From positions 3,720,001 to 3,784,000 of the forward strand of contig NZ_CP043641.1 in NCBI RefSeq assembly GCF_014217625.1: a DNA stretch of 64,000 bases, given 5' to 3'. Numbering within the stretch: the first letter of the stretch is position 1; each line of letters opens with the position of its first letter. The DNA is from Leifsonia shinshuensis. GTDB taxonomy: Bacteria > Actinomycetota > Actinomycetes > Actinomycetales > Microbacteriaceae. The translations under genes and the position numbers were made by a program. Of the stretch, positions 1 to 64,000 are shown piece after piece. Below the pieces are notes generated by a model that had not been told where the DNA came from, made no database searches, and saw nothing but the letters and a program-made list of their open reading frames with translations.

Positions 1-92
1 CATGCTGTCGCGACCGCGTTCTCTTCCAGCACGGTGAGGGTGGCACGGGCGATGATGTTCTCAGCGACACGGATAATGGTGGGCTCCTCCAC
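1..92 (-). CDS. Partial CDS running off the left edge, unknown product
   Basis: A reverse-strand reading frame opens at a GTG at position 92 and stays open to the window edge, about 30 codons. It starts five bases after the stop of the ABC-F gene and is preceded by a GGGGGTGAGG ribosome-binding-like stretch inside that gene's end, so it is probably the next gene of the same transcript. The visible residues begin MEEPTIIRVAENIIAR and do not let me name a family. It could also be a chance extension. Confidence 0.4.
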   Translation of the reverse strand, partial: MEEPTIIRVAENIIARATLTVLEENAVATA

Positions 93-97
93 CGTCC

Positions 98-1726
98 TCA
101 CCCCCGGACCATCCGCCGGCGAGGGCCGACCGCCTGCACCAGTACCGGGAGACGTTGCGTGCGGTTCTCCTCGTAGTCTGCGAGGTTGCCTTCGTACCAG
201 TACCAGTGGCCGGGGTCGTCCGTTGCGCCTTCCCAGGCGAGGATATGGGTGGCGACACGGTTCAGGAACCACTGGTCGTGTGAGGTGATCATCGCTGAGC
301 CGTCGAAGTCGAGCAGCGCCTGCTCGAGCGCGATCAGCGTCTCTGTGTCCAGGTCGTTGCTCGGTTCATCCAACAGCAGAACGTTGCCGCCCTGCTTGAG
401 CGTCAGGGCGAGGTTCAAACGGTTGCGTTCGCCGCCTGAGTAGTCCTTCACTGGCTTCTCCTGGGATTGGCCGGTGAACCCGAACCGGGCAACGTACGCA
501 CGGGCTGGCACCTCCGTGTCCCCGAGACGGACGGTTGCTTCTCCGTCAGCGACGGCCTCCCACGCGGTGCGAGCCGCGTCGATGCCGCTGCGTGCCTGAT
601 CGACGTATGAGATCCGGACGGTCTCCCCGACATGGACCGCCCCGGAATCCGGTGCAAGACGACCGCTGATGATCTCGAACAGCGTGGTCTTGCCGACACC
701 GTTAGGACCGAGCACTCCAACGATGCCGCCTCGAGGGACCGTGAAGGAGACATGGTCCAGGACGACGCGCTCGTCGAACGCTTTCGAGACGGAGTCGAGC
801 TCGATCACGTTCGTTCCAAGCCGCGGGGGAGGCGGAATGAGCAGCTCACCAACCGGGACCTGCGAGTCACCATCCGGACGACGGCGGGCGTCGTCTTCGC
901 TGAGCGATGCGAACTCGCGTTCCAGCAACCGCAGGCGCTGCACGTCCCGCCGCCCATCCACACGGAAGTCAGCCAGCCGTCTCGCCAGGTAGTCGCTGTA
1001 ACCTCCGGCGAACACGTGGACCCGGCCATGTTCCACCTCGATGATTCGCCTGGCGACCATGTCAAGGAATGACCGGTCGTGGGTGATCGCGATGACGGTT
1101 CCTGGGTAGGCGGCCAGATGCTCCTGAAGCCAGTTGGTGCTGTCCGTGTCCAGGTGGTTCGTCGGCTCATCCAGTAGCAGCAGATCCGGCTGGGCCAGCA
1201 GCAGCCGACAGAGAGCAACGCGTCGACGTTCACCACCGGAGAGCGATGCGACGAACACCGGTCCGGGTGGGCAGCGCAGTGCGGTCATCGCCTGTTCAAC
1301 GCGGGATGCGACATCCCAACCGTCCACCCGGTCCAGGTACTCCTGCAGATCACCGAGTTCTGCCAGCGCTGCCTCAGACCCATCCGCTGCGAGCCGTCGC
1401 GCGGCGTCGTCGTAGAGGGCACGGGCGGTGATCGTGTCCGAGATCGCGTCCTCGATGTTCTCCAGGACCGTCTCGTCGTCACGAAGGACCGGTTCCTGCA
1501 TCAGGACGCCGACGCTGATGTCCGGAGCGGTCATTGCGCTTCCGGCCGTCAACGTGTCGGTACCGGCGATCACCCCCAGAAGTGTGGATTTACCGGCGCC
1601 GTTTGGACCGATGACGCCGACACGATCGTGCTCACTGATGGTGAGGTTGACGTTCTCAAGGATGTGTTTCGTACCGCGGGTGATCGTCGCGTTCTCGACC
1701 CGTGCGACCCAGTGTTCTCCTGACAT
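98..1726 (-). CDS. ettA: EttA-like ABC-F family ATPase
   Basis: This 542-residue protein has two ABC ATPase domains and no membrane segments, the ABC-F layout. Domain 1 shows GPNGAGKST near residue 41, LSGGERRR and LLLLDEPTNHLD. Domain 2 shows GPNGVGKTT, YSGGERNR and LLLDEPSNDLD. The stretch DGWDVASRVEQAMTALRC and the end WYEGNLADYEENR resemble EttA, the translation factor that gates the ribosome according to the ATP/ADP ratio; length also fits (about 555 in E. coli). The gene is preceded by a structured leader of the same type found before usp and eno here, so it seems part of the fluoride regulon. It is probably a second copy besides a chromosomal ettA, which cannot be checked here. A fluoride link is inference from context. 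Confidence 0.9.
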   Translation of the reverse strand: MSGEHWVARVENATITRGTKHILENVNLTISEHDRVGVIGPNGAGKSTLLGVIAGTDTLTAGSAMTAPDISVGVLMQEPVLRDDETVLENIEDAISDTITARALYDDAARRLAADGSEAALAELGDLQEYLDRVDGWDVASRVEQAMTALRCPPGPVFVASLSGGERRRVALCRLLLAQPDLLLLDEPTNHLDTDSTNWLQEHLAAYPGTVIAITHDRSFLDMVARRIIEVEHGRVHVFAGGYSDYLARRLADFRVDGRRDVQRLRLLEREFASLSEDDARRRPDGDSQVPVGELLIPPPPRLGTNVIELDSVSKAFDERVVLDHVSFTVPRGGIVGVLGPNGVGKTTLFEIISGRLAPDSGAVHVGETVRISYVDQARSGIDAARTAWEAVADGEATVRLGDTEVPARAYVARFGFTGQSQEKPVKDYSGGERNRLNLALTLKQGGNVLLLDEPSNDLDTETLIALEQALLDFDGSAMITSHDQWFLNRVATHILAWEGATDDPGHWYWYEGNLADYEENRTQRLPVLVQAVGPRRRMVRG

Positions 1727-1751
1727 GGCGGGCTCCCTACCGTTGCATCTA

Positions 1752-1809
1752 ACAGGTAGGGACCGTTGTCGACGTTCGCCGCGTTGTGGTGAGCCCCTCC
1801 ACCATCGCC
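1752..1809 (-). promoter_or_regulatory. Candidate structured leader RNA (second class), upstream of ABC-F
   Basis: On the reverse strand a hairpin GGTG/CACC encloses the loop GAGGGGCT. A small second stem CGGC/GTCG follows, then CGACAACGGTCCCTACC. The loop GGGGCT can pair with GGTCCC downstream, giving a pseudoknot. The tail CCCTACC is complementary to GGTAGGGAG, which holds the ribosome binding site of the ABC-F gene. The same layout recurs before usp (17156) and eno (19509). The fold resembles the fluoride riboswitch, but the GATGG core is different. Ligand unknown. Confidence 0.6.
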
Positions 1810-1859
1810 GACCTCACACGATACTCCGGCCGAAACGAGGGGGCTAGAGTGACGATCAC

Positions 1860-1922
1860 GGCGATGGACCCCGCCGGAACGGCAACGTTCGAACCGCAAC
1901 GCACGCTGATGGGCCTACACGC
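1860..1922 (+). promoter_or_regulatory. Fluoride riboswitch (crcB motif), upstream of DUF211
   Basis: The leader shows the crcB-motif signatures in order: GGCGATGG with a closing CGCC, an extra hairpin GAACG/CGTTC, then AACCGC, then GCTGATGGGCCTAC. These match the pattern known for fluoride aptamers. The tail CCTACACG is largely complementary to CGTGGAGG (1932-1939), the ribosome binding site of the next gene, which suggests that fluoride binding frees translation. The stem before GCTGATGG is weak in this copy. Confidence 0.8.
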
Positions 1923-1945
1923 TTTCGTTAACGTGGAGGTCACTC

Positions 1946-2230
1946 ATGCCTATCCGCCGGCTTGCGATGGATGTCGACAAGGTCGTCGACCGCCCAGACA
2001 TGGTCAGCCTGGCCCGCGCAATCGAGCAGGTCTCCGGCGTCACCGCGGTGAACGTGACCGTCACCGAGATCGATGTGGAGACCGTCGGCACCGACATCAC
2101 GGTCGAAGGTGACGACATCGACACGGAAGCGCTGTTCCGCGCCATCGAGACGGTGGGGGCGGTCCTGCACAGCATCGACGAGGTCGTCGCTGGGGATCAC
2201 ATCATCGAGCGTGTGGCCCGCGTGCGCTGA
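1946..2230 (+). CDS. DUF211 family protein
   Basis: This 94-residue soluble protein matches the DUF211 family, known mainly from archaea. It has the family's start (MPIRRLAMDV), the central VNVTVTEIDVET, VEGDDIDTEAL and the closing SIDEVVAGD. The fold expected for the family is ferredoxin-like, often oligomeric; no biochemical role is established. It is directly preceded by a fluoride riboswitch and a GTGGAGGT ribosome binding site six bases before the ATG. The stop lies two bases before the next gene, a VIT-like membrane protein, so the two are co-transcribed and probably work together. Cation or fluoride handling is my inference from this context. Confidence 0.85.
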   Translation: MPIRRLAMDVDKVVDRPDMVSLARAIEQVSGVTAVNVTVTEIDVETVGTDITVEGDDIDTEALFRAIETVGAVLHSIDEVVAGDHIIERVARVR

Positions 2231-2232
2231 CC

Positions 2233-2778
2233 ATGACCGTCGCCGAGTTCGCCCGAACATTGCCGACTCTCCCGTTGGTGCTGGGCGTCACCGACGGGAT
2301 GCTGAACGCGCTCACCCTCGCCGGCGGGGCGCTCCTGCGGGACGGTGCTGGAAGCCTGACCCTCATGCTGGCCCTACGAGTTGGGATCGCCGCCTTGGTG
2401 ACTGCTGCGTTCACTGTGTTCGTCGCGGACTACGCTGAACGCCGTTCGGCTCTGGTGCGTGCAGCAAAGCAACTCAACATGACGGAGCCGGGACGGCTCG
2501 CCGCCACCAACCTGGGCCGCAAAGCGCTGCGGGAGTCATTCGTAGCGATGATCGTCGCCGCCGGTGCAAGCCTGGTAGGCGCCGGCGCTCCGCTTGCGGT
2601 CGGCGCAATTCTTCCCGGGCCCGCCTGGATTGTCGTGGCGCTCACGATCGCGTTGCTCGGCGGTTTCGGGTGGTTGCTCGGCGGGCTGCTCGCAGGGCGT
2701 CGCGGTTTCTGGGCGGCGTCGATGACGGTCGGTGGGGTGGCGGTGACCGCGATCGGCGTGTGGCTCAACATCGCCTGA
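2233..2778 (+). CDS. VIT1/CCC1-like membrane protein
   Basis: This 181-residue protein has about five hydrophobic segments. Its start, [19 protein letters not shown], resembles the first helix of VIT1/CCC1 vacuolar iron transporter relatives, which carry divalent metals across membranes. After two segments there is a soluble stretch of about 50 residues ([18 protein letters not shown]), where VIT proteins place a metal-binding region, then the remaining helices. It follows DUF211 by two bases and so falls under the same fluoride riboswitch. Export of a metal or relief of metal-fluoride stress is plausible but not shown. The family call is moderate because the sequence is short and divergent. 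Confidence 0.65.
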
Positions 2779-2817
2779 TTTCCTTCCGCACGGGATTCTC
2801 CGCTACGATCGCGGGAC

Positions 2818-2877
2818 GGCGATGGATCCCGCCGGAGCGACAGCTCGAACCGCCACGACGGCCGATGGTTCCTACTT
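2818..2877 (+). promoter_or_regulatory. Fluoride riboswitch (crcB motif), upstream of glnA
   Basis: The leader reads GGCGATGG, loop, CCGCC, then an extra hairpin (GAGCGACAGCTC), AACCGCC, GGCCGATGGTTCCTAC, matching the crcB motif. The tail CCTACTT is exactly complementary to AAGTAGG at 2894-2900, next to the GTG start of glnA. This supports control of translation by sequestering the ribosome binding site. Confidence 0.8.
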
Positions 2878-2906
2878 CTCCGACATCGACGGAAAGTAGG
2901 ACAGCT

Positions 2907-4331
2907 GTGTTCACTTCAGGTTCCGAAGCGCTCGGCTTCATCGCCGATACGAAGGTCCGATTCCTGGACGTGCGCTTCACTGACCTGCCCGGTGTGCAGC
3001 AGCATCTGACCGTCCCGGCAGACACGGTCGACGAAGCCTTCTTCACCGAAGGGATCGCCTTCGACGGTTCCTCGATCCGCGGCTTCGCGTCGATCCACGA
3101 GTCGGACATGCAGCTGATCCCGGATGTCTCGACCGCGTACATCGACCCGTTCCGTGTCGAGCGGACCCTGATCATGGTCTTCGACATCTACAACCCCCGC
3201 AATGGCGAGATCTACTCGAAGGACCCGCGTCAGGTCGCCAAGAAGGCGGAGAAGTACCTCGCCTCCACCGGCATCGCGGACACCGCGTTCTTCGCGCCGG
3301 AGGCCGAGTTCTACATCTTCGACGACGTGCGCTACGAGGTGAAGCAGAACTCCAGCTTCTACGCGGTGGACTCCGAGGAGGGCGCCTGGAACTCCGGCCG
3401 CGTCGAAGAGGGTGGCAACCTCGGCAACAAGACCCCGTACAAGGGCGGCTACTTCCCGGTGAGCCCGGTCGACAAGCAGGCGGACCTCCGCGACGACATC
3501 TCGCTGAAGCTGATCGACGCCGGTCTCATCCTGGAGCGCGCGCACCACGAGGTGGGCACCGGCGGTCAGGCGGAGATCAACTACCGCTTCGACACGATGG
3601 TCCACGCGGCGGACGACATCCTGAAGTTCAAGTACATCGTCAAGAACACCGCCGAGCTGTGGGGCAAGACCGCCACCTTCATGCCGAAGCCGCTGTTCGG
3701 CGACAACGGTTCGGGCATGCACACCCACCAGTCGCTGTGGAACGACGGCAAGCCGCTGTTCTACGACGAGGCCGGCTACGGCGGCCTCTCCGACATCGCC
3801 CGCTGGTACATCGGCGGCCTCCTCAAGCACGCCCCGGCGGTGCTGGCCTTCACGAACCCCACAGTGAACTCGTTCCACCGCCTGGTCCCCGGCTTCGAGG
3901 CCCCGGTCAACCTGGTCTACTCGGCCGGAAACCGCTCCGCCTCCATCCGCATCCCGATCACGGGCACCAACGCGAAGGCCAAGCGCATCGAGTTCCGCGC
4001 GCCCGACGCCTCCGGCAACCCGTACCTCGCGTTCGCCGCCCAGCTCATGGCCGGCCTCGACGGCATCAAGAACCGCATCGAGCCGCACGAGCCGGTCGAC
4101 AAGGACCTCTACGAGCTGCCGCCCGAGGAGGCCAAGAACATTCCCCAGGTTCCGGCATCGCTGGGCGAGGCCCTCGACGCGCTCGAGGCCGACCACGACT
4201 TCCTCACCGCAGGCGGCGTGTTCAGCCAGGAGCTCATCGAGACCTGGATCGAGTACAAGCGCGAGAAGGAGATCAAGCCCCTCGCCCAGCGTCCCCACCC
4301 GTTCGAGTACGAGCTCTATTACGGCGTCTGA
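2907..4331 (+). CDS. glnA: Glutamine synthetase, type I
   Basis: The 474-residue product is a full-length type I glutamine synthetase, which forms glutamine from glutamate, ammonia and ATP as a cytoplasmic dodecamer. Visible signatures include [45 protein letters not shown] and NRSASIRIP. It also has DLYELPPEE, which holds the tyrosine adenylylated in the regulated actinobacterial enzymes. I chose the GTG at 2907 because it follows AGTAGGA at good spacing and gives the family length; an upstream in-frame ATG at 2670 would run through the riboswitch. A fluoride riboswitch in its leader is unusual for glnA. The enzyme uses Mg or Mn and an acyl-phosphate intermediate, so fluoride sensitivity is plausible. 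It is likely an extra copy. Confidence 0.95.
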
Positions 4332-4381
4332 AATGACGGCCGCCATCACGACTTCTGCCGGAGTACCGGCAGAGCCAGAAC

Positions 4382-4461
4382 GCTCCCGCGCCGCTATGGG
4401 TTCGTCCACGGGCCCGGCGCGGGAGCCAGAGGGGGAACGTCCTTCGCCGAGGCGTTCCCCC
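4382..4461 (+). terminator. Two strong hairpins between glnA and the MFS gene
   Basis: Two perfect stem-loops fill the gap. The first has 12-bp arms, GCTCCCGCGCCG (4382-4393) and its complement (4415-4426). The second has 9-bp arms, GGGGGAACG (4431-4439) and CGTTCCCCC (4453-4461). No run of T follows either, so they may be attenuators or processing signals rather than a classical terminator. I see no fluoride-riboswitch core here. Confidence 0.5.
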
Positions 4462-4490
4462 TCGACCTGACACCTTCGGAGGATACGCCG

Positions 4491-5720
4491 ATGAGCGAAC
4501 CACGTGACACGGGCACAGGGCCCGACGAACGCTGGATCACGCCGGGCGTCGTCTCGATCGGCGCGGCGAGCTTCTTCTCCGACTCCGGACACGAGATCGC
4601 CACGAGTGTGATGCCCGCATTCCTCACCAGCGTGCTTGGCGGCTCGGCAGCAGCGCTCGGCGTCATCGAAGGGATAAGCGACGCCCTCACGGGTGTCACC
4701 AAGGTCGTTGGCGGACCGCTCGCGAACGACCCGGCCCGTCGCCGGTCGCTGGCAACGGGCGGGTACATCGTCACGGCCGTCGCGACCGCGGCGATCGGTC
4801 TGGCGACTGCCGTCTGGCAGGTCGGGGTCCTCCGCGCGTTCGCCTGGGCGGCACGCGGGATCCGCTCCCCCGCCCGTGATTCGCTCCTGGGTTCACTTGC
4901 GAACCCGAACGCCTACGGGAAGTCGTTCGGCATCGAGCGCGCCGGCGACAACCTCGGTGCGGTCGTCGGCCCACTCCTTGCCGCCGGCCTGGTCGCCTGG
5001 GTGGGCATTCGACCGGCGATATGGTTCGCGTTCATCCCCGGGATCCTCGCCGCCGTCGCGATCATCGTCGCCGCCAGAGAGGCCAAGCGACGCCTCGGCG
5101 ATCAGACGAAAGAGCGAGTACGGCTCAATATCGCCGGGCTCCGCTCAGCAGGCCTTGGCCGCCCTTTGCTGCCGATCCTGTTGTTCGAGTGCGGCAACTT
5201 GGCGACGACCATGCTGATCCTCCGCTCGACAGATCAGCTCACTGCATTGGGCTTCGCGTCCGCCGCGTCGCTGGCGATCCTGTTCTACGCCGGCCACAAC
5301 GCCATCGCCGCCGCGATCTCCTTCATCGGCGGTGTATGGCTCGACCGCGCCGGGCCACGTATCGTGTTCGCCGCTGGTGCTGCTGCGTACGTGCTCGGCT
5401 ACGCGGCGTTCTCCGTGCCCGGTGTCGGATGGGCGCTTCTTCTGCTCGGGTTCATCTTGGCCGGCGCGGGTATCGGACTCGCTGAAACGGCCGAGTCCGC
5501 CCTTGTTGCGCGTGCACTTCCCGATCGGGTGCGCGGAACTGGTTTCGGCGTTCTCGGTGGCGTCCAGGCGATCGGCAACATCGTCGGAACCGTCGTCGCA
5601 GGCATCCTCTACACAACACTTTCACCGACCGCAGCGTTCATCTACGCGGCCGCATGGATGCTGCTTTCTTTCGCCGCCTCGGCCTTCTTCACCAACCCCA
5701 GTTCAGAGAGGACACCCTGA
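4491..5720 (+). CDS. MFS transporter
   Basis: This 409-residue protein has about twelve hydrophobic helices and an MFS-type arrangement. A conserved loop lies between helices 2 and 3 ([13 protein letters not shown]), and a charged cytoplasmic loop follows helix 6 ([12 protein letters not shown]). The start ATG follows GGAGGAT. Its stop overlaps the ATG of ppa by one base (TGATG), so transporter and pyrophosphatase are translated together. Substrate cannot be read from sequence. Placement between riboswitch-controlled glnA and ppa suggests that it belongs to the fluoride response, possibly as an exporter. Confidence 0.85.
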
Positions 5721-6211
5721 TGCAGTTCGACGTGACCATCGAGATCCCCGCAGGTAGCAACAACAAGTACGAGATCGATCACGAGACCGGTCGGCTGCGG
5801 TTGGACCGGACACTCTTCTCGTCCATGGTGTATCCGGTCGACTACGGATTCATCCCCGACACTCTCGGTGAAGACGGTGATCCTCTCGACGCGTTTGTCC
5901 TGCTCGGGGCACCGGTCGTCCCGAACGTCGATGTCGCTACACGACCTGTCGGGGTCCTGCGCATGACGGACGAGGCAGGCATCGACTGGAAGATCCTCTG
6001 CGTACCCGACGTGGATCCCCGCTGGGCTAGCATCCAGGACGTTGCGGACGTCCCGCAGGAGCTGCTGGCCAAGATCGAGCACTTCTTCGCCCAGTACAAG
6101 GAGCTCGAGCCTGGCAAGCACGCCGACATTGCCGGCTGGGGCGGCAAAGCGGAAGCCGAGCAGATCGTCCGCGACGCACTCGCCCGCGAACGAGACCGCG
6201 TCGACCACTGA
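5720..6211 (+). CDS. ppa: Inorganic pyrophosphatase, family I
   Basis: The 163-residue cytoplasmic enzyme hydrolyses pyrophosphate to phosphate using Mg. The family I signatures are present: KYEID near residue 14, [21 protein letters not shown] with the Mg-binding aspartates, and PDVDPRW. Its size fits the actinobacterial enzymes. I start at the ATG at 5720, which overlaps the MFS stop and follows AGAGAGGA; a longer reading frame from 5654 lies inside the MFS gene. Fluoride is a classical inhibitor of this enzyme family, which explains an extra copy in this cluster. It converges on the hydrogenase-like operon with only 18 bases between. Confidence 0.95.
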
Positions 6212-6229
6212 TCCCGTCGGCGTCGGCCG

Positions 6230-8266
6230 TCAGGCCAACGCGGTCACCACGACGATGACCGCGAGCAGCGCGATCAGCATGTACGCCATGTAGGCGTCGA
6301 GCCGCCCGGACTGGAGCTTTCGTGCTGCCGCGACCACAGCACGGACCGCGGGAAGCAACGGGCGATAGAGGTAGCGCTGAACGACGTCGGTGACATCCAC
6401 GACGTATCCGAGCCGGGCGGACGCAGCGGCGGGCCGGCCCCCAGACGAGCCGGCATCCGGGCTCAGCTCCCGCAGCTCATGCCGAGTCATCAAGAGGGCG
6501 GCGAGGACCTTGCGGATCGGGTTGGCAAACCCGTAGGAGGTGTAGCCGGTGCGTCCTGGGGCCCCCTCAGATCCAGAGGTCCAAGCGGGTGTACGCCGTA
6601 CCCGCCAGAATCGGCGGCCGGAGAAAACGATGGCGACGACGATGGTGATCACGACGTAGGCGGGGATCACGATCCACAGTAACGTCGGCGAGAGAGCGGA
6701 GAAGTCCGCGAACACCGGTTGGAGAACCCACCCACCGGCCAGGGCGCCATTAGTTGTCGTCCCGGCGATCGGACGTATCCCCGCCGCGATCATCACGACC
6801 ACGAGCGGAGCCACGGCGGCGACTCCGAGACAGGCAGCAGCCAACAGGCCCGTCGCCGCCCGATGGGTCCACGACCGTTCAGCCTCGCGATGAGCGGGCT
6901 GAGGGTTCGCGGGCTTGCCGAACGCAGTGAGCCCGACCAGGCGTACGAAGGCAATCCCGGAGACACCGATCGTGAGGGCGACAAGGATGCCGCAGACCGC
7001 CATGCACAGCTGCAGCGGCAACTGCCCGACCCGAAACTGCTGCATCAGCGCCTCCAGGGTCATCCACTCGGAGGCGAACCCGGCTGTCAGCGGCATTCCG
7101 GCGAGGGTGAGTCCACCGACGACGAGCCCGACGCCAGTGAATGGCAATGTCCGTGCTACACCGCGAAGTTGGTCGAGGTCGGTGGTGCCGAGCCCCACCT
7201 CCACGGCGTTCGCGCTGATGAACAACAGCGACTTCGCCGCGGCGTGCGTGATCACCTGGAGCGTGCCGGCCAAGAGGCCCACCGCCACCAGCTGCTTCGA
7301 CCCGATCGTTTCGCCGACCAGCGCCACCGCGAAACCCGCACCGATCACCCCTGCGTTCTCGACGCTCGACCAGGCGATCAGGCCGCGCAGGTCCGCGTGG
7401 ACGGCGGCGTGGGCGATTCCGAGGATGGCCGACACCCCGGCGAGCAGGAGGACGGCGCAGGTCAGCCAGGTCGGTGGGGCGCCGAGGACGTCGAGTGTCC
7501 TCCACAGCCCGTAGAAGCCGGCGTTCACAGCCATGCCGGCCAGCAGCGCGCGGACAGGACCTGGAGCGGCCGAGTAGCTCGGCGGCAGCCAAACGTGGGC
7601 AGGGACGAGTCCCACTTTCACCGCAAATCCTGCGAGCAGGAGCGTGTAGCCGAGCGCCGTCCACGCGCCCGGATGCCGACCGAGCTCGGACAGGGCGATC
7701 GAACCGGATTGCGCGGCGAGGACGCCGCCACCGAGGAGGAGCAGCGCACCGCTGGTCTTGCTGAATCCGGCGGCGAGAACAGCTGCTCGCCCCCGCCCTG
7801 CCCTCCTGCGGTCGTAGCCGACGGCCAGATAGAAGGAGAAGCCCAGCAGCTCCCACCCGGCGAGAAGCGTGAACAGGTCGTTCGCGGTCAGCACCAGCCC
7901 GACGGCGAGCCCGACGAGCGCGGCCGCCGAGCCAAGCCGCGGTCTGGATGCTCCACCGCGGGTGAGGCCAACCAGAAAGGCAGGGACTGCGACGCCGAAG
8001 GTGATCACGAGGAACAACCCGGTCAATGAGTCGACATGGAGCCCGATCGCGCCGAGTGGCGGGGACGACTCGAGCGTGGTGGACTCGCCGGTTCCGGCAA
8101 GTGCACGGGCGCCGACGACGACAAGCAGCAGGGAAGCCAGGACGGAGAGCGTCCAGGACGTCGCCGCGGCGATGCGCGACCAGCGCCGAGCGTCGGAGTC
8201 CACGCGGAGCGCCAGCCAGCCGACGGCGCCGGCGGCGAGGAAGAGTAGGAGACCGAGCACCGTCAC
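6230..8266 (-). CDS. HyfB/HycC-like proton-conducting membrane subunit
   Basis: The 678-residue protein is a large antiporter-like subunit of the NuoL/HyfB family, with about 14-16 membrane helices. The conserved core is visible: LFTLLAGWELLGFSFYLAVG with the helix 5 Glu, the broken-helix lysines in GFAVKVGLVPAHVWLP, and ITHAAAKSLLF. In complex I and group 4 hydrogenases these subunits move H+ or Na+. It is the last gene of the operon and its GTG start overlaps the previous stop (GTGA) with AAGGAGA upstream. I prefer 8266 to upstream in-frame starts that lie inside the ferredoxin gene. It should form the membrane arm with the HyfF- and HyfC-like subunits. Confidence 0.88.
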   Translation of the reverse strand: MTVLGLLLFLAAGAVGWLALRVDSDARRWSRIAAATSWTLSVLASLLLVVVGARALAGTGESTTLESSPPLGAIGLHVDSLTGLFLVITFGVAVPAFLVGLTRGGASRPRLGSAAALVGLAVGLVLTANDLFTLLAGWELLGFSFYLAVGYDRRRAGRGRAAVLAAGFSKTSGALLLLGGGVLAAQSGSIALSELGRHPGAWTALGYTLLLAGFAVKVGLVPAHVWLPPSYSAAPGPVRALLAGMAVNAGFYGLWRTLDVLGAPPTWLTCAVLLLAGVSAILGIAHAAVHADLRGLIAWSSVENAGVIGAGFAVALVGETIGSKQLVAVGLLAGTLQVITHAAAKSLLFISANAVEVGLGTTDLDQLRGVARTLPFTGVGLVVGGLTLAGMPLTAGFASEWMTLEALMQQFRVGQLPLQLCMAVCGILVALTIGVSGIAFVRLVGLTAFGKPANPQPAHREAERSWTHRAATGLLAAACLGVAAVAPLVVVMIAAGIRPIAGTTTNGALAGGWVLQPVFADFSALSPTLLWIVIPAYVVITIVVAIVFSGRRFWRVRRTPAWTSGSEGAPGRTGYTSYGFANPIRKVLAALLMTRHELRELSPDAGSSGGRPAAASARLGYVVDVTDVVQRYLYRPLLPAVRAVVAAARKLQSGRLDAYMAYMLIALLAVIVVVTALA

Positions 8267-9057
8267 CGTCGCGTCTCCTTCCGGGCGGGCAGCCGGTCGA
8301 GGGCGAGCAGGATCCCGTGCAGGATCGCGAACGGGGAGGCCGGCGAGCCGGGCACCCACACGTCGACGTCGAGGAGGCCGCCGATGCCGCCGGACGTGGC
8401 GTACCCGCTGCCGACGATCCCGCCGCTGATGGCATCCACCCCGGTAGCGATCACGACGGTCGGGGTCGGCATGGCGTCCAGGGTGGTGAGGAGCGCGTCG
8501 GTCATCCCGTGGGCGCCGAGCCCGGTGACGAGGAGGATGTCGGCGTGACGCGGGCTGGCGGTGAAGAACAGGCCGAGGCGGTGGAGATCGTAGACGGGGT
8601 TGGTGAGCGCCTGCACCTCCCACTCGTCCGACCCGTCCGAGCCGGTGTCGACGTGGCGCAGGTGCACGGATTGGCGCAGCCGCCGCACCCGGGTGGCGAG
8701 CTCGGCGCGAACGGCACGGAGAGCGTCCTCGGTCTCGGCGGGTTCGCCGACGACGATGCTGCGACGGGTGAGATCGGCGACGTCGGAGCCCTCCCGCCAC
8801 GCGAAGGTGTGCGGCGCGATGAGCGGGCACCGGCCGCAGAGGATGCACCGGCCGCGGTCGAGTCGCAGCCTCCCGTCGTCCCCGCGGTAGATGGCTTCGG
8901 TGGGGCACGCATCGATGGCGCGATCCGTGTCCCGGTCGTCCGCCTCGGCCGAGGTGATGTCGATGGTGCCTGCGAACCCGTCACCGTATTCGTCTGGTCG
9001 TTGCGGCCAACGGGTGGTGATCACTCCGTCGCGGAGTCCTCGTGTTGCCCACGGCAT
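8263..9057 (-). CDS. Ferredoxin plus NuoB/HycG-like small subunit, lacking proximal-cluster cysteines
   Basis: This 264-residue fusion has an N-terminal ferredoxin-like part. It keeps four cysteines, DACPTEAI near residue 51 and CILCGRC near residue 71, enough for one [4Fe-4S] cluster. A NuoB/HycG-like domain follows, recognisable from FFTASPRHADILLVTGLG, SGGI and VDVWVPGSP. In hydrogenases and complex I four cysteines of this domain hold the proximal (N2-type) cluster. Here all are gone: the CxxC site reads SDEW, the second site reads TGVDA, and PGCPP has become PGSPA. The gene directly follows the large subunit and overlaps hyfB by four bases. A classical electron path to a NiFe site therefore seems impossible. 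Confidence 0.85.
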   Translation of the reverse strand: MPWATRGLRDGVITTRWPQRPDEYGDGFAGTIDITSAEADDRDTDRAIDACPTEAIYRGDDGRLRLDRGRCILCGRCPLIAPHTFAWREGSDVADLTRRSIVVGEPAETEDALRAVRAELATRVRRLRQSVHLRHVDTGSDGSDEWEVQALTNPVYDLHRLGLFFTASPRHADILLVTGLGAHGMTDALLTTLDAMPTPTVVIATGVDAISGGIVGSGYATSGGIGGLLDVDVWVPGSPASPFAILHGILLALDRLPARKETRR

Positions 9058-10551
9058 CTACATCGCCACCCCTGCTGCGCTGAGTCCGAAGCTGAACTCG
9101 TTGAAGGCGAAGTCGGTCAATACGTCGCCATTGAACACGTCGTGCAAGAGGACCAGGTTGTGCAGGGATGGCGTGCGGGCGAAGCAGCGCACGATCCGGC
9201 CTTCCTGCAGTTCGGTGACGTAGACGATCTCGCCGTGCGGGCCTTCGGACCAGCCGACCGCCGTCCCCGTGGCGGCGGGGACGTGCGCCCGGGAGCTCTC
9301 GCCGGCGACCTCCCGCAGCGCCGAGCAGGCACGCTCTACGAGGACGACCGCAGTCTCGATCTCAGACCAGCGGACTCGTGTTCGGGCGAGGACATCGGCG
9401 GTCTTCTCGACGGCGGGCTCCAGCCCCTCCACGAGAAGGCCGTAGGCATCGGTGGGCCTGCTCCACCGGTTGTCGTCGATGACTCCGCTTCCTCTGCCGA
9501 CCGGGCCGAGCGCGCCCCACTCGCGCGCATGTGCCGGGTCCAGTCGGCCGGTTCCGCGGAGCCTGTCGAGGAAAGACGGTGTCTTCATAGCGAGCGCCGC
9601 ATCCGGCCGGATGCGCTCCCTCAGCACACGCACCGCGTCCAGGATCTCGTCCGGGCTGAGTGCGAGCGGGCGCGCGATTCCACCGGGGACCACGAAGGAG
9701 CGTCCGAACCGGCTGCCGGTCAGTGCGCTCATCAACCGCAAGGTGGATTCCTTGTGCCAGGCGAACCGTGTGTTCGCGACCGCGAGCCCGGCCGCTTCGG
9801 CGAGCTTCATGGCCACGTCGAGGTGGTTGGCGATCCGTTCGACCTCGGCGACGACGACCCGCGAGAGCTGTGCCCGCAGCGGAGGGATCGTGCCGGTGAG
9901 CGCCTCGACTGAATGCACGTACGCCGACGCATGGGTGGCCGAGGCGATTCCTTCGACGCGTTCGGCGACGAGGACGCCGTCGTCGATGCTGCGACCCTCG
10001 AACGCCTTCGCGATGCCGCGGTGCTTGTAGTGCGGCCGGATGTTCAACCGCGGGATGTCCTCTCCGGGCGTCTCGACGAGGTACTCGATCGACTCGGCGA
10101 CACCCGAGCGGACCGGGCCGTAGGCGATCGTGAACAACCCGCGACCCTCCACCTCGACTGGGCCCGGCGGTGTAGCGGTGCGAACGGCGGATTCCTCCAG
10201 GTGCGCACCGTTCTGTCCCGGCCGTGGCCGCAGAGAGCCCTCCGCGATCGGCAACAACAGTGGGTCGAGCCGGGGGTGCCCGACCGGAACGACCCCGGAC
10301 AGATCTGCCGCGGCGCGCTCGTACCAGAACGCGCTCGGCACCACCGGGGTCAGCGCGGGATAGCGCAGACCGTCACCCTCGTCGACCACGTCGATCGAGC
10401 GGAGCTCGAACCCGCCGTCCACCGCCAGCAGCACGGTCAACCGGCAGCCGCCGGCGGTCGCGGTGCCGAACAGGCCGGCGAAGCGTGCGCCATCCTCGAT
10501 GCTGTCGCGGATCGCGTCCCGCCACTGCTCTGCCAGCCGGACGTCGCTCAT
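9058..10551 (-). CDS. HycE/NuoCD-like large subunit without NiFe ligands
   Basis: The 497-residue protein combines a NuoC-like N-terminal part (to about residue 150) with a NuoD/hydrogenase-large-subunit part. Family landmarks are NIRPHYKHRGIAKAFEG, EVERIANHLD and GGIARPL. In true group 4 hydrogenases two CxxC motifs bind Ni and Fe. Here the N-terminal one reads RVEGIASATH instead of RVCGICxxxH. The C terminus ends FSFGLSAAGVAM with no cysteine. This matches the energy-converting hydrogenase-related (Ehr) type described as intermediates between complex I and hydrogenases. I start at the ATG at 10551, which overlaps the previous stop by four bases. Confidence 0.88.
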   Translation of the reverse strand: MSDVRLAEQWRDAIRDSIEDGARFAGLFGTATAGGCRLTVLLAVDGGFELRSIDVVDEGDGLRYPALTPVVPSAFWYERAAADLSGVVPVGHPRLDPLLLPIAEGSLRPRPGQNGAHLEESAVRTATPPGPVEVEGRGLFTIAYGPVRSGVAESIEYLVETPGEDIPRLNIRPHYKHRGIAKAFEGRSIDDGVLVAERVEGIASATHASAYVHSVEALTGTIPPLRAQLSRVVVAEVERIANHLDVAMKLAEAAGLAVANTRFAWHKESTLRLMSALTGSRFGRSFVVPGGIARPLALSPDEILDAVRVLRERIRPDAALAMKTPSFLDRLRGTGRLDPAHAREWGALGPVGRGSGVIDDNRWSRPTDAYGLLVEGLEPAVEKTADVLARTRVRWSEIETAVVLVERACSALREVAGESSRAHVPAATGTAVGWSEGPHGEIVYVTELQEGRIVRCFARTPSLHNLVLLHDVFNGDVLTDFAFNEFSFGLSAAGVAM

Positions 10552-12044
10552 CGCCCCGCCCCCAACTGCTGCGCTCCCGCGTTCAACAGCGCCGACAATG
10601 CGTCCGGAGGGTGCACGCCGAGCCAGAGCAGCGCCACCATCGCCAGGACGACGGGGATCACCATCCACATACTCGGCTCGCCGCGAGTGGGAAGCGGCTC
10701 GCCGTCGCGAGCGGGTCGGAACAGCATCCGCGTCACCGCCATGGAGAGCCCGAAGAACGCGAACGTGACCAGCAGCACCAGCGCCGCCGCGCCCGCGGTT
10801 TTCGCGCCCTGGAGGCCCCCGATGACGATCTGGAACTCGCTGCGGAAGATGCTGAACGGCGGGAGCGCGCAGAGCGCGAAGATCGCCAGCAGGAACAGCG
10901 GCGCCGACCAGGGCAGCACCCCGAGGCCGTCCCGGATACGGCGCAGCTCTTTGGTCCGGTACGTGTGGACGAACACCCCGGCGCCCATGAACGCCGCGCC
11001 CTTGCCGAGCGCGTGACCCAGGACATGCAGTAGCACCCCGGCGAAGGCGAGGGGGGTGCCGAAGCTGACGCCGATCGCGAGGATACCCATGTGCTCGATG
11101 CTGGAGTACGCGAGCATCCGTTTGAGGTTCTTCTGGTCGAACAGGTACAGCGCGGCCAGCAGCAGCGAGAGCACGCCGAAGATCAGCAGCATGGTCTGCG
11201 GGAACGTCGGCCCGAGCGCGGCGACGGCGACCTGGAAGTAGCGCACGATCGCGTAGAAGCTGGTCGCCAGGAGTGCTCCGGAGAGCAGCGCGGACACCGG
11301 GGTCGGCGCCTCCGAGTGCGCGTCGGGCAGCCAGGTGTGCACCGGGAAGAGGCCCACTTTGGTGCCGTACCCGACAACCGCGAGGGCGAACGCGAATTGC
11401 ACCGGCGTCGAGGGAAGGTGCTTCGCCGCGTCCAGGAGCGGTGCGAAGGCGAGATCGTAGGAGGAGCCGAGGGCGGTGGCGCCGGCGTAGTAGAGCATGA
11501 TCGTGGCCAGCAGTGCGATGCCGAGCCCGGAGGATGCGATGAGGACGTACTTCCACGCGGCTTCTGCCGCCTCGTCGGTGTTGTCGAGCGCGACAAGCAG
11601 AGCCGAGACGACCGTCGTGATCTCCACGGCGATCCAGAGCAGCGCGAGGCCGTTGACGAGAGGTGCGCAGATCATCGACCAGGCGAAGATGTTGAAGCCC
11701 GCGTAGAACCGGGCCGAGTAGCGCCGGAAGCTGCGGTCGACGCCGACGCTGGAGGAGGCGGCGGCGCGGGCTCGGTCGCCGAAGTAGCCGACGGCGTAGA
11801 TGCTGGTCAGCGCGAATAGCGAGGTGGTGGCCAGGAGGAACACACAGCCGACCGCGTCCAGGCGCAGATACCCAGTGACCTCCACCGTCCCGGTCGTCGC
11901 CGCAGGGACCAATGCGATCGAGAGCGCCACGCAGACGACGGCGACCGCCACCGTCAGGGCGCGCGCGACGCGATACGACGCCACGAACGAGATGATCGCC
12001 GCACCCAGCGGCATCGTGACGAGGAGGATCAGCAATGTCGACAT
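10548..12044 (-). CDS. HyfF-like proton-conducting membrane subunit
   Basis: This 498-residue protein is a second antiporter-like subunit (NuoM/N, HyfF type) with about 14 helices. Conserved features are LALLWIAVEITTVVSALLVAL with the helix 5 Glu, VGYGTKVGLFPVHTWLPDAH with the central Lys, and HVLGHALGKGAAFMGAG. It starts one base after the HyfE-like stop and its own stop overlaps the large-subunit ATG. Together with the HyfB-like protein it would give the complex two ion-pumping modules. Confidence 0.9.
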   Translation of the reverse strand: MSTLLILLVTMPLGAAIISFVASYRVARALTVAVAVVCVALSIALVPAATTGTVEVTGYLRLDAVGCVFLLATTSLFALTSIYAVGYFGDRARAAASSSVGVDRSFRRYSARFYAGFNIFAWSMICAPLVNGLALLWIAVEITTVVSALLVALDNTDEAAEAAWKYVLIASSGLGIALLATIMLYYAGATALGSSYDLAFAPLLDAAKHLPSTPVQFAFALAVVGYGTKVGLFPVHTWLPDAHSEAPTPVSALLSGALLATSFYAIVRYFQVAVAALGPTFPQTMLLIFGVLSLLLAALYLFDQKNLKRMLAYSSIEHMGILAIGVSFGTPLAFAGVLLHVLGHALGKGAAFMGAGVFVHTYRTKELRRIRDGLGVLPWSAPLFLLAIFALCALPPFSIFRSEFQIVIGGLQGAKTAGAAALVLLVTFAFFGLSMAVTRMLFRPARDGEPLPTRGEPSMWMVIPVVLAMVALLWLGVHPPDALSALLNAGAQQLGAGR

Positions 12045-12045
12045 C

Positions 12046-12738
12046 TCAGCCTCGCAACCGGTCGAGCGGGATGGTGGACAGCGTGTTCGACCGGCCGTGA
12101 TGGATGCGGATGAGCACCCCGAAGACGACGACGGCGACGAGTAGGTCGAACAGAAACGCGACTTCGAGGATGAGCGGCAGTCCGGCCGCGACGACGAGAC
12201 TCGCCATAGAGACCCCGTTCTCGAGGGAGAAGAACCCGATGGCCTGGCTGACCACGTCCCTCCGCAGGATCATCAGCACGAACGAGACCAGTACGACGGC
12301 CATCGACAGGCTCAATGCTGTCGACGGGAGTACCGGTGAGTCGATGTGAAGTGCCCCGACAGCGAAGAACCCGAACGCTGCCACGATGAGCGCGATCACC
12401 ACCTCGCTGGCCACACCGACCGCGCCGCTTCCGGCGATCTCGGTTCCGGAGCGGCGCAGCTGCCGGAGCATCACCAGCGGGACGATCACCACCTTCAGCG
12501 CGAAAGAGATCGCGGCCAACGCGTAGAGTTCGGGGATGCCACGGCCGGCAGCCACCACGAAGGCGAGCACGCTGACGGCGGCCGACTGCATGGCGTATAG
12601 CCCCACCTGGGAGCGCAGCATCGCCGCGCGCAACATCCCGAATTCGAGCAGCAGGACGATCACGGCGACCGTGTTCGCGGTGCCCTCGTATACGCTCGGC
12701 ACGCTCTGCGCCGCAGCCGTCGCGGACAGGGACAGCAT
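12046..12738 (-). CDS. HyfE-like membrane subunit
   Basis: The 230-residue protein has about seven hydrophobic helices and resembles HyfE, which is related to MrpC/NuoK-type subunits. The stretch AIGFFSLENGVSMASLVVAAGLP (as pieces FFSLENG and MASLVVAAG) is the best family landmark, with the buried Glu of the NuoK type. I chose the ATG at 12738, preceded by GGAGGTGG, which overlaps the stop of the HyfC-like gene. The longer reading frame would start inside that gene. Confidence 0.85.
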   Translation of the reverse strand: MLSLSATAAAQSVPSVYEGTANTVAVIVLLLEFGMLRAAMLRSQVGLYAMQSAAVSVLAFVVAAGRGIPELYALAAISFALKVVIVPLVMLRQLRRSGTEIAGSGAVGVASEVVIALIVAAFGFFAVGALHIDSPVLPSTALSLSMAVVLVSFVLMILRRDVVSQAIGFFSLENGVSMASLVVAAGLPLILEVAFLFDLLVAVVVFGVLIRIHHGRSNTLSTIPLDRLRG

Positions 12739-13697
12739 CAGCCACCTCCGAGGTAGAGGGTCAGGATGGCGAGCACCGCGAGCAGGAACGCGGCCGCGAC
12801 GAACTCGGTGATTTTGAACAGCCGGAGCTTGGCGAACGTGTTGTCGATCACCGCGACGACGACACCGAGGGCGGTGGCCTTCACCAGCAGAGCGATGATT
12901 GCGAGCACCACGAGGTCCAGGCGTCCGCTCGGTGCGAGACCCCACGGCGCCACGAAAACGTTGAGCAGGATCGTGTAGAAGATCAGCTGCTTCGCCGCCG
13001 ATCCCCACTTCAGCAAGGCCAGGTAGGGCCCGGAGTGCTCGAACGACCTGGCCTCCTCGATCATGCCGAACTCGATCGTGCCGGTATGGGTCTCAACGGG
13101 GATGCGGGCCGTCTCGAACAGGATCACCATGAACAACGCCGCCGAAGCCAGAAGGTGCGCCGGCCGGATGATCTGCTCCGGCCCGCTGGTGACGGTCGCG
13201 CCGAGCACGTACGGCAGATCGGTCGTGGTGAGGATCGCGACCGTGAATACGACCAGCAGCACGACCGGCTCTGTGATCGCCCCGAAGGTCTTGGCACGGC
13301 TGGCGCCGAGCTGTGCGTACGGGTCGCCAGTGGACGCCGCGGCGACGGCGACGACGAAGCTGGCGAGGGCGAGAATGAAGCCGCCGCCGAGGATGTCGCC
13401 CATATTCCCCAACGGCAGCCCGAAGGTGGTCAGCACGGGGATCAGCAGCGGGACGGTGAGGTAGCAGGCGAACGCGATCACCGGACCGGCGAGGAAGAAC
13501 CAGCCGGCGCCTGCCGGGGCGAGAGCCTCCTTGCCGAACAGCTTCGCGAGGTCGAAGTAGGGCTGCAGGATTCTTGGGCCTCGGCGCCCCTGCATCCGGG
13601 CTTCGATGCTCGCGATGATCCCGCTCACGCCCGGCGCGGCGCCGGCGATCGTGAGGACTTGAAGGAATTGGATGACGGGTGCGGAGAGTTCGATCAC
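12738..13697 (-). CDS. HyfC/NuoH-like membrane subunit
   Basis: The 319-residue protein belongs to the NuoH/HycD/HyfC family, which anchors the peripheral arm to the membrane. Typical segments are RRGPRILQPYFDLAKLFGKE, FETARIPVETHTGTIEFGM and EEARSFEHSGPYLALLKWG. About eight membrane helices are expected. The GTG at 13697 follows GGGAGC; the longer reading frame from 13868 would run through the riboswitch. The GTG overlaps the stop of a 32-codon leader ORF, suggesting translational coupling. It is the first structural gene of the six-gene operon. Confidence 0.88.
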   Translation of the reverse strand: MIELSAPVIQFLQVLTIAGAAPGVSGIIASIEARMQGRRGPRILQPYFDLAKLFGKEALAPAGAGWFFLAGPVIAFACYLTVPLLIPVLTTFGLPLGNMGDILGGGFILALASFVVAVAAASTGDPYAQLGASRAKTFGAITEPVVLLVVFTVAILTTTDLPYVLGATVTSGPEQIIRPAHLLASAALFMVILFETARIPVETHTGTIEFGMIEEARSFEHSGPYLALLKWGSAAKQLIFYTILLNVFVAPWGLAPSGRLDLVVLAIIALLVKATALGVVVAVIDNTFAKLRLFKITEFVAAAFLLAVLAILTLYLGGG

Positions 13698-13792
13698 TGT
13701 GCTCCCGCCGCGGTCGTTGCAGCCACGGTCGGAGGTGGATCGGAGCGAGGGCTCTGCCCGGTGCTCTCGTCCTCGTTCCAATGCGCGTGCAT
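13694..13792 (-). CDS. Small leader ORF coupled to the HyfC-like gene
   Basis: A 32-codon ORF starts at the ATG at 13792 just after the fluoride riboswitch and ends in a TGA that overlaps the GTG of the HyfC-like gene (GTGA). The product begins MHAHWNEDESTGQ and has no known domain. Its start lies just behind the hairpin CCTGT/ACAGG of the riboswitch tail, so the riboswitch would act on this ORF first and on the operon through coupling. It could be a real small subunit or only a leader peptide. Confidence 0.5.
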   Translation of the reverse strand: MHAHWNEDESTGQSPRSDPPPTVAATTAAGAQ

Positions 13793-13813
13793 GCCTGTTC
13801 CCATCTCTGGTCA

Positions 13814-13874
13814 CAGGGGCTATCAGCGCGTAGGCGGTTCGGACGAGGGTCGTCCCGGCGAGCTCCATCGCCGG
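13814..13874 (-). promoter_or_regulatory. Fluoride riboswitch (crcB motif), upstream of hydrogenase-like operon
   Basis: On the reverse strand the sequence reads GGCGATGGAGCTCGCC, an added hairpin GGGACGA/TCGTCC, GAACCGCC, then GCGCTGATAGCCCC. This follows the crcB motif, with GATAGC replacing the usual GATGGC. The tail CCTGT can pair with ACAGG next to the start of the leader ORF. It sits between the second mutS-like gene and the six-gene operon, so the operon has its own fluoride control even if read through from upstream. Confidence 0.75.
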
Positions 13875-13886
13875 ATGCTCAGTGAA

Positions 13887-15422
13887 TCACGGCTCTTCGA
13901 ACGCGGTCAAGGACATCCGTTCGGCGGGTCGCGGATCCTTCTCGTCGCCGAATACGCGTTGGTAGACGTCCCAGCCGAAGCTGGTGGAGAGGGGTTCGCC
14001 TTCGGTCAGGGTGAAGTCGCGGCCGCCGTCCTCTGCGCGATGGGCGCGCAGGAAGAGCGTGTCCTCGCGGTTTTCCTCGCGCAGCCGGTGCGCGAAGTCG
14101 AACAGGTGGGTCACGAAGGCGACGGTCACCGCGCGATCCCGGAACGCGTGGACGACGTGACGAGAGATCTCCGAGCCTTCCCGTTCATTGGTGGAGGCGA
14201 ACGACTCGTTGAAGAGCACCATCGCCCCCGGTGTCACGGCGTCGACGATCCGACTCATCCGGCCGAGCTCCTCATCCAGCTTGCCGCTGACGAGCTGCTT
14301 GTCCTCCTCGCGCTTGAAGTGGGTGAAGATGCCGGTGCGGACACCGGTGCTCAACGCCGTGGCGGGGGCGAAGAGTCCGCACTGGGTGAGCAGCTGGGCC
14401 TGGCCCAGGCTGCGCAGGAACGTGGACTTGCCGCCGCGGTTCGCTCCGGTGATCACGACCAGAGGGGTCGCTGTGGCATCGATCGTGTTGCCGACGGCGG
14501 GCCGGCCGCCGATCAGCACGAGAGCGATGTCGTAGAGCTCGTCTGCCGCGAATCCGGCCGTGTCGGTCAGTGTGGGGATTGTCGTCGGTTCGCCCTGCGC
14601 GGTCAGCGCGTCGTGGAGGTTGATGGCTCCGAGGTAGAACGCGAGCTCGCGTTGCAGCATCGTCAGGAAGCTCTTGATGTGATCGGTCGACTGGATCAGC
14701 GCGTTCGCGACGAGGTCGACTCCGCGGTCCTGGAGCTCGTGGAGCGCGCTGAAGCCGGCCTCGTCCCGGTCCGGGATGGTCATCGTGTGTGCGGGGTGGG
14801 TGAACCCCAGCCGCTGCAGCAGCGGGATACGGCGGCCGGAGGGGCGGCGCAGGGTGATCCTTGTAGGCTTGTTCGCCTCTCCGAGGTGGGCGCTGCTGAG
14901 CACTCCGTGCCGGAATCGCAACTGGGCAAGGTGCTCGTCGATCTCCTCGAAGTACTCGTCCGTCAACTCGGACTGCAGCATCTGGAACAGGGTCGTGAAC
15001 GCCGGCGACCGGAAGGCGGGTGCGTTTTCGTCGGCGAGCAGCCGCAGACTCCGCAGGTAGCGGATGTACACCTCCATCAGCTGGCTGCCGTGATGAACCA
15101 TCCCGGACGGGGAGGACAACCCCCAGCTGTAGATGCGTTTCGCCTCCGCCAGCGCTTGGACCGGCAGCGCGTAGAGCGCGCGGATTGCGTCCGGGTTCGC
15201 GAGTGCGTCGGTGAGGGCCTGCTGGCGGTGACGGATCTGGTCCGCGTCGGTCAACGGCTGGTGGAGGGCCGCGGTCGCGGTCTCGGCGAGGAATGCGTCG
15301 TCGGCTGCCATCGCGCGCACGAGGACGCCGAGTTCGAGGTCGGCGAACCGGTCGTGCTGGTTCTCATCCGGATGATCGATGAGAACGAAGTCGGCGTCGG
15401 TGAAGAGCAGGTGGGCCTTCAT
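13887..15422 (-). CDS. MutS-related ATPase, second of a pair
   Basis: The 511-residue protein has a C-terminal MutS-type ABC ATPase: Walker A TGANRGGKST near residue 335 and Walker B MVLFNESFAST. Upstream is a helical clamp/lever-like region. The N-terminal mismatch-recognition domain of MutS is absent, so classical mismatch repair is unlikely. The gene overlaps its upstream paralogue by four bases. MutS-like genes are among those reported behind fluoride riboswitches, but their role there is not established. The ATPase is presumably cytoplasmic and probably forms a heterodimer with its neighbour. Confidence 0.85.
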   Translation of the reverse strand: MKAHLLFTDADFVLIDHPDENQHDRFADLELGVLVRAMAADDAFLAETATAALHQPLTDADQIRHRQQALTDALANPDAIRALYALPVQALAEAKRIYSWGLSSPSGMVHHGSQLMEVYIRYLRSLRLLADENAPAFRSPAFTTLFQMLQSELTDEYFEEIDEHLAQLRFRHGVLSSAHLGEANKPTRITLRRPSGRRIPLLQRLGFTHPAHTMTIPDRDEAGFSALHELQDRGVDLVANALIQSTDHIKSFLTMLQRELAFYLGAINLHDALTAQGEPTTIPTLTDTAGFAADELYDIALVLIGGRPAVGNTIDATATPLVVITGANRGGKSTFLRSLGQAQLLTQCGLFAPATALSTGVRTGIFTHFKREEDKQLVSGKLDEELGRMSRIVDAVTPGAMVLFNESFASTNEREGSEISRHVVHAFRDRAVTVAFVTHLFDFAHRLREENREDTLFLRAHRAEDGGRDFTLTEGEPLSTSFGWDVYQRVFGDEKDPRPAERMSLTAFEEP

Positions 15423-16978
15423 GATGCGATCCGTTCGGTGATCCGGGCGGTGGACAGTCCGTAGCGGTCAGCGAGGGCGGTCGCGTGTGCCAGGCCGTCG
15501 GCGGGCCGCCGTTCGATGTGGAAGGTGCGCCGGGTCACGTCGTCCGGGTCGACCTCGGCGACCATGCTGACCGTCTCCGGACCGAGGGCGGTCAGCTCGT
15601 CAATGAACGTCACGTAGACGCCCATCGCGCCCTCATCGATCAACGTGCGGAGGATCCTCTCGCCGAGCTCGAGCGCGTCCTGGGCGGTGGTCGAGGTGAA
15701 CGTCTCGTTCATGATCACGATGCTGCGATCGTCAGCCGAGGAGATGATCGCGTGCGCCCGCACCAGGTCGTCCTCGAGTTTGCCGGCCAGGTTGGTGAGA
15801 TCTTCCTGCCGTTCGAAGTGAGTGTAGAGCCGGTCGAACAGCGGGAGGACCGCCCGGCGCGCCGGGACGGGGAGCCCGAGTGCGGCGAGGTAGTGCAGCT
15901 GCCCGAAGGACCGTGCGAACGTGGTCTTGCCGCCCTGGTTGGCGCCGGTGACTACGAGGAACTGCTCCCCGCGCCGGAGCTGGAAATCGTTGGTGACCAG
16001 CGGCGTCGCGTCCGTCTGTCGCTTAAATGCCAGCGCGAGGTCGTAGCCGCCGGTGACGTTGCTTTCGCGTTCGTCGACGACACGGGGCACGCAGACCGGC
16101 AGTCTGTTGCCTGAGGCGTGGGCCAGGTAGTCCTGGTAGGTGAAGTAGAACTGCAGCTCACGGTCGAACCGGGCGAGCGTCGCGGACTGGAACGTCGCGT
16201 GCTCATTGCAGAACTCGGCCAACGCCGCGAATGGCTCCGGGAACACGTCAGCCACCAGGCCCAGGATGCCCGCCTCGACATGGTTCATGTCGACCGTGTC
16301 GATGAACTTCGTCCGGTGCGTTCCGACGTCGGACTGCCGGAACTTCGCGAAGGTCGCAGCGACGTCGGCGCTGAAGTCCGTCTCGCCGCCGTATGGGATC
16401 ACGGTGACGCTGTTGCCGTCGATGAGGAACTCGTACTCGACCTCGTCCAGCTGTTCGGCCACACGTTCGGCGTCCTCCGCCAACCGAGTGAATCCCTCCG
16501 AGGCGACGTAGCGATCCAGATGGTCCTGGAACACCAGCATTCCCGCCGACTCGAGCGGTGCGTCCATGAGCCCGCGGGCGAGGTTGCCGGTTAGGGTCAC
16601 ATAGTGAGTGACGGCGTCCAGGAACACCCGTTGTCGTTGCAGCACGTATCGCAGTTTGTCGACCAGGGCGAGCTGGGTGCGCAGTTCCCGCATGCCCTCG
16701 GCGAAGGCCCGCCCACTCTGCTGCACGCGCTCGTGCGCCAGGTCGGCGAGCACCGCATGACGGAACTCCACCTGCTCCAACGTGGTCAGCGGCGTCCAGT
16801 AGAACGGCCGCAGCTCGTAGTCGTCCGTGCCGACCAAGCGTTCGATCACCAGATCGAGGGCAAGGTCGGGGAAGCAGTCCGGTTGCGTTCTTGCCAACTC
16901 CATGGAGGCGGCGTCGGTGCCGGCTGGGCCGGCGGCCGGAAACAGGATGCTCGTCAGTTGTGCGCGGTTCTCTTCCAC
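15419..16978 (-). CDS. MutS-related ATPase, first of a pair
   Basis: This 519-residue paralogue has Walker A TGANQGGKTT near residue 345 and Walker B SIVIMNETFTSTT. It shares the lever/clamp-like middle part and also lacks a mismatch-binding domain. The GTG start at 16978 follows AGGTAGGAGG. That site is complementary to the tail of the fluoride riboswitch just upstream, so both mutS-like genes should be induced by fluoride. They are only distantly similar to each other outside the ATPase core, which suggests distinct partners rather than a recent duplication. Confidence 0.85.
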   Translation of the reverse strand: MEENRAQLTSILFPAAGPAGTDAASMELARTQPDCFPDLALDLVIERLVGTDDYELRPFYWTPLTTLEQVEFRHAVLADLAHERVQQSGRAFAEGMRELRTQLALVDKLRYVLQRQRVFLDAVTHYVTLTGNLARGLMDAPLESAGMLVFQDHLDRYVASEGFTRLAEDAERVAEQLDEVEYEFLIDGNSVTVIPYGGETDFSADVAATFAKFRQSDVGTHRTKFIDTVDMNHVEAGILGLVADVFPEPFAALAEFCNEHATFQSATLARFDRELQFYFTYQDYLAHASGNRLPVCVPRVVDERESNVTGGYDLALAFKRQTDATPLVTNDFQLRRGEQFLVVTGANQGGKTTFARSFGQLHYLAALGLPVPARRAVLPLFDRLYTHFERQEDLTNLAGKLEDDLVRAHAIISSADDRSIVIMNETFTSTTAQDALELGERILRTLIDEGAMGVYVTFIDELTALGPETVSMVAEVDPDDVTRRTFHIERRPADGLAHATALADRYGLSTARITERIAS

Positions 16979-17018
16979 GTGGTCCTCCTACCTGGACGCG
17001 ATGCAGAGCAAGGGTGTT

Positions 17019-17068
17019 CAGGTAGAAGCCATCAGCGGGGACCCGCGGTTTCGGTGAGCTTCATCACC
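17019..17068 (-). promoter_or_regulatory. Fluoride riboswitch (crcB motif), upstream of mutS pair
   Basis: This is the clearest copy. On the reverse strand it reads GGTGATGAAGCTCACC, GAAACC, a GCGG/CCGC hairpin and TGATGGCTTCTACC. The loop GAAGC pairs exactly with GCTTC to form the pseudoknot. The tail CTACCTG is complementary to CAGGTAGG, which holds the ribosome binding site AGGAGG. Confidence 0.9.
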
Positions 17069-17155
17069 GTTTGGGAGCACAACGATACACCCCCCGGCGG
17101 TGTGGTTGAACTCGTCGCACCTTCTGGCACACTGTGAGGTGACGATGAACTCGTC

Positions 17156-17212
17156 GCGGTGGTGGGGCTCACCGCGAACAACCTCGGCGCCGCCGACAAC
17201 AGTCCCTATCTC
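17156..17212 (+). promoter_or_regulatory. Candidate structured leader RNA (second class), upstream of usp-gpm-crcB
   Basis: A GCGGTG/CACCGC stem encloses the loop GTGGGGCT. It is followed by AACAACC, a TCGGC/GCCGA stem and CAACAGTCCCTATCTC. Loop bases GGGGCT can pair with AGTCCC (pseudoknot). The tail CTATCTC matches GAGATAGG at 17236-17243, which carries the usp ribosome binding site. The layout is that of the fluoride riboswitch with a changed core. Because two crcB genes lie in the operon, fluoride is the first ligand to test. Confidence 0.65.
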
Positions 17213-17251
17213 GCCAGACGCGCGCGCCCGCCGCCGAGATAGGAGACGTCA

Positions 17252-17770
17252 ATGTCCGATCCCCACACCCCGGACCAGAACCGCTCCGTCATCCTCGTAG
17301 GTGTCGAACACGGGTTGGCCGACGCCGTCCTGCTGGAAGCAGCCCATATCGCCCGAGACCTGGACTGCGAACTCATCTGCGCCCACGTCGACCTCGGCCG
17401 ATATACGGTCGACGAGAACCCGGACGGATCGGTGCATTCGCTCCCCTTCGACCCCGACCTCCCGGAACTCGATGAGGACGTATTCGACACCGAACTCGCC
17501 GCACACATCGAGAAGACCCTCGCAAAGACCGGCGTCAACTGGAGCAAGCGCGAACTCGCCGGCGACCCCGCCCATGCGCTCGGACATCTCGCCGAGACGC
17601 TGAACGCCCGCATGATCGTCGTCGGCACCCACGAAGCCGGCCTGCGCTCGGGCCTTCGCGAATTCTTCCGCTCCTCTGTCGCTGTCCACCTCGCGCACCG
17701 ACAGCACCGGCCGGTGCTGGTCGTCCCCCTGTCGCCGGTGACCGACGGCCGGGCGCTGCCGTGGGAGTGA
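17252..17770 (+). CDS. Universal stress protein family
   Basis: The 172-residue cytoplasmic protein has the UspA fold. SVILVGVEHGLADAVLLEAA gives the first strand and helix, MIVVGTHEAG gives the nucleotide-loop strand, and RPVLVVPLSP the last strand. The G-2x-G-9x-G-S/T ATP-binding signature is only partly kept (GTHEAGLRSGLREFFRSSV). It opens the usp-gpm-crcB-crcB operon behind a structured leader. Usp genes are known members of fluoride regulons; the molecular role is unclear. Confidence 0.85.
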   Translation: MSDPHTPDQNRSVILVGVEHGLADAVLLEAAHIARDLDCELICAHVDLGRYTVDENPDGSVHSLPFDPDLPELDEDVFDTELAAHIEKTLAKTGVNWSKRELAGDPAHALGHLAETLNARMIVVGTHEAGLRSGLREFFRSSVAVHLAHRQHRPVLVVPLSPVTDGRALPWE

Positions 17771-18522
17771 CACGGCTCTACGAGGTCTACCTGCTTCGGC
17801 ACGGTGAGAGCACCGCGAACGCGCAAGGACTTTTCACCGGTGTGCTCAACCCGCCGTTGACCGAGCGTGGGCGTATTGAAGCGCGAGACGCCGGACTGTT
17901 GCTGCAAGCGGCGGGCATCAGGCCTGTATCGATCTTCGCGTCGGCGCTCGAGCGGACCATCGCCACGGCACTCATCGTCAAGGATGTCCTCGGCCTTGAC
18001 GCGGACCTGCGCATCGAGTGGCGGTTGAACGAACGCAACTACGGTGCGCTTACGGGCCAGTCCAAGACAGCGGTCGCTCGCCGCTATGGAGTGAGCCAAT
18101 TCCTCACCTGGCGACGCTCGTTCCTCACCGCGCCGCCACCGATGAGCGCCGAACAGCTCGAGGCGATCCGGTCCGAAGAGCCCTTCCGGTCACTCCCGCA
18201 GGCCGCTCTGACCCCGACGGAGTCGCTCCATGACGTCGGACGGCGGATCCTGCCCTTCGTCGCCGAGCAGCTGTATCACGCGCTGGTCGAAGAATCGCCG
18301 GTGATCGTGGTCGGTCATGGGAACTCGCTTCGCGCCCTGTGCATGATCATCGAGGGCCTCACCCCGCGGCAGGTCGAGCAGCTGGCGATTCCGACCGGTC
18401 AGCCCTTGCGGTATCGTTTCGATCTCCGGTCCGGAACGCCCGCTCTCGTAGCACGCGACTACCTCGACCCCGACGCCGCTGTCGAAGCCACCGAACTCCT
18501 CAACCGGCAAGGGGGCACCTAG
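17767..18522 (+). CDS. Phosphoglycerate mutase-like histidine phosphatase
   Basis: The roughly 251-residue protein has the histidine-phosphatase signature LLRHGESTANAQGLFTG with the phosphorylated His. It also has NERNYGALTG, typical of 2,3-bisphosphoglycerate-dependent phosphoglycerate mutase, and VIVVGHGNSLRAL with the second catalytic His. It probably interconverts 3- and 2-phosphoglycerate, one step before enolase. I use the GTG at 17767, which overlaps the usp stop (GTGA); a GTG six bases earlier is equally possible. Enolase blocked by fluoride causes its substrate to accumulate, so a mutase and an enolase in one regulon make sense. Confidence 0.85.
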   Translation: MTRLYEVYLLRHGESTANAQGLFTGVLNPPLTERGRIEARDAGLLLQAAGIRPVSIFASALERTIATALIVKDVLGLDADLRIEWRLNERNYGALTGQSKTAVARRYGVSQFLTWRRSFLTAPPPMSAEQLEAIRSEEPFRSLPQAALTPTESLHDVGRRILPFVAEQLYHALVEESPVIVVGHGNSLRALCMIIEGLTPRQVEQLAIPTGQPLRYRFDLRSGTPALVARDYLDPDAAVEATELLNRQGGT

Positions 18523-19053
18523 GTGTCGCCTGCGCGAACAGAACCAACCATGAACCCAGACCCCAACGACACTCTCCCCATCGACTCAGACATCGAAGTC
18601 GATGACACGCGCACCCGCACACCGCGGCCCGTCCACCTGCGCTGGCGCTACATCGGGCTGGTCTTCGCCGGCGGAGCCATTGGCACGGCCGTTCGCTACC
18701 TGTTGTCGTTGAGCATCCCTGCTTGGAACGGCCTGCCGGTCGCGACGTTCGGCATCAATGTCACCGGGGCGTTCTTGCTCGGCTGGCTTCTTGAGACCCT
18801 GTCCCGCGGCGGACCAGACGAGGGCAGGCGCAGAGCCATCCGTCTCTTCGCCGGAACCGGGATCATGGGGGGCTACACGACGTACAGTTCGTTTGCGGTC
18901 GACACCGACGGGCTCATCGCTACCGCGCACCTCGGCGACAGCATCCTCTACGCCTTGGCCACCGTGCTCGTCGGCGCCGCCGCATCGGTCGGAGGCATCG
19001 CGCTCGGCGCAGCCATCCACCGAGCCCGTGCGCGGAAGGAGCGCGCGCGATGA
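18523..19053 (+). CDS. crcB: CrcB/Fluc fluoride channel subunit 1
   Basis: The 176-residue protein has four membrane helices preceded by a 40-residue acidic N-terminal tail that is longer than usual. Fluc signatures are present: FAGGAIGTAVRYLL, FGINVTGAFLLGWL with the pore Asn, and GIMGGYTTYSSF with the central Na+-site/Phe-box region. Fluc proteins are dual-topology fluoride channels that expel F-. Two different copies encoded side by side, as here, usually make an antiparallel heterodimer. The GTG start follows AGGGGG. Confidence 0.95.
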   Translation: MSPARTEPTMNPDPNDTLPIDSDIEVDDTRTRTPRPVHLRWRYIGLVFAGGAIGTAVRYLLSLSIPAWNGLPVATFGINVTGAFLLGWLLETLSRGGPDEGRRRAIRLFAGTGIMGGYTTYSSFAVDTDGLIATAHLGDSILYALATVLVGAAASVGGIALGAAIHRARARKERAR

Positions 19054-19427
19054 TCGGTCTGCTCGTTCTCGGGGTCGCCCTCGCCGGCGGCCTCGGCGCC
19101 ACCTGCCGCCTCGTCCTCGACGGAATCCTGAAGGCACGCGTGCGCGTCGCGTACCCGCTCGGCACCACCGTGATCAACATCACCGGCTCTTTCCTGCTCG
19201 GCCTGGTGACCGGCCTCGCGGTCACCCACCTCCTCCCACCGGAGTGGCGGGCGATCATCGGGGTCGGCTTCATCGGCGGCTACACCACCTTCAGCACCGC
19301 CAGCTTCGAGACAGTCCGGCTCGCCCAGGAAGGCCGCTACGCGGCCGCGGTCTCCAACGGCTTCGGGATGCTCGCAGGCGCCCTCTTGGCCGCCGGTCTG
19401 GGGCTCTGGCTCGGCGGCATGTTCTGA
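19050..19427 (+). CDS. crcB: CrcB/Fluc fluoride channel subunit 2
   Basis: This 125-residue four-helix protein overlaps the first crcB by four bases (ATGA). It has LGATCRLVLDG, VINITGSFLLGL and GFIGGYTTFSTASFE, the pore Asn, TTFST and Phe residues of Fluc. It lacks the N-terminal tail of subunit 1. Together they should form the membrane fluoride exporter of the cluster. It is the last gene of the usp operon. Confidence 0.95.
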   Translation: MIGLLVLGVALAGGLGATCRLVLDGILKARVRVAYPLGTTVINITGSFLLGLVTGLAVTHLLPPEWRAIIGVGFIGGYTTFSTASFETVRLAQEGRYAAAVSNGFGMLAGALLAAGLGLWLGGMF

Positions 19428-19508
19428 CAGGTCGCTGAGAATCACCACGCGAGACACTTTCGCTCTCGAGATTTCTCTGGCACACTCCTGATCAGCGCTT
19501 CGGCGCTT

Positions 19509-19561
19509 CGGCGGTGGGGCTCGCCGACACCAACCTCGATGCCGACAACGGTCCCTATCTC
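19509..19561 (+). promoter_or_regulatory. Candidate structured leader RNA (second class), upstream of eno
   Basis: A perfect TCGGCG/CGCCGA stem encloses GTGGGGCT. It is followed by CACCAACC, a short TCG/CGA stem and CAACGGTCCCTATCTC. GGGGCT can pair with GGTCCC. The tail CTATCTC is complementary to the GAGATAGG at about 19593, which holds the eno ribosome binding site. It matches the leaders of usp and ABC-F in every element. A TCTGGCACACT box lies upstream both here and before usp, perhaps a shared -10 region. Confidence 0.65.
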
Positions 19562-19608
19562 AAGCGATAACGCATGCCCGCGCGCATGCCCTGAGATAGG
19601 AGAAACCG

Positions 19609-20982
19609 ATGCACGCCCACGGCTACACCGGTCACATCGACCCTGCCCACCAGGGCCACTATGTGAGCCACCCCGAAGGCCACCCCGTCGTGATCGACCA
19701 GGTGACAGCCCGCCAAATCCTCGACTCCCGCGGCTATCCGACCGTCGCTGTCGCCCTGCACCTCGAGGGCGGCACCACCGTCGAAGCCTCGGCACCCGCC
19801 GGCGCATCCACCGGCGTGTTCGAGGCGGTCGAACTGCGGGACGACGGCCCGTCGTACTCCGGCCGCAGCGTCCACAAGGCCGTTACCTCGGTCACTGACG
19901 AGATCTCGCCCGCGCTTGTGGGCAAGCACTGGCGGACCATTCGCGACCTCGACACCGCCATGCGGGAACTCGACGGCACCGACAACCTCGCCCGCCTCGG
20001 CGCAAACGCCGTCGTCGCGGTCTCGATCGCCGCCTCCCGAGCCTTCGCCCACGCCGCCGAAGTGCCGCTGCACGTCTGGCTGGCGCGCGTGACCGACAGC
20101 GCCGAACGGATGCCCGTCCCGCACTTCAACGTGCTCAACGGCGGCGCTCACGCTGCGAACCCCCTCGAGTTCCAGGAATTCATGATCGCCCCGGTCGGCG
20201 CCGTCGACGAAGCCGCGGCCGTCGAGGCCGGGGCGGAGATCTATCATGCCCTCGCCGCGCGGGTGAAGGCCCGCTTCCACACTGCGGGGCTCGGCGACGA
20301 GGGCGGCTTCGCGCCGGACATCGCCAGCCCGGAGGACGCGATGGACCTGCTCGTCCAGGCGATCCAGGACGCGGGATATACGCCGGGTGTAGACGAGGTG
20401 GCTATCGCGATCGACCCGGCCGCCAACGGGTTCTACGAACGGGAGGGCCAGTACAAGATCGCCGGCCGGCTGATCGGCCGCGACCAGCTCGTCGACTACT
20501 ACGTCAAGCTGCTCGACCAGTACCCCCTGCGCAGTATCGAGGACGGATTCGCGGAGGACGACCACGCGGGCTGGAAGCTCCTGTTCGACGCGGTCGGTGA
20601 CCGCACCCAATTGGTCGGCGACGACCTCTACGTCACCGACATGCGCCGCATCGCCGACGGAGCCCGCAACCACTACTCCAACGCCGCCCTGATCAAGCCG
20701 AACCAGATCGGAACCGTGTCGGCGACCCTCGACGCGATCGAGACCGCCCGCCGGCTCGGGATGGCGTCGATGGTCTCCCACCGCTCCGGTGAGACCACCG
20801 ACACGTTCATCGCCGACCTTGTCGTCGGAACCGGCGTCGGGCAGATCAAGACCGGGGCGCCCGCCCGCGGAGAGCGGGTGGCGAAGTACAACCGGCTCCT
20901 GGAGATCGCCGACGAGAACCCCGGCCTGCCATATGGCCTCGCTCTCGCAAGTGCAGAGGAGCTCGCCGCGATCGAACACTGA
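19609..20982 (+). CDS. eno: Enolase with histidine-rich N-terminal extension
   Basis: The 457-residue enzyme converts 2-phosphoglycerate to phosphoenolpyruvate and is classically inhibited by fluoride with phosphate and Mg. Signatures include ARQILDSRGYPTV, PAGASTGVFEAVELRD, FNVLNGGAHAANPLEFQEFM, GDEGGFAP, SIEDGFAEDD, VGDDLYVTD, LIKPNQIGT and SHRSGETTD. Before the normal start (about residue 27, VVIDQV) there is an extra tail with seven histidines in 25 residues, which could bind metal. The start ATG follows GATAGGAG. It is presumably a second enolase, induced to compensate for inhibition. Confidence 0.95.
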   Translation: MHAHGYTGHIDPAHQGHYVSHPEGHPVVIDQVTARQILDSRGYPTVAVALHLEGGTTVEASAPAGASTGVFEAVELRDDGPSYSGRSVHKAVTSVTDEISPALVGKHWRTIRDLDTAMRELDGTDNLARLGANAVVAVSIAASRAFAHAAEVPLHVWLARVTDSAERMPVPHFNVLNGGAHAANPLEFQEFMIAPVGAVDEAAAVEAGAEIYHALAARVKARFHTAGLGDEGGFAPDIASPEDAMDLLVQAIQDAGYTPGVDEVAIAIDPAANGFYEREGQYKIAGRLIGRDQLVDYYVKLLDQYPLRSIEDGFAEDDHAGWKLLFDAVGDRTQLVGDDLYVTDMRRIADGARNHYSNAALIKPNQIGTVSATLDAIETARRLGMASMVSHRSGETTDTFIADLVVGTGVGQIKTGAPARGERVAKYNRLLEIADENPGLPYGLALASAEELAAIEH

Positions 20983-21280
20983 TCCGACCAGACGTGGGGC
21001 GACGGCTTGTGCGAGCCGCCGGCCCACCGGTTCGTGGACGCGTATCGGAGCGCCGCCACAGCCGTAGCGGTGGCGGCCCCGACCACCTTCCTCAGGGCCG
21101 TCATCGCTTTCATCTGTCGGCATCGATTGGGCACTTCGCCCGCTTCGTCGTCGCGCGAACCGTCACTCGTTCAGGGTCTCTCGGTTCTGTCCTCATCTCT
21201 GAGCCGTCGCGTGCTGAGTGTGGCAGCCGATCTCCCGACAGATATGCCGGCCGCGGGCGTCGGAGATCGACTGGATGGTA

Positions 21281-21406
21281 TCAGTGCGCCACCTCGTCGG
21301 TGACAGCAGGGAGCCGCCTGCGGCGGCGCTGTCCTTCGTTTGTGTGTCTTTCCGCCGCCCGATCGTAGCTCGTTCCCGGTGCTTCCGTGCCGGGCTTTCG
21401 CGGCAT
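21281..21406 (-). CDS. Possible small basic protein within a repeated element
   Basis: A 41-codon ORF starts at an ATG preceded by GTGAGGAT. The product begins MPRKPGTEAPGTSYDR and has an arginine run near its end. A related reading frame lies in the second copy of this element near 40347 (MPRKPGMQPAGANYDR). The DNA of the two copies is more strictly conserved than needed for coding, including third positions, so a non-coding role is as likely. Confidence 0.3.
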   Translation of the reverse strand: MPRKPGTEAPGTSYDRAAERHTNEGQRRRRRLPAVTDEVAH

Positions 21407-21442
21407 ATCCTCACTCGCTGCGCTCCCTCCGGTATTCCACGG
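21309..21442 (-). repeat. Copy A of a ~135-bp dispersed repeat
   Basis: The reverse strand here matches 40309-40443. Nearly 50 bases in the middle are almost identical, with GGAGCGCAGCGAGTGAGG and ATGCCGCGAAAGCCCGG as landmarks, and the rest is less similar. The two copies are in opposite orientation about 19 kb apart. A partial copy of the first 30 bases lies at about 38902-38929 beside the intact IS110. It is not near any gene that explains it. The region 20983-21280 before it shows no gene I can support. Confidence 0.6.
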
Positions 21443-21525
21443 TCCCGGGACTGCGCCCCTCCCACTCGCCACTGATCTCCCCGCCGGAAAGGCAAACAAA
21501 ACGATCAACCAGGGGAGTGATCAGG

Positions 21526-21828
21526 ATGCGGGTATTCGCTATCGATACGAGAAACATGGGTCCCGAACTGCAAGGTGGACTGATCGGAGTTGTCGGCTCG
21601 ATCAACCCCTCGGCGGAGGAGAAGCGGGAGTGCGTCGAGACGGTAAGCGGGTATGCCCTCGATGGGTGGGCGATCGCCGCCGATCCCCGTACACCGGTCG
21701 GCCGGCTGGCGGCACTGACGGCTGAGACGGCGTGTGTGCCGTTCGTGGCCTTCGACCGGGTAGCCCAGCGGGGAGGTCCAGTCGTTGGGCCCACGACGCT
21801 GTCGGCGGCGACTCGCGAACTGTCCTGA
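21526..21828 (+). CDS. Hypothetical protein, 100 residues
   Basis: This ORF starts at an ATG with AGGGGAG upstream and encodes MRVFAIDTRNMGPEL and onward, a soluble protein with no motif I recognise. It ends 12 bases before a strong terminator hairpin, which supports it being a real transcript. It lies at the border between the fluoride cluster and the broken parB. Confidence 0.55.
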   Translation: MRVFAIDTRNMGPELQGGLIGVVGSINPSAEEKRECVETVSGYALDGWAIAADPRTPVGRLAALTAETACVPFVAFDRVAQRGGPVVGPTTLSAATRELS

Positions 21829-21840
21829 CCGCGCAAAGGA

Positions 21841-21869
21841 GAAGCGGGCCTGGTGCGCAGGCCCGCTTC
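21841..21869. terminator. Bidirectional hairpin terminator
   Basis: A perfect 12-bp stem, GAAGCGGGCCTG and its complement, with a 5-base loop lies between the convergent 100-residue ORF and the parB remnant. There is no long T run, as is common in high-GC actinobacteria. Confidence 0.7.
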
Positions 21870-21881
21870 CGTCCGGCGTGG

Positions 21882-22304
21882 TCAGTCGCCTGCGCCAGGT
21901 TCTGCGTTGACCGGATCACCCTTTTCTGCCGCCTGGGCGGCTTCGCCTGCTGTCACGATTTGCTCGACGTCGCTGAGGCTGTAGCCCCAGGCCCCGAGTT
22001 GGGTGAAGTAGTCCGTGTCGGTGGGGGAGGGGTAGCGCCAGGTTTGCTTGCTGGTGACCGACTCGCACGCCCCGAGTACGACAGCCAGCGCAACATGCTG
22101 CGCTTTTGCCGGGGTCTGCTCGAGCAACGCGACGAGCCTGTCGTTCTCGAAGTAGCCGGAGGGCTCCAGCCCGAGCAGCTGGTGGGCGAGCCCGTTACCC
22201 TCCCGTGTGGCAGTGCTGATCGCCTGCCTGTGGGTGGTCAGACCCTTGGCGATCACGACTGCCGCGTCCTTGGGAAGGGTCTTGCGGGACAGGAGCGTGG
22301 TGAG
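21882..22304 (-). pseudogene. parB, 3' part (separated by transposon)
   Basis: About 140 codons encode LTTLLSRKTLPKDAAVV onward to the stop. This is the C-terminal half of an actinobacterial plasmid-type ParB. It continues exactly in frame from the end of the 5' part at 29568-30551 (VRREW, then LTTLL) once the 7.27 kb insert is removed. Plasmid ParB proteins bind centromere-like sites and partition DNA. The gene cannot be expressed intact now. An upstream start inside the transposon end would give a short unrelated N terminus. Confidence 0.75.
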
Positions 22305-22577
22305 CCTTATCTGCACTTGAACCGATCGTCCAGCCCTGCCATTTGTTCGATCACCCGAAGTTGACGACGGCTCGTGCTTTTGTGGGGCGTAGTCGATCAG
22401 CTGACATCTGAGCAAGTCCGCAAAAGTGACGACACAGGAATCTGCGTCTCGGCCCGATAGGTTCAAACAAGGGCGCTATTGGGGATAGCGGTTGAGAATT
22501 CCTGGGGGTGCTTCGAGGCGGCAATAGCCGCGATTGGATGATGGCGTCCGCGGGCGCCTGAAATTAGGGGTATTCAA

Positions 22578-22994
22578 ATGATCAAAGGGAAAGTTGCTTC
22601 ACTCATTGCTGCGGCGGCATTGGTTGCCGGGTCCGTCGCGGTTGCGGCGCCGGCCATGGCAGACAATTCGAACAGCGGGAACGGCTGTACGGCGACCGTA
22701 AAGACGCCGTCAAAGTCGGGGAACTACATCCATGTCGCCGGGAGCGCCTCGTGCAGCGCAAGCAGCTACCGATCGATGAACGTCCAGCTGTGGCACTACT
22801 ACGATCTGCTTCCGGCCGCGCTGGTGACGACCGCCTACGACTCGGGAACGAAGACGAGCTACAACGTCAGCAAGAACGTCTGCGACAACGGTGGCACGAC
22901 GACCTACTACACCAACGGCGCGCTGGAGAACTCTGGTGGTGGCATTCTCGTGAACGTCGGCGGTTCGGGCACGATCACCCTTAGCCATTGCTGA
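22578..22994 (+). CDS. Small secreted protein, possible bacteriocin-like cargo
   Basis: The 138-residue product starts with a clear signal peptide (MIKGK, hydrophobic LIAAAALVAGSVAVA, cleavage after APAMA). The mature part is about 109 residues, rich in Ser, Gly, Thr and Tyr. Four cysteines lie near residues 37, 59, 102 and the last position, which would allow two disulfides. I know no family for it. Its stop overlaps the region where the ABC ATPase gene starts, and it is followed by an export-type transporter. That arrangement is typical of secreted toxins with dedicated immunity or export, but this is inference. Confidence 0.75.
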   Translation: MIKGKVASLIAAAALVAGSVAVAAPAMADNSNSGNGCTATVKTPSKSGNYIHVAGSASCSASSYRSMNVQLWHYYDLLPAALVTTAYDSGTKTSYNVSKNVCDNGGTTTYYTNGALENSGGGILVNVGGSGTITLSHC

Positions 22995-23005
22995 CTCAAG
23001 AACGC

Positions 23006-23752
23006 ATGACTGTATCCGCTTCCTCCCTCATTCTCAAGCGGGGGAGGAAGCGGGTGCTGTCTGACATCGCCTTTGAGTTCCGGCCAGGACTGAACATCGT
23101 TCTAGGACGTAACGGCGCTGGAAAGACGACACTATTGGAAGCCCTCGCGCTCCTGAAGGAGCCCGTGCTCGAGAGAGTAGCTTTCGGCCAAGATTCCTCC
23201 CGTGCCATGGATCGCAAGTCTCTTCTGGCGCGCATCGGATTCATCGCCCAGTCGGCCGACGCCTTCCCGTCGTTTACCGCAACCGAATCTGTCGAGTACG
23301 CGGCGTGGTTAAAGGGAGTCCCGAGCCGGGAGCTGACAGTGCGAGCAGCAGAAGCGCTTGATCGCGTGGGGATGACCGAGCATGCACGGACGAAATACCG
23401 AAAGCTTTCTGGGGGCATGAAACAGCGCGTCAACATCGCCGCGTCTTTGGTTCACGATCCAGCGCTGTGGATTCTTGATGAGCCGACTGTGGGACTCGAT
23501 CCTGAGCAGCGCACTTACTTCCGAGGGGTGATTGCCGAGCAGGTGGCGACGTCCACCGTCATTCTGAGCACGCATCTGATCGATGATGTGGAGGACATGA
23601 TGGCAAACGTGCTGGTGATCGGTGGTGGAGGCGTGATCTTTTCAGGGTCGGCCGCCCAGCTCGTCGCATGGGACGACGGCTCAAGCCCCGGCACAACGGC
23701 GTTGGAGCGCGGCTACGCCAGGTTGTCGAAGACGAAGCTTGATGCTGCGTGA
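23006..23752 (+). CDS. ABC transporter ATP-binding protein
   Basis: The 248-residue ATPase has Walker A GRNGAGKTT near residue 35, signature LSGGMKQRV and Walker B LWILDEPTVGLD, all intact. It belongs to the ABC-2/bacteriocin-immunity type with a separate permease. I take the ATG at 23006; a TTG at 22988 overlapping the previous stop is also possible. Its stop overlaps the next gene (GTGA). It should power the membrane proteins encoded downstream. Confidence 0.88.
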   Translation: MTVSASSLILKRGRKRVLSDIAFEFRPGLNIVLGRNGAGKTTLLEALALLKEPVLERVAFGQDSSRAMDRKSLLARIGFIAQSADAFPSFTATESVEYAAWLKGVPSRELTVRAAEALDRVGMTEHARTKYRKLSGGMKQRVNIAASLVHDPALWILDEPTVGLDPEQRTYFRGVIAEQVATSTVILSTHLIDDVEDMMANVLVIGGGGVIFSGSAAQLVAWDDGSSPGTTALERGYARLSKTKLDAA

Positions 23753-25017
23753 AACACGTACTGCTTGAGGCCACGCATTCGCCTGGACGGTTCTTCTGCG
23801 GCGCGTATGCGGTGCTGGTGCTGCTGGCTGTTCTGGGGTTGCACAAACCCGGATTGTGGGAATGGGCAACCACCACTCAATCGTTGACGGCGTCGATCGC
23901 TATCTTAGGTCCGGCCGCTGTGGGCGCCGTCGCCCTTGAAGCGGGGCTACGCATGCGGCACAGTCATCGACTCGAGCTGAGGCAATCCGTCATCGGGGTG
24001 CTCCGGCCCGTGCTTAGCCACTACCTCGCGAGCCTCATTTGGCCCTTGCTCGGATTCGCTGCGGGCATCGTCGTTACTGGTGCGATCATGGTGCTCCAGA
24101 ACGGGTACGGGACTCCGGTGTGGCTGTGGCTCCTCGCGACTGCGGCCGGGCTCATATTCGCCAGCACCTGTGGCTTCGCAGTGGGGATCTTCGCCACGTT
24201 TCGCTGGTTCGTCCCTCCGATCGCAGCCTTAGTCGCGTACTTCCTATTCATCCCGTTTAGCCAGTTCCTTCCAAACGAGGCTAGGTGGGTTTCTCACCTA
24301 TATTTCATTACGGGTGACGCAACAGAGCTGTTCTCAGGCTATCGGTGGTCGACACTGGCCGGAGAAGCGATCTGGTACGTAGCGATTAGCGCGGTGGTCT
24401 TCCTCGTGTGCGTAGCTCGAATCGGGACTCGAGTCAGTCGGCTGTTCGTCGTTGCGCTTCCCGCCACTGCGGCAGTCGCTGTGGTTGGGATCTTGCTTGT
24501 TGCCAGCGGCAAAGGTGTGATCACCGAAGGCTACGTGCGGCCGGTTTACGCCTGCGCCGACGGGCGCCCGCAGGTATGCGTCGCGGAGCCATACAAGGCA
24601 GCCATTCCAGCTCTCGAGCGGCAATTCGAGCAGTTCAACCGCAAAACCGTCGGCACTTATCTCGAAGCCACGAAGCTCCAACAGAGCTATGCGGGGTCCG
24701 CCCAAGATTTGGACGGGAGCCGGGCGATCTACCTTCAAGATGTCGGAGTATCTGCCGCACCGATCGCGCTACAGATGTATGTCCAGTACACGCTCGCGCC
24801 GAACTGCCAAGGCACCGCCGAGTTCCAGAACCTCGCCGAGATTGTGTATTCGTGGCTGGTTGCCCAGCCGGACCCGTACGCTGCGCTCGAGGGAAAGGGT
24901 CCGGTCGGCGCGGCATCAGCGCGCTTTGAGCGAATGACAGAGAGCGGCAAGGTCGCGTGGTTGAAGGCACACGCCCAAGACATTCGGACCTGCTCGCTTA
25001 CCTCTGCGGCATTCTGA
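23749..25017 (+). CDS. Membrane protein with large extracytoplasmic domain, transposon cargo
   Basis: This 422-residue protein has about six membrane helices in its first 250 residues. A soluble domain of about 160 residues follows, beginning YVRPVYACADGRPQVCV. It holds several cysteines and probably lies outside the membrane. The GTG start overlaps the ATPase stop. It is likely the permease partner of the ABC ATPase. No named family is recognised. The transmembrane-plus-ectodomain shape suggests recognition of the secreted product. Confidence 0.75.
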   Translation: MKHVLLEATHSPGRFFCGAYAVLVLLAVLGLHKPGLWEWATTTQSLTASIAILGPAAVGAVALEAGLRMRHSHRLELRQSVIGVLRPVLSHYLASLIWPLLGFAAGIVVTGAIMVLQNGYGTPVWLWLLATAAGLIFASTCGFAVGIFATFRWFVPPIAALVAYFLFIPFSQFLPNEARWVSHLYFITGDATELFSGYRWSTLAGEAIWYVAISAVVFLVCVARIGTRVSRLFVVALPATAAVAVVGILLVASGKGVITEGYVRPVYACADGRPQVCVAEPYKAAIPALERQFEQFNRKTVGTYLEATKLQQSYAGSAQDLDGSRAIYLQDVGVSAAPIALQMYVQYTLAPNCQGTAEFQNLAEIVYSWLVAQPDPYAALEGKGPVGAASARFERMTESGKVAWLKAHAQDIRTCSLTSAAF

Positions 25018-25628
25018 TGCGAGGGAGCAGTCTCTTCCTCAAGTCGCGGCGAACGCTGCCCTACCTAGCTGTCGCGGCCGTGGTTTTTGTTACCGCGTTC
25101 CTTGCCCGCGAATGGATCGTCCGACCCCATGAATTCGGCACACTCACCTTCCCTCTGGCCATGGTTGCCCCAGCGTTCTACGGCCTGGCAATCGGCGCGC
25201 TCTCTGGTTCACCGACACCCGAGTTGGACCGAGGCGCGACACGCAATCTCGTCCGCGCTCGAGGAGCCCAACTCGCATTTTTCCTGGTGGTTGCAGGCAT
25301 CTTCGTTGGAGCCCTTGCCACCTCCCCAATCAATGGCCAAAGCATCCTCTCGGCAGAACGCAACCTACTCGGATTCACTGGCATAACGCTCGTTTGCGCT
25401 GCCATCGTGGGTCCCAAATTGAGCTGGTTTATCCCGCTCGCTTGGATCACCCTTCCTCCGTTCTACTTCGTCAATCGAGAAGACGACCCAGTGGGGATAG
25501 CGACCTTCTACGCGCAAGCAGACGATCAACTCAGCTCATTGATCTTCTGCCTCATTGTCGCGGGGGTGGGTCTGGCGTTGGCGGTTGGTTTCGAAACCGC
25601 TCGGTCTCCGCTGCGGGTGCTCCGCTAG
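25017..25628 (+). CDS. Membrane protein, transposon cargo
   Basis: The 203-residue protein has about six hydrophobic helices and no motif I can name. Its ATG overlaps the stop of the previous gene (TGATG), so it is the last gene of the cargo operon. An upstream in-frame start lies inside the neighbour. It may be a second permease or an immunity protein. A GCTTGCGCAAGC palindrome just downstream may help termination. Confidence 0.7.
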   Translation: MRGSSLFLKSRRTLPYLAVAAVVFVTAFLAREWIVRPHEFGTLTFPLAMVAPAFYGLAIGALSGSPTPELDRGATRNLVRARGAQLAFFLVVAGIFVGALATSPINGQSILSAERNLLGFTGITLVCAAIVGPKLSWFIPLAWITLPPFYFVNREDDPVGIATFYAQADDQLSSLIFCLIVAGVGLALAVGFETARSPLRVLR

Positions 25629-25760
25629 CTTGCTTGCGCAAGCCATGAAGTTGCGCTTTCGTTAGAAAGGGTGATGACGTGGCGTGCTCGGTGCGCGTCT
25701 TTCAAGTTGTGGTCATCGCCAGAGCTCGGATTCAGATCTAAATTCGAAGTCGGCGACACA

Positions 25761-28262
25761 TCAGCGTACGAACGCCCGGAAGGTCGGCATCGGTAGGTCG
25801 ACAGCTCCTTCTGGCCGGAGCCGGATTGTCCGCTCGCGTTTGGTGCGCAGATGGTCTAGCGTCACGTCGATCCCCTCGATCTCCCCGCGCCAACCCTCAG
25901 CTTCTGCGCGTTCTCGACGTCCCAGAAGGTCGGATTCGAGGTAATCGAGTCGGGCGATCATTTGCGGCTCGACGTGAAGCATTGGGCAGCGTACGCAGGC
26001 GTGTTCGTGCGCGCATGGCGTTCCGTACGGGCGACCGCACGAGCCGAGCTCGACTTTGCGCTTGTCGAAGTGCTCCTCGAACTCTTGCCATTCGGAAACG
26101 GTTGTGTCGCGGTATTCGTCCTGAGGCCGAAGTCGCCGACGTCGGGTCAGGTGGAGCTGGTAGTGGCGGACGACGTCTTCGTCGAACACGGCGACGTAGC
26201 CGCGCGTTGTCTGGAGACTCGCGTGACCGAGGAGAGCCGCTCCGATGTGAATGGGTAGTCCGTTGTTCACGAGGTCCGTCGCGAACAGGCGCCGGAAGTC
26301 GTGCGGGGTGAAGGTCAGTCCTGCAAACTGCGGGTAGCGGCCCGCCACTTCTTGGCAGGCGCGGCGGATCATTCTGGCGACGGTCGTCGGACTCATCACA
26401 CCGGTGGTCTGGCCGCTGCTGCGCTGGAAGAGGAACGGCATCGGTTCGGTGTGCTGCCGCTCGTGGGGGTCCCAGCGGCGCACCAGCGGGATCGCCCCGA
26501 ACTTGTCCGTCTGTCGTCGGATGACCTGGGCGACCACGTGGAGAAGTTCGGGCGACATCGGGATGACACGCTCCCGGTCCGTCTTCGACGGTGTCACAAC
26601 GAGCAGTGCGACCACCTCGCCATTCGAGCGCCGATATTGCCGGATCGAAAGGTGGGACAGCTCCAACAGCTCCTCGTGGCGGATGCCGGTCAGGCGTAGC
26701 ACCTCGATGATCGCCCAAGTCCAGAAGGCCCGGGTTTCCTCGCTCTGGATCTCGATGCTCGGGCCGCCATCGGCCCGCTGAATCCGGAGCAAGCCGCTCT
26801 CGGGTGAGGGCTCGAGGGCGGCACCGCGACGTGCGCGCGGACCGGCGTGAGGGAACGTGGCTGCGTTTGGCGGTGACGTGAATCGCAGATAGCGGACGCC
26901 GTTCACCTCGAATTCGGTTTCCGCGGATGCCCGGGCCGCCGCGAGCAACGCGGTCATCTGGTCACGCACCACCACGACGTGGTCGACCAGCAACTCCAGC
27001 AGCGGCTGGCGCGTGCGGGTCCGGTCGGCGATCCGCTCAGCTTGTCGACGTCTGCCGGCGCTGTAGCCGCGGCTGGCGATCGGCGGGATCGGGCACCGGG
27101 CGACCCACGGTCCCCAGCGTGCCGGGTCCTCGATCGCCCAACTCTGGATGTCGAGGTAGAGCGCGCGGACAGTGACCAGGAGATCCCAGATGCTCTGGCG
27201 AGGACGTCGGCCCTCCGTGGTCTGTACGGTGTCGATCTCGGCGCGCCAGGCTTCGTATGTTGCCTCGTCGAGCTCCAGGCTCGTCTGGTCGGGGTTCACC
27301 CGCTCGATCACGCACCAGAAGTTGCGGGTCAATGCCCGGACCAGGTGGCTGAGGGTGGAGTAGTCCATTCCCAGTGCGCCGCGGTGAGCGATGTAGTCGA
27401 TCAGGAGCTGGCGCACCCCGGCGTTGGAGACGCTGTATGAGTCGACCATTTCTGCCACGCTCTTCCGCCCGCCCACCGTGGCGATTCGCATCGTCACGGG
27501 AGTTCCCGCCGGGAACTTGTCGGCGTCGAACAGCACCTGCCAGACCAGGGCTCCCGCCAGCTTGCGGGTGTTCTTGTCCCGAGCGGTGCTGACCTCGCGC
27601 AACGCCAGACCGAAGTGCATCAAACCGCCCGGTGTGATGTCGGAGGCAGGGATGGCCTGGACGGCGAGCATGTAGGACAGGTCGGTGAGGGTCTGATGGC
27701 GCGACTTCGCACTCACCGGAGCAGCTTCGACCGCAGCCGTAAGGGCAGCCAGGTCGTCGTCTCCGTGTTGGCTCGCGATGAAGATCTTGAAGAAATCCGA
27801 GACCGCGGTCGTCCGCAGCACGCGCAGCGACGGGACCAGGACACGGAGAGCAACTAGCCAAGAGAAGCCGCTGGTCATCGTCCAGCTTGCAGCCGGCGCC
27901 GGGTTGAGCGACATCAGCCCGGTGGTCGAGGACTCCCAACCGCTCGCGTCCCACCGCTGCTGCCAGGTGTCACCCGGGAAGGCGCTCAGATGCTCGGCGA
28001 AACGCCGGATCGAGCGTGAGCGCTTATCAAGCTGGATAGCCGACCGCGGAAGCACCGAGCAGGCAGCTGCGACCAACGCTTCGATCGGCGTCGCGCTCAA
28101 GTCTCCCAGCGGCTGCGGCAGGCGAGGCTGCGGTGCGAGCGGCTCAACGACGTCGGCATTGCCCCAGGACTTCTTCGACGGCTCCTCGGAGCCGGTGTCG
28201 CCGTCGTCCGGTGCCTCTCTCCGGCTCCAGACACCGGTCGTCGACACCATCGCTCTACTCAT
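25761..28262 (-). CDS. Large tyrosine recombinase (TnpB-like)
   Basis: The 833-residue protein ends with a tyrosine-recombinase catalytic domain: Arg in TGIRHEELLEL (about residue 527), HDFRR (His about 654), LGHASLQTT (about 680) and the Tyr in RGYVAV (about 689). A long N-terminal region precedes it. A cysteine/histidine cluster after the catalytic domain (CGRPYGTPCAHEHACVRC) may bind zinc. The ATG at 28262 overlaps the stop of the smaller recombinase by eight bases. Longer than Tn554 TnpB (about 630), it probably mediates transposition together with its neighbour. Confidence 0.85.
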   Translation of the reverse strand: MSRAMVSTTGVWSRREAPDDGDTGSEEPSKKSWGNADVVEPLAPQPRLPQPLGDLSATPIEALVAAACSVLPRSAIQLDKRSRSIRRFAEHLSAFPGDTWQQRWDASGWESSTTGLMSLNPAPAASWTMTSGFSWLVALRVLVPSLRVLRTTAVSDFFKIFIASQHGDDDLAALTAAVEAAPVSAKSRHQTLTDLSYMLAVQAIPASDITPGGLMHFGLALREVSTARDKNTRKLAGALVWQVLFDADKFPAGTPVTMRIATVGGRKSVAEMVDSYSVSNAGVRQLLIDYIAHRGALGMDYSTLSHLVRALTRNFWCVIERVNPDQTSLELDEATYEAWRAEIDTVQTTEGRRPRQSIWDLLVTVRALYLDIQSWAIEDPARWGPWVARCPIPPIASRGYSAGRRRQAERIADRTRTRQPLLELLVDHVVVVRDQMTALLAAARASAETEFEVNGVRYLRFTSPPNAATFPHAGPRARRGAALEPSPESGLLRIQRADGGPSIEIQSEETRAFWTWAIIEVLRLTGIRHEELLELSHLSIRQYRRSNGEVVALLVVTPSKTDRERVIPMSPELLHVVAQVIRRQTDKFGAIPLVRRWDPHERQHTEPMPFLFQRSSGQTTGVMSPTTVARMIRRACQEVAGRYPQFAGLTFTPHDFRRLFATDLVNNGLPIHIGAALLGHASLQTTRGYVAVFDEDVVRHYQLHLTRRRRLRPQDEYRDTTVSEWQEFEEHFDKRKVELGSCGRPYGTPCAHEHACVRCPMLHVEPQMIARLDYLESDLLGRRERAEAEGWRGEIEGIDVTLDHLRTKRERTIRLRPEGAVDLPMPTFRAFVR

Positions 28263-29490
28263 GGGCGTCTCCGAAGACGATCGCGATGTCCTCGGCGGCG
28301 TAACCGGTCGCGAACCGTGGCGGCGGCGGCGTCGGGCGCGAGTAATGTTCGTGCACCTTGTCGATGACCTCCTCGATGCGCGGCGTGGTGTAGATGCTCG
28401 TGGTCCGCAGGTCAGCGTGGCCGAGCACGACCTGCACCTCTGGCAGGGTAAGCACGCCGCTGTTGACCATCCGCATCGCCGCCGTGTGTCGCAGATCGTG
28501 CAACGTCCAGTTCGTACCAAGCCTGCCGTTCGCTCGCTGCAACACACGGCGGGCGGCGCCGTAGGTCAGTGGGCTCGGCTCTCCCCGAACGGTCCTCCAG
28601 AGCGGCCCGCTGGAGGCATCATCGAAGCCCCGAAGGTACCGGCCAAGCCACATCAATGCTTCCGGTGACAACGGGACGAGACGCCGCTCCCGCGAGCCCT
28701 TCGAGACAACCGACATCCGCTGGCCAGCCCAGTCCACGTCCTCGATCTGAGCTCCCAGCATCTCCTCGGCGCGCGCTCCAGAGCTGACGAAGCAAGCGAG
28801 CAACGCCCGATCACGATCGCTCGGCATCTGCGCGAAGAACTCCTCCCACATCGCATCCGGGATCGACCGCGGCGCACGCGACAGTGCGCGCTGCCTGTAG
28901 GCCCCGCGCCGGTACGCTTGCCGAGGTTCAAGCGGGCTGCGCTGAGCGAGCGCGCGACGACGTGCAGGCGACTCCGGGACCGGGTTGACCACCGGCCCTC
29001 TGGCCCAATGGGCGTGGAACTCGTAGAACCCGTGCACCGCGGCCAGTGTGAGATTGATGGTCGCCGCACCGTAGCCTACGCCGAGGTTCGGTTTGCCTGT
29101 CTTGAGGTTGACGCCCGGGGCGCCGGCCTTGAGGCGACGCTGCGGGTTCGGTGCGACGCGGAGCCAGCCCACCAAAGCGGCTGTCTCCGCCTCAGTCGCC
29201 AGATCCCAGCCGACCTCGAGCTGCCAGAGCACCCTGAACCAAGTGAGCGCGGCGTAGCAATACGACCGGATCGTGCGAGGACTGTGGTCGCCGACGACCA
29301 TGTATCGCACCCATGCGCTGACAGGCTCCACGACCCGGCCTTTCCCGTCGAGCAGCAGGTACGGCTCCGTCGGGCCCGGCCCGGTACGCACTTTGCCCAC
29401 CCGCGCCAGCGGGACCTCGCCGGTACGTAGCCCGCGGCGCACGGGGTCCTCCGAGGTGTCCGGTTCGGTCACGCTAATGCTCCTCGCCAC
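28255..29490 (-). CDS. Tyrosine recombinase (TnpA-like)
   Basis: The 411-residue protein has an N-terminal SAM-like DNA-binding part and a catalytic domain with Arg in SSGARAEEML, HDLRHTAA, LGHADLRTT and Tyr in TSIYTT, so the catalytic set is complete. It begins about 80 bases inside the transposon end and overlaps the larger recombinase. Two adjacent, overlapping tyrosine recombinases of unequal length are characteristic of Tn554-type elements. The GTG start could be placed a few codons later. Confidence 0.88.
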   Translation of the reverse strand: MARSISVTEPDTSEDPVRRGLRTGEVPLARVGKVRTGPGPTEPYLLLDGKGRVVEPVSAWVRYMVVGDHSPRTIRSYCYAALTWFRVLWQLEVGWDLATEAETAALVGWLRVAPNPQRRLKAGAPGVNLKTGKPNLGVGYGAATINLTLAAVHGFYEFHAHWARGPVVNPVPESPARRRALAQRSPLEPRQAYRRGAYRQRALSRAPRSIPDAMWEEFFAQMPSDRDRALLACFVSSGARAEEMLGAQIEDVDWAGQRMSVVSKGSRERRLVPLSPEALMWLGRYLRGFDDASSGPLWRTVRGEPSPLTYGAARRVLQRANGRLGTNWTLHDLRHTAAMRMVNSGVLTLPEVQVVLGHADLRTTSIYTTPRIEEVIDKVHEHYSRPTPPPPRFATGYAAEDIAIVFGDAHE

Positions 29491-29567
29491 GGCTGGTCAG
29501 GGGCCGCACCACCGGTCTACCAACGCGAGATAGCCCGCTTTGGCGACGCGCTGGTAGTGCAGTCAAC

Positions 29568-30551
29568 TCACCATTCGCGGCGGACGATCTCGGCGGATGC
29601 CCACGCCTTGTTGTTCGCGATCAGGGTGCGTCGTTCGGCCCTCTCTTCGTCGGTCATCGGCCCGGATTTGGGTTGGGTGCCGCCGTAGGTGTGGAATCCT
29701 GCCGCTTTCGCGTCCCGGAGGAAGTAGCTGATGTTGGCGTCGCCGTCCGCGTACACGCGCACGAAGGCAGTTCGCCCGTCCAGGTTCTCGATGTCCCCGA
29801 CGGTGACGTGTTGGTCGTCGGCGGTGAGGAGTTCGCTGATGCGGATGTACTCGGTGTCGTACTAACCGGGATCACTGTCGAGGATCAGATAGCCGCGTCC
29901 CACCAGGTCGGCTTCCGCGTCCGTCTTAGTCTTGGCGCGGGCCTTCTCGTCCCGTGCCCGCTGGGCCGCGTGCGCGAACTGCGCCGGATCCGTGGTCGCG
30001 ACCTTGATCAGGTCGGCGCGGATCTCGTCGTCACCGTCGAACTCGATCAGCACCGCCGCCTGATCGAGGGTGAGCTGGTGCTCCTGGATCGCGGACGCCG
30101 CCACCTGGTTCTCGACTACCTCCAACGCGGTCTTGACCTCCTTCGGCTTCGTCCCGGTGCGTCGCGCGATCGCGGTCACGCTGAGTCCTTCGAAAGCGAG
30201 TTGCTGGAACGCGGCGGCCCGGTCGCCATCGGTGAGGGCTTCGCGCTGGTCGTTCTCGACCATCTGCTGCACGATCCGCTCCGCCGCCACCTCGTCCGCA
30301 TCCACCAGGTAGACAGGGATCGTGGTGAGTCCTGCTTCGCGGGCGGCGAAGACGCGACGCTGCCCTGCCCGAACGGTGACGGTGCGGTCGTCGTTGCGGT
30401 GTCCGAGGACGGGGGTGAGGACGCCGTTCTCTTTGATGGACTGGATGAATGCGGGGGTGATGGGGGCGGAGGGTCGGACGTTGGTTTCGATGGTCAGGGT
30501 GTGTGGGTCGAGGTGTTCGATGCTGCCCGTAACGGTGGTGGTGTCGTTCAT
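29568..30551 (-). pseudogene. parB, 5' part, with internal amber codon
   Basis: The frame encodes a ParB N-terminal nuclease-like fold (RAGQRRVFAAREAGL, AERIVQQMVEND) and a helix-turn-helix (SVTAIARRTGTKPKEV). At 29862-29864 a TAG stops it after LDSDPG. The frame then continues with YDTEYIRISELL to VRREW at 29571, where the transposon begins. The family usually has Trp after DPG, so the stop is probably TGG mutated to TAG. The gene is therefore broken twice and marks plasmid or ICE ancestry. Confidence 0.8.
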
Positions 30552-30639
30552 GGTTTTGTGATCCCTTCAACTGCTCTTGTTCGCCTGTCTGGCAAGGGGA
30601 TCGAGGGTGAGCGGGAGCGAAGCGTAGTGCCGGGTCGAC

Positions 30640-31158
30640 GCTTCTATATCTGTCAAGTCGTCAGCACTGGCTGGTGGAGCGCGTTGAGTGATCGATAAAC
30701 GCTTCGGGCGAGGTAGCGTTTCAGTGCCCGTCGGATCTCGCGTCGGCTGCGTCCTTCCTGGAGCCTGTTTTCGACGTAGGCGCGGGTTTCGGGGTCGTGG
30801 ACCATGCGGACGAGCACGGCCGTGTGGAGCGCCCTGTTGAGACGTCGGTCGCCTCCGCGATTGAGACGATGCCTGGTGGTGTTGCCCGAGGATGCGGGGA
30901 TGGGGCTGACGCCGGCGAGGGCAGCGAAGGCGGCCTCGGAGCGCACCCTGCCGGGGTGGGACCACGCGGTGAGCACGATTGCAGCGGTGACCGGCCCAAC
31001 CCCGGTGATCTGAAGAAGCGGAGCGGCGGGGCTGGTCTGAATCAGTCCGGTCATGCGATTCAGGTTCGCTGCCAGCTGCTCGGTGAGTTCGTGAACGCGA
31101 CGGGCGAGACGGACGGCCTCTTCCCGAGCGATCACCGCTTCCAAGGGTTCATCTGCTA
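30640..31158 (-). mobile_element. Truncated IS110-family element (3' half)
   Basis: The sequence is identical, as far as I can read, to the right-hand part of the intact IS110 at 38930-40141, starting from GCTTCTATATC and ending abruptly at 31158. It keeps the C-terminal transposase domain with ITGVGPVTAAIVL and SPIPASSGNT. It lacks the N-terminal DEDD domain and the leader. It has the same orientation as the intact copy and lies at the left edge of the mercury module. Confidence 0.85.
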
Positions 31159-31242
31159 AGGCCGGCCTCCCGCACTGTAGCCCGCACCTCGATGGATGTG
31201 AGGATGACCAGCGCAGAGCAGCAGCAGCTCGCGCCCGGTGGG

Positions 31243-31274
31243 TTGACATTCCCCTATAGGGAAACGTGAAAGAT
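31243..31274 (+). promoter_or_regulatory. MerR-type promoter/operator for the mer transport operon
   Basis: TTGACA (31243-31248) and AAAGAT (31269-31274) are separated by 20 bases. The spacer contains the palindrome TTCCCCTATAGGGAA (31249-31263). MerR-family activators act on such long-spacer promoters by untwisting DNA. It lies 56 bases before the MerT-like start. Confidence 0.75.
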
Positions 31275-31329
31275 GAATACAGACCGGTCGGGTATGGCCG
31301 GGATTGTCTGACCGTGGATGGAGAGTGCG

Positions 31330-31695
31330 ATGTCCGAGAATCGTGGAGGCGGGATGAGCGTGGCGTTGATCGCCATCGGCGCGGTGGGGCTGGCAGTTGC
31401 GTGTTGCGGCGGCCCGGCGCTGATCGCGGCGGGTGGACTCGCGTTGGTTGGTGGAGTGCTGGGCAGCTGGCCGGTCTTGGCTGTGGCGGCCCTGGTGATG
31501 GCCGCCGCCGTGGTGTACACGGTGCTTCGGGCGCGGCGTCGTTCGGCCGCCCGTTCAGCGGAAACCAACAGCGCAGGCCGCGAGGGTGCTGGTGAGCAGG
31601 TGTTGCCAGTGATGGTTGACGACTGCTGTGCTGTGCCGAGCCCTGCAGTGGTGCCGCCGAATAAGGAGCGGCGCCAGCGGGCGGCGCGCAAGTGA
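31330..31695 (+). CDS. Small MerT-like mercury transport membrane protein
   Basis: The 121-residue protein has two membrane helices with a CCGGP cysteine pair in the first, and a C-terminal DDCCA pair on the cytoplasmic tail. Cysteine pairs in the first helix and a cytoplasmic loop are how MerT/MerF-type carriers pass Hg(II) to MerA. Overall sequence is divergent, so the exact Mer subfamily is uncertain. I start at the ATG at 31330 with GGAGAG upstream; an ATG four codons earlier is possible. The next gene overlaps its stop. Confidence 0.65.
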   Translation: MSENRGGGMSVALIAIGAVGLAVACCGGPALIAAGGLALVGGVLGSWPVLAVAALVMAAAVVYTVLRARRRSAARSAETNSAGREGAGEQVLPVMVDDCCAVPSPAVVPPNKERRQRAARK

Positions 31696-32252
31696 GGCGC
31701 GGTTCGGGATCCAGCCTGTTGCGAAGCCGTCGAGGTCGTGGTTTCGCCGTCGCCTTGGCAGGGATCGCGGTGGCGTTGCTGCTTACCGGGTGCGGAGCGC
31801 AGACGTCGCCGGGCGCGGCAACGGGCCCGTCGGGTGGCTCAGCTGCCGGGTCCTCGTTCCCGTCCACGACGGTGCGGACGGTGTCCGGGACGAATTTGAC
31901 GGTGCCGAACAACAAGCCGGCTCTGTTTTACTTCTTCACCGCCTCGTGTTCGAGTTGCGTGACGGGCGCGAAGTCCGTCGGGGCGGGTGTGGCGAAGGCT
32001 GGCTCGGGGGTGCAGGCCGTCGCGGTCGATCTGGACCCCGGCGAGCCGGTGAACATAATCAACGGGTTCATGCAGGACGTCGGGAATCCGCCGTTGTCGG
32101 TGGTACGCGACGACGGGACCCTGCTGAAGCGGTTTAACGTGGACGCGCTCGGGTTGACGATGGTGCTGGATAGAGCCGGGCGGGTGGTCTACCGCGGGGT
32201 GGACCCCTCAGCGGCCCAGACGGCCCAGGCCATCGCGGCCGCGGGCTCATAG
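31692..32252 (+). CDS. Thioredoxin-fold lipoprotein (TlpA-like)
   Basis: The 186-residue protein has a lipoprotein signal with lipobox LLTGC near residue 34. A Ser/Gly-rich linker follows, then a thioredoxin-like domain with FFTASCSSCV, whose CxxC is the redox or metal site. It sits outside the cytoplasmic membrane. Its GTG overlaps the stop of the MerT-like gene, and CcdA follows, so it probably receives electrons from CcdA. A role in handling Hg(II) outside the cell before transport is inference. Confidence 0.8.
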   Translation: MRRGSGSSLLRSRRGRGFAVALAGIAVALLLTGCGAQTSPGAATGPSGGSAAGSSFPSTTVRTVSGTNLTVPNNKPALFYFFTASCSSCVTGAKSVGAGVAKAGSGVQAVAVDLDPGEPVNIINGFMQDVGNPPLSVVRDDGTLLKRFNVDALGLTMVLDRAGRVVYRGVDPSAAQTAQAIAAAGS

Positions 32253-32257
32253 GAGGC

Positions 32258-33142
32258 GTGTTGGGTACCTTCGCTTTCGCCTTCGCGGCGGGCATGCTGT
32301 CGACGGTGAACCCGTGCGGATTCGCGATGCTGCCCGCGTTCCTCGCCTACTACATTGGCCGCGACGAACCCGGCGCGCAGCAGAGCCTCGTACGGCGTGC
32401 GCTGGTCGGGCTCGGAGCCGGGCTGCTGGTCAGCGCCGGATTCGCCGGAGTGCTGAGCGTGGCCGGGCTGCTGGTCGCACTTGGAATGCGCAGCCTGATC
32501 GGAGCGGTGCCGTGGGTAGCAGTGCTGGTCGGTGTGCTGCTTGTCGGGCTTGGCACCGCTTTGCTCGCCGGCCGGCACGTCGGGTTCACCATGAACTCCA
32601 GCCGGATCGCTCGGCAAGGACGCGGCCCGAGCGCGATGCTCGCCTTTGGTGCCGCGTACGGGGTGGCGTCCCTGTCCTGCACCCTCGCGGTGCTGCTTGC
32701 GGTGATCGGCCAGGCTCTGGCAGCTGGCAGCGCGGTCGGCCTGGTGGTGGTGTTCGCCGCGTACGCAGCCGGAGCGGCGATGGTGCTGGTGCTCTTGGCT
32801 CTGTCCTCGGCCCTGGCCAGCGGCCTGCTGGCGCGGATCCTGCACCGCACCGCAAGGTATGTGCCCCGGATCGCCGGGGCGGTGCTGCTGCTGTCCGGGA
32901 TCTACCTCGTCGCCTATTGGGCACCTGCGTTGGTCGCCGGGGGCGCGAATGAGAGCCTGGCCACGACCGGCAGCCGCATTTCCTCCGCTATGACCGCTTT
33001 CCTCAGCAGCAACATAGGTCTGGTCACCGGCTCCGCCCTGGCCGCGGTCGCGGTCATCTTGATCAGCGCAATTCTCGTCCGCGCGCGGAACCGATCCCGG
33101 AACACAGTGACGGCCGACGATGACGAGCCGCGATCACGGTAA
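32258..33142 (+). CDS. CcdA/DsbD-type thiol-disulfide membrane transporter
   Basis: The 294-residue protein has six to eight membrane helices with the two conserved cysteines of CcdA in STVNPCGFAMLPAF and GVASLSCTLAVLL. CcdA proteins carry reducing power from cytoplasmic thioredoxin to extracytoplasmic partners. AGGAGG lies directly before the GTG/TTG starts. It completes a three-gene operon under the MerR-type promoter and probably keeps the lipoprotein CxxC reduced. Confidence 0.88.
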   Translation: MLGTFAFAFAAGMLSTVNPCGFAMLPAFLAYYIGRDEPGAQQSLVRRALVGLGAGLLVSAGFAGVLSVAGLLVALGMRSLIGAVPWVAVLVGVLLVGLGTALLAGRHVGFTMNSSRIARQGRGPSAMLAFGAAYGVASLSCTLAVLLAVIGQALAAGSAVGLVVVFAAYAAGAAMVLVLLALSSALASGLLARILHRTARYVPRIAGAVLLLSGIYLVAYWAPALVAGGANESLATTGSRISSAMTAFLSSNIGLVTGSALAAVAVILISAILVRARNRSRNTVTADDDEPRSR

Positions 33143-33867
33143 TCGCAGCCGGGAAATTCGAGGCCGCCGTGGGACGGTGGCCGCGCTGGACGAGGGACCG
33201 AGGAGATCGATGCTATCGAACAACGACCGCCGGCAGGCGGCGCGCTGTCAAGCAAGGAGGACATCGCTATCATCGTGACCCACGGCGGCAACAGTCCGGT
33301 TGCCCCCCAGGTTCGCCTGGCCGAGCGGCTACTGACCGCATCATGCAAGAGCGCCGACAGTTCGACACCGACCCGGAATTCCGTCCACACCGCTCGGACG
33401 GTCCGAATTCGGCCCGCCTGGCGTGCGCGTAGCCGCGGGGCCCGGACGTCGCTCCAAGTGGCCGATCCGACAGTCTCAGCGGCGGCGCCACCGTGTGGCT
33501 AGATGGCTTCGCAGGGTGACCACGGCAGCGAGGCCGAAGACTTGGTGGGCGAGGAAACCGTGCAGGTGGGTGACCAGCGGTAGGCGCGATTCGGGGCGCT
33601 GAAGCCGGCCGTCGGTGTCACCATGTCGTCGGCGATCAGTTGCCCCCGGGTCGGACAGCGTCCTCCATCGGCCGGGGCCTGCTTGGCTGCACTTCGTTGA
33701 GCTTGGTGCTCACCGGCTCCGCAACTTTCGTGCCGACGTAGCCGCCGACTTACGCGGTGAGTACGTCTTCGATCGCTCCTGGGATCTTCACGCTGATCTT
33801 TTCACGGCTCTTGAGGGAACGAAACCAGCTCGGGCAGCTCTTCAGACCGCCCCTCCCGCGCACGAGC
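33143..33867. other. No intact gene; decayed sequence
   Basis: I see no supportable complete gene here. On the reverse strand about 33483-33625 there is a short stretch, RLPLVTHLHGFLAHQVFGL, that looks like the C-terminal end of a membrane protein, without a start. The forward strand near 33690-33878 has an unassigned 60-residue frame. The region separates the mer transport operon from the converging mer enzyme operon. Confidence 0.4.
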
Positions 33868-35217
33868 TCAGGCCTTGATGTGGTCGAGGGCGGCGAGGTA
33901 GGCCTCGTTGTAGGTGGGGTATTGGGCGACCTGGTCGCGGAGGGTGTCTAGCGGTATCCGTGCCCGGATGGCGAGCGAGGCGTGGTGGATCCACTCCCCG
34001 GCCAAGGGTGCGACGGCCCAGGCGCCGACCAGCACCTTCGCCTCGGTATCGACCAGGAGCCCGAGGTTGCCGACGGGGTCCTTCTCGTAAGTCCAGGGCC
34101 GGGTGATTGCGTCGGCGAGGTCGAGCTCGGTGGCTGTGGTGTGCAAACCGGCGTGATCGGACTGCTGCTGGGTGAGCCCCACCGCGGCGATCTCCGGCTC
34201 CCCGAACACGACGCGAGGGATGCCGTCGTAGAACGCTTTCCGCGTCCCGCCGAGGATCGCCTCGGCGGCGATGCGGCCCTGGTACTTCGCCACATGGGTG
34301 AACGGCATGACCCCGGTCACATCGCCGATCGCCCAGATGTTCTCGGCCGCCCGGCACTGGTCGTCCACCAGCACCTGACCGTGCTCACCGAGCGAGACGC
34401 CGACGTCCTCGAAGCCGAGGCCGCCGCTGCGGGGGCTGCGGCCGGTGGCGAAGATCACGACGTCTCCGGTGGCCGTGCTGCCGTCCTCGAGCTCGATCAC
34501 GCTCGCGCCGCCATCGCGGCGCCCTCTTCGGACCACCGCGTTCAGCCGCACGTCGACCCCGGCGCTCTGAAGGTAGTGCTTGGCAAGCTCCCCGACGCGC
34601 GGATCCTCGCGGTCGATCAGCCTGGGGCCACGCTGCAGCAGGGTGACGTTCACACCGAACCGGGAGAGGAACGTCGCCGTTTCCACCCCGACGGCGCTCC
34701 CGCCGACGATTACGGCACTGCCGGGCAGTGACGTCGCGGTGTAGGTCTCCCGGTTCGTCCAGGCGGTGATGTCCTCCAGACCCTCCAGTGGCGGCACGAC
34801 CGCATCGGAACCGGTGGCGATGATGATGTGCTCGGCCAGTATTTCCTGCTCGCCGGCCTGGATACGGCCAGGGCCGGTGATGCGGGCATCCTCTTTGATG
34901 ACGAGGGCACCTCGCTTGCTGTAGCCCTCGACCTGGCCAGCGTCATTGAGGTTCCGGATCATGTAGTCGCGGTAGTCGCTAGTCTCCGACCAGTTCAACT
35001 CCGCACCGCTGACTCCGGCCGCTCGCTGGACCTCGGTCTGCGCCTCCGGCGGCCGCAGCACGGTCTTCGAGGGGACGCAGGCCCAGTAGGCGCATTCCCC
35101 GCCGATCAGCTCCCGCTCGATCACGGCAACCTTCTTGCCAGCCTTCATCAGCCGGCTCGCCGCGACCTCACCGCCGGGGCCCATCCCGAGCACCGCAACA
35201 TCGACACGTTCACTCAT
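33868..35217 (-). CDS. Pyridine nucleotide-disulfide oxidoreductase, MerA-like
   Basis: The 449-residue flavoprotein has an N-terminal FAD site (VAVLGMGPGGEVAASRLMKAG), a redox pair in GGECAYWACVPSK, an NAD(P) site (AVIVGGSAVGVETATFL) and a C-terminal dimerisation domain. It is related to MerA and dihydrolipoyl dehydrogenase. It lacks both a heavy-metal-associated N-terminal domain and the C-terminal vicinal cysteines of true MerA, ending DHIKA. It ends the merA-merB operon. It may reduce a low-molecular thiol or help mercury reduction. Confidence 0.85.
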   Translation of the reverse strand: MSERVDVAVLGMGPGGEVAASRLMKAGKKVAVIERELIGGECAYWACVPSKTVLRPPEAQTEVQRAAGVSGAELNWSETSDYRDYMIRNLNDAGQVEGYSKRGALVIKEDARITGPGRIQAGEQEILAEHIIIATGSDAVVPPLEGLEDITAWTNRETYTATSLPGSAVIVGGSAVGVETATFLSRFGVNVTLLQRGPRLIDREDPRVGELAKHYLQSAGVDVRLNAVVRRGRRDGGASVIELEDGSTATGDVVIFATGRSPRSGGLGFEDVGVSLGEHGQVLVDDQCRAAENIWAIGDVTGVMPFTHVAKYQGRIAAEAILGGTRKAFYDGIPRVVFGEPEIAAVGLTQQQSDHAGLHTTATELDLADAITRPWTYEKDPVGNLGLLVDTEAKVLVGAWAVAPLAGEWIHHASLAIRARIPLDTLRDQVAQYPTYNEAYLAALDHIKA

Positions 35218-35312
35218 TAGCTACTCCTTGTGTTGTCGTCATTGATCGTTTCGGGTGCCGTTGGGCGTCGGCTGGCTCTTGCTGATCGTCGGGTCGCTGA
35301 GCCGCCTGTGTT

Positions 35313-35960
35313 CTAGCAGCAGCTGTCGGCGCCTGACGGGCCGCTTCCCTCCTGGGCATTCTCGATCATGGTTCGAGCCATTTGGGTGCCGAGGGCGTAG
35401 GCGTCGGCCACGGGCATGACTTCTCCTCCTGGGTGTGTCTCGAGCCAGGTTTGCGCGTCCTCGGCGGACGTGAAGTAGTGCACCTGGTTGCAGAACGCCG
35501 ATCGGATCGAGGTCATGTCCTCGGGATTGACGAGGGAAACCACGGCGGTCTCGGGCGAGACCGACTGAACCCCGTGGGGGCCGACGGTGACGGCGATCGG
35601 CTCGCCGGTTGCGGGGCTAACGGACTCGACCCGCGCTGACGCGTCCAGCAGGGTGGGGAAGATCAGGGTGTCCAGTGCGCACCAGGTGTAGAGCTGCTCA
35701 CCGTTGACCTCGAAGCGGTGCGGGGTGGGACGCAGGGTGAGGCCCTGGCCGATGATGCGGCCGTACTCGTACTCGATGTCGGGAACCGCGGCCAGCGCCT
35801 GTTGCACGTCGGCTTCGCTGCGCCCGGTCACCGTCGCGAGGGTGCTGACCTCAACCGGGTCGCCTTGGGCAAGTAGTTTCATCAGCGGCAGCCAGAGAGA
35901 GGCTTCCTGCCCGGTCTCGCTCGACGTGAGGCGCTCTGCGAGCGTGTCGTTCTCGGTCAT
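35313..35960 (-). CDS. merB: Organomercurial lyase
   Basis: The 215-residue enzyme cleaves the carbon-mercury bond of organomercurials, releasing Hg(II) for MerA. The catalytic set is visible: Cys and Asp in LYTWCALDTLIF (around residues 94 and 97) and the second Cys in FCNQVHYF (around 157). A winged-helix N-terminal part precedes it. An unusual C-terminal tail ends DSCC, like the MerA tail, and could hand over mercury. It lies between merA and the second reductase. Confidence 0.93.
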   Translation of the reverse strand: MTENDTLAERLTSSETGQEASLWLPLMKLLAQGDPVEVSTLATVTGRSEADVQQALAAVPDIEYEYGRIIGQGLTLRPTPHRFEVNGEQLYTWCALDTLIFPTLLDASARVESVSPATGEPIAVTVGPHGVQSVSPETAVVSLVNPEDMTSIRSAFCNQVHYFTSAEDAQTWLETHPGGEVMPVADAYALGTQMARTMIENAQEGSGPSGADSCC

Positions 35961-36002
35961 TGTGACCCGCTTTCGTTGTTGGTGTGATGAAGGAACAAGG
36001 GG

Positions 36003-37445
36003 TTACGCGGCGCAGCAGGAGAGCTTACTGACGTCGGTGCTGAAGGACTGCGCGGCGATCCTGATACCCTCGGCCATGGTCAGATAGGGGCTCCAGAGCT
36101 TGCCGACCTGGTCAACCGTCATGCCGGCTTCGAGGATGTAGACCCCGGCCGCGGCAAGGTCGGCCGCTTCTTTCCCGACAGCGGTGAGTCCGACTATGCG
36201 GCCGGTGTCTGCTTCGGCGACCATCTTGATGAAGCCGCGGGTGTCGCGATTCACGATCGCTCGGGGCACGTACTCCAGCGGCACCACCTGGCAGCGGCAG
36301 CGGACCCCGGAGTGGTTGGCTTGCTTGTCCGTCATCCCGACAGCGGCGACAGTAGGGCTGGAGAAGATGATGCGGGGCAGGTGCCCGTAGTCGATCTTGC
36401 GGCCGGCGTTGTTGAACGCGTTCTCGGCCACGAGTGCACCGTGCGCCGCGGCGACATAGACGTACTCCGGATGCCCGGTCACGTCGCCCGCTGCCCAGAT
36501 CCGCGGGTTCGAGGTCGCGAGTTCATCGTCGACGACGACCTCGCCAAGATCCCCGGTCTGCACACCTACTGCCTCGAGGTTCAGTCCCTCGGTTACGGGC
36601 CGGCGACCGGTGGCGACGAGAAGCCGTGCCGCCCTAAACTCCTCGCGGCCGCCCGAGACGGTGGCCGTCGCGAGGATCTCGCCGGTCGTCGGGTCGGCGC
36701 TCACGGAGGTGAGCGCGGCGCGACGCACCACCCGGATACCCTCGTCGGCGAACACCGCCGCAAGTGCGCGGGCGACCTCCGGCTCCTCCGTGGAGGCCAG
36801 TCGCGACCGGACCAGCATGGTCACCTTCGATCCGAGGCGGGAGAAGAGTTGCGCCATCTCGATCGCCACCGGTCCGCCACCGAGGACCAGCAACGATTCC
36901 GGAACCTCCGACACTTCCATCGCCGTCGTCGAGGTCAGAAAGTCGACCTCCGCCAGCCCCTCGACCGTCGGTGCCCACGGCCGTGATCCGGTCGCGACCA
37001 GATATTGCTCAGCACGAACGGGAACCTGGCGGCCCTCGAAGTCCGTGACGGTCAGCGCCGGGTCGTCGGGGGATCCGGTGAAGGTGGCGTCGCCCTGCAG
37101 CAGCTCCCAGCCGTACTCGCCGATCAGATCGACGTATTTCTCCGAGCGCATCCCCTCCACCAGCACCCGCTTCCCCTCGATCAGCGCCGGCATATCCACC
37201 GGCTCCACGGACGCGTCGATCCCCGGGAACCGGGCGGCGTCCAACGCGACGTGGCGTGCCTCGGCGGCCGCGACTAGTGCCTTTGAGGGCACACAACCGG
37301 TGTTCACACAGGTACCGCCGACGGTCGACCGCTCGATCATCACGACTCGCTTGCCAAGGTTGGTCGCCCGAATCGCGGCGGCGAAGGCACCGCCTCCGGA
37401 GCCGATCACCGCCAGATCGAACTCGGCGGGTGCGCTGTTGGTCAT
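36003..37445 (-). CDS. merA: Mercuric reductase
   Basis: The 480-residue cytoplasmic flavoenzyme reduces Hg(II) to volatile Hg(0) with NADPH. It has the FAD site (LAVIGSGGGAFAAAIRA), the redox pair GGTCVNTGCVPSK, the NADPH site LVLGGGPVAIEMAQLFSRLG and the C-terminal mercury-relay pair KLSCCAA. The N-terminal HMA domain of many MerA proteins is missing, as is frequent in actinobacteria. It is the first gene after a MerR-type promoter and is followed by merB. Confidence 0.95.
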   Translation of the reverse strand: MTNSAPAEFDLAVIGSGGGAFAAAIRATNLGKRVVMIERSTVGGTCVNTGCVPSKALVAAAEARHVALDAARFPGIDASVEPVDMPALIEGKRVLVEGMRSEKYVDLIGEYGWELLQGDATFTGSPDDPALTVTDFEGRQVPVRAEQYLVATGSRPWAPTVEGLAEVDFLTSTTAMEVSEVPESLLVLGGGPVAIEMAQLFSRLGSKVTMLVRSRLASTEEPEVARALAAVFADEGIRVVRRAALTSVSADPTTGEILATATVSGGREEFRAARLLVATGRRPVTEGLNLEAVGVQTGDLGEVVVDDELATSNPRIWAAGDVTGHPEYVYVAAAHGALVAENAFNNAGRKIDYGHLPRIIFSSPTVAAVGMTDKQANHSGVRCRCQVVPLEYVPRAIVNRDTRGFIKMVAEADTGRIVGLTAVGKEAADLAAAGVYILEAGMTVDQVGKLWSPYLTMAEGIRIAAQSFSTDVSKLSCCAA

Positions 37446-37495
37446 GAGGACTCCTGAATACGAGGTGCAGATGCTTCGATTTCCCCCATCATGCG

Positions 37496-37519
37496 CCTTG
37501 CCCTATAAGGCAAGGTCAA
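37496..37519 (-). promoter_or_regulatory. MerR-type operator/promoter for merA
   Basis: The palindrome CCTTGCC-n6-GGCAAGG (37496-37515) lies, on the reverse strand, between a -35 TTGACC (37514-37519) and a -10 CATGAT with a spacer of about 20 bases. This long spacer is diagnostic of MerR-controlled promoters. The operator differs in sequence from that at 31249 but keeps the CCYTATAGGG-like centre. Confidence 0.75.
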
Positions 37520-37790
37520 CCCCCCGTGCCGAGCACTTGCGAGAACTCCAGCAGCAGCTCGGGCGGCTCAAATGATGCCCACCTCGCTCCCGTCCCAGGC
37601 CACGCACCGTGTTCACGTCGAGGCCTCTCGGGTTGCGCAGCGCCGGGTCGTGACGATCGCGGTCCCCGTCGCAACATCGTGCGCCAAGGAAGTGACCGCC
37701 TGGCCGTTCCTCAACGTATTCGGCACGCGCGCACGACATCCCCCATTTTCCCCTATACTGGACGGTCAGGTGGGGCTCCGGGAGGGTCAG

Positions 37791-38180
37791 ATGCGAATCG
37801 GTGAGGCCGCGGCAGCGGCGAGCATGACAACGAAGGCGCTGCGGTTCTACGAAGTCGAGGGACTGCTTCCGTATCCGGAGCGGGCCCCGAACGGCTATCG
37901 GGATTACGGAGAGGAAACCGTGGGCCGGCTGCAGTTCATCCGCCGAGGGCGGGCCGCCGGACTGAACCTGGCCCAGATCCGCGAGATCCTCCGCCTGCGG
38001 GACGCCGGCACGGCGCCCTGCCGCCACGTCGTGACGCTGCTCGGCAACGAACTCGAGCGCCTGGACGCTCAGATCGCCGAGCTCACCGCGCTGCGCGCCA
38101 CGGTCGCCAGCTTCCACGAGGCCGCCAACGCCGGGGATCCAACCCGGTGTGACGCGGAACTAATCTGCAGCTACGTCTGA
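37791..38180 (+). CDS. merR: MerR family mercury-responsive regulator
   Basis: The 129-residue protein starts MRIGEAAAAASMTTKALRF with the MerR helix-turn-helix (FYEVEGLLPYPERAPNGYRDY). It ends with a dimer helix and three cysteines, one in APCRHV and two in TRCDAELIC, matching the Hg(II) trigonal site of MerR. I start at the ATG at 37791 with GGGAGGG upstream; longer frames have no ribosome site. TATACT at 37754 may be its -10. It should control both long-spacer promoters. Confidence 0.9.
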   Translation: MRIGEAAAAASMTTKALRFYEVEGLLPYPERAPNGYRDYGEETVGRLQFIRRGRAAGLNLAQIREILRLRDAGTAPCRHVVTLLGNELERLDAQIAELTALRATVASFHEAANAGDPTRCDAELICSYV

Positions 38181-38324
38181 AGCCCGACACAAAGGACGCA
38201 TCAGGCAGAAACGAAACCGCGCCCGAAGCTGATCGTGCCGACCACTTTTGGCCAGAACGAGGTCACACCAGCCGCCACCGCTCCCTTTTGACAAAACTTC
38301 GGTCCGGACGGTCGACGCACTTGG

Positions 38325-38432
38325 TACCGGCTCGCTGACGGTCATCTCACGCCAGCGCTCGACGAGCTACTGCGTGTCGTGCTCTACGTCGAATCTGGCT
38401 GCTGCGCCGAAGAGAACTGCACCTTCGCATGA
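38325..38432 (+). pseudogene. ArsR/CmtR-type regulator, C-terminal remnant
   Basis: A frame reads YRLADGHLTPALDELLRVVL, then YVESGCCAEENCTFA and a stop. This resembles the C-terminal dimer helix and metal-binding cysteine tail of ArsR/CmtR metal sensors. There is no start or helix-turn-helix upstream, so it is 5'-truncated. Its TGA overlaps the ATG of the CDF remnant (ATGA), as in intact ArsR-CDF operons. Confidence 0.55.
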
Positions 38433-38880
38433 CGGCCATGAGTCCCGCACTTGCCGACGAGCGCCGGCACGTCCTCCAGCACCGAATCCGGGATCGTCGC
38501 TGCGACCATCATCTATAACTGGTCGAGGCCGTTGTCGCGATCGCCGCGGGCGCCGCCGCATCATCGGCGGCGCTGATCGGCTTCGGTCTCGACTCGACAA
38601 TCGAAATTCTGTCTGCGGCGGCTGTCGCGTGGCGGTTCACACGTCGCGACTCCGAATGGTGGGAGAAGGGCACACTGCGGGTGATTGCGGCCTGCAGGGG
38701 GCAGTCGTTCGCGCTCACCGGTACCATCTCATGGACGATGCCGGCGCTGTCTATTGCTGCTCTGGTTTTGTCGCTTGTTGCGGACCCGGACTCGACATAC
38801 AAGGTGACGTTCGCGGTCACGGCGCACTCCTCTCTCATATCAACTCATTTGCCGTTCGGCGCTCTTGCCGAAACAGCGCC
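38429..38880 (+). pseudogene. Cation diffusion facilitator, frameshifted remnant
   Basis: The start MTAMSPALADERRHVLQ is followed by two frameshifts (around 38490 and 38518). The next frame reads VEAVVAIAAG and LIGFGLDSTIEILSAAAVAW, the first helices of a CDF metal exporter with the metal-site Asp. The rest is poorly conserved and is cut by the IS110 element. It is not functional. Confidence 0.6.
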
Positions 38881-38942
38881 GACGGTGAATGAGCAAGAGA
38901 CCGTGAAATACCGGAGCGAGCGCAGCGACGCTTCTATATCTG

Positions 38943-40013
38943 TCAAGTCGTCAGCACTGGCTGGTGGAGCGCGTTGAGTGATCGATAAACGCTTCGGGCG
39001 AGGTAGCGTTTCAGTGCCCGTCGGATCTCGCGTCGGCTGCGTCCTTCCTGGAGCCTGTTTTCGACGTAGGCGCGGGTTTCGGGGTCGTGGACCATGCGGA
39101 CGAGCACGGCCGTGTGGAGCGCCCTGTTGAGACGTCGGTCGCCTCCGCGATTGAGACGATGCCTGGTGGTGTTGCCCGAGGATGCGGGGATGGGGCTGAC
39201 GCCGGCGAGGGCAGCGAAGGCGGCCTCGGAGCGCACCCTGCCGGGGTGGGACCACGCGGTGAGCACGATTGCAGCGGTGACCGGCCCAACCCCGGTGATC
39301 TGAAGAAGCGGAGCGGCGGGGCTGGTCTGAATCAGTCCGGTCATGCGATTCAGGTTCGCTGCCAGCTGCTCGGTGAGTTCGTGAACGCGACGGGCGAGAC
39401 GGACGGCCTCTTCCCGAGCGATCACCGCTTCCAAGGGTTCATCCCGTTCCCGCCATCGGGTCACGGTGCTCACTTGCGCTGCGCTGAGAGGTTTGCGGGC
39501 ATCGATTCCGAGGTCGTTCACGCGAAGCAGCGCAGTGAGCGCGTTGATGTTCATCGTGCGCTCGTGGCTCAGTTGGTCACGCGCGGCGACCAGCGTCCGC
39601 AGCGCAGCGCGGGCGCCTTGGCCCTCTCGCGGCGTCCGCAGCTGAGTCTCCTCGAGGCTGAGGGCGGTGGCGGCGATCGTGTGGGCATCCAACGGGTCGG
39701 ACTTCCCGATTCCGCGGCGGACGCGGGCGTTCATCCGCGGCGCCTCGGCTACCTGATAGCCGGCATTGGTGACCGCGCGGGCCAGGCCGGCGCCATAGCT
39801 GCCGACGCCCTCGATCACCCATAACGTCTCGGCGTCACCGCCGGTTCCGCGGCCGGCCCATGCGATCGCTCGGGCGATGCCGGCCGTGCTGGTGGGGAAC
39901 TGCTGACAACCCAGCTGCTGCCCGGTGCTGGTGTCGATGACGACGTAGGTGTGGGTGCGGGCGTGGCAGTCCACGCCGACGACATACGGGCGGGAGTGCG
40001 CAACGATAGTCAC
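38943..40013 (-). CDS. IS110-family transposase (DEDD)
   Basis: The 356-residue transposase has an N-terminal RuvC-like DEDD domain: Asp in VVGVDCHARTH (residue 14), Glu in WVIEGVGSYG (about 68) and the Asp pair in KSDPLDAHT (about 105-108). The C-terminal transposase-20 domain has ITGVGPVTAAIVL and the serine site SPIPASSGNTTR. All key residues are present, so it is probably active. The GTG start has AGGAGG eight bases upstream. Confidence 0.93.
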   Translation of the reverse strand: MTIVAHSRPYVVGVDCHARTHTYVVIDTSTGQQLGCQQFPTSTAGIARAIAWAGRGTGGDAETLWVIEGVGSYGAGLARAVTNAGYQVAEAPRMNARVRRGIGKSDPLDAHTIAATALSLEETQLRTPREGQGARAALRTLVAARDQLSHERTMNINALTALLRVNDLGIDARKPLSAAQVSTVTRWRERDEPLEAVIAREEAVRLARRVHELTEQLAANLNRMTGLIQTSPAAPLLQITGVGPVTAAIVLTAWSHPGRVRSEAAFAALAGVSPIPASSGNTTRHRLNRGGDRRLNRALHTAVLVRMVHDPETRAYVENRLQEGRSRREIRRALKRYLARSVYRSLNALHQPVLTT

Positions 40014-40134
40014 AGCGGCCGCCTCCTCTCTCTAGGGGTCCTTCGAACGGCCGCGACGCGGCCGGCGCTGATCCGGGAGGAAATCACTTCGGGGCAACAC
40101 TGTGAGGGGCCACAACCCTGACGGGGTTGGACAA
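40014..40134 (-). ncRNA. Candidate IS110 bridge RNA region
   Basis: The roughly 120-base stretch between the presumed left end and the transposase start is non-coding and rich in short inverted repeats (for example CGGCCGCG/CGCGGCCG around 40048). In IS110-group elements the bridge RNA that pairs with donor and target is encoded here. I have not matched guide loops to the flanks by eye. Confidence 0.4.
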
Positions 40135-40308
40135 GCTTCTAATCAAGCCACCGACGTGGGCCGGGCCAACGCCAGCCGCCCCGCCCCGAACGGACAAGTC
40201 GACCCGAAGGCACTCTGTCGAGGCCACGTGGAATATGAGTCACGAACCGGGCGAGACGACCAACATCAACCCTGCCAGCCAGTCCCAGACCAGCCAGTCC
40301 AAGACTCA

Positions 40309-40443
40309 CAGTGGAATACCGCAGGGAGCGCAGCGAGTGAGGATATGCCGCGAAAGCCCGGAATGCAGCCCGCGGGAGCGAACTACGATCGACGGCCAGG
40401 CAGACGGACAACTCAACAAACACGGCGCCGCTCGCGGCTCCTT
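40309..40443 (+). repeat. Copy B of the ~135-bp dispersed repeat
   Basis: This is the forward-oriented partner of 21309-21442, with the same conserved core and the same GTGAGGAT-ATG start of a small frame at about 40345. The region 40142-40308 between IS110 and this copy has no gene I can support. Confidence 0.6.
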
Positions 40444-40467
40444 CAAGTCTTTCTGTCATATGAGATG

Positions 40468-40492
40468 AGCCCGCGCCAGTTTGGCGTGGGCT
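40468..40492. terminator. Hairpin after the 91-residue ORF
   Basis: An 11-bp stem AGCCCGCGCCA/TGGCGTGGGCT with one G-T pair and a 3-base loop lies just past the stop of the reverse-strand ORF at 40502. Confidence 0.55.
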
Positions 40493-40501
40493 CGGAGGGT
40501 G

Positions 40502-40777
40502 TTATTGGCAGCTGTCGCAGCCCAGGTCGTCCATTGGGTCGATCGGGACCAGGTACTCGAGCGTGTCGCCCCGGTAGTGGGCGTCGCCGAGTTCGTCGTT
40601 GGTGGCGTGTTCTTGGATCCAGGTGTCGGCGGAGGCGGGTTCTCCGAGGGCGGCGCGGAGCAGGCCGGCGAGAGCTTCGAATTCGATGCAGCTGAGCCGG
40701 GGCGCCAGGTCGGCGGCGAGGTCGTGTTTGCTGAACACCGCGGTGAAATGGGTGAGCTCGTACTGATGTTCGGACAC
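40502..40777 (-). CDS. Hypothetical protein, 91 residues
   Basis: The ORF encodes MSEHQYELTHFTAVFSKHDL onward and ends PMDDLGCDSCQ. It is acidic and soluble, without a domain I know. I use the GTG at 40777 with AGGGGCG upstream rather than the longer frame to 40855, which runs toward the divergent gene. A terminator hairpin follows it, which supports a real gene. It may belong to the island's plasmid-like genes. Confidence 0.5.
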   Translation of the reverse strand: MSEHQYELTHFTAVFSKHDLAADLAPRLSCIEFEALAGLLRAALGEPASADTWIQEHATNDELGDAHYRGDTLEYLVPIDPMDDLGCDSCQ

Positions 40778-40848
40778 GTAGGCACGCCCCTGTGACGCTT
40801 CACGGGTGTGATGACGATCATGCCTTTTGAGTACGAAATACTCACTGC

Positions 40849-41433
40849 ATGCCATTTGATTATCTCGGCCTCGTCGCGACGTTGGTCAGTAGCACATTGG
40901 CAGCTTCTGTCGGTGCTTTTTTTAGCGCCAGGTTTGGCTCACTTCAGCGAGAGCGGGCGTTGGCGGCGGAGCTGCGCCGAGACACAGCCAACGTTCTGAT
41001 ACAGCGATTGGCCGAGCTCAAGGGGCTTTTGCGTGAGGCAGAGCACACCCGGGATGTGAAGGTTTGGCACGTATCGATTGAGGCAACTTATGACGCATTC
41101 GACGATGCAAGACACCGGCTTCCAGCCCGACTCAGGCACCTTAAGCGAAGCATTCGCTATGCGATCGGAGAAGCGACAGCACTTTCATTTGTGGACTATT
41201 GGAGAAGCGGTGACGACGAGAACGACACTATGGCGCCGTACAACTACCGCTGGACCACGTATGCGATTGAGTACGTAGAAATGGCTGCAGACTCGCTACG
41301 ACGGTGGCGCGATTCTGATCAACGTGTCGCCGACAAGGTGCGGGCACCCGATTTCGACGACTGGCTCAGAGAATCGGGTCGCTATGTCACCGGAGAGTCG
41401 ACAACCGAGTCGCGTGATCCATTAGGACTTTGA
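40849..41433 (+). CDS. Hypothetical membrane-anchored protein
   Basis: The 194-residue protein has one N-terminal membrane helix (FDYLGLVATLVSSTLAASVG). A charged, largely helical cytoplasmic part follows, with many Arg, Glu and Asp residues. GC content is visibly lower than in the flanking chromosome, as for the following genes. No family is recognised. It could be a component of the nearby defence island. Confidence 0.6.
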   Translation: MPFDYLGLVATLVSSTLAASVGAFFSARFGSLQRERALAAELRRDTANVLIQRLAELKGLLREAEHTRDVKVWHVSIEATYDAFDDARHRLPARLRHLKRSIRYAIGEATALSFVDYWRSGDDENDTMAPYNYRWTTYAIEYVEMAADSLRRWRDSDQRVADKVRAPDFDDWLRESGRYVTGESTTESRDPLGL

Positions 41434-41576
41434 GCAGCGGCATCGTGTCGTTTCCGCCGGGACATGGCCCACGGGCTCTCAAGGTCCGCGCGTACAGCAA
41501 ATCGCGTCTCAATGCTCGGCACATTTGCCCGCGGAGACGATCATCGAACCGATCCGCCGCCGCGCCGTGCCGGTTC

Positions 41577-42143
41577 ATGCCGGGCGCGAATGACATTGTG
41601 GCTCATCGCCTCGGGATCTCACCTGAAGTCAGCGTCTCTCAGCAGCATCTGATCGTGACGGACTGGGTTGGCGATGTGTTGGCGGCGCTGGGGCTTCTCG
41701 GCGGCGGGATCGGATTCCTTGTTTCGCGGAATGCACGGAAGCGCTCATTAGCGAGTGAAGCCGCAGCTGCGGCAGCGCAATCCGACGCAACGAGTGCGTT
41801 ACAACGCTCGGCAGCTGCTGCGGAGCGCCTCACTAGTCTGTGGGAAAAAGTAATGACGCCCTCGGCCTCGAGGCCTGACTTCGAGGTGAGGACTGACCAC
41901 GGGGAAGAGGGCGGGTTCGTGGTGAACATCGGCAGCGAGAAGGCGTTCTCCCTGACGGTGCACGGCTATCCGGACCTCTTCGTGAACATGGTCTCCAGTG
42001 GGCCGCCCCAGGACTTGGCTCCCAACGAAAGCGCGAACTTCACGATCGATCAGCGCACCGCGGGTCGGGTCGAGCAGGTTGAAGTTGCGTGGCAGGACAG
42101 TGAGCACAAGGAGAACTATCGCCGCCAGTTTTGGATCACCTAG
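41577..42143 (+). CDS. Hypothetical protein with one membrane helix
   Basis: From the ATG at 41577 the 188-residue product has a membrane helix near its start (VGDVLAALGLLGGGIGFLV). An alanine-rich coiled segment (SEAAAAAAQSDATSALQRS) and a C-terminal beta-rich domain follow. An upstream in-frame start at 41430 would add 49 low-complexity residues and overlap the previous stop. No function can be given. Confidence 0.5.
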   Translation: MPGANDIVAHRLGISPEVSVSQQHLIVTDWVGDVLAALGLLGGGIGFLVSRNARKRSLASEAAAAAAQSDATSALQRSAAAAERLTSLWEKVMTPSASRPDFEVRTDHGEEGGFVVNIGSEKAFSLTVHGYPDLFVNMVSSGPPQDLAPNESANFTIDQRTAGRVEQVEVAWQDSEHKENYRRQFWIT

Positions 42144-42730
42144 GTAGTGCGGCTGCCGCGAAGCGCCAAGCTTCCACTTCTTACTCGATGGCACCCGCAG
42201 CCTCGGCCTTTCGCCGCCAGAGGTCGGCTGCCGAGATTCCGTTCGCCAGGTTGTGCTGCTCGCAGCGTATGCGCGCCATGGCGGCCGATACTGGCTGTTG
42301 CTCAGCGCAATGCCGCCCAGCAAGCTACGTCGATTGGAGAACAAATGCGACGGGTCGGAGCGTGGGAATCGTCGATCTTGCCGCCACAAGCCGGCGAGTT
42401 CGGTGGCCTTTCAGAGGTGTCCCGCCCCGGTGCCCAGGAAGTTGAAGTGCGCTCGGAATCCGCCGCTCCTTGCAATCGGATGAACGGAGCTGGGGATGAG
42501 CATCACCCTTTCTCATCGCTAACCGAGTTTGCGGTTTCGGAGGTGCTCAACGATGCTTTGAGACACCTCCCGACGGGCAACTCCGGCGGGCTCAACGCGG
42601 GAGCGACCTACCAGCTCATCCGTTCTTTGAGGCGCCGCTCCCGCGGACGCTGTTTTTGCGCCTGTCGGCCGCCGAACGTCCCTGACCCTAAGCTGGGCAG
42701 CGTCTGAACTCGTCTGCAGAAAGAGGGACC
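42144..42730. other. No supportable gene
   Basis: The longest forward frame (42147-42707) has an amino-acid mix like a shifted frame and no ribosome binding site. A weak hint of protein-like sequence, LTEFAVSEVLNDALRHLPTG, lies near 42512. The promoter of the large STAND gene is probably in this stretch, but I cannot point to clear boxes. Confidence 0.4.
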
Positions 42731-45700
42731 GTGGTCAACCTGGACTCCACTCGCGAAAGTCGAGATGGTGATCAGTTTCACTACTTCTGGGCGGCGCAAC
42801 GATGCCTCCAGCTGTTGGACCTGACGTCAGACCTCACGGCCGTCGCTGTAGAGGGAGCAGCGCCCAATGATTTGAGTGCCGGGTTGAGGACGTCCTCTGC
42901 GCATGAGATCGATATTGCCGAATACTTCGGAGGCACTAATGCAAGTGATGCGACCCGCATCGTCTATCGACAGCTCAAGCACTCCACCACTCAGCGAGAT
43001 ATTCCCTGGGGGCCGGCAGGCCTCAAGTCTTCAATCTCACGCTTCGCTGCTCTCTATAGAGCAGCTGCGCCTTCTGATCGAGATAAGTATCGGTATCAGT
43101 TCGTTTCGAATCGAGCGGTTTCGACAAACGTCCGCATGGCTCTGTCGGAGCTGACAGGTGCCACAGCCCTCACAACTCAAGCAAAGGCAACCAGAGATAA
43201 ATTCACTGCATGGGCGAAGCTAGACGAGTTGGATCCGTCGGACTTCTTTCTGCGGTTCGACGTGGACGCCTCTGCTCCCGCGTTACGCGAGCTCGCGAGT
43301 GCCGTTGCGCTGGGGCTCGGCGAGTTGCTACCAGGGCCAAACTCTGACGCAACTCTACGACTCAAAGAAATGGTCGCTGAGCGAGCTACCACCCTGAATC
43401 GTTCCCCCATCTATCGCGGCGACCTTCTCGTTGCGTTGAAGGTATCCGAGCGCGATCTCTTTCCGGCCCCCACTGAGATCTCTGCCCCGCCGGATCCCCT
43501 CGTGAGGGAATCATGGCGCGAGATAGTGGACGCGATTCGACAAGATCCATCGCCCCACATCATCCATGCCAGCGGAGGTGTTGGAAAGACAACCTTCGCC
43601 CTAACGTTGCCATCGTTGATCGAGTCGAATGACCGGGCGGTTGTATACGACTGCTACGCAAACGGCGCATACCGTCGATTAGGCGAGGCCCGCCATAACC
43701 CCGCGCATGGGTTTGTTCAGATCGCGAATACGCTGGCCGCATATGGACTATGTCAGGTTCTCGTACCCGATTCGAATATCTCCGACGAGGACTGGGCTCG
43801 CGCCTTTTTGGCTCGAGTCGTCGCCGCCTCAGAGGCGGTATCGTCGACTGACCCAGACGCTCTTATAGTTCTGATAGTCGACGCGGCGGACAGCTCCGTC
43901 ATTGCATCCAAAGCAGACATCTCGGCTCGTCCCTTCGTGAGGGCGCTATTGCGACAGGCGTTGCCAAGCAACTTCCGAGTCGTAATGACGTCGCGCACCG
44001 AGCGCGTCGAGGACCTCGAGCCACCTCCGAACGCGGTACGTCATCTTCTCGGGGGCTTCGACCGGACCGAAAGTGCACAGCACCTTCGCAATCATTTTCC
44101 ACACGCTTCGGATGCTGATGCGCACGAGTTTCATCAGCGGACGTTTGGAAATCCGCGGATTCAAAATGGTGCGCTGTCTGGGCCCGCGACTGTTGCCGAA
44201 CTCTTGACTAACCTCAGCGAATTGCCAAACTCGCCTGAGCAAGCTTTCGACCGCATCCTTCACCGGCGCGTCATCGAGGTTCTTGACGAATCACCTAATC
44301 GCGCTGCCTTGGAACAAGTGCTTCACATTCTCGCCGCTCTGCGGCCGAGGATTCCTGTCGATGTGGTCGCGCAGCTCACCGGAGCTTCGGAATCAACGAT
44401 CCGGAGCTTCGCAAGCGATCTCGGAGGCCCGCTTCTTCTGGACGGCGACGCGCTTCAGTTCAAGGACGAGCCGACCGAGACCTTCGTCCGCTACACATAT
44501 ATGCCAAGAGGAACCGATCTCAGGACGCTAATAGAAATGATCCGTCCGGAGGCAGACAAAAGCGTCTACCTCGCCTCCTCGCTCCCGCAGCTCTTATGGG
44601 AAACCGACGATCTCGACGGGCTGCTTTCGCTTGCGATGTCAGAGGACTCATTGCCCGCCGCTGACCATTTCGAACGCCAGCAAGTGGATAAGTCACGATC
44701 GATTTTCGCGACGCGTGCCGCCATTGCCAATGGGCGATTCAAAGAAGGGGCAATCCTTGCAGCGCGATGCGGTGTACTCAACGCTGGGGGGTCGCGCCGA
44801 ATCGCGCTACTCACCAGGCATCCGGATCTCGGCGGTGACCTCCTTGAGGAGGCCACCGTCGAGCAACTCGTATCTGACCGAGAGGCTCGCGCCGGATCAA
44901 TCCCATCGTCGCTTGCTCGGGAGGGATGCCTTCTTAGCATAAGGCCGGGCACCGTCGGTATCGCGAGAAGCAGGCTCCGAAGCGCGAACTCCTGGGTTCA
45001 AGCTTGGTCACGGTTGCCAAAACAACAACGCGACAACAGCCCCGTCGATGACACCGACATCGCCAACGTCGCGTTCGGCCTCCTGAATACCGACGGTCCA
45101 GAAACCAGCTTTTCTTACATTCTTTCTTGGCGACCCAACGACGTTCACTACCTGGTCGCCAGAACCGTATTCTCCCGCCTCCTCGACAGAGGCGACGAAG
45201 CTACCGCGCGCGCCCTCGCCCAAACCGCAGCGAAGAACGTTCGTGTCCTTCTCGGCTACGCCTTTGCTGCGTTCGACGCAAATGTTGCCATGGTGCCGGA
45301 GGCAGCATCCGCGCTCTTTGCGCTTCTCCAGAAGCGGAAGAGAGAGGTGAAAGTCAGTCAGCTTACGTATCAAGGCCCTCATCAGATCTCAGCGGCAGTG
45401 TGCTGGACAGTAGCGTGCGCACTCCGGGAAAAGAAGATTGCGAAGGATGAAGCCTCAATCCTGGTGCAGAGATATGTCGGGGCCTCGGCACCTTCAGGAT
45501 TGGCCTCTGCACATGGCGATCGAAATGAAGAGGCCTTCTTCTCGATTGGACTACGAACGCATCTCGTGGGCGAAGACCTCGTGGCTGAGCACTTTGCCGA
45601 TACGCGCCTCAGCGAGGAGCTTTCTCGTTCCTACTCGTCCGGTTGGGACGTCACCGAGTTCAGGAATAACATCCCTGGACTGGTTCCATGGATCAAAGCA

Positions 45701-48700
45701 TGGATAAGCGCCAGCATCGGCGATTCATCCTGTTCACCTCCGCCGATTGCGACCCTGCCTACGAGCGTTGCCGACTACATGCCTGCCTACGTGCTCGCGA
45801 ATAGCGCGCCGAGAATCGCGTCCCGGCTAGTGGCTATTGGGCGGAATAGCACCCGAACCGGAGAGCTCAAGGCGTGGTTCGAGGAAGCAACCCATTTGTG
45901 GCACTCGACTGCAATCGCGATTGCCCGATTTCTCGGTGGTGGCAATGATGCGGCTCAGGATTTCGCGATCGAGGTGGGCGCTCATGTGGCGAAGCTAGCC
46001 ATGAGCGATGGCAGCGACGCTGAAACCAGGTCGCGCACCCTTGCTGACATTGCGCGAGCTCTGCGCCGTGCGAGCGAAGATGAAGCACGGGAGCACCTTT
46101 CCAACGCGCTTGAACAGGCTGAAAGGGCAGGCGACGATCTGCCTCATCTTTGGGACGCCATCCTTCGGATCGGGGGCACCGCCGCGCAAAGCGGAGATGC
46201 CCACTTGGCCTTTCGCATCGCCCGGCTCGCCGAAGCCATCGAGCCGAATTTCGAGGTCGATTTTCAACGCGCGCTCGAATTGTGCTGCAAGCTCGATCTT
46301 CCCGGCGGCCTCTCGATTGCATCTCGTTGGCGCGATCGAAGGACTGCCGCGCTCAGCACAATCTCGTCAGCGCTCGCCGGCGATACGGGCGGCCCGCTCG
46401 CAGTTCTCGATCCGGGATTAGCTCTCGCATTCGCTCACTTCGGGGGACGCGTCGACATGCGTAGCATGCTAGACGCCTTGTTCCGACAGTCAGACGGGGT
46501 GCCCACGGAACGAAAGGCATGGGTGGCCGATCGGATGCTCCGCCGCCTAGGTGAGCACCCCGGCCTTGGGCTTCGGTCTGTTCTCGAGGGAGCCGGTATA
46601 CCCGTACGAACAGCGGAACTACATCCGGACGATACCGCCATCGGAAATTCGAGCCTTTGGCGCGATGATCCCGCGCGGGAGAAGAAGGAAGCGCGCGCCC
46701 GAACTAGGGCGATCGCGCGTGCCCGACAGAAGGACCTCACTACTCCCGAAGGACTGCTCGCGGCCTCGCGGCTACTGGGTCGTCACTACGGAACAGAATC
46801 GACCTTTGCCGACCTTGCATTCGAGTTGCCCACTAGGAAATGGGCGACCGTAATACGGGCGCTTGCCCAGGTCCCTGAATTCGACGAGTACGACTATAAG
46901 ACCGCATTCGCAGTTATGGAGCGGCTCAGAGGAATGCCCGCATCCGCTAAAACCGCTGCGAAACATCTCGTTCAACACGTCGTCGCTCAGTTCGGGCCGG
47001 AAATGCTTAGCCGCACTTACGAGCGAATATCGATTAAGACGCTGGCCACTTTCGCCGACGAGTCTTCCATTGAATTCCAGGCCGCACTATTCCGCGGCAG
47101 CGCGAGCGCGTTGGATTTATCTGAGGCTGAATCCGCATACAGCGTCGTGGGCAACCTCGCCGACGTAGTCTCCGCATCTGAAGCGGTAGAGCTCATCGAG
47201 CGCCTAACCGAAAGCCTTAGCTACCTCGCCATGCCTGATGCGCCAGATCCAAGCTGGACTCCGCGTCTGCAACCCTCCACCGATCCCTGGCTAGCTGTTG
47301 CCAGCTTCGTGTGGGCATCCCTCGCAGATCCGAGTGCTGACACCCGTTGGCGCGCCACATACGTCGTACTCACACTGTGTGAGCTCGATAATGCGCGCTT
47401 TGTTGCGGCCCTTGATCAAGTTGCAAGAAGTGGTGAACCGAAAGCCTTCATCGACGAGCGGCTTAGCTTCTACGAATTGCATGCGGTCCTCTGGCTGTTG
47501 ATCGCTATCAGTCGTGCAGCCAAGACTGCGCCTAGGGCGCCAGGCGCGTTTGAACCGTTTCTGACTCATGTAGTTGCCCGGTATCCAACCCACGCCCTCT
47601 TTAGACAACTCATCGATTCCATCCTTGATACCCAAGAAGTTGCGGCCCCGAAAACTGTCGTTAAGGCTGATTATCAGCGGCCAGGTCAGCGTCGCCACAG
47701 CTTCTGGGTAAGCGAGACAGCGTTCAAATTCCGTGGTGACTTCGTCGAATACTGGCTTCAACCCCTCGCAAATTGCTTCGAAGTGGACTTGGAAGAAGTA
47801 GAGCAGGAGGCCAGCGACGTTATCGCGACGGCTTTCGACCTAGGCCTTTCAGGCACGAGGAGTGAGGACGCCCGCCACACCCTTCGGATCTTCGGCGATC
47901 AAGAGAAGACGTACCTTCATAAGCACAGCGACCCCCAAGTACATGACCTTGACTTCTACGTCAGCTATCACGCGATGTTTATCGTCGCGGGCGTTCTTCG
48001 AAGACACAAGTCGGTGTACCGAGACCCCGAGCATGAGTTCGACGATTATCAGCGCTGGGTGCGTCGCGAAGGACTGACACGGCCCGATAGGTGGCTTGTT
48101 TCGGATCTGCGGAGCGCGCGGCCCGCGAGTGTTCAGCACCAGCCGCTCCACGGCAGCGACCCTACTTGGAGATGGTCGGTCAAACGGACAGACTTCTTGG
48201 CATTTGTCCAACAGGGTGGACAGGCGACAGTGAATCTGTACTCGAGGGTTGCAGGATATTCAGCTTCAGAACGGGTTCGTGTTAATACGGCCCTGGCAGC
48301 AGAGGATCGCAGTCTCGCACTGATTCGTTCGCTGCAAGTCGATCGAGCGCCCTCTGATTTCCGGTTGCCAGACGCTGGCGAAGACTTCGAGATCGATGTG
48401 CCCGGTTACGAGCTAAGGGGCTGGATCGACTATTCGCCGCATGATCTCCGCCTCGACAGATCCGATCCGTTCGCGAAGGGCCTGTCGTTTCCGCCGGTGA
48501 GCCCAGCGGAGTGGGTCAGCCATGATGCCGGCCTCGACTTTCGCGCTGAATCCAACTCGTGGGCAGACCCACAAGCATTCGAGGTATATGACCTTCAGTC
48601 GTGGCAACACGCGGATGATCCTCGCCACGACCGCGGTGAAGAAGGTCATCTCTTATCTGTACAGAAGTCCTGGCTTGACGCTTTCTTGAGCAAACGCAGA

Positions 48701-48868
48701 CTAGATCTCGTGGTCGAAGTCAGCATTGACCGCAACCAGCGCTCCGCTTACCAATCAACCCGACACAGTGAAGAGTGGCTCGAATATGTCGAAAGTTACA
48801 CCCAACTCCTCCTCTATCGAGCCCACGACGGATGGTACGACTACCGAGGAAACTATCTCGCTAGGTAA
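42731..48868 (+). CDS. Avs-like STAND NTPase with N-terminal Cap4-type nuclease
   Basis: This 2045-residue protein has three parts. Residues 1 to about 230 look like a Cap4/PD-(D/E)xK nuclease: RDGDQFHYFWAAQRCL, then EIDIAEYF (Glu 59, Asp 61) and VYRQLKHS (Gln 81, Lys 83). Residues 270-560 form a STAND NTPase with Walker A SGGVGKTT (281-288), Walker B IVLIVDAAD (379-387) and a sensor-like MTSRTER. The remaining 1400 residues are helical repeats, as in Avs sensors, with a distinct C-terminal region. Avs proteins recognise phage proteins, oligomerise and degrade DNA. The GTG follows AGAGGGACC. A small gene overlaps its end. Confidence 0.8.
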   Translation: MVNLDSTRESRDGDQFHYFWAAQRCLQLLDLTSDLTAVAVEGAAPNDLSAGLRTSSAHEIDIAEYFGGTNASDATRIVYRQLKHSTTQRDIPWGPAGLKSSISRFAALYRAAAPSDRDKYRYQFVSNRAVSTNVRMALSELTGATALTTQAKATRDKFTAWAKLDELDPSDFFLRFDVDASAPALRELASAVALGLGELLPGPNSDATLRLKEMVAERATTLNRSPIYRGDLLVALKVSERDLFPAPTEISAPPDPLVRESWREIVDAIRQDPSPHIIHASGGVGKTTFALTLPSLIESNDRAVVYDCYANGAYRRLGEARHNPAHGFVQIANTLAAYGLCQVLVPDSNISDEDWARAFLARVVAASEAVSSTDPDALIVLIVDAADSSVIASKADISARPFVRALLRQALPSNFRVVMTSRTERVEDLEPPPNAVRHLLGGFDRTESAQHLRNHFPHASDADAHEFHQRTFGNPRIQNGALSGPATVAELLTNLSELPNSPEQAFDRILHRRVIEVLDESPNRAALEQVLHILAALRPRIPVDVVAQLTGASESTIRSFASDLGGPLLLDGDALQFKDEPTETFVRYTYMPRGTDLRTLIEMIRPEADKSVYLASSLPQLLWETDDLDGLLSLAMSEDSLPAADHFERQQVDKSRSIFATRAAIANGRFKEGAILAARCGVLNAGGSRRIALLTRHPDLGGDLLEEATVEQLVSDREARAGSIPSSLAREGCLLSIRPGTVGIARSRLRSANSWVQAWSRLPKQQRDNSPVDDTDIANVAFGLLNTDGPETSFSYILSWRPNDVHYLVARTVFSRLLDRGDEATARALAQTAAKNVRVLLGYAFAAFDANVAMVPEAASALFALLQKRKREVKVSQLTYQGPHQISAAVCWTVACALREKKIAKDEASILVQRYVGASAPSGLASAHGDRNEEAFFSIGLRTHLVGEDLVAEHFADTRLSEELSRSYSSGWDVTEFRNNIPGLVPWIKAWISASIGDSSCSPPPIATLPTSVADYMPAYVLANSAPRIASRLVAIGRNSTRTGELKAWFEEATHLWHSTAIAIARFLGGGNDAAQDFAIEVGAHVAKLAMSDGSDAETRSRTLADIARALRRASEDEAREHLSNALEQAERAGDDLPHLWDAILRIGGTAAQSGDAHLAFRIARLAEAIEPNFEVDFQRALELCCKLDLPGGLSIASRWRDRRTAALSTISSALAGDTGGPLAVLDPGLALAFAHFGGRVDMRSMLDALFRQSDGVPTERKAWVADRMLRRLGEHPGLGLRSVLEGAGIPVRTAELHPDDTAIGNSSLWRDDPAREKKEARARTRAIARARQKDLTTPEGLLAASRLLGRHYGTESTFADLAFELPTRKWATVIRALAQVPEFDEYDYKTAFAVMERLRGMPASAKTAAKHLVQHVVAQFGPEMLSRTYERISIKTLATFADESSIEFQAALFRGSASALDLSEAESAYSVVGNLADVVSASEAVELIERLTESLSYLAMPDAPDPSWTPRLQPSTDPWLAVASFVWASLADPSADTRWRATYVVLTLCELDNARFVAALDQVARSGEPKAFIDERLSFYELHAVLWLLIAISRAAKTAPRAPGAFEPFLTHVVARYPTHALFRQLIDSILDTQEVAAPKTVVKADYQRPGQRRHSFWVSETAFKFRGDFVEYWLQPLANCFEVDLEEVEQEASDVIATAFDLGLSGTRSEDARHTLRIFGDQEKTYLHKHSDPQVHDLDFYVSYHAMFIVAGVLRRHKSVYRDPEHEFDDYQRWVRREGLTRPDRWLVSDLRSARPASVQHQPLHGSDPTWRWSVKRTDFLAFVQQGGQATVNLYSRVAGYSASERVRVNTALAAEDRSLALIRSLQVDRAPSDFRLPDAGEDFEIDVPGYELRGWIDYSPHDLRLDRSDPFAKGLSFPPVSPAEWVSHDAGLDFRAESNSWADPQAFEVYDLQSWQHADDPRHDRGEEGHLLSVQKSWLDAFLSKRRLDLVVEVSIDRNQRSAYQSTRHSEEWLEYVESYTQLLLYRAHDGWYDYRGNYLAR

Positions 48869-49454
48869 ACGACTTGCTCGTCACCTCGAGGGCACAGACA
48901 CCCTCGGTCGGTGGATGGCTCACTATGTGGCAGAACTCATCACCAAAGCAGACTCCGCACCTGAGGACTCGGCCGCACAACGTGATTGCGCACAGGCCAT
49001 TCGGCAGTTGTGGGAGGCTCGAGCGACGTTCCCTGGTCCCAGCCAGCCCCTTGCTTCGTTCGAACCGATTGTGCGGGCGCTTGAGCGGCTTGACCCAGAG
49101 CGGCCACGCTGGGGATATTTCGACGACCGCCGACGGAAAGCCGACTTGGAGGGCGACACAAGCGCGATCTACACGGAACTGGCCCTGAGGCTAGACGAGT
49201 CAATGGGAGGCGTTATCCGCTTTCTCATGCGGGAAGCCGCAGCTTCGGCAGTGGATTCTGAGCATGAGTGGATCGATCCGATAGACCAAAGCGGGGACGA
49301 TGAACCATCGCTCGTCTCATCAATTATCGAGTCACTCGGTTACGGCAACTCGGACGACAAAAGGATTTCGGACGCGCTTAGTTCCGTCATGGCAGTTCAA
49401 AAGGTACTGGATGCGATCGCCGACAGCTTGCGCCAACGCAACGGAGACGAGTAG
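48786..49454 (+). CDS. Small partner protein overlapping the Avs-like gene
   Basis: The 222-residue acidic protein starts MSKVTPNSSSIEPT. It overlaps the last 83 bases of the STAND gene in another frame, so the two are tightly coupled. It is predicted soluble and helical, with segments such as RLARHLEGTDTLGRWMAHYV and RDCAQAIRQLWEARATF. No family is recognised. Some Avs systems have small accessory genes. An ATG at 48726 is possible but lies deeper in the upstream gene. An accessory or regulatory role is inferred from the overlap. Confidence 0.7.
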   Translation: MSKVTPNSSSIEPTTDGTTTEETISLGKRLARHLEGTDTLGRWMAHYVAELITKADSAPEDSAAQRDCAQAIRQLWEARATFPGPSQPLASFEPIVRALERLDPERPRWGYFDDRRRKADLEGDTSAIYTELALRLDESMGGVIRFLMREAAASAVDSEHEWIDPIDQSGDDEPSLVSSIIESLGYGNSDDKRISDALSSVMAVQKVLDAIADSLRQRNGDE

Positions 49455-49742
49455 CAAAATTGCGTCGGCGGGGCTGCTGAGAGCTTCCGCCCCGTGTTAC
49501 GTGGTGCGGCGACGGCAGCAGCGTCTTCGGAACTTTCGGGGTCGTGCGATCGTAGAAAAAGGTCACCCCCCGTTCATTTAGTCGTGAGCTCGACGCGTCG
49601 GTAAGCGCGCCGGCCAGAACAGGGCCATCAGGTTGCTACAGCTCTGATTCCAACGCGTGAATCCAGACGAGTGTGCGCCGCCGGCGACGCCGCTCCGTGG
49701 TCGCGTCCCGACGAGTGTCGAGCCTCGCGCTACGTTTGCGTC

Positions 49743-51293
49743 ATGACGTCTCCGGTGGTGGTCGATGGGCGGCTCACTCGCGAGAAGCTGGATGAGCTTC
49801 TGGCCCTCGGCGCTGAGCATCCCGAACTGGACTTCAAAGCGACCCTCGACCTCAACCAGCCCGCGCACCGGCTCGGACTGGTCAAGGACCTGATCGCGAT
49901 GGCCAACGCTGGCTCAGGCGGTTACGTCATCATTGGCGCAGACGAACACGGGGCCCCCGCTAGCGCTCACAGCGTCGTCGATCCGAAGAGATTCGACAGC
50001 GCGGATCTCGGGCAGCTCGTCGCGAAATACGTCGTCACGGCACCGGTCGTCACCTCGCAGGTTCACGAAGTCGACGGGAGAGCGCTGGTCCTCGTTCACG
50101 TTGCGCCGCCTACCAGTGGGCTGCCAGTGCTGATCAGCACGGCCGGCGAGTACGCCGTCGAGAAGGGGATGAAGACAGTTCTTGTCGAGGGTGTCTTGTA
50201 CGTGCGGGACGGCACTCGTACCGTCACGGCCACGGATGCCCACTGGCACCGGATTCTGAGCCGCTACCGCGAGGGCATTGTCGCCGATACTCGAGGGAAC
50301 ATCGACGTGCTCGTCGCCAAAGTGGTTGCCGGACTAGGCGATGTAAATGCGGGCGCGCGGCTAGCACCGCTCGCCCTCGAGATGGAGGACGGCACCTTCT
50401 CCGAGGCGGTGCAGCCGTACTTCGACCGCGACGATGGGCTGAAAGAGTTGCGGCGTTTCCTGCGCTCGATGCGCGATGCGGCCGGCCCCAACAACGATGA
50501 CTCAATTGTGCAATCCCTCGCTCTGGACAAGCTGTGTATCGTCGCCATCCAGGCGGTCATGGCCGAGTCGCGGCGAGAATTCCAGCTCACCATGGACCTC
50601 TTCTACGACCTGTACATGAAATCGATCGGAACGTCGGACCCGGACTCAACGATCCCGAAGCAATCGCAGTACGGGCTAGAGATCTTGCTGCGTCTGCTCG
50701 TAGTCGGCGCATCCCTGGTCGACGAGGAAGCGTGGTGGGCGGTCGAGTCACTAGTAAATCGGCCGGTCAGCGATTACTACATCATCTGGCTACGCCACGC
50801 GCTAGTCCATGCATCGAGAGCGGGCCTGCTCTCCGGCGGTCGACGAGAGGATTCCTTGGTCCTCGTCCGGGCACGGGCGCTTGCGTTGGCGAATCCGACC
50901 CTAATGCCCACGCTCGAGGGTCGAGCTCTGATTGGCGACGATGACGAGCTTCCCGACAATGACGCACTGCTGAACGCACTGTGCCAGTTCGACTTCCTTT
51001 GGTGCACGGTCACCGTCGCCACACACCCGGACAAGGACGACGGGCCGTTGTTCTATCCCTCGTGCGCGGCGCTGAAGCGAGAGCGAACTGCACCCATCAT
51101 GGACCGGCTCGTGAAATCAGAATCCGTTCGTCGCGCGATCCTCCCGGGCACCCCGGCGTCGGTTTGGAAAGAGGCTCTCCTCAGGGTTAACGCTGTCGCT
51201 GTGACGCAAAGTCGGACCTTGCACTACATCACCTGGTGGCAAACGTACGGGTTCGACGATTACGTCGAAGAGCATCTCAGGGACTCCGTTTAG
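49743..51293 (+). CDS. Schlafen/AlbA_2-domain protein
   Basis: The 516-residue protein has an N-terminal AlbA_2 (Schlafen-like, divergent AAA-4) domain: ELDFKATLDLNQPA, LVKDLIAMANAGSGGYVIIG and the following strand pattern to about residue 170. The rest is helical and unassigned. Such proteins occur as putative nucleases or regulators in defence islands. It starts at the ATG at 49743; the 288 bases before it hold no gene. Adjacent placement to the Avs-like pair suggests a defence role, not proven. Confidence 0.75.
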   Translation: MTSPVVVDGRLTREKLDELLALGAEHPELDFKATLDLNQPAHRLGLVKDLIAMANAGSGGYVIIGADEHGAPASAHSVVDPKRFDSADLGQLVAKYVVTAPVVTSQVHEVDGRALVLVHVAPPTSGLPVLISTAGEYAVEKGMKTVLVEGVLYVRDGTRTVTATDAHWHRILSRYREGIVADTRGNIDVLVAKVVAGLGDVNAGARLAPLALEMEDGTFSEAVQPYFDRDDGLKELRRFLRSMRDAAGPNNDDSIVQSLALDKLCIVAIQAVMAESRREFQLTMDLFYDLYMKSIGTSDPDSTIPKQSQYGLEILLRLLVVGASLVDEEAWWAVESLVNRPVSDYYIIWLRHALVHASRAGLLSGGRREDSLVLVRARALALANPTLMPTLEGRALIGDDDELPDNDALLNALCQFDFLWCTVTVATHPDKDDGPLFYPSCAALKRERTAPIMDRLVKSESVRRAILPGTPASVWKEALLRVNAVAVTQSRTLHYITWWQTYGFDDYVEEHLRDSV

Positions 51294-51888
51294 CTGCCGC
51301 AGGCTCAGGAAGCCTGTCGAAGCGGTTCAGGGCGTTACAGATCGAGGTCTCGATGCCTGTCTCGCGGTGGGTTAGTCGGGTCATTACGATGGTTGTCTCC
51401 ATCCAAGTGCGGAGCCGGTGGCCGCCTGAGGGCCAGTGCGCCCACGACCGCGGCTTCGGTCTCAGACGAGCATCGCCGTAGGGCTCCCGCGCGCAATCGA
51501 CGGCAGCATCCCCGATCGCTGCGGCACCACGGGTATCTTCGGCGTGTGAAGAAGCACGCCGCCGTCACCTGGCTCCTTGTCGTCGGTCTGGTTGACCTGG
51601 TGGCGGGCGTGATCCTTGGCCTGCGAAGGCCGGCGGCGGCTGACCTCGGATTGCACAGCTGTGCGGCTCGCCGGTCGACCGCAATCCGTCGGCGTCGCTT
51701 TCACGGATGAATTGGGACGGTATTGATTTGCGCGCGCCGAACGCGATTGCAGTCGGGCTTATTCAACCGAAAGTCGGCAACAGTCCGAGAGTGCGATTGA
51801 TCGTAGACGACGTCAGTTGGCGTCCGCCGACATGACGTTTTGTCGGCTCGCAGGTTCTTTCGTTTGCCCACGTTTTGCCCACAACCGT
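51294..51888. other. Island-edge region with a possible broken small gene
   Basis: A forward frame from the GTG at 51546 encodes KKHAAVTWLLVVGLVDLVAG, one membrane helix. It then loses sense at about 51655, where another frame (DLRAPNAIAVGLIQPKVG) continues to 51834. This looks like a small membrane protein with a frameshift. Nothing else is supportable here, and no integrase gene is seen. Confidence 0.35.
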
Positions 51889-51930
51889 ACGTGACTCTAA
51901 ATGATTCAACGTGATCATACGTGACTCAAA
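51889..51930 (+). repeat. Direct repeats beside the attachment site
   Basis: ACGTGACTCTAA (51889-51900) and ACGTGACTCAAA (51919-51930) are near-identical direct repeats about 60-100 bases inside the tRNA fragment. Such repeats often serve as arm-type integrase binding sites. Confidence 0.45.
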
Positions 51931-51987
51931 TCAATTGACTGACCAGCGATTTAATCCGCGTGCCCTGAGATTTCAAGGGATGGGATC

Positions 51988-52013
51988 GGGTTCAAATCCC
52001 ACCGGTACCGCCA
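51988..52013 (+). other. tRNA 3'-end fragment, presumed attR of the island
   Basis: GGGTTCAAATCCC is a T-arm with a standard TTCAAAT loop, followed by an acceptor strand and GCCA. The five bases upstream do not complete the T stem, and no anticodon arm or 5' acceptor strand exists, so this is only the 3' end of a tRNA. Discriminator G and the ACCGGTACCGCCA end suggest tRNA-Ser. A terminator follows directly, as after a native tRNA gene. Confidence 0.65.
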
Positions 52014-52015
52014 CG

Positions 52016-52061
52016 AAAAACCCCCGCGATCCCAGTGCTTATCAGGGATCCGGGGGTTTTT
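52016..52061 (+). terminator. Intrinsic terminator of the tRNA locus
   Basis: AAAAACCCCCG, GATCCC, an 11-base loop, GGGATC and CGGGGGTTTTT form a strong stem followed by a T run, a classical Rho-independent terminator. Confidence 0.9.
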
Positions 52062-52131
52062 GCTCTCCCGCCGCCTTGTCGGGTGGTCGCGTCGGCGCTA
52101 CCCTTCCGATGGGTTTCCGTGGGGAGCCGTT

Positions 52132-52872
52132 ATGGATGACAGGAATCGCCTCGCACTGCGTTTGAGCTACGACCTCGCTGGTGTCACCGACCGCGGGACC
52201 TATCTGAACGCCATGATCGAGTCGCTTGCCGTCGTGTTCCCGTGCGACTCCAACGGGTGGGTCGGCATGGACCTGCCGCGCGGCCGCTACGAGTTCTACG
52301 GCACGAACGGGTCAGGCGATCCCCGGCATGCGTCCAGTGTGCAGCGGACGAAGGACGCACATCCGATGCTGACGTCGTATCTGGCGCATCCGGGCGACAT
52401 CGCCCCGCGGCGGATCAGCGACATCGTCGGCGACCGCGACTGGCTGAACCACCCGCTCTACCGGGAGGTTTTCGTCCCGCTGGGCGCCCGTCGCGAGTTG
52501 ACGATCGTCGTCTCGCCGGTCAGCCCCGTCGAATTCGACGGTTGGGGCTTTCATCGCGCGACCCGGGACTTCACCGATGCTGAAGTGGAGACCGCGACGG
52601 ATATCCAAGCGGTCCTGGTCACGCTGAACCGGCTGACGCTGATCGGCGCGAAAACGCGCGCGGAGCACGACCGACGGCGGCTCTCGGCACGGGAGGCTCA
52701 GATCCTTCAGCTGGTGGCGCAGGGCTTTCGCGCGACGGACATCGCGCTGATGCTGCGGATCAGCGCGTCGACCGTGCGCAAGCATATGGAGCACGTGTAC
52801 GAGAAGCTGGGCGAGCACAGCCGCGTTCGCGCGATCAATGCCGCGATCCGGGACGGCGACATCACCGGGTGA
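52132..52872 (+). CDS. LuxR family transcriptional regulator
   Basis: The 246-residue protein has a C-terminal LuxR/FixJ helix-turn-helix (LSAREAQILQLVAQGFRATD, then STVRKHMEHVYEKLG). An N-terminal GAF-like sensor region of about 170 residues precedes it. The ATG at 52132 has GGGGAG upstream; an earlier in-frame start lies in the terminator region. It is the first chromosomal gene after the island and converges with the hemerythrin gene. Ligand unknown. Confidence 0.85.
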   Translation: MDDRNRLALRLSYDLAGVTDRGTYLNAMIESLAVVFPCDSNGWVGMDLPRGRYEFYGTNGSGDPRHASSVQRTKDAHPMLTSYLAHPGDIAPRRISDIVGDRDWLNHPLYREVFVPLGARRELTIVVSPVSPVEFDGWGFHRATRDFTDAEVETATDIQAVLVTLNRLTLIGAKTRAEHDRRRLSAREAQILQLVAQGFRATDIALMLRISASTVRKHMEHVYEKLGEHSRVRAINAAIRDGDITG

Positions 52873-53565
52873 TCAGCTCGGTTCCGTCCTGAACACGCGT
52901 CGGTAGTCGTTGACGAATTGACGGCGACCTGCCACAGCGTAGAGACCTCGGACCGGACCCGGGAGATTGGCGCGCATCCAGTGGGCGCGTTGCGAGGGGT
53001 CGATCGCCTCGAGGACGTACCCGAGTTGGACCAGGAGTCTTGCCTTGGGGACGCTCGTGCGCCCGAGGTCACCGAATGCGTCCCATTCGCGTTGGGTCAT
53101 CGTGACGGCCGCGATGGGCAGGATCCTGGATTCCTCGGCTACGAGATGGATTCCGAGTGCAGTATTCACCTCTCCGAGGACGTCCACCGCGGCCGACCGG
53201 AGGGCGGGGTCGGCTGTGCGTCCCCACTCGGGGAGCAGGCTTCCTAACCGGACCAGCAGAGCCGCGACAGCGCGATGCTGCGATCTCATCAGCTCGACGT
53301 GGACGGCGCAGGCGGGGGATCTCGACTCGAGCACGCCCCAGAGTTGCGTGTCCTCCGTCTCGTGGTGCGCGTGAAGCATTTCGGTGAACTCGGTCACATG
53401 GGCTGCGACGACGGCCGCGCGGTCGAGGTCACCGGTGGCGACGTCACCGACCAGGGCCGGCATGGCCGCGTATCGGCGGCGGAGGACACGGTGGATGACG
53501 AGCATCCCGCTGGTGTCGCACACTGCGCCCGGCGGAGTTCCGTTGCTGGGAAGCTGGGTGACCAT
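52873..53565 (-). CDS. Hemerythrin-like domain protein
   Basis: The 230-residue protein has a hemerythrin/HHE-type helical bundle: HRVLRRRYAAM, HVTEFTEMLHAHHETEDTQL and MRSQHRAVAALL supply His and Glu iron ligands, and HLVAEESRILPI another. A roughly 60-residue C-terminal extension follows. Such proteins bind di-iron and may sense oxygen or nitric oxide. The ATG at 53565 has GAGAGGAG upstream. It is convergent with the LuxR gene with no space between the stops. Confidence 0.8.
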   Translation of the reverse strand: MVTQLPSNGTPPGAVCDTSGMLVIHRVLRRRYAAMPALVGDVATGDLDRAAVVAAHVTEFTEMLHAHHETEDTQLWGVLESRSPACAVHVELMRSQHRAVAALLVRLGSLLPEWGRTADPALRSAAVDVLGEVNTALGIHLVAEESRILPIAAVTMTQREWDAFGDLGRTSVPKARLLVQLGYVLEAIDPSQRAHWMRANLPGPVRGLYAVAGRRQFVNDYRRVFRTEPS

Positions 53566-53750
53566 GTCGCTCCTCTCGGCCCGGATGTTCGTGGTGCGAC
53601 CAGTGTGGAGGGCCGGAGGACTCTGAACCGATACGCAAATGGTCGTATCCCGGCAGGAGGGTCGAACCCAGCAACACTCGCTCCAGGCGGTCCCCTGACG
53701 AGCGGTTGCCAACGGCCGCCCCATTGTCGTGCCGCTCCGATTCTCGCGAC

Positions 53751-54230
53751 CTACGAGCCGGACGTCTCAGCCGGAGTCGGCACGATGATGTGTCCGTCGT
53801 CCGCGCCGCCGACCTGAATCCGCCCGTCGGTTCCGATGAGGACCTGGCGGCTCCACTGGTCGGGCATCGGGCACGGCGCATCCTTCTGCCCCCGGACGAC
53901 CTCGAGTTCGATCCGGGCGGTCTCGTGCGTCACGCCGGCCTGGTCGGTCAACGTGACCACGAGGTCGTGCTGGTTCGTGAGATCCACCTTCGCCGGCGCC
54001 AGGACTTCGAACGACGGTCTGGTGCCGTCTTCGTTGTCGCAGGACCCGGCGTAGCAGGCATGGACGGTGCCGCCCGGGTGCAGACGGAGCCAGATCGAGG
54101 CGTCGACGGTGACATGCGGAGGGCGGATGGCGGGCATGGAGCAAGCTGCGTACAGCGGACTGCAGCCAGCGAGCAGGGTCGCGGCCAGAAGTCCAGCCGC
54201 CAGGGCCGCTCCGCACCGGAACTGCATCAT
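53751..54230 (-). CDS. Putative lipoprotein
   Basis: The 159-residue protein has a signal peptide and lipobox (LLAATLLAGCSP). The mature part holds five further cysteines and a beta-rich domain with VVTLTDQAGVTHETARIEL. It is exposed outside the membrane. It is the third gene in a small reverse-strand group with a 43-residue protein and a membrane protein. Function unknown. Confidence 0.75.
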   Translation of the reverse strand: MMQFRCGAALAAGLLAATLLAGCSPLYAACSMPAIRPPHVTVDASIWLRLHPGGTVHACYAGSCDNEDGTRPSFEVLAPAKVDLTNQHDLVVTLTDQAGVTHETARIELEVVRGQKDAPCPMPDQWSRQVLIGTDGRIQVGGADDGHIIVPTPAETSGS

Positions 54231-54234
54231 GGTT

Positions 54235-54366
54235 TCAGTCCGAGAATCGGGCCCGCACCGCGATGGTTTGGTCGTCCTCCAGCTCCCATCGAGCGCCGTG
54301 CTCGTGCTCCGGATATTCCTCGCGCAGGAACGCGCGGATACCCGCAGCGACCGCGCCACGGATCAC
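54235..54366 (-). CDS. Small protein, 43 residues
   Basis: A 44-codon ORF with AAGGAGG seven bases before its GTG encodes MIRGAVAAGIRAFLREEYPE and onward, an acidic helical protein. The GTG overlaps the TGA of the membrane protein upstream (GTGA) and the lipoprotein follows by four bases. The strong ribosome site and tight spacing argue for a real gene. Confidence 0.65.
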   Translation of the reverse strand: MIRGAVAAGIRAFLREEYPEHEHGARWELEDDQTIAVRARFSD

Positions 54367-54662
54367 AGCTCGATCCTCCTTCGGTCCTCGTTCGCTGCGG
54401 CCGGCGCCAGCAGCCGGGCAACGTAGGTCATCACGACCGCCGCCCCGATGAGCGCGACACCGAGCGGTGCCAAGACCTGCGCGATGACCCGGGTCAGCAG
54501 ATCCACCAGCAGGAGGAGCCCCTGGTCGACGCTGGCCGCCGAACTCGGCTGCTGGGCGGCCGTATAGGCCAGTTGTGGCAGGAGCAGGGTCACAAGCACT
54601 CCAGCGATGGTGAGGCCGATGCCCCACCACAGCACCACTTTCGGTCGCACCTTCGGCTCCAT
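54363..54662 (-). CDS. Small membrane protein, 99 residues
   Basis: Two membrane helices are clear (VVLWWGIGLTIAGVLVTLLL and VLAPLGVALIGAAVVMTYVA) joined by a polar loop. No conserved family is recognised. It opens the three-gene reverse-strand group and has GGGGGACGTCC upstream of its ATG. Confidence 0.7.
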   Translation of the reverse strand: MEPKVRPKVVLWWGIGLTIAGVLVTLLLPQLAYTAAQQPSSAASVDQGLLLLVDLLTRVIAQVLAPLGVALIGAAVVMTYVARLLAPAAANEDRRRIEL

Positions 54663-54777
54663 GACGGACGTCCCCCTTCGTCGCGGTTGGTGACGATGCT
54701 AGCGGGCCGGCGGTGTTGCTCGTCTAGGCCGCCGCGATGACTCACGGTCGATGTCCGCACGGTAGAGTCGCGCCACG

Positions 54778-55161
54778 ATGACTGCTGACACTTCCACCAT
54801 CGCCCGGCGGCGCCCGATCGTGGTCACCGCCATCGCTCTCAGCACCGTCGCGATCGTGCTGGCGTGGTGTTGGTTCGCTGTTGTCTTCAGCGACGCGTAC
54901 GACGAGGAGTGCAAGGCGCGCGTCGCCGGTACGAGCGAGCTCTCGTTCGCCGTCACGGTCGGATCGGCGCCCCTTGTGCTCGTGACCGCCGGCGCGTTGG
55001 TCGCGCTGATCGCCACGATCGCGGGAAGCGCCGGCCGCCGGCTCCTCGTCGGAGTCGCGATTCTGCTCGCGGCGACGGCGATGGGCGTTCTCGTCGCATG
55101 GGCCTTCAGCGGGTGGACGCTGTTCACCCACGTCGCGATCGGGTCCAACTGCTTCGGCTGA
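54778..55161 (+). CDS. Small membrane protein, 127 residues
   Basis: Three hydrophobic helices are visible (VVTAIALSTVAIVLAWCWF, APLVLVTAGALVALIATIAG and LLVGVAILLAATAMGVLVAW), with an extracytoplasmic loop that has one cysteine and a second cysteine at the end (SNCFG). The ATG lies just after a divergent gap. No function can be inferred. Confidence 0.65.
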   Translation: MTADTSTIARRRPIVVTAIALSTVAIVLAWCWFAVVFSDAYDEECKARVAGTSELSFAVTVGSAPLVLVTAGALVALIATIAGSAGRRLLVGVAILLAATAMGVLVAWAFSGWTLFTHVAIGSNCFG

Positions 55162-55225
55162 AACGACGCAGCGAGCGGCGATCGACCCTTGCGGAGCATG
55201 GAGGTGCCGTGATCCTCTTGCCCTC

Positions 55226-55813
55226 GTGAACTTCTTTCCGGCGGACCCACCCGAAGACGAGCCCGAGGGCTCGGACCACGCACCTGCACCGTGGTGGAAG
55301 CCCTCGGACGACGAGCTCCCGGCGACCTTTCCGATCGGCGAGACGATCGCCGTCACCGAGAGCGTCGCCCTGATCCTCACGGTGGCACGTGTCTACGGCA
55401 ATGGCGTCGAACTCGTCGTGGAGCGCCGCATCCGACGCCGGAACACGAGTCGTCGAGACTGGCAGGAGATGCAGTCGCGGATGCACGACCACTTCGGTCG
55501 CTTCGATCCCGAGCGGCTGCGGTATGGCGTTGTGCTCGGGGACGGCCAGAAACTCATCCTCGATCTGGCGCCGGGGCTGTATGGTGTCGTTCCCGAGCGA
55601 CACTCTCTGACCCACACCCGCGGCAACGGTGGCGGATCGGAGGACTTCTATACCTTCGAGGACGGGATGTGGCTCTGGCCGCTGCCGCCGGAAGGGCCGC
55701 TCGAGGTCGTCGCGCAGTGGCCGGCCTTCGGTGTTCCGGAGTCGCACGTGGTGCTCGACAGCGCGCCTCTGCGCGAGCTCGCGTCACGGGCGCGGCCCGT
55801 TTGGGTCGAGTAG
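55226..55813 (+). CDS. Hypothetical protein, 195 residues
   Basis: The soluble protein starts MNFFPADPPEDEPEG and has a beta-rich middle part (AVTESVALILTVARVYGNGV, ELVVERRIRRR). It resembles many small actinobacterial hypothetical proteins. It begins with GTG 64 bases after the previous gene and may be co-transcribed. Function unknown. Confidence 0.65.
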   Translation: MNFFPADPPEDEPEGSDHAPAPWWKPSDDELPATFPIGETIAVTESVALILTVARVYGNGVELVVERRIRRRNTSRRDWQEMQSRMHDHFGRFDPERLRYGVVLGDGQKLILDLAPGLYGVVPERHSLTHTRGNGGGSEDFYTFEDGMWLWPLPPEGPLEVVAQWPAFGVPESHVVLDSAPLRELASRARPVWVE

Positions 55814-55882
55814 TCCTGACGTGCCCGGCGGCGCACGTGCTGCGCTCGCCGCCAGGTCGGCCTCCTCACGGTCGACCGGCAG

Positions 55883-55938
55883 TTGACAGGAGCAGCCACC
55901 GTCCAGATACTTAAGCACATGGTTAAGTATCTGGACGG
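55883..55938 (+). promoter_or_regulatory. Promoter with overlapping palindromic ArsR operator
   Basis: TTGACA (55883-55888) and GATACT (55906-55911) are spaced by 17 bases. A perfect palindrome with 16-base arms, CCGTCCAGATACTTAA and its complement (55899-55914, 55923-55938), covers the -10 box and the first codons of the ArsR gene. The expected start of transcription coincides with the ATG at 55919, so the mRNA is probably leaderless and the regulator represses itself by covering its start. Confidence 0.8.
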
Positions 55939-56257
55939 CGTGTTCCATGCTCTGGCCGACCCGAGCCGGCGGCTGATGCTGGAGCGGCTGGGCCGTGGCC
56001 CGGCGACCGTCAGCGAGCTCGCGCGCCCGCTGCCGATGTCGCTGCCGGCGGTCGTCCAGCACCTGGAGGTGTTGCAGAGCAGCGGCTTGGTGCAGACGCG
56101 CAAAACGGGGAGGGTGCGCATGTGCCGCCTCAACCGCGACGCGCTCGATGAGGCCGAGTCGTGGTTCGCCGCTCAGCGGCAGCAATGGGAGAAGCGATTG
56201 GACAGTCTGGGGGAGTACCTCGACTCCTCCGGCGACGAAGGGGAGAACAGCAAGTGA
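55919..56257 (+). CDS. ArsR family transcriptional regulator
   Basis: The 112-residue winged-helix protein has HALADPSRRLMLERLGRGPA and SLPAVVQHLEVLQSSGLVQT as the DNA-binding region, without obvious metal-site cysteines. It belongs to the group paired with SRPBCC/AHSA1 genes. A TTG at 55883 would extend the protein by 12 residues but is itself the -35 box, so I choose the ATG. Its stop overlaps the next gene (GTGA). Confidence 0.9.
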   Translation: MVKYLDGVFHALADPSRRLMLERLGRGPATVSELARPLPMSLPAVVQHLEVLQSSGLVQTRKTGRVRMCRLNRDALDEAESWFAAQRQQWEKRLDSLGEYLDSSGDEGENSK

Positions 56258-56718
56258 GCAACCACAGCACGAAGCACGACACCATGGTCCTCGAGCGGGT
56301 GTACCCGGCCGAAGTCGCCCGGGTCTTCGCTGCGTGGACGGATCCCGCGGCCAAGCGGCTCTGGTTCACCGGAGGCGATGGCGAGGGCGAGTACTCGCTC
56401 GACTTCCGGGTGGGCGGGCGGGAGTTCTCGCGGGCGACGCTGGCGGATGGAGGCGACGTGTACACCTACGACGCCCTCTACGTCGACATCGTCCCGGAGC
56501 ACCGCATCGTCTATACGAACCACATGCTCCGCAACAGCGACCGCATCTCCGTCTCACTGACCTCGGTCGAATTCGCGGCGGTCCCCGAAGGCACCCGCTT
56601 GACCCTCACCGAACACGGCGTCTACCTCGACGACCTCGACCAGCCGGAGTACCGCAGGCAGGGCATCGCCGAGCAGCTGGACGCAATCGCCTCTGTGCTG
56701 AGCGGGGGCGAGGGGTGA
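56254..56718 (+). CDS. SRPBCC/AHSA1 family protein
   Basis: The 154-residue protein has the START-like SRPBCC fold: VLERVYPAEVARVFAAWTDP at the start, YVDIVPEHRIVYT in the middle and TRLTLTEHGVYLD near the end. These proteins bind hydrophobic ligands. The GTG overlaps the ArsR stop and its own stop overlaps the VOC gene, so the three form one operon. The ligand is unknown. Confidence 0.88.
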   Translation: MSNHSTKHDTMVLERVYPAEVARVFAAWTDPAAKRLWFTGGDGEGEYSLDFRVGGREFSRATLADGGDVYTYDALYVDIVPEHRIVYTNHMLRNSDRISVSLTSVEFAAVPEGTRLTLTEHGVYLDDLDQPEYRRQGIAEQLDAIASVLSGGEG

Positions 56719-57110
56719 CGATCACGACCAGGGTGCTCAGTGTGAGCCTGCCGGTGCCGGATCAGGACCGGGCGCTCGCGTTCTACCGCGATGTCCTGGG
56801 CTGCGACGTCCGCTACGACGGCGAACCGTGGCCGGGTGTGCGCATGCTGGAGGTCGTACCACCCGGCTCCTCGGTCGGCATCGTCCTCCTCCCCGCCGAC
56901 GGCGCGATCCCGGTCGCAGTCCGGCTCGGCACCGCTGACGCCGCGCAGGCCTTCTCCCGGGTCGACGATGCGGGCGTGGACCTCTACAACGACGCTCCGC
57001 TGACGATCGGCGACGGCTCACCGATGTTCTACTTCGACGACCCGTTCGGCAATGGCCTCGTCTTCATCGAAGAGAATGGCGAGAGCGCACATTCGGTGTC
57101 CCGGAGCTGA
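56715..57110 (+). CDS. VOC (glyoxalase/bleomycin resistance) family protein
   Basis: The 131-residue protein has the VOC pattern: VSLPVPDQDRALAFYRDVLG at the start and DGSPMFYFDDPFGNGLVFIE at the end, with the metal-ligand Glu. It may be an isomerase or dioxygenase-like enzyme. Its GTG overlaps the SRPBCC stop by four bases. Confidence 0.88.
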   Translation: MTITTRVLSVSLPVPDQDRALAFYRDVLGCDVRYDGEPWPGVRMLEVVPPGSSVGIVLLPADGAIPVAVRLGTADAAQAFSRVDDAGVDLYNDAPLTIGDGSPMFYFDDPFGNGLVFIEENGESAHSVSRS

Positions 57111-57581
57111 TCAAGCGAGCTGCCCCACCTGATACGACCCACCCGGCATCCGGATCATCACATTCATCCGGTTGAACGCGTTGATCAACGCGATCTGCGC
57201 TACGAGCGCCGCCAATTGCTCCTCGTCGAAGTGCTCGGCCGCGGCCGCCCACACCGTGTCGTCGACGCCCGCGCCGTCGGCCAGGCGGGTGCCCTGCTCG
57301 GTCAGCTCGAGCGCGGCCCGCTCGGCGGGGGTGAAGACGGTCGTCTCCCGCCACGCCGCCACCAGGCTGAGGCGCAGGGCGGTCTCGCCGGCCTCGACGG
57401 CCTCCTTCACGTGCATGTCGAGGCACGCGCCGCAGCCGTTGATCTGGCTGGCGCGGATGTCCACCAGCCCCTCGATCGTGCGCGGCAGCGTCGACTGGCG
57501 GACGACGCGGTTGGCCGAGACGATGTATTTGACGAACTTCGGCGTGATCGAGGCGGCGTACATGTCGAAACGGGGTCCCAT
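57111..57581 (-). CDS. Carboxymuconolactone decarboxylase/AhpD-like protein
   Basis: The 156-residue protein has the AhpD-type site INGCGACLDMHVKEA with CxxC and a downstream His, suggesting alkylhydroperoxidase-like activity. The ATG at 57581 has AAGGAGA upstream. It follows an ECF41 sigma factor on the same strand, the conserved pair for that sigma group, and is its likely target gene. Confidence 0.9.
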   Translation of the reverse strand: MGPRFDMYAASITPKFVKYIVSANRVVRQSTLPRTIEGLVDIRASQINGCGACLDMHVKEAVEAGETALRLSLVAAWRETTVFTPAERAALELTEQGTRLADGAGVDDTVWAAAAEHFDEEQLAALVAQIALINAFNRMNVMIRMPGGSYQVGQLA

Positions 57582-57606
57582 GATGATCTCCTTCGTGTCG
57601 GACTCA

Positions 57607-58500
57607 TCAGAGAGACGGATGGCGCGCTCCGGAGGTAACAACGGGCGCGGTGACCGTGATCCGCGCTCGGCCCTCTGGCCGGATGAGGGAGTCGACCTGC
57701 ACGATCCGGCCGTCGACGACGACGCAGGACATCACGGCCAGCGGGGTGCCGTCCGCGCGCCACGCCATGATGCCGGGGACGCCGTCGACGTCGACGCGCT
57801 GGGCGATCGTGCGCGTCCGTTCGCCCAGTGCGGCGTGCCGGGCGAGCTCGTCCGCGCCGAGGCGCACCCGGATGCCGCGGGTCGTGTGGACGCGCCACAC
57901 CACGTCCGGGTCGAGCACCTTCAGGAGGGCCTGGAAGTCGCCCTCGCGGGCGGCCGCGAGGAACGCGTCCACGACCTCCCGCTGGCGGCGGCGGTCGTGC
58001 GGGAGGTCGGCGCCCCGCACCTTGCGCCGCGCGCGGCTCGCGAGCATCTTCGCGGCATCGGTGGACTTGCCGAGCACACGCCCGACCTCCTCGAAGGGGA
58101 CCGCGAAGGTGTCGTGCAGGACGAAAGCCAGCCGCTCGTCGGGGGTCAGCGTCTCCAGCACCATGAGCAGCGCCACGCCGACGGCATCGCTCAGGACGGC
58201 GCTCGCCTCGGGATCGTCGGCGTCGTCGGACACGACCCATTCGCGGCCGGGCTCCTCCCACGCGGTCTCGCCTTTGGCACGTCGGGAGCGGAGCATGTCG
58301 ACGCAGACCCGGCCGACGACGGTGCTCAGCCAGCCGGAGAGGTTGTCGATGGAGGCGGGATCCTGGCGCGAGAGCCGCAGCCAGGCCTCCTGCACCGCGT
58401 CCTCGGCGTCCGCCCGCGAGCCCAGCACCCGGGCCGCCAGCGCGGTCAACCGCGCGCGCTGCTCTTCGAAGGCCGCGCTCGTGGCGTTCTCGTCGGTCAT
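57607..58500 (-). CDS. ECF41-type RNA polymerase sigma factor (SigJ-like)
   Basis: The 297-residue protein has sigma region 2 (ADAEDAVQEAWLRL, LSGWLSTVVGRVCVDML) and region 4 (LTPDERLAFVLHDTFAVPF, GKSTDAAKMLASRARRKV). A roughly 120-residue SnoaL-like C-terminal domain follows. ECF41 factors carry this domain, which tunes activity in place of an anti-sigma factor. Its partner gene follows it. I start at the ATG at 58500. Confidence 0.92.
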   Translation of the reverse strand: MTDENATSAAFEEQRARLTALAARVLGSRADAEDAVQEAWLRLSRQDPASIDNLSGWLSTVVGRVCVDMLRSRRAKGETAWEEPGREWVVSDDADDPEASAVLSDAVGVALLMVLETLTPDERLAFVLHDTFAVPFEEVGRVLGKSTDAAKMLASRARRKVRGADLPHDRRRQREVVDAFLAAAREGDFQALLKVLDPDVVWRVHTTRGIRVRLGADELARHAALGERTRTIAQRVDVDGVPGIMAWRADGTPLAVMSCVVVDGRIVQVDSLIRPEGRARITVTAPVVTSGARHPSL

Positions 58501-58669
58501 CGGTGCCCCTCTCATCCACACTCTACGAGGGGGACGGACGAGCCGCCGGAAAGGTAACAGGCGTCATCCGGGCGTTCGGGTCACCGGTCCGGGAAATCCC
58601 GCAACCGGAGTCGAGCCGAGCCCCCACGGGTGGTACGTGTGGGTAGACCACCGAGTTCAGGGAGGGACC

Positions 58670-58978
58670 ATGACCACCATCGAGAACGCAGCCGGCCGCC
58701 TTTCCCGTGTCACGCGCCCGTACGCGCCGGCCGAACGTCGCGCGGTCGGCGCCAGGCCCCAATTCCACCGGCAGCGGCTGCTGCAGGTGATCGAAGCGCC
58801 CAAGGACACGACGACCATCCCGCGGCTGCCGGTGGAGGTGGAGCACCGTCTGCGGACGGGCGGCGCCGACCCGTGGCTGCCGGTGATCGCGGAGCAGAAT
58901 CCCGGCTTCAAGATCGTCGCGGCCCGGTACGCGAAAGGTGGCGACGCCGCCGTCTACACGCTCGTCCCGGAGGACTGA
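58670..58978 (+). CDS. Hypothetical protein, 102 residues
   Basis: GGAGGG precedes the ATG. The soluble, basic product contains PQFHRQRLLQVIEAPKDTTT and IAEQNPGFKIVAARYA. No domain is recognised. It is divergent from the sigma-factor gene. Confidence 0.65.
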   Translation: MTTIENAAGRLSRVTRPYAPAERRAVGARPQFHRQRLLQVIEAPKDTTTIPRLPVEVEHRLRTGGADPWLPVIAEQNPGFKIVAARYAKGGDAAVYTLVPED

Positions 58979-59048
58979 GCCCGCAGCTGGAGGAACGGCA
59001 CGGCAGGAACCGTGCCGTTCCAGGAGCCTCGCGCGCTCCCCTGGCCGC

Positions 59049-59678
59049 CTACTTCTTGTCGGCGGAGTCGCCCTCGGCGCCGGAGGGTGCGTCGGCCGCG
59101 CTGTCCGCGGCTTTGCCCGCTGCCTTGATGTCCGCCGCCGCGGCGTCGTCGACGGCCTTCTCGACGATCCGGTCGGCCTTCTCGAGCGCCTCGCGGATCT
59201 TGACCTCGCCAGGGTTGGAGACCAGCGCGATGATCCCGGAGTGGCCGGGGTCGATCGCGTCCTCGAGCTCCTTCGCCAGTTCCTTCTTGTGGTGGCGCTC
59301 GCGCAGCTTGCCGAAGATTCCCCCGCCTGCGCCGACGACGAGGGCGCTGCCGATGATCGACGGCGGGAAGAGGACACCCAGGACGGCGCCGCCGACAGCG
59401 CCCCAGGCGAGGCCCTCGCGGGTGCTGTGGTCGGTGGCCTTCTGGACTTCGAGCTTGCCGTCCGCGGTGCGTCGGACGACGACGACCCCGTCGATCTTGA
59501 CGGTCGCGCCGTCCTCGACCTTCTTGAGTGCTTCGTACGCCTCCAGCGCGGTGTCGGTGTCCGAGAAGTCGGCGGCGAGCAGCGTGTAGGCGCCGTCGCT
59601 GATGCCGGCCGCCTCGACGCTGACGGCTCCGTCGTCGGCGCCGGTCGGGTCGGCGGGAGTGGATGTTGGATCGGTCAT
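59049..59678 (-). CDS. DUF1269 family protein
   Basis: The 209-residue protein shows the DUF1269 pattern: SDTDTALEAYEALKKVEDGA, VVVRRTADGKLEV and a glycine-rich hydrophobic stretch (GAVGGAVLGVLFPPSIIGSA). It ends with an alanine- and charge-rich tail. The ATG has TTAAGGAG upstream. The family is membrane-associated with no known reaction. Confidence 0.85.
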   Translation of the reverse strand: MTDPTSTPADPTGADDGAVSVEAAGISDGAYTLLAADFSDTDTALEAYEALKKVEDGATVKIDGVVVVRRTADGKLEVQKATDHSTREGLAWGAVGGAVLGVLFPPSIIGSALVVGAGGGIFGKLRERHHKKELAKELEDAIDPGHSGIIALVSNPGEVKIREALEKADRIVEKAVDDAAAADIKAAGKAADSAADAPSGAEGDSADKK

Positions 59679-59925
59679 GTCGGGTCTCCTTAACGAGCGG
59701 TGACTGCCGTTCGGGCGAAAGTATAGGAGCGGGGTTCGACGGCGGCTATGCCGGATCGGGGTGCTGTTCAGCGGGCGGGCCGGAGGCGCTCGCGCGCAGG
59801 CGACCCGAGCGATCCTGCCTGGCAGTCTCCTGGCCGTCCGCACGAAATCCGGCGCGCGAGGCGTACCGTCTTCGCCGTCGACTGGCGATCCGCCCGTCGA
59901 CCGATTCATCGGCAGGGAAGAGAGT

Positions 59926-60657
59926 ATGGCGGGAAGGCACACCGCGCGGGTCGGCGGACTCCGCCGCATCGGCGACGTGATCGTCGAGTATCCGCTCCCG
60001 ACGGGCGCGGTCCTGACGGCCGCGTTGGTCGCGGCGCTGGCGGTCACGCCACTGGGAGCGGCCGACCTGATGCCGGCGCATACGCCTTCGCGCATACCGG
60101 CGGCCGACGCGGCACCCGTGGTCAGCCTCTCCGTGCCGAATGTGGTCGGTCTTTCGGAGACCCGCGCCGCGGACGTGTTGCGCGCGCGGGGGTTCTCGAT
60201 GGAATTCCGCACGGAGTCCTGGGAGCCCGCGACGGGCCGGACGGATGAGGTCGTGATCCGGCAGACTCCGGGGGCGAACGCGTGGGTGGCGAAGGGGACG
60301 AGGATCGCCCTGACCGTCGCACCGGCAGGGTCCACCGTCTCGACGCCTCCGCAGAATGCGAGCGGCCCGGCAAGCCCGGGAACCGTCTCGGCGCCGGCCG
60401 GGTCGGGTGCCTCGGCCACGACGGGGAGCGCAGGCGGAGCTGGAAGTTCGGGAGGCTCCGGTGTTGCCGGTAGTGGTGGTGCTGCGCCGGCGCCGACTCC
60501 GCAGCCCCCTGCGGTCCCGCAGCCGGTCGCACCGCAGCCGGTCGCACCGCCGCCGGTCGTCCAGGTGCCGACGCCGCCCGTGCCGTCGTTGCCGCTTCCG
60601 ACGCTTCCCGGCTCGCCTCTGGGTGTCGTCGGCGGCCTCCTCCGCGGAGTCATCTAG
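59926..60657 (+). CDS. PASTA-domain protein with proline-rich tail
   Basis: The 243-residue protein has an N-terminal membrane anchor or signal (AVLTAALVAALAVTPLGAAD). One PASTA domain (SVPNVVGLSETRAADVLRARG) follows, with a Gly/Ser-rich linker and a Pro/Val/Gln-rich tail (PQPVAPQPVAPPPVVQVP). PASTA domains bind peptidoglycan fragments, so it is probably exposed at the cell wall. AGGGAAGAG precedes the ATG. Confidence 0.75.
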   Translation: MAGRHTARVGGLRRIGDVIVEYPLPTGAVLTAALVAALAVTPLGAADLMPAHTPSRIPAADAAPVVSLSVPNVVGLSETRAADVLRARGFSMEFRTESWEPATGRTDEVVIRQTPGANAWVAKGTRIALTVAPAGSTVSTPPQNASGPASPGTVSAPAGSGASATTGSAGGAGSSGGSGVAGSGGAAPAPTPQPPAVPQPVAPQPVAPPPVVQVPTPPVPSLPLPTLPGSPLGVVGGLLRGVI

Positions 60658-60747
60658 CGGATCTCGGCCACGCGCCGGGCGACCTCGCCGGCTTCGCGCC
60701 GCGCTTTCTTAGAAGCACCTTGCGCCGCCCCAGGGACACTGGGTGCC

Positions 60748-61401
60748 ATGATCTTCCACGCGAGCATCCCGCTTCTCGACGCGTCGGCCTGGTTGCACGC
60801 GTTCGGGCCGTGGGTGCTGGTGGGCATCGCCGTCGTGGTGTTCATCGAGTCCGGGGTGCTGTTCCCGTTCCTCCCCGGCGACTCGCTGCTCATCACCGCC
60901 GCCATCCTCGCCCCGCACCTCGGCATCCAGCCCTGGCAGGTCGCCGTCGTCGCCGCAGTCGCCGCGTTCGCGGGCGATCAGGTGGGTTACTGGCTCGGGA
61001 AACGCTTCGGGAGGCACCTCTTCAAGCCGGACGCCCGGATCCTCAAGACCGAGCGGCTGGAGGCCGCCGACGCGTTCTTCGCCCGGTACGGCGGCGTCTC
61101 GCTCGTGCTCGGCCGGTTCGTGCCGTTCGTGCGCACCTACGTCCCGCTGGCGGCCGGCATCGCGGCGATGCGGTACCCGCGCTTCCTGCTCTGGAACGCG
61201 CTCGGCGGCGTCAGCTGGACCATCGTCATGGTCGTCCTCGGCGTGCTGCTCGGCGGCATCCCGCTCGTGGCGAACAACATCGACGTGCTGATGATCGTCA
61301 TCGTCGCCGTGTCCGTCCTGCCCATCGTGATCAGTGCGCTGCGGCGTCGCCGCACCCGGTCGCGGGAGTTGGCGCAGAAGGAGAACGCCCCCGTCGAGTG
61401 A
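60748..61401 (+). CDS. DedA family membrane protein
   Basis: The 217-residue protein has the DedA/VTT pattern: FIESGVLFPFLPGDSLLITA, GDQVGYWLGKRFG and GRFVPFVRTYVPLAAGIAAM with the conserved Arg residues. DedA proteins are proposed lipid-carrier or small-molecule flippases coupled to proton motive force. Confidence 0.92.
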   Translation: MIFHASIPLLDASAWLHAFGPWVLVGIAVVVFIESGVLFPFLPGDSLLITAAILAPHLGIQPWQVAVVAAVAAFAGDQVGYWLGKRFGRHLFKPDARILKTERLEAADAFFARYGGVSLVLGRFVPFVRTYVPLAAGIAAMRYPRFLLWNALGGVSWTIVMVVLGVLLGGIPLVANNIDVLMIVIVAVSVLPIVISALRRRRTRSRELAQKENAPVE

Positions 61402-61446
61402 GTCGGCCGAGTGAGTCGGCTCCGGGGGGAGAGGGGGAAGCGTCGC

Positions 61447-61749
61447 GTGTCCGTCTGGACTCTGAATGCCGCGGGCGAGTTCCGGGGGACCCTGAACGTC
61501 ACCGCGGTCGACCGGCCGTGGATGTTCGCCGCGTTCCATCCGGCACCCGCGTTCGAGCGGTGGCGGCCGCTCTTCGAGGCGCATCTCGAATCGCTCAACG
61601 ACGTCGACCTGGACGTGCCGGAGCAGCGCGACCGCCGCGGATTCGACTCGGCCCTCCAGCAGTTCGTCCTGCTCGCGGAGACCGGGTCGATCGTGGTCTA
61701 CGAGGATCTCCACATCCGCGGCGACCGGGCGTGGTGGCGGTTGCGTTAG
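61447..61749 (+). CDS. Hypothetical protein, 100 residues
   Basis: The GTG at 61447 has AGGGGGAAG seven bases upstream, better than the GTG at 61411. The product starts MSVWTLNAAGEFRGTL and is soluble with many aromatic and acidic residues. No family is recognised. Confidence 0.6.
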   Translation: MSVWTLNAAGEFRGTLNVTAVDRPWMFAAFHPAPAFERWRPLFEAHLESLNDVDLDVPEQRDRRGFDSALQQFVLLAETGSIVVYEDLHIRGDRAWWRLR

Positions 61750-61768
61750 GGGCGATTCCGGCTGGAAC

Positions 61769-62164
61769 TCACCCGCCCTGCAGCGGCTCCGGCGCGTGCA
61801 GGAACAGCAGCGCGACACCCCAGAGGACGACGCTCGCGCCGATCCCGACGACCGGGGCCGCCCACGATCGCCGTCGTGCGCTCACCACGGCGACCAGCGT
61901 CGCGACCGCGCTGATCGGGAGGGGGACGATCGCGCCGGCGACCGCGAGTCGCAGCGCCGGCCCCACCCGGTAGAGTTCGTCGCGGCCGATGGACGGCCCG
62001 CCGACGGCCGCCGCGATCGAGATGGCCAGCATGACCAGGATGGCTGCGACGGCGCCGTGGAGAAGCAGCAGCAGGATGGTGAGAACGGTCTGACGACGTC
62101 GCCGGGCGGGTGCGGCCTCGGTCGGGATGGTCGTGGTGTCCGTGTCCCCCCGGCGGCCCCGCAT
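61769..62164 (-). CDS. Membrane protein, 131 residues
   Basis: Three hydrophobic helices follow a charged N-terminal tail (VLTILLLLLHGAVAAILVML, LRLAVAGAIVPLPISAVATL and APVVGIGASVVLWGVALLFL). The ATG overlaps the stop of the GNAT gene (TGATG), so they are co-translated. Function unknown. Confidence 0.7.
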   Translation of the reverse strand: MRGRRGDTDTTTIPTEAAPARRRRQTVLTILLLLLHGAVAAILVMLAISIAAAVGGPSIGRDELYRVGPALRLAVAGAIVPLPISAVATLVAVVSARRRSWAAPVVGIGASVVLWGVALLFLHAPEPLQGG

Positions 62165-62697
62165 CACGCCGTCCAGACCCCGAACCACTGGGGCTCGCCG
62201 AACTCCTCGTGACGCTCGACCTCCGCGAAGCCGAGCTTGTCGAGCACGCGCCTCGACGCGGTGTTCGCGAGCTGCGTCGAGACGACGAGGGGCTCGTCGG
62301 GAGCCGCCGCCCTGAACCAGCCCATCGCGGCGGCGCAGGCCTCCGTCGCGTAGCCGCGCCCCCAGGCGTGCGGGAGCAGCAGGTAGCCGAGATCGGCTTC
62401 GCCGCCCTCCTCGAGGACGTGGCCCGGCCGGTCGGCCGCGCGCGGATCGAACGTGACGATTCCGATCAGTTCGCCGTCGAGCTCGATCGCGAAGAAGCCG
62501 GTGCGCTTCCCGGGGGTCTCGGGCACCAGCGCGTCGAGCTCCGCCCGGGGCGTGGCGCCGCCGAGGTGGAGGTGGGCCTCCGGGCTGCTCCAGAGGTCGA
62601 GCATCGCCTCGCGATCGCGCGGCTCCGTCGCGCGGAGGACCAGCCGGCCGGTCGAGATTGGGACCGGAGGCCAGGTCACTCCGTCGAGATGCGCCAT
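62164..62697 (-). CDS. GNAT family N-acetyltransferase (RimJ/RimL type)
   Basis: The 177-residue protein has STGRLVLRATEPRDREAMLD at its start and the acetyl-CoA site YLLLPHAWGRGYATEACAAA, followed by NTASRRVLDKLGF. This is the RimJ/RimL subgroup that acetylates protein N termini or small amines. The ATG at 62697 is chosen over an upstream frame without a ribosome site. Confidence 0.88.
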   Translation of the reverse strand: MAHLDGVTWPPVPISTGRLVLRATEPRDREAMLDLWSSPEAHLHLGGATPRAELDALVPETPGKRTGFFAIELDGELIGIVTFDPRAADRPGHVLEEGGEADLGYLLLPHAWGRGYATEACAAAMGWFRAAAPDEPLVVSTQLANTASRRVLDKLGFAEVERHEEFGEPQWFGVWTA

Positions 62698-62815
62698 GGC
62701 GCGAGCGTACCCTGCGGTATGCCCGGCCCGGCCATGGGCGGTCGGGAACACGCCCCGGCCCCCGTGAAGTCACAGGTTCCGGGGCGTTCGCACCGCTGTC
62801 AGCTGCCGAGGGCCG

Positions 62816-63919
62816 TCAGGAGGCCGGCTCCGCGAGGACCTTCCGCCACCGCGCCGAGAAGCTCGCCGCCGTGAAGCCGAGGGCGTCGTTCACCTCCAGC
62901 ATCGGGAGGTTCTCCTCGGCGTTGACCGTCTCCACGAGCACGCAACCCGGGAACCGTGCTTCGAGCTCGCGGAGGTTGGCGAGCTTGAGGAGCATCCCGA
63001 GCCGGTGGCCGCGGTGCTCGCGCAGGACAAGGGTGTCCATCTGCTCCGCCGGGCGGTCGGACTCGGTGGAGACGTCGAGTTCGGTGAAGCCCACGGCCTG
63101 CCCGGTCGCCTCCTCCACCACGATCGACGTCAGGGCGACGCGCGGGCTTGCGGCCCAGAGGTCGTCGACGGCGCGGACGCGCTCCGCCGTCCAGACATCG
63201 GTCAGCTCGATGCCGGCGTTCGGGGCGTCGGTGCTCATCCGGGTGCGCAGCAGCGCGATGGACTCCACCCACTCCTCGGGCGTCCGGCCCTGCCAGCTGA
63301 CCGTACGGTAGCCGGCGGCGGCCGCGACCGCCGCCGCGAGGTGGGCGGAGAACACGTCCGGGTCCATGGGCAGCGGCAGCGCGCTGATGCGGCCGACCTG
63401 TTCGAGCGAGAAGCCCTGGCGTCGCAGGAAGCGCGTCGACGGGATGCCGAGCGGCACCGCCCCGAAGCCGGTGGGCGCGGGGATGGCCTCCCCCTCGACG
63501 CCGGCCGGGTAGGTGGACTGGTTCTGGATGGTCGTGCGGCCGGCCTCGCGGGCCAGCTGCTCCAGGCGGTCGTAGAGCGCCCCGCCGATGCCACGGCCGC
63601 GGAACTCCGGAAGGACGGAGACCGCTCCCCAGCATTCGGCGGCGCCGGCCGGCAGCGCCAGGTTCGCCCGCGCGACGACGCGGCCGTCGACCTTGGAGAC
63701 GAGCCCGGCCATCTGCCGGGACTCGTCCTTCCAGTCCGGCAGCAGCTCGGCCGCGGTCATGACCTCGCCGGTGTGGCCGCGTTGCTCCGCCTCGACGGCG
63801 TTGCGCACGGTGGCGAAGCCGACGAAGTCCGCGGCGTCCGCCGCGTCGACGCTGTCCGGGACGACGAGCGGTTCGATGGTGAAGCCGGTGAGCGTGATGG
63901 TGTGATCTGAAGATGACAT
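62816..63919 (-). CDS. Double-GNAT acetyltransferase
   Basis: The 367-residue protein has two GNAT folds. The first carries a good acetyl-CoA loop (SVLPEFRGRGIGGALYDRL near residue 105); the second has VLREHRGHRLGMLLKLANL near residue 305 and ends with EVNDALGFTAASFSARW. Tandem GNAT proteins in actinobacteria include mycothiol synthase, but this one is not close enough to call. The rest of the window to 64000 is non-coding. Confidence 0.85.
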   Translation of the reverse strand: MSSSDHTITLTGFTIEPLVVPDSVDAADAADFVGFATVRNAVEAEQRGHTGEVMTAAELLPDWKDESRQMAGLVSKVDGRVVARANLALPAGAAECWGAVSVLPEFRGRGIGGALYDRLEQLAREAGRTTIQNQSTYPAGVEGEAIPAPTGFGAVPLGIPSTRFLRRQGFSLEQVGRISALPLPMDPDVFSAHLAAAVAAAAGYRTVSWQGRTPEEWVESIALLRTRMSTDAPNAGIELTDVWTAERVRAVDDLWAASPRVALTSIVVEEATGQAVGFTELDVSTESDRPAEQMDTLVLREHRGHRLGMLLKLANLRELEARFPGCVLVETVNAEENLPMLEVNDALGFTAASFSARWRKVLAEPAS

Positions 63920-64000
63920 GAAACCTCTTTGTACGCAGGAACGATCGACTCACCCACGGTCGTGGGGAGGAAGGGAGTCACTGCTACAGGATCACGGGGT

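What the first reader, a model, noticed from the sequence alone, without database searches (positions are those of the whole stretch)
1752..19561. A second conserved pseudoknotted leader RNA in a fluoride regulon
Three leaders (1752-1809 minus, 17156-17212 plus, 19509-19561 plus) share a hairpin with loop GNGGGGCT, an ACC-rich joint, a second short stem, CGACAACRGTCCCTAYC, and a loop-tail pairing GGGGCT/RGTCCC. The plan is that of the fluoride riboswitch (hairpin loop pairing with a 3' tail across a second stem), but the GATGG and TGATGGC cores are changed. One copy controls the operon with both crcB genes. It may be a variant fluoride sensor, a different ion sensor, or a described class such as the Li+ (nhaA) or Na+ (DUF1646) riboswitches, whose exact consensus I cannot recall.
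Basis: partly seen in the sequence, partly recalled or inferred. Interest (0 to 1): 0.85.

Follow-up and report, generated by a model that had tools for sequence, protein, structure and literature searches.

The report
Actinobacterial variant of the fluoride riboswitch
Three messenger-RNA leaders here belong to a common but uncatalogued actinobacterial version of the fluoride-sensing riboswitch in which several core letters have changed, mostly in a linked way, while the fold and the fluoride-protection genes it controls stay the same.

Summary
In detail: three leaders share a hairpin with loop GNGGGGCT, a second hairpin, the tail CGACAACRGTCCCTAYC and a loop-tail pseudoknot. None reaches an Rfam 15 cut-off; the closest related match is Fluoride (11.4 bits, cut-off 34). 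Covariance models find the motif in 54 of 398 genomes of its family and 59 of 394 of its class, with strong covariation in both stems. Without core indels it lies on the fluoride aptamer: the reverse Watson-Crick pair A6-U38 becomes G6-C38 (162 of 164 distinct copies), U41 mostly C, G39 mostly A, while the A40-U48 linchpin and the pseudoknot stay. CrcB (fluoride channel) lies downstream in 122 of 164 leaders, enolase in 18; stress protein, phosphatase or EttA-like genes in some. Ordinary fluoride riboswitches precede crcB in relatives, and fluoride elements lie divergently beside two of the three leaders (one scoring below cut-off). The tail can instead pair with the ribosome-binding site, so ligand should switch translation on. 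Most likely it is a fluoride-sensing variant subclass of the fluoride riboswitch, not a separate ion sensor; ligand binding is untested. Li+ and Na+ riboswitches are not supported.

The parts
1755..1810 (-). Variant aptamer 1 (leader of the EttA-like ABC-F gene). P1 1803-1800/1791-1788, loop GAGGGGCT 1799-1792, P2 1781-1778/1773-1770, pseudoknot 1797-1792/1764-1759, C38 at 1768
   Evidence: sequence; R1 68.4 bits; same loop GAGGGGCT before EttA in L090:4344, L310, L312
1735..1761 (-). Expression platform 1: tail CCCTACC 1761-1755 pairs with GGTAGGG 1741-1735 that carries the ribosome-binding site
   Evidence: SD unpaired probability 0.02 free, 0.90 when the pseudoknot strands are kept from pairing
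98..1726 (-). EttA-like ABC-F ATPase gene (542 aa)
   Evidence: NCBIfam PRK11819 EttA 633 bits over cut-off 599; a second EttA model (TIGR03719) 618.5 bits, below its cut-off 806.75
17152..17210 (+). Variant aptamer 2 (leader of the USP - His-phosphatase - CrcB - CrcB operon). P1 17154-17161/17170-17177, loop 17162-17169, P2 17184-17188/17192-17196, C38 17197, pseudoknot 17164-17169/17201-17206
   Evidence: R1 81.1 bits
17205..17245 (+). Expression platform 2: CCTATCTCG 17205-17213 pairs with CGAGATAGG 17235-17243, covering the SD AGGAG 17241-17245
   Evidence: SD unpaired 0.20 to 0.74
17252..19427 (+). Operon: USP 17252-17770, histidine phosphatase 17761-18522, CrcB 18523-19053, CrcB 19050-19427
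   Evidence: Pfam PF00582, PF00300, PF02537, PF02537
19504..19559 (+). Variant aptamer 3 (enolase leader). P1 19508-19513/19522-19527, loop 19514-19521, P2 19536-19538/19543-19545, C38 19546, pseudoknot 19516-19521/19550-19555
   Evidence: R1 79 bits; Fluoride model 11.4 bits
19554..19602 (+). Expression platform 3: CCTATCTCA 19554-19562 pairs with TGAGATAGG 19592-19600, covering SD AGGAG 19598-19602
   Evidence: SD unpaired 0.22 to 0.64
19609..20982 (+). Enolase gene (457 aa)
   Evidence: Pfam PF00113, PF03952
17016..17077 (-). Canonical fluoride riboswitch, divergent from variant 2, before a MutS-domain gene pair (15419-16978, 13887-15422)
   Evidence: RF01734 51 bits; PF00488
1851..1924 (+). 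Weak canonical-type fluoride element, divergent from variant 1, before a DUF211 gene (1946-2230)
   Evidence: RF01734 22.0 bits (cut-off 34), E 2.9e-4; DUF211
2809..2881 (+). Canonical fluoride riboswitch before a glutamine synthetase gene
   Evidence: RF01734 38 bits; Gln-synt_C
13807..13881 (-). Canonical-type fluoride element before NADH-dehydrogenase-like / proton-antiporter-like genes
   Evidence: RF01734 32.6 bits (below cut-off)

Best explanation
The three leaders carry an actinobacterial variant subclass of the fluoride riboswitch aptamer. The RNA makes the same fold: P1 hairpin, P2 hairpin, and a pseudoknot between the P1 loop and the 3' tail. Several core bases are exchanged, mostly in a linked way: the long-range reverse Watson-Crick pair A6-U38 is replaced by G6-C38, G39 mostly by A, U41 mostly by C, and 13-42 is a Y-R pair, while U7 (mostly) and the linchpin A40-U48 are kept. 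Since the literature describes the three Mg2+ around F- as held by backbone oxygens, the changed bases need not remove the pocket. Bound fluoride (inferred) stabilises pseudoknot and linchpin; the tail then cannot pair with the ribosome-binding site, and translation of crcB, enolase and the other protection genes goes on. Shown here by computation: fold, covariation, homology, gene context, competing helix. Inferred: fluoride as ligand, and the direction of switching.
For: Core alignment without indels. In 168 distinct hits read by alignment column, with no letter forced by me (five hits dropped before: four coding-like, one cut by masked bases), 6-38 is G-C 162, A-U 4, G-U 1, A-C 0, unreadable 1; the four A-U are two hybrids and two canonical elements. 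In the 105 found by covariance model alone: G-C 100, A-U 3, G-U 1, unreadable 1. In 26 distinct canonical-type elements of relatives (one a hybrid): A-U 24, A-C 2. A40-U48: A-U 167, G-U 1 of 168. Pair 13-42: U-A 86, U-G 41, C-G 35, C-A 0, gap 6. P1/P2 covary. Homology both ways: R1 scores six canonical elements at E 2.6e-5 to 6e-3; RF01734 scores three variant copies at E 1.3e-5 to 8e-4. Genes: CrcB within 2.5 kb of 122 of 164 leaders, enolase 18; either in 64 of 77 with at least 2 kb downstream. Canonical elements precede CrcB-matching reading frames in 16 of 31 loci. Competing helix: own 7.05 Watson-Crick pairs, permuted 5.54 +- 0.14. Pairs A6-U38 and A40-U48 and the Mg2+/F- cluster: PMC11586693 passages.
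Against: No binding data. U41A in the Bacillus cereus fluoride riboswitch abolishes response and U41 is called highly conserved (PMC11077080, passage); 161 of 168 hits have C there. 7 of 199 relatives carry both forms, which could be read as two signals. 15 of 164 leaders have none of the query genes in the DNA held, eight of them with at least 1.9 kb. Minimum-energy folds of the free leaders do not show the aptamer fold: P1 is missing in all three and P2 appears only in the EttA leader (the centroid of the USP leader does show P1); with the pseudoknot strands blocked P1 returns in all three and P2 in two.
Confidence: 0.78

Rival explanations
1. The same fold has been re-tuned to a ligand other than free fluoride (another anion, a fluoro-complex, or a metal ion), used as a second signal in the same stress regulon.
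For: Several core residues change together and stay conserved; U41 is sensitive to mutation in a canonical RNA; 7 of 199 relatives carry both forms.
Against: The downstream genes are the fluoride channel and enolase (enolase's sensitivity to fluoride is recalled); either form is found before crcB operons; U41C also occurs with A6-U38 before a CrcB gene (L214).
Confidence: 0.12
2. It is simply an ordinary fluoride riboswitch that Rfam misses because its seed and threshold do not cover Actinobacteria; the base changes have no functional meaning.
For: Single changes at positions 38, 39, 41, 42 occur in canonical-type elements nearby (L002, L200, L214, L219).
Against: The changes occur as a block: no hit with A6 and C38 among 168, and G6 goes with C38 in 162 of the 163 hits with a readable G6. 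This differs from the best explanation only in whether the subclass deserves a name.
Confidence: 0.08
3. The leaders are protein-binding sites or translational operators with no small ligand.
For: No ligand has been tested; the motif is compact.
Against: Homology to a known aptamer, near-invariant linchpin and pseudoknot, and a competing helix of the kind known for fluoride riboswitches.
Confidence: 0.02

Closest known systems
Fluoride riboswitch, crcB motif (Rfam RF01734)
   Same: Two hairpins, loop-tail pseudoknot, 8-nt P1 loop, tail length without indels, linchpin A40-U48, overlap of the tail with the expression platform, crcB and universal-stress-protein genes downstream
   Different: A6-U38 is G6-C38; UGAUG becomes CAACR in most; all three window copies and all 20 copies in 18 scanned loci fall below the gathering score
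Li+ riboswitches (nhaA-I, nhaA-II) and Na+ riboswitch (DUF1646)
   Same: Compact ion-sensing leaders (recalled)
   Different: No match to them up to E = 10 at the three leaders; downstream genes differ
Natural riboswitch variants with changed binding cores (guanine, guanidine-IV variants; title and start of abstract seen in listings: PMC9295807, PMC9788692)
   Same: Same scaffold, changed core residues
   Different: There evidence for another ligand is claimed in title or abstract; here the gene context still points to the parent ligand

Membership tests
Fluoride riboswitch RF01734 | Score at or above the Rfam gathering cut-off (34 bits) | tested here: not met
   0 of 3 window copies; 11.4 bits at best; 0 of 20 copies in 18 loci; best variant score seen 27.3 bits
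Fluoride riboswitch RF01734 | P1 and P2 hairpins with P1-loop/3'-tail pseudoknot | tested here: met
Fluoride riboswitch RF01734 | A6-U38 reverse Watson-Crick pair as A-U | tested here: not met
   G-C in 162 of 164 distinct variant copies, G-U 1, unreadable 1; replaced by another pair rather than broken. The geometry itself is not testable here
Fluoride riboswitch RF01734 | Conserved UGAUG before the pseudoknot strand | tested here: not met
   CAACR in most variants
Fluoride riboswitch RF01734 | Linchpin A40-U48 | tested here: met
   104 of 104 distinct rows; 167 of 168 distinct hits
Fluoride riboswitch RF01734 | Leader of fluoride-resistance genes | tested here: met
   CrcB in 122 of 164 leaders, enolase in 18
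Fluoride riboswitch RF01734 | Aptamer tail competes with an expression platform | tested here: met
   (computed only)
Fluoride riboswitch RF01734 | Binds F- with Mg2+ | not testable with these tools
   needs probing or calorimetry
Li+ (nhaA) or Na+ (DUF1646) riboswitches | Match to the Rfam library's models | tested here: not met
   cmscan up to E = 10 at each leader listed only Fluoride, Mu-gpT-DE and TB11Cs2H1

The most novel reading that the evidence does not exclude
The linked exchange of A6-U38, G39 and U41 has given the fluoride fold a different specificity, so that many Actinobacteria read a second signal of fluoride stress (another anion, a fluoro-complex or the Mg2+ state) next to fluoride itself, with divergent leaders of the two kinds sharing one control region.
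Probability: 0.12. Interest if true: 0.85.

Novelty: new variant of a known kind. Interest (0 to 1): 0.62.

Why it matters
The fluoride riboswitch is a model RNA whose core letters are described as highly conserved. Here about one in seven sampled genomes of one bacterial class (59 of 394) carries a homologous RNA with several of those letters exchanged, below the Rfam cut-off wherever I tested it. It would add a control element for crcB in Streptomyces, Nocardia, Nocardioides, Curtobacterium and others, suggest new genes of the fluoride regulon (EttA-like ABC-F, a protein family without a Pfam match), and give a natural test of which bases the Mg2+/F- site really needs, including a tertiary pair that changed on both sides.

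Tried and rejected
Rejected: a described Rfam class; Li+/Na+ riboswitches; chance. Hits dropped after reading: L287, L313, L314, L315 (coding-like), L316/L038 (core cut by masked bases), L255 and L296 (canonical elements in another class), L275:400 (canonical), and hybrids with A6 and U41C: L276/L256, L137:3453, L084:7380, L100:4637, L052:8255. Two class hits have a variant tail but an irregular loop: L264 (one base short) and L285 (no readable loop); they are kept in the genome count and left out of the gene count. From the pattern scan, L078, L102, L136 and L151 (16-23 bits) are taken as chance.

My first regular expression for canonical elements failed and was replaced by table strands. The variant counts used a pattern that forced G at position 6, so I recounted by alignment column and use those numbers. 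The gene caller often picks wrong frames in these GC-rich genomes; gene counts for the variant therefore rest on tblastn, where 11 of 176 distinct hits were dropped beforehand (hybrids, canonical, false, cut, irregular loop) and one more lacked 150 nt of downstream DNA. In the class search the fetched hits were classified by script and the deviating ones printed; in the family search only hits under 46 bits were all checked so. A pattern search for hybrids in the class gave 1 of 394 genomes.

Literature: nine searches answered listed no paper that reports this variant, judged from titles, starts of abstracts and passages; the library holds open-licence papers only, and the two 2012 fluoride riboswitch papers I asked for are not in it.
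Full report
OBSERVATION. The three leaders exist as described, within a few bases of the stated places: 1755-1810 (-), 17152-17210 (+), 19504-19559 (+). They precede an EttA-like ABC-F gene, an operon of universal stress protein, histidine phosphatase and two CrcB proteins, and enolase. A scan of the window against Rfam 15 gives two canonical fluoride riboswitches (17016-17077 minus, 51 bits; 2809-2881 plus, 38 bits) and nothing at the three leaders. With permissive filters the only related match at a leader is Fluoride at the enolase leader, 11.4 bits against a cut-off of 34; at the other two there is none, though one search shows part of a neighbouring divergent fluoride element, complete at 22.0 bits.

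COMPARATIVE EVIDENCE. A model of the three copies (R1) matches them at 68-81 bits by construction; the next hit in the window's own 4.6 Mb genome is a weaker fourth copy 2.2 kb outside the window (31.8 bits). In 199 relatives, 24 genomes carry matches of 40 bits or more. From 39 copies I built R2. It finds matches at E <= 1e-5 in 55 of 398 genomes of the family and 60 of 394 of the class. After checking hits (class: those fetched, by script; family: those under 46 bits) one genome drops from each, leaving 54 of 398 (one cut by masked bases) and 59 of 394 (two with irregular loops). In 396 genomes drawn from the phylum, 11 have a match; the two outside the class are canonical fluoride elements. 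One of the 84 is a hybrid (L137:3453) and one lies in a MAG labelled Trueperaceae (L097).

FOLD. On 111 aligned copies (104 distinct) the proposed structure pairs in 97.7% of cells; 159 cells change on both sides against 38 +- 5 in shuffles, 0 of 500 shuffles reach any of the five measures, and slid structures pair in 33-48%. In the smaller set of 30 distinct rows two of the five measures are not exceptional (11 and 111 of 500). These alignments were fitted to a model with P1 and P2, which leans them towards that structure. P1 and P2 show many pair types. Most pseudoknot pairs do not vary in those rows, but the top pair 13-42 is U-A 86, U-G 41, C-G 35, C-A 0 (gap 6), and pair 11-44 is G-U 159, G-C 5, A-U 2, U-U 1 (gap 1) in 168 distinct hits, which include two hybrids and two canonical elements.

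RELATION TO THE FLUORIDE APTAMER. The loop of 8 and the tail align without indels. In Thermotoga petrophila numbering, the fluoride aptamer has a reverse Watson-Crick pair A6-U38 and a reverse Hoogsteen linchpin A40-U48 (PMC11586693, passages; the same pairs in other numbering for Bacillus cereus in PMC8004769, passages). Among 26 distinct canonical-type elements of the relatives (29 rows; two of the 31 left out as not fluoride-like; one is a hybrid), 6-38 is A-U 24 and A-C 2. Among 168 distinct hits read by column it is G-C 162, A-U 4, G-U 1, A-C 0, unreadable 1; the four A-U are the two hybrids and two canonical elements. In the 105 of these found by covariance model alone it is G-C 100, A-U 3, G-U 1, unreadable 1. 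Over the 168, position 39 is A 152, G 16; 41 is C 161, U 6, G 1; 7 is U 157, A 10, gap 1; A40-U48 is A-U 167, G-U 1. A-U to G-C in this geometry is the change known for tRNA pair 15-48 (recalled). Hybrids with A6-U38 but U41C exist (four in held loci; one more in 394 class genomes), so the two forms are joined by intermediates. Each model recognises the other form weakly: R1 scores six canonical elements at E 2.6e-5 to 6e-3 and a hybrid at 1.4e-6; RF01734 scores three variant copies at 22.9-27.3 bits, E 1.3e-5 to 8e-4. None of the 20 variant copies in 18 scanned loci reaches the Rfam cut-off. The RNA is therefore a homologue, yet outside the family as Rfam defines it.

GENES. By tblastn of up to 2.5 kb downstream of 164 distinct leaders with at least 150 nt of it, 122 show CrcB, 43 DUF190, 21 universal stress protein, 18 enolase, 16 histidine phosphatase, 5 EttA, 5 an MFS protein, 3 a 261-residue family without a Pfam match; 15 show none of the queries. 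Of the 77 with at least 2 kb, 64 have CrcB or enolase. Canonical elements precede CrcB-matching reading frames in 16 of 31 loci, among them a second place in this genome (L003), and MutS-domain genes in 10 (frames there are rough). MutS and formate hydrogen lyase were listed for the crcB motif in 2010 (PMC2864571, passages). Of 199 relatives, 24 have the variant at 40 bits or more, 18 have RF01734 over its cut-off, 7 have both. Either form before the same kind of operon points to one signal, fluoride.

SWITCH. The tail CCYAYC... pairs with a downstream GRTAGG... that holds the ribosome-binding site. Over 104 distinct copies the best own pairing averages 7.05 Watson-Crick pairs, against 5.54 +- 0.14 with permuted partners (41 permutations); of 83 copies with a TAGGR site, 65 have exactly the complementary dinucleotide before it and 18 do not; 21 have no such site. 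In the window, keeping the pseudoknot strands unpaired raises the chance that the binding site is open from 0.20 to 0.74, 0.22 to 0.64 and 0.02 to 0.90; the canonical glutamine synthetase leader goes from 0.23 to 0.49. As the pseudoknot and linchpin use the same tail, ligand binding should switch translation on. A 2026 study found nearly no transcription-terminating fluoride riboswitches in Actinomycetota (PMC13273304, passage), in keeping with control of translation.

AGAINST. Nothing here shows fluoride binding. In Bacillus cereus U41A is unresponsive (PMC11077080, passage), and the variant mostly has C there. Minimum-energy folds of the free window leaders are only mildly better than shuffles (z -0.9 to -1.6) and show other pairings in place of P1 (the centroid of the USP leader does show P1); P1 returns in all three, and P2 in two, when the pseudoknot strands are blocked. 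This fits an OFF state but is no independent support for the aptamer. A changed specificity stays open, at about one chance in eight.

VERDICT. A real, widespread and, as far as I could search, undescribed variant subclass of the fluoride riboswitch in Actinomycetes; most likely a fluoride sensor.

Noticed in passing
window 98-1726 (-); L090:4344, L310, L312: An EttA-like ABC-F gene follows the variant RNA directly in at least three genera, with loop GAGGGGCT in these leaders; a translation factor in the fluoride regulon is unexpected.
   Followed up: partly
genome 3717716-3717777 (+), L008; L047, L139, L308; second gene in L048: A 260-residue cysteine-containing protein family, 113 proteins found and no Pfam match for the query, lies behind the variant RNA in three genera; candidate new fluoride-regulon protein.
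   Followed up: partly
window 1851-1924 (+) and 1946-2230 (+): Weak canonical fluoride element (22 bits) before a DUF211 gene, divergent from variant 1.
   Followed up: partly
window 2809-4331 (+): Canonical fluoride riboswitch before a glutamine synthetase gene.
   Followed up: partly
window 8263-13881 (-): Respiratory-complex / hydrogenase-like genes (NADHdh, Proton_antipo_M, Oxidored_q6 domains) behind a canonical-type element of 32.6 bits, beside MutS-domain genes.
   Followed up: partly
L052:8255 (-), L084:7380 (-), L100:4637 (-), L137:3453 (+), L276: Hybrid elements: A6 and U38 kept, U41 changed to C, pseudoknot GGGGCT/GGTCCC; possible evolutionary intermediates.
   Followed up: partly
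L115:4031 (-), L115:4644 (+), L132:6704 (-): Mycobacterium copies without crcB or enolase in the downstream stretch searched; behind L132 lies a PPE-like reading frame (named from recall).
   Followed up: no
L091, L103, L113, L141, L150, L153 and others: Nocardia, Amycolatopsis and related copies seem to carry an extra short hairpin in the joint between P1 and P2 (read by eye).
   Followed up: no
L101:2162 (+): Jiangella: variant RNA upstream of a PAP2-domain frame, with a second variant and two canonical elements within 6 kb.
   Followed up: no
L042, L043, L044 (contigs of G002; two match records of Leifsonia aquatica H1aii): Three separate crcB/enolase regions with variant leaders in one genome.
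   Followed up: no
window 25761-28547 (-): A long reading frame with a phage-integrase domain downstream of the fluoride genes; the region may be mobile.
   Followed up: no
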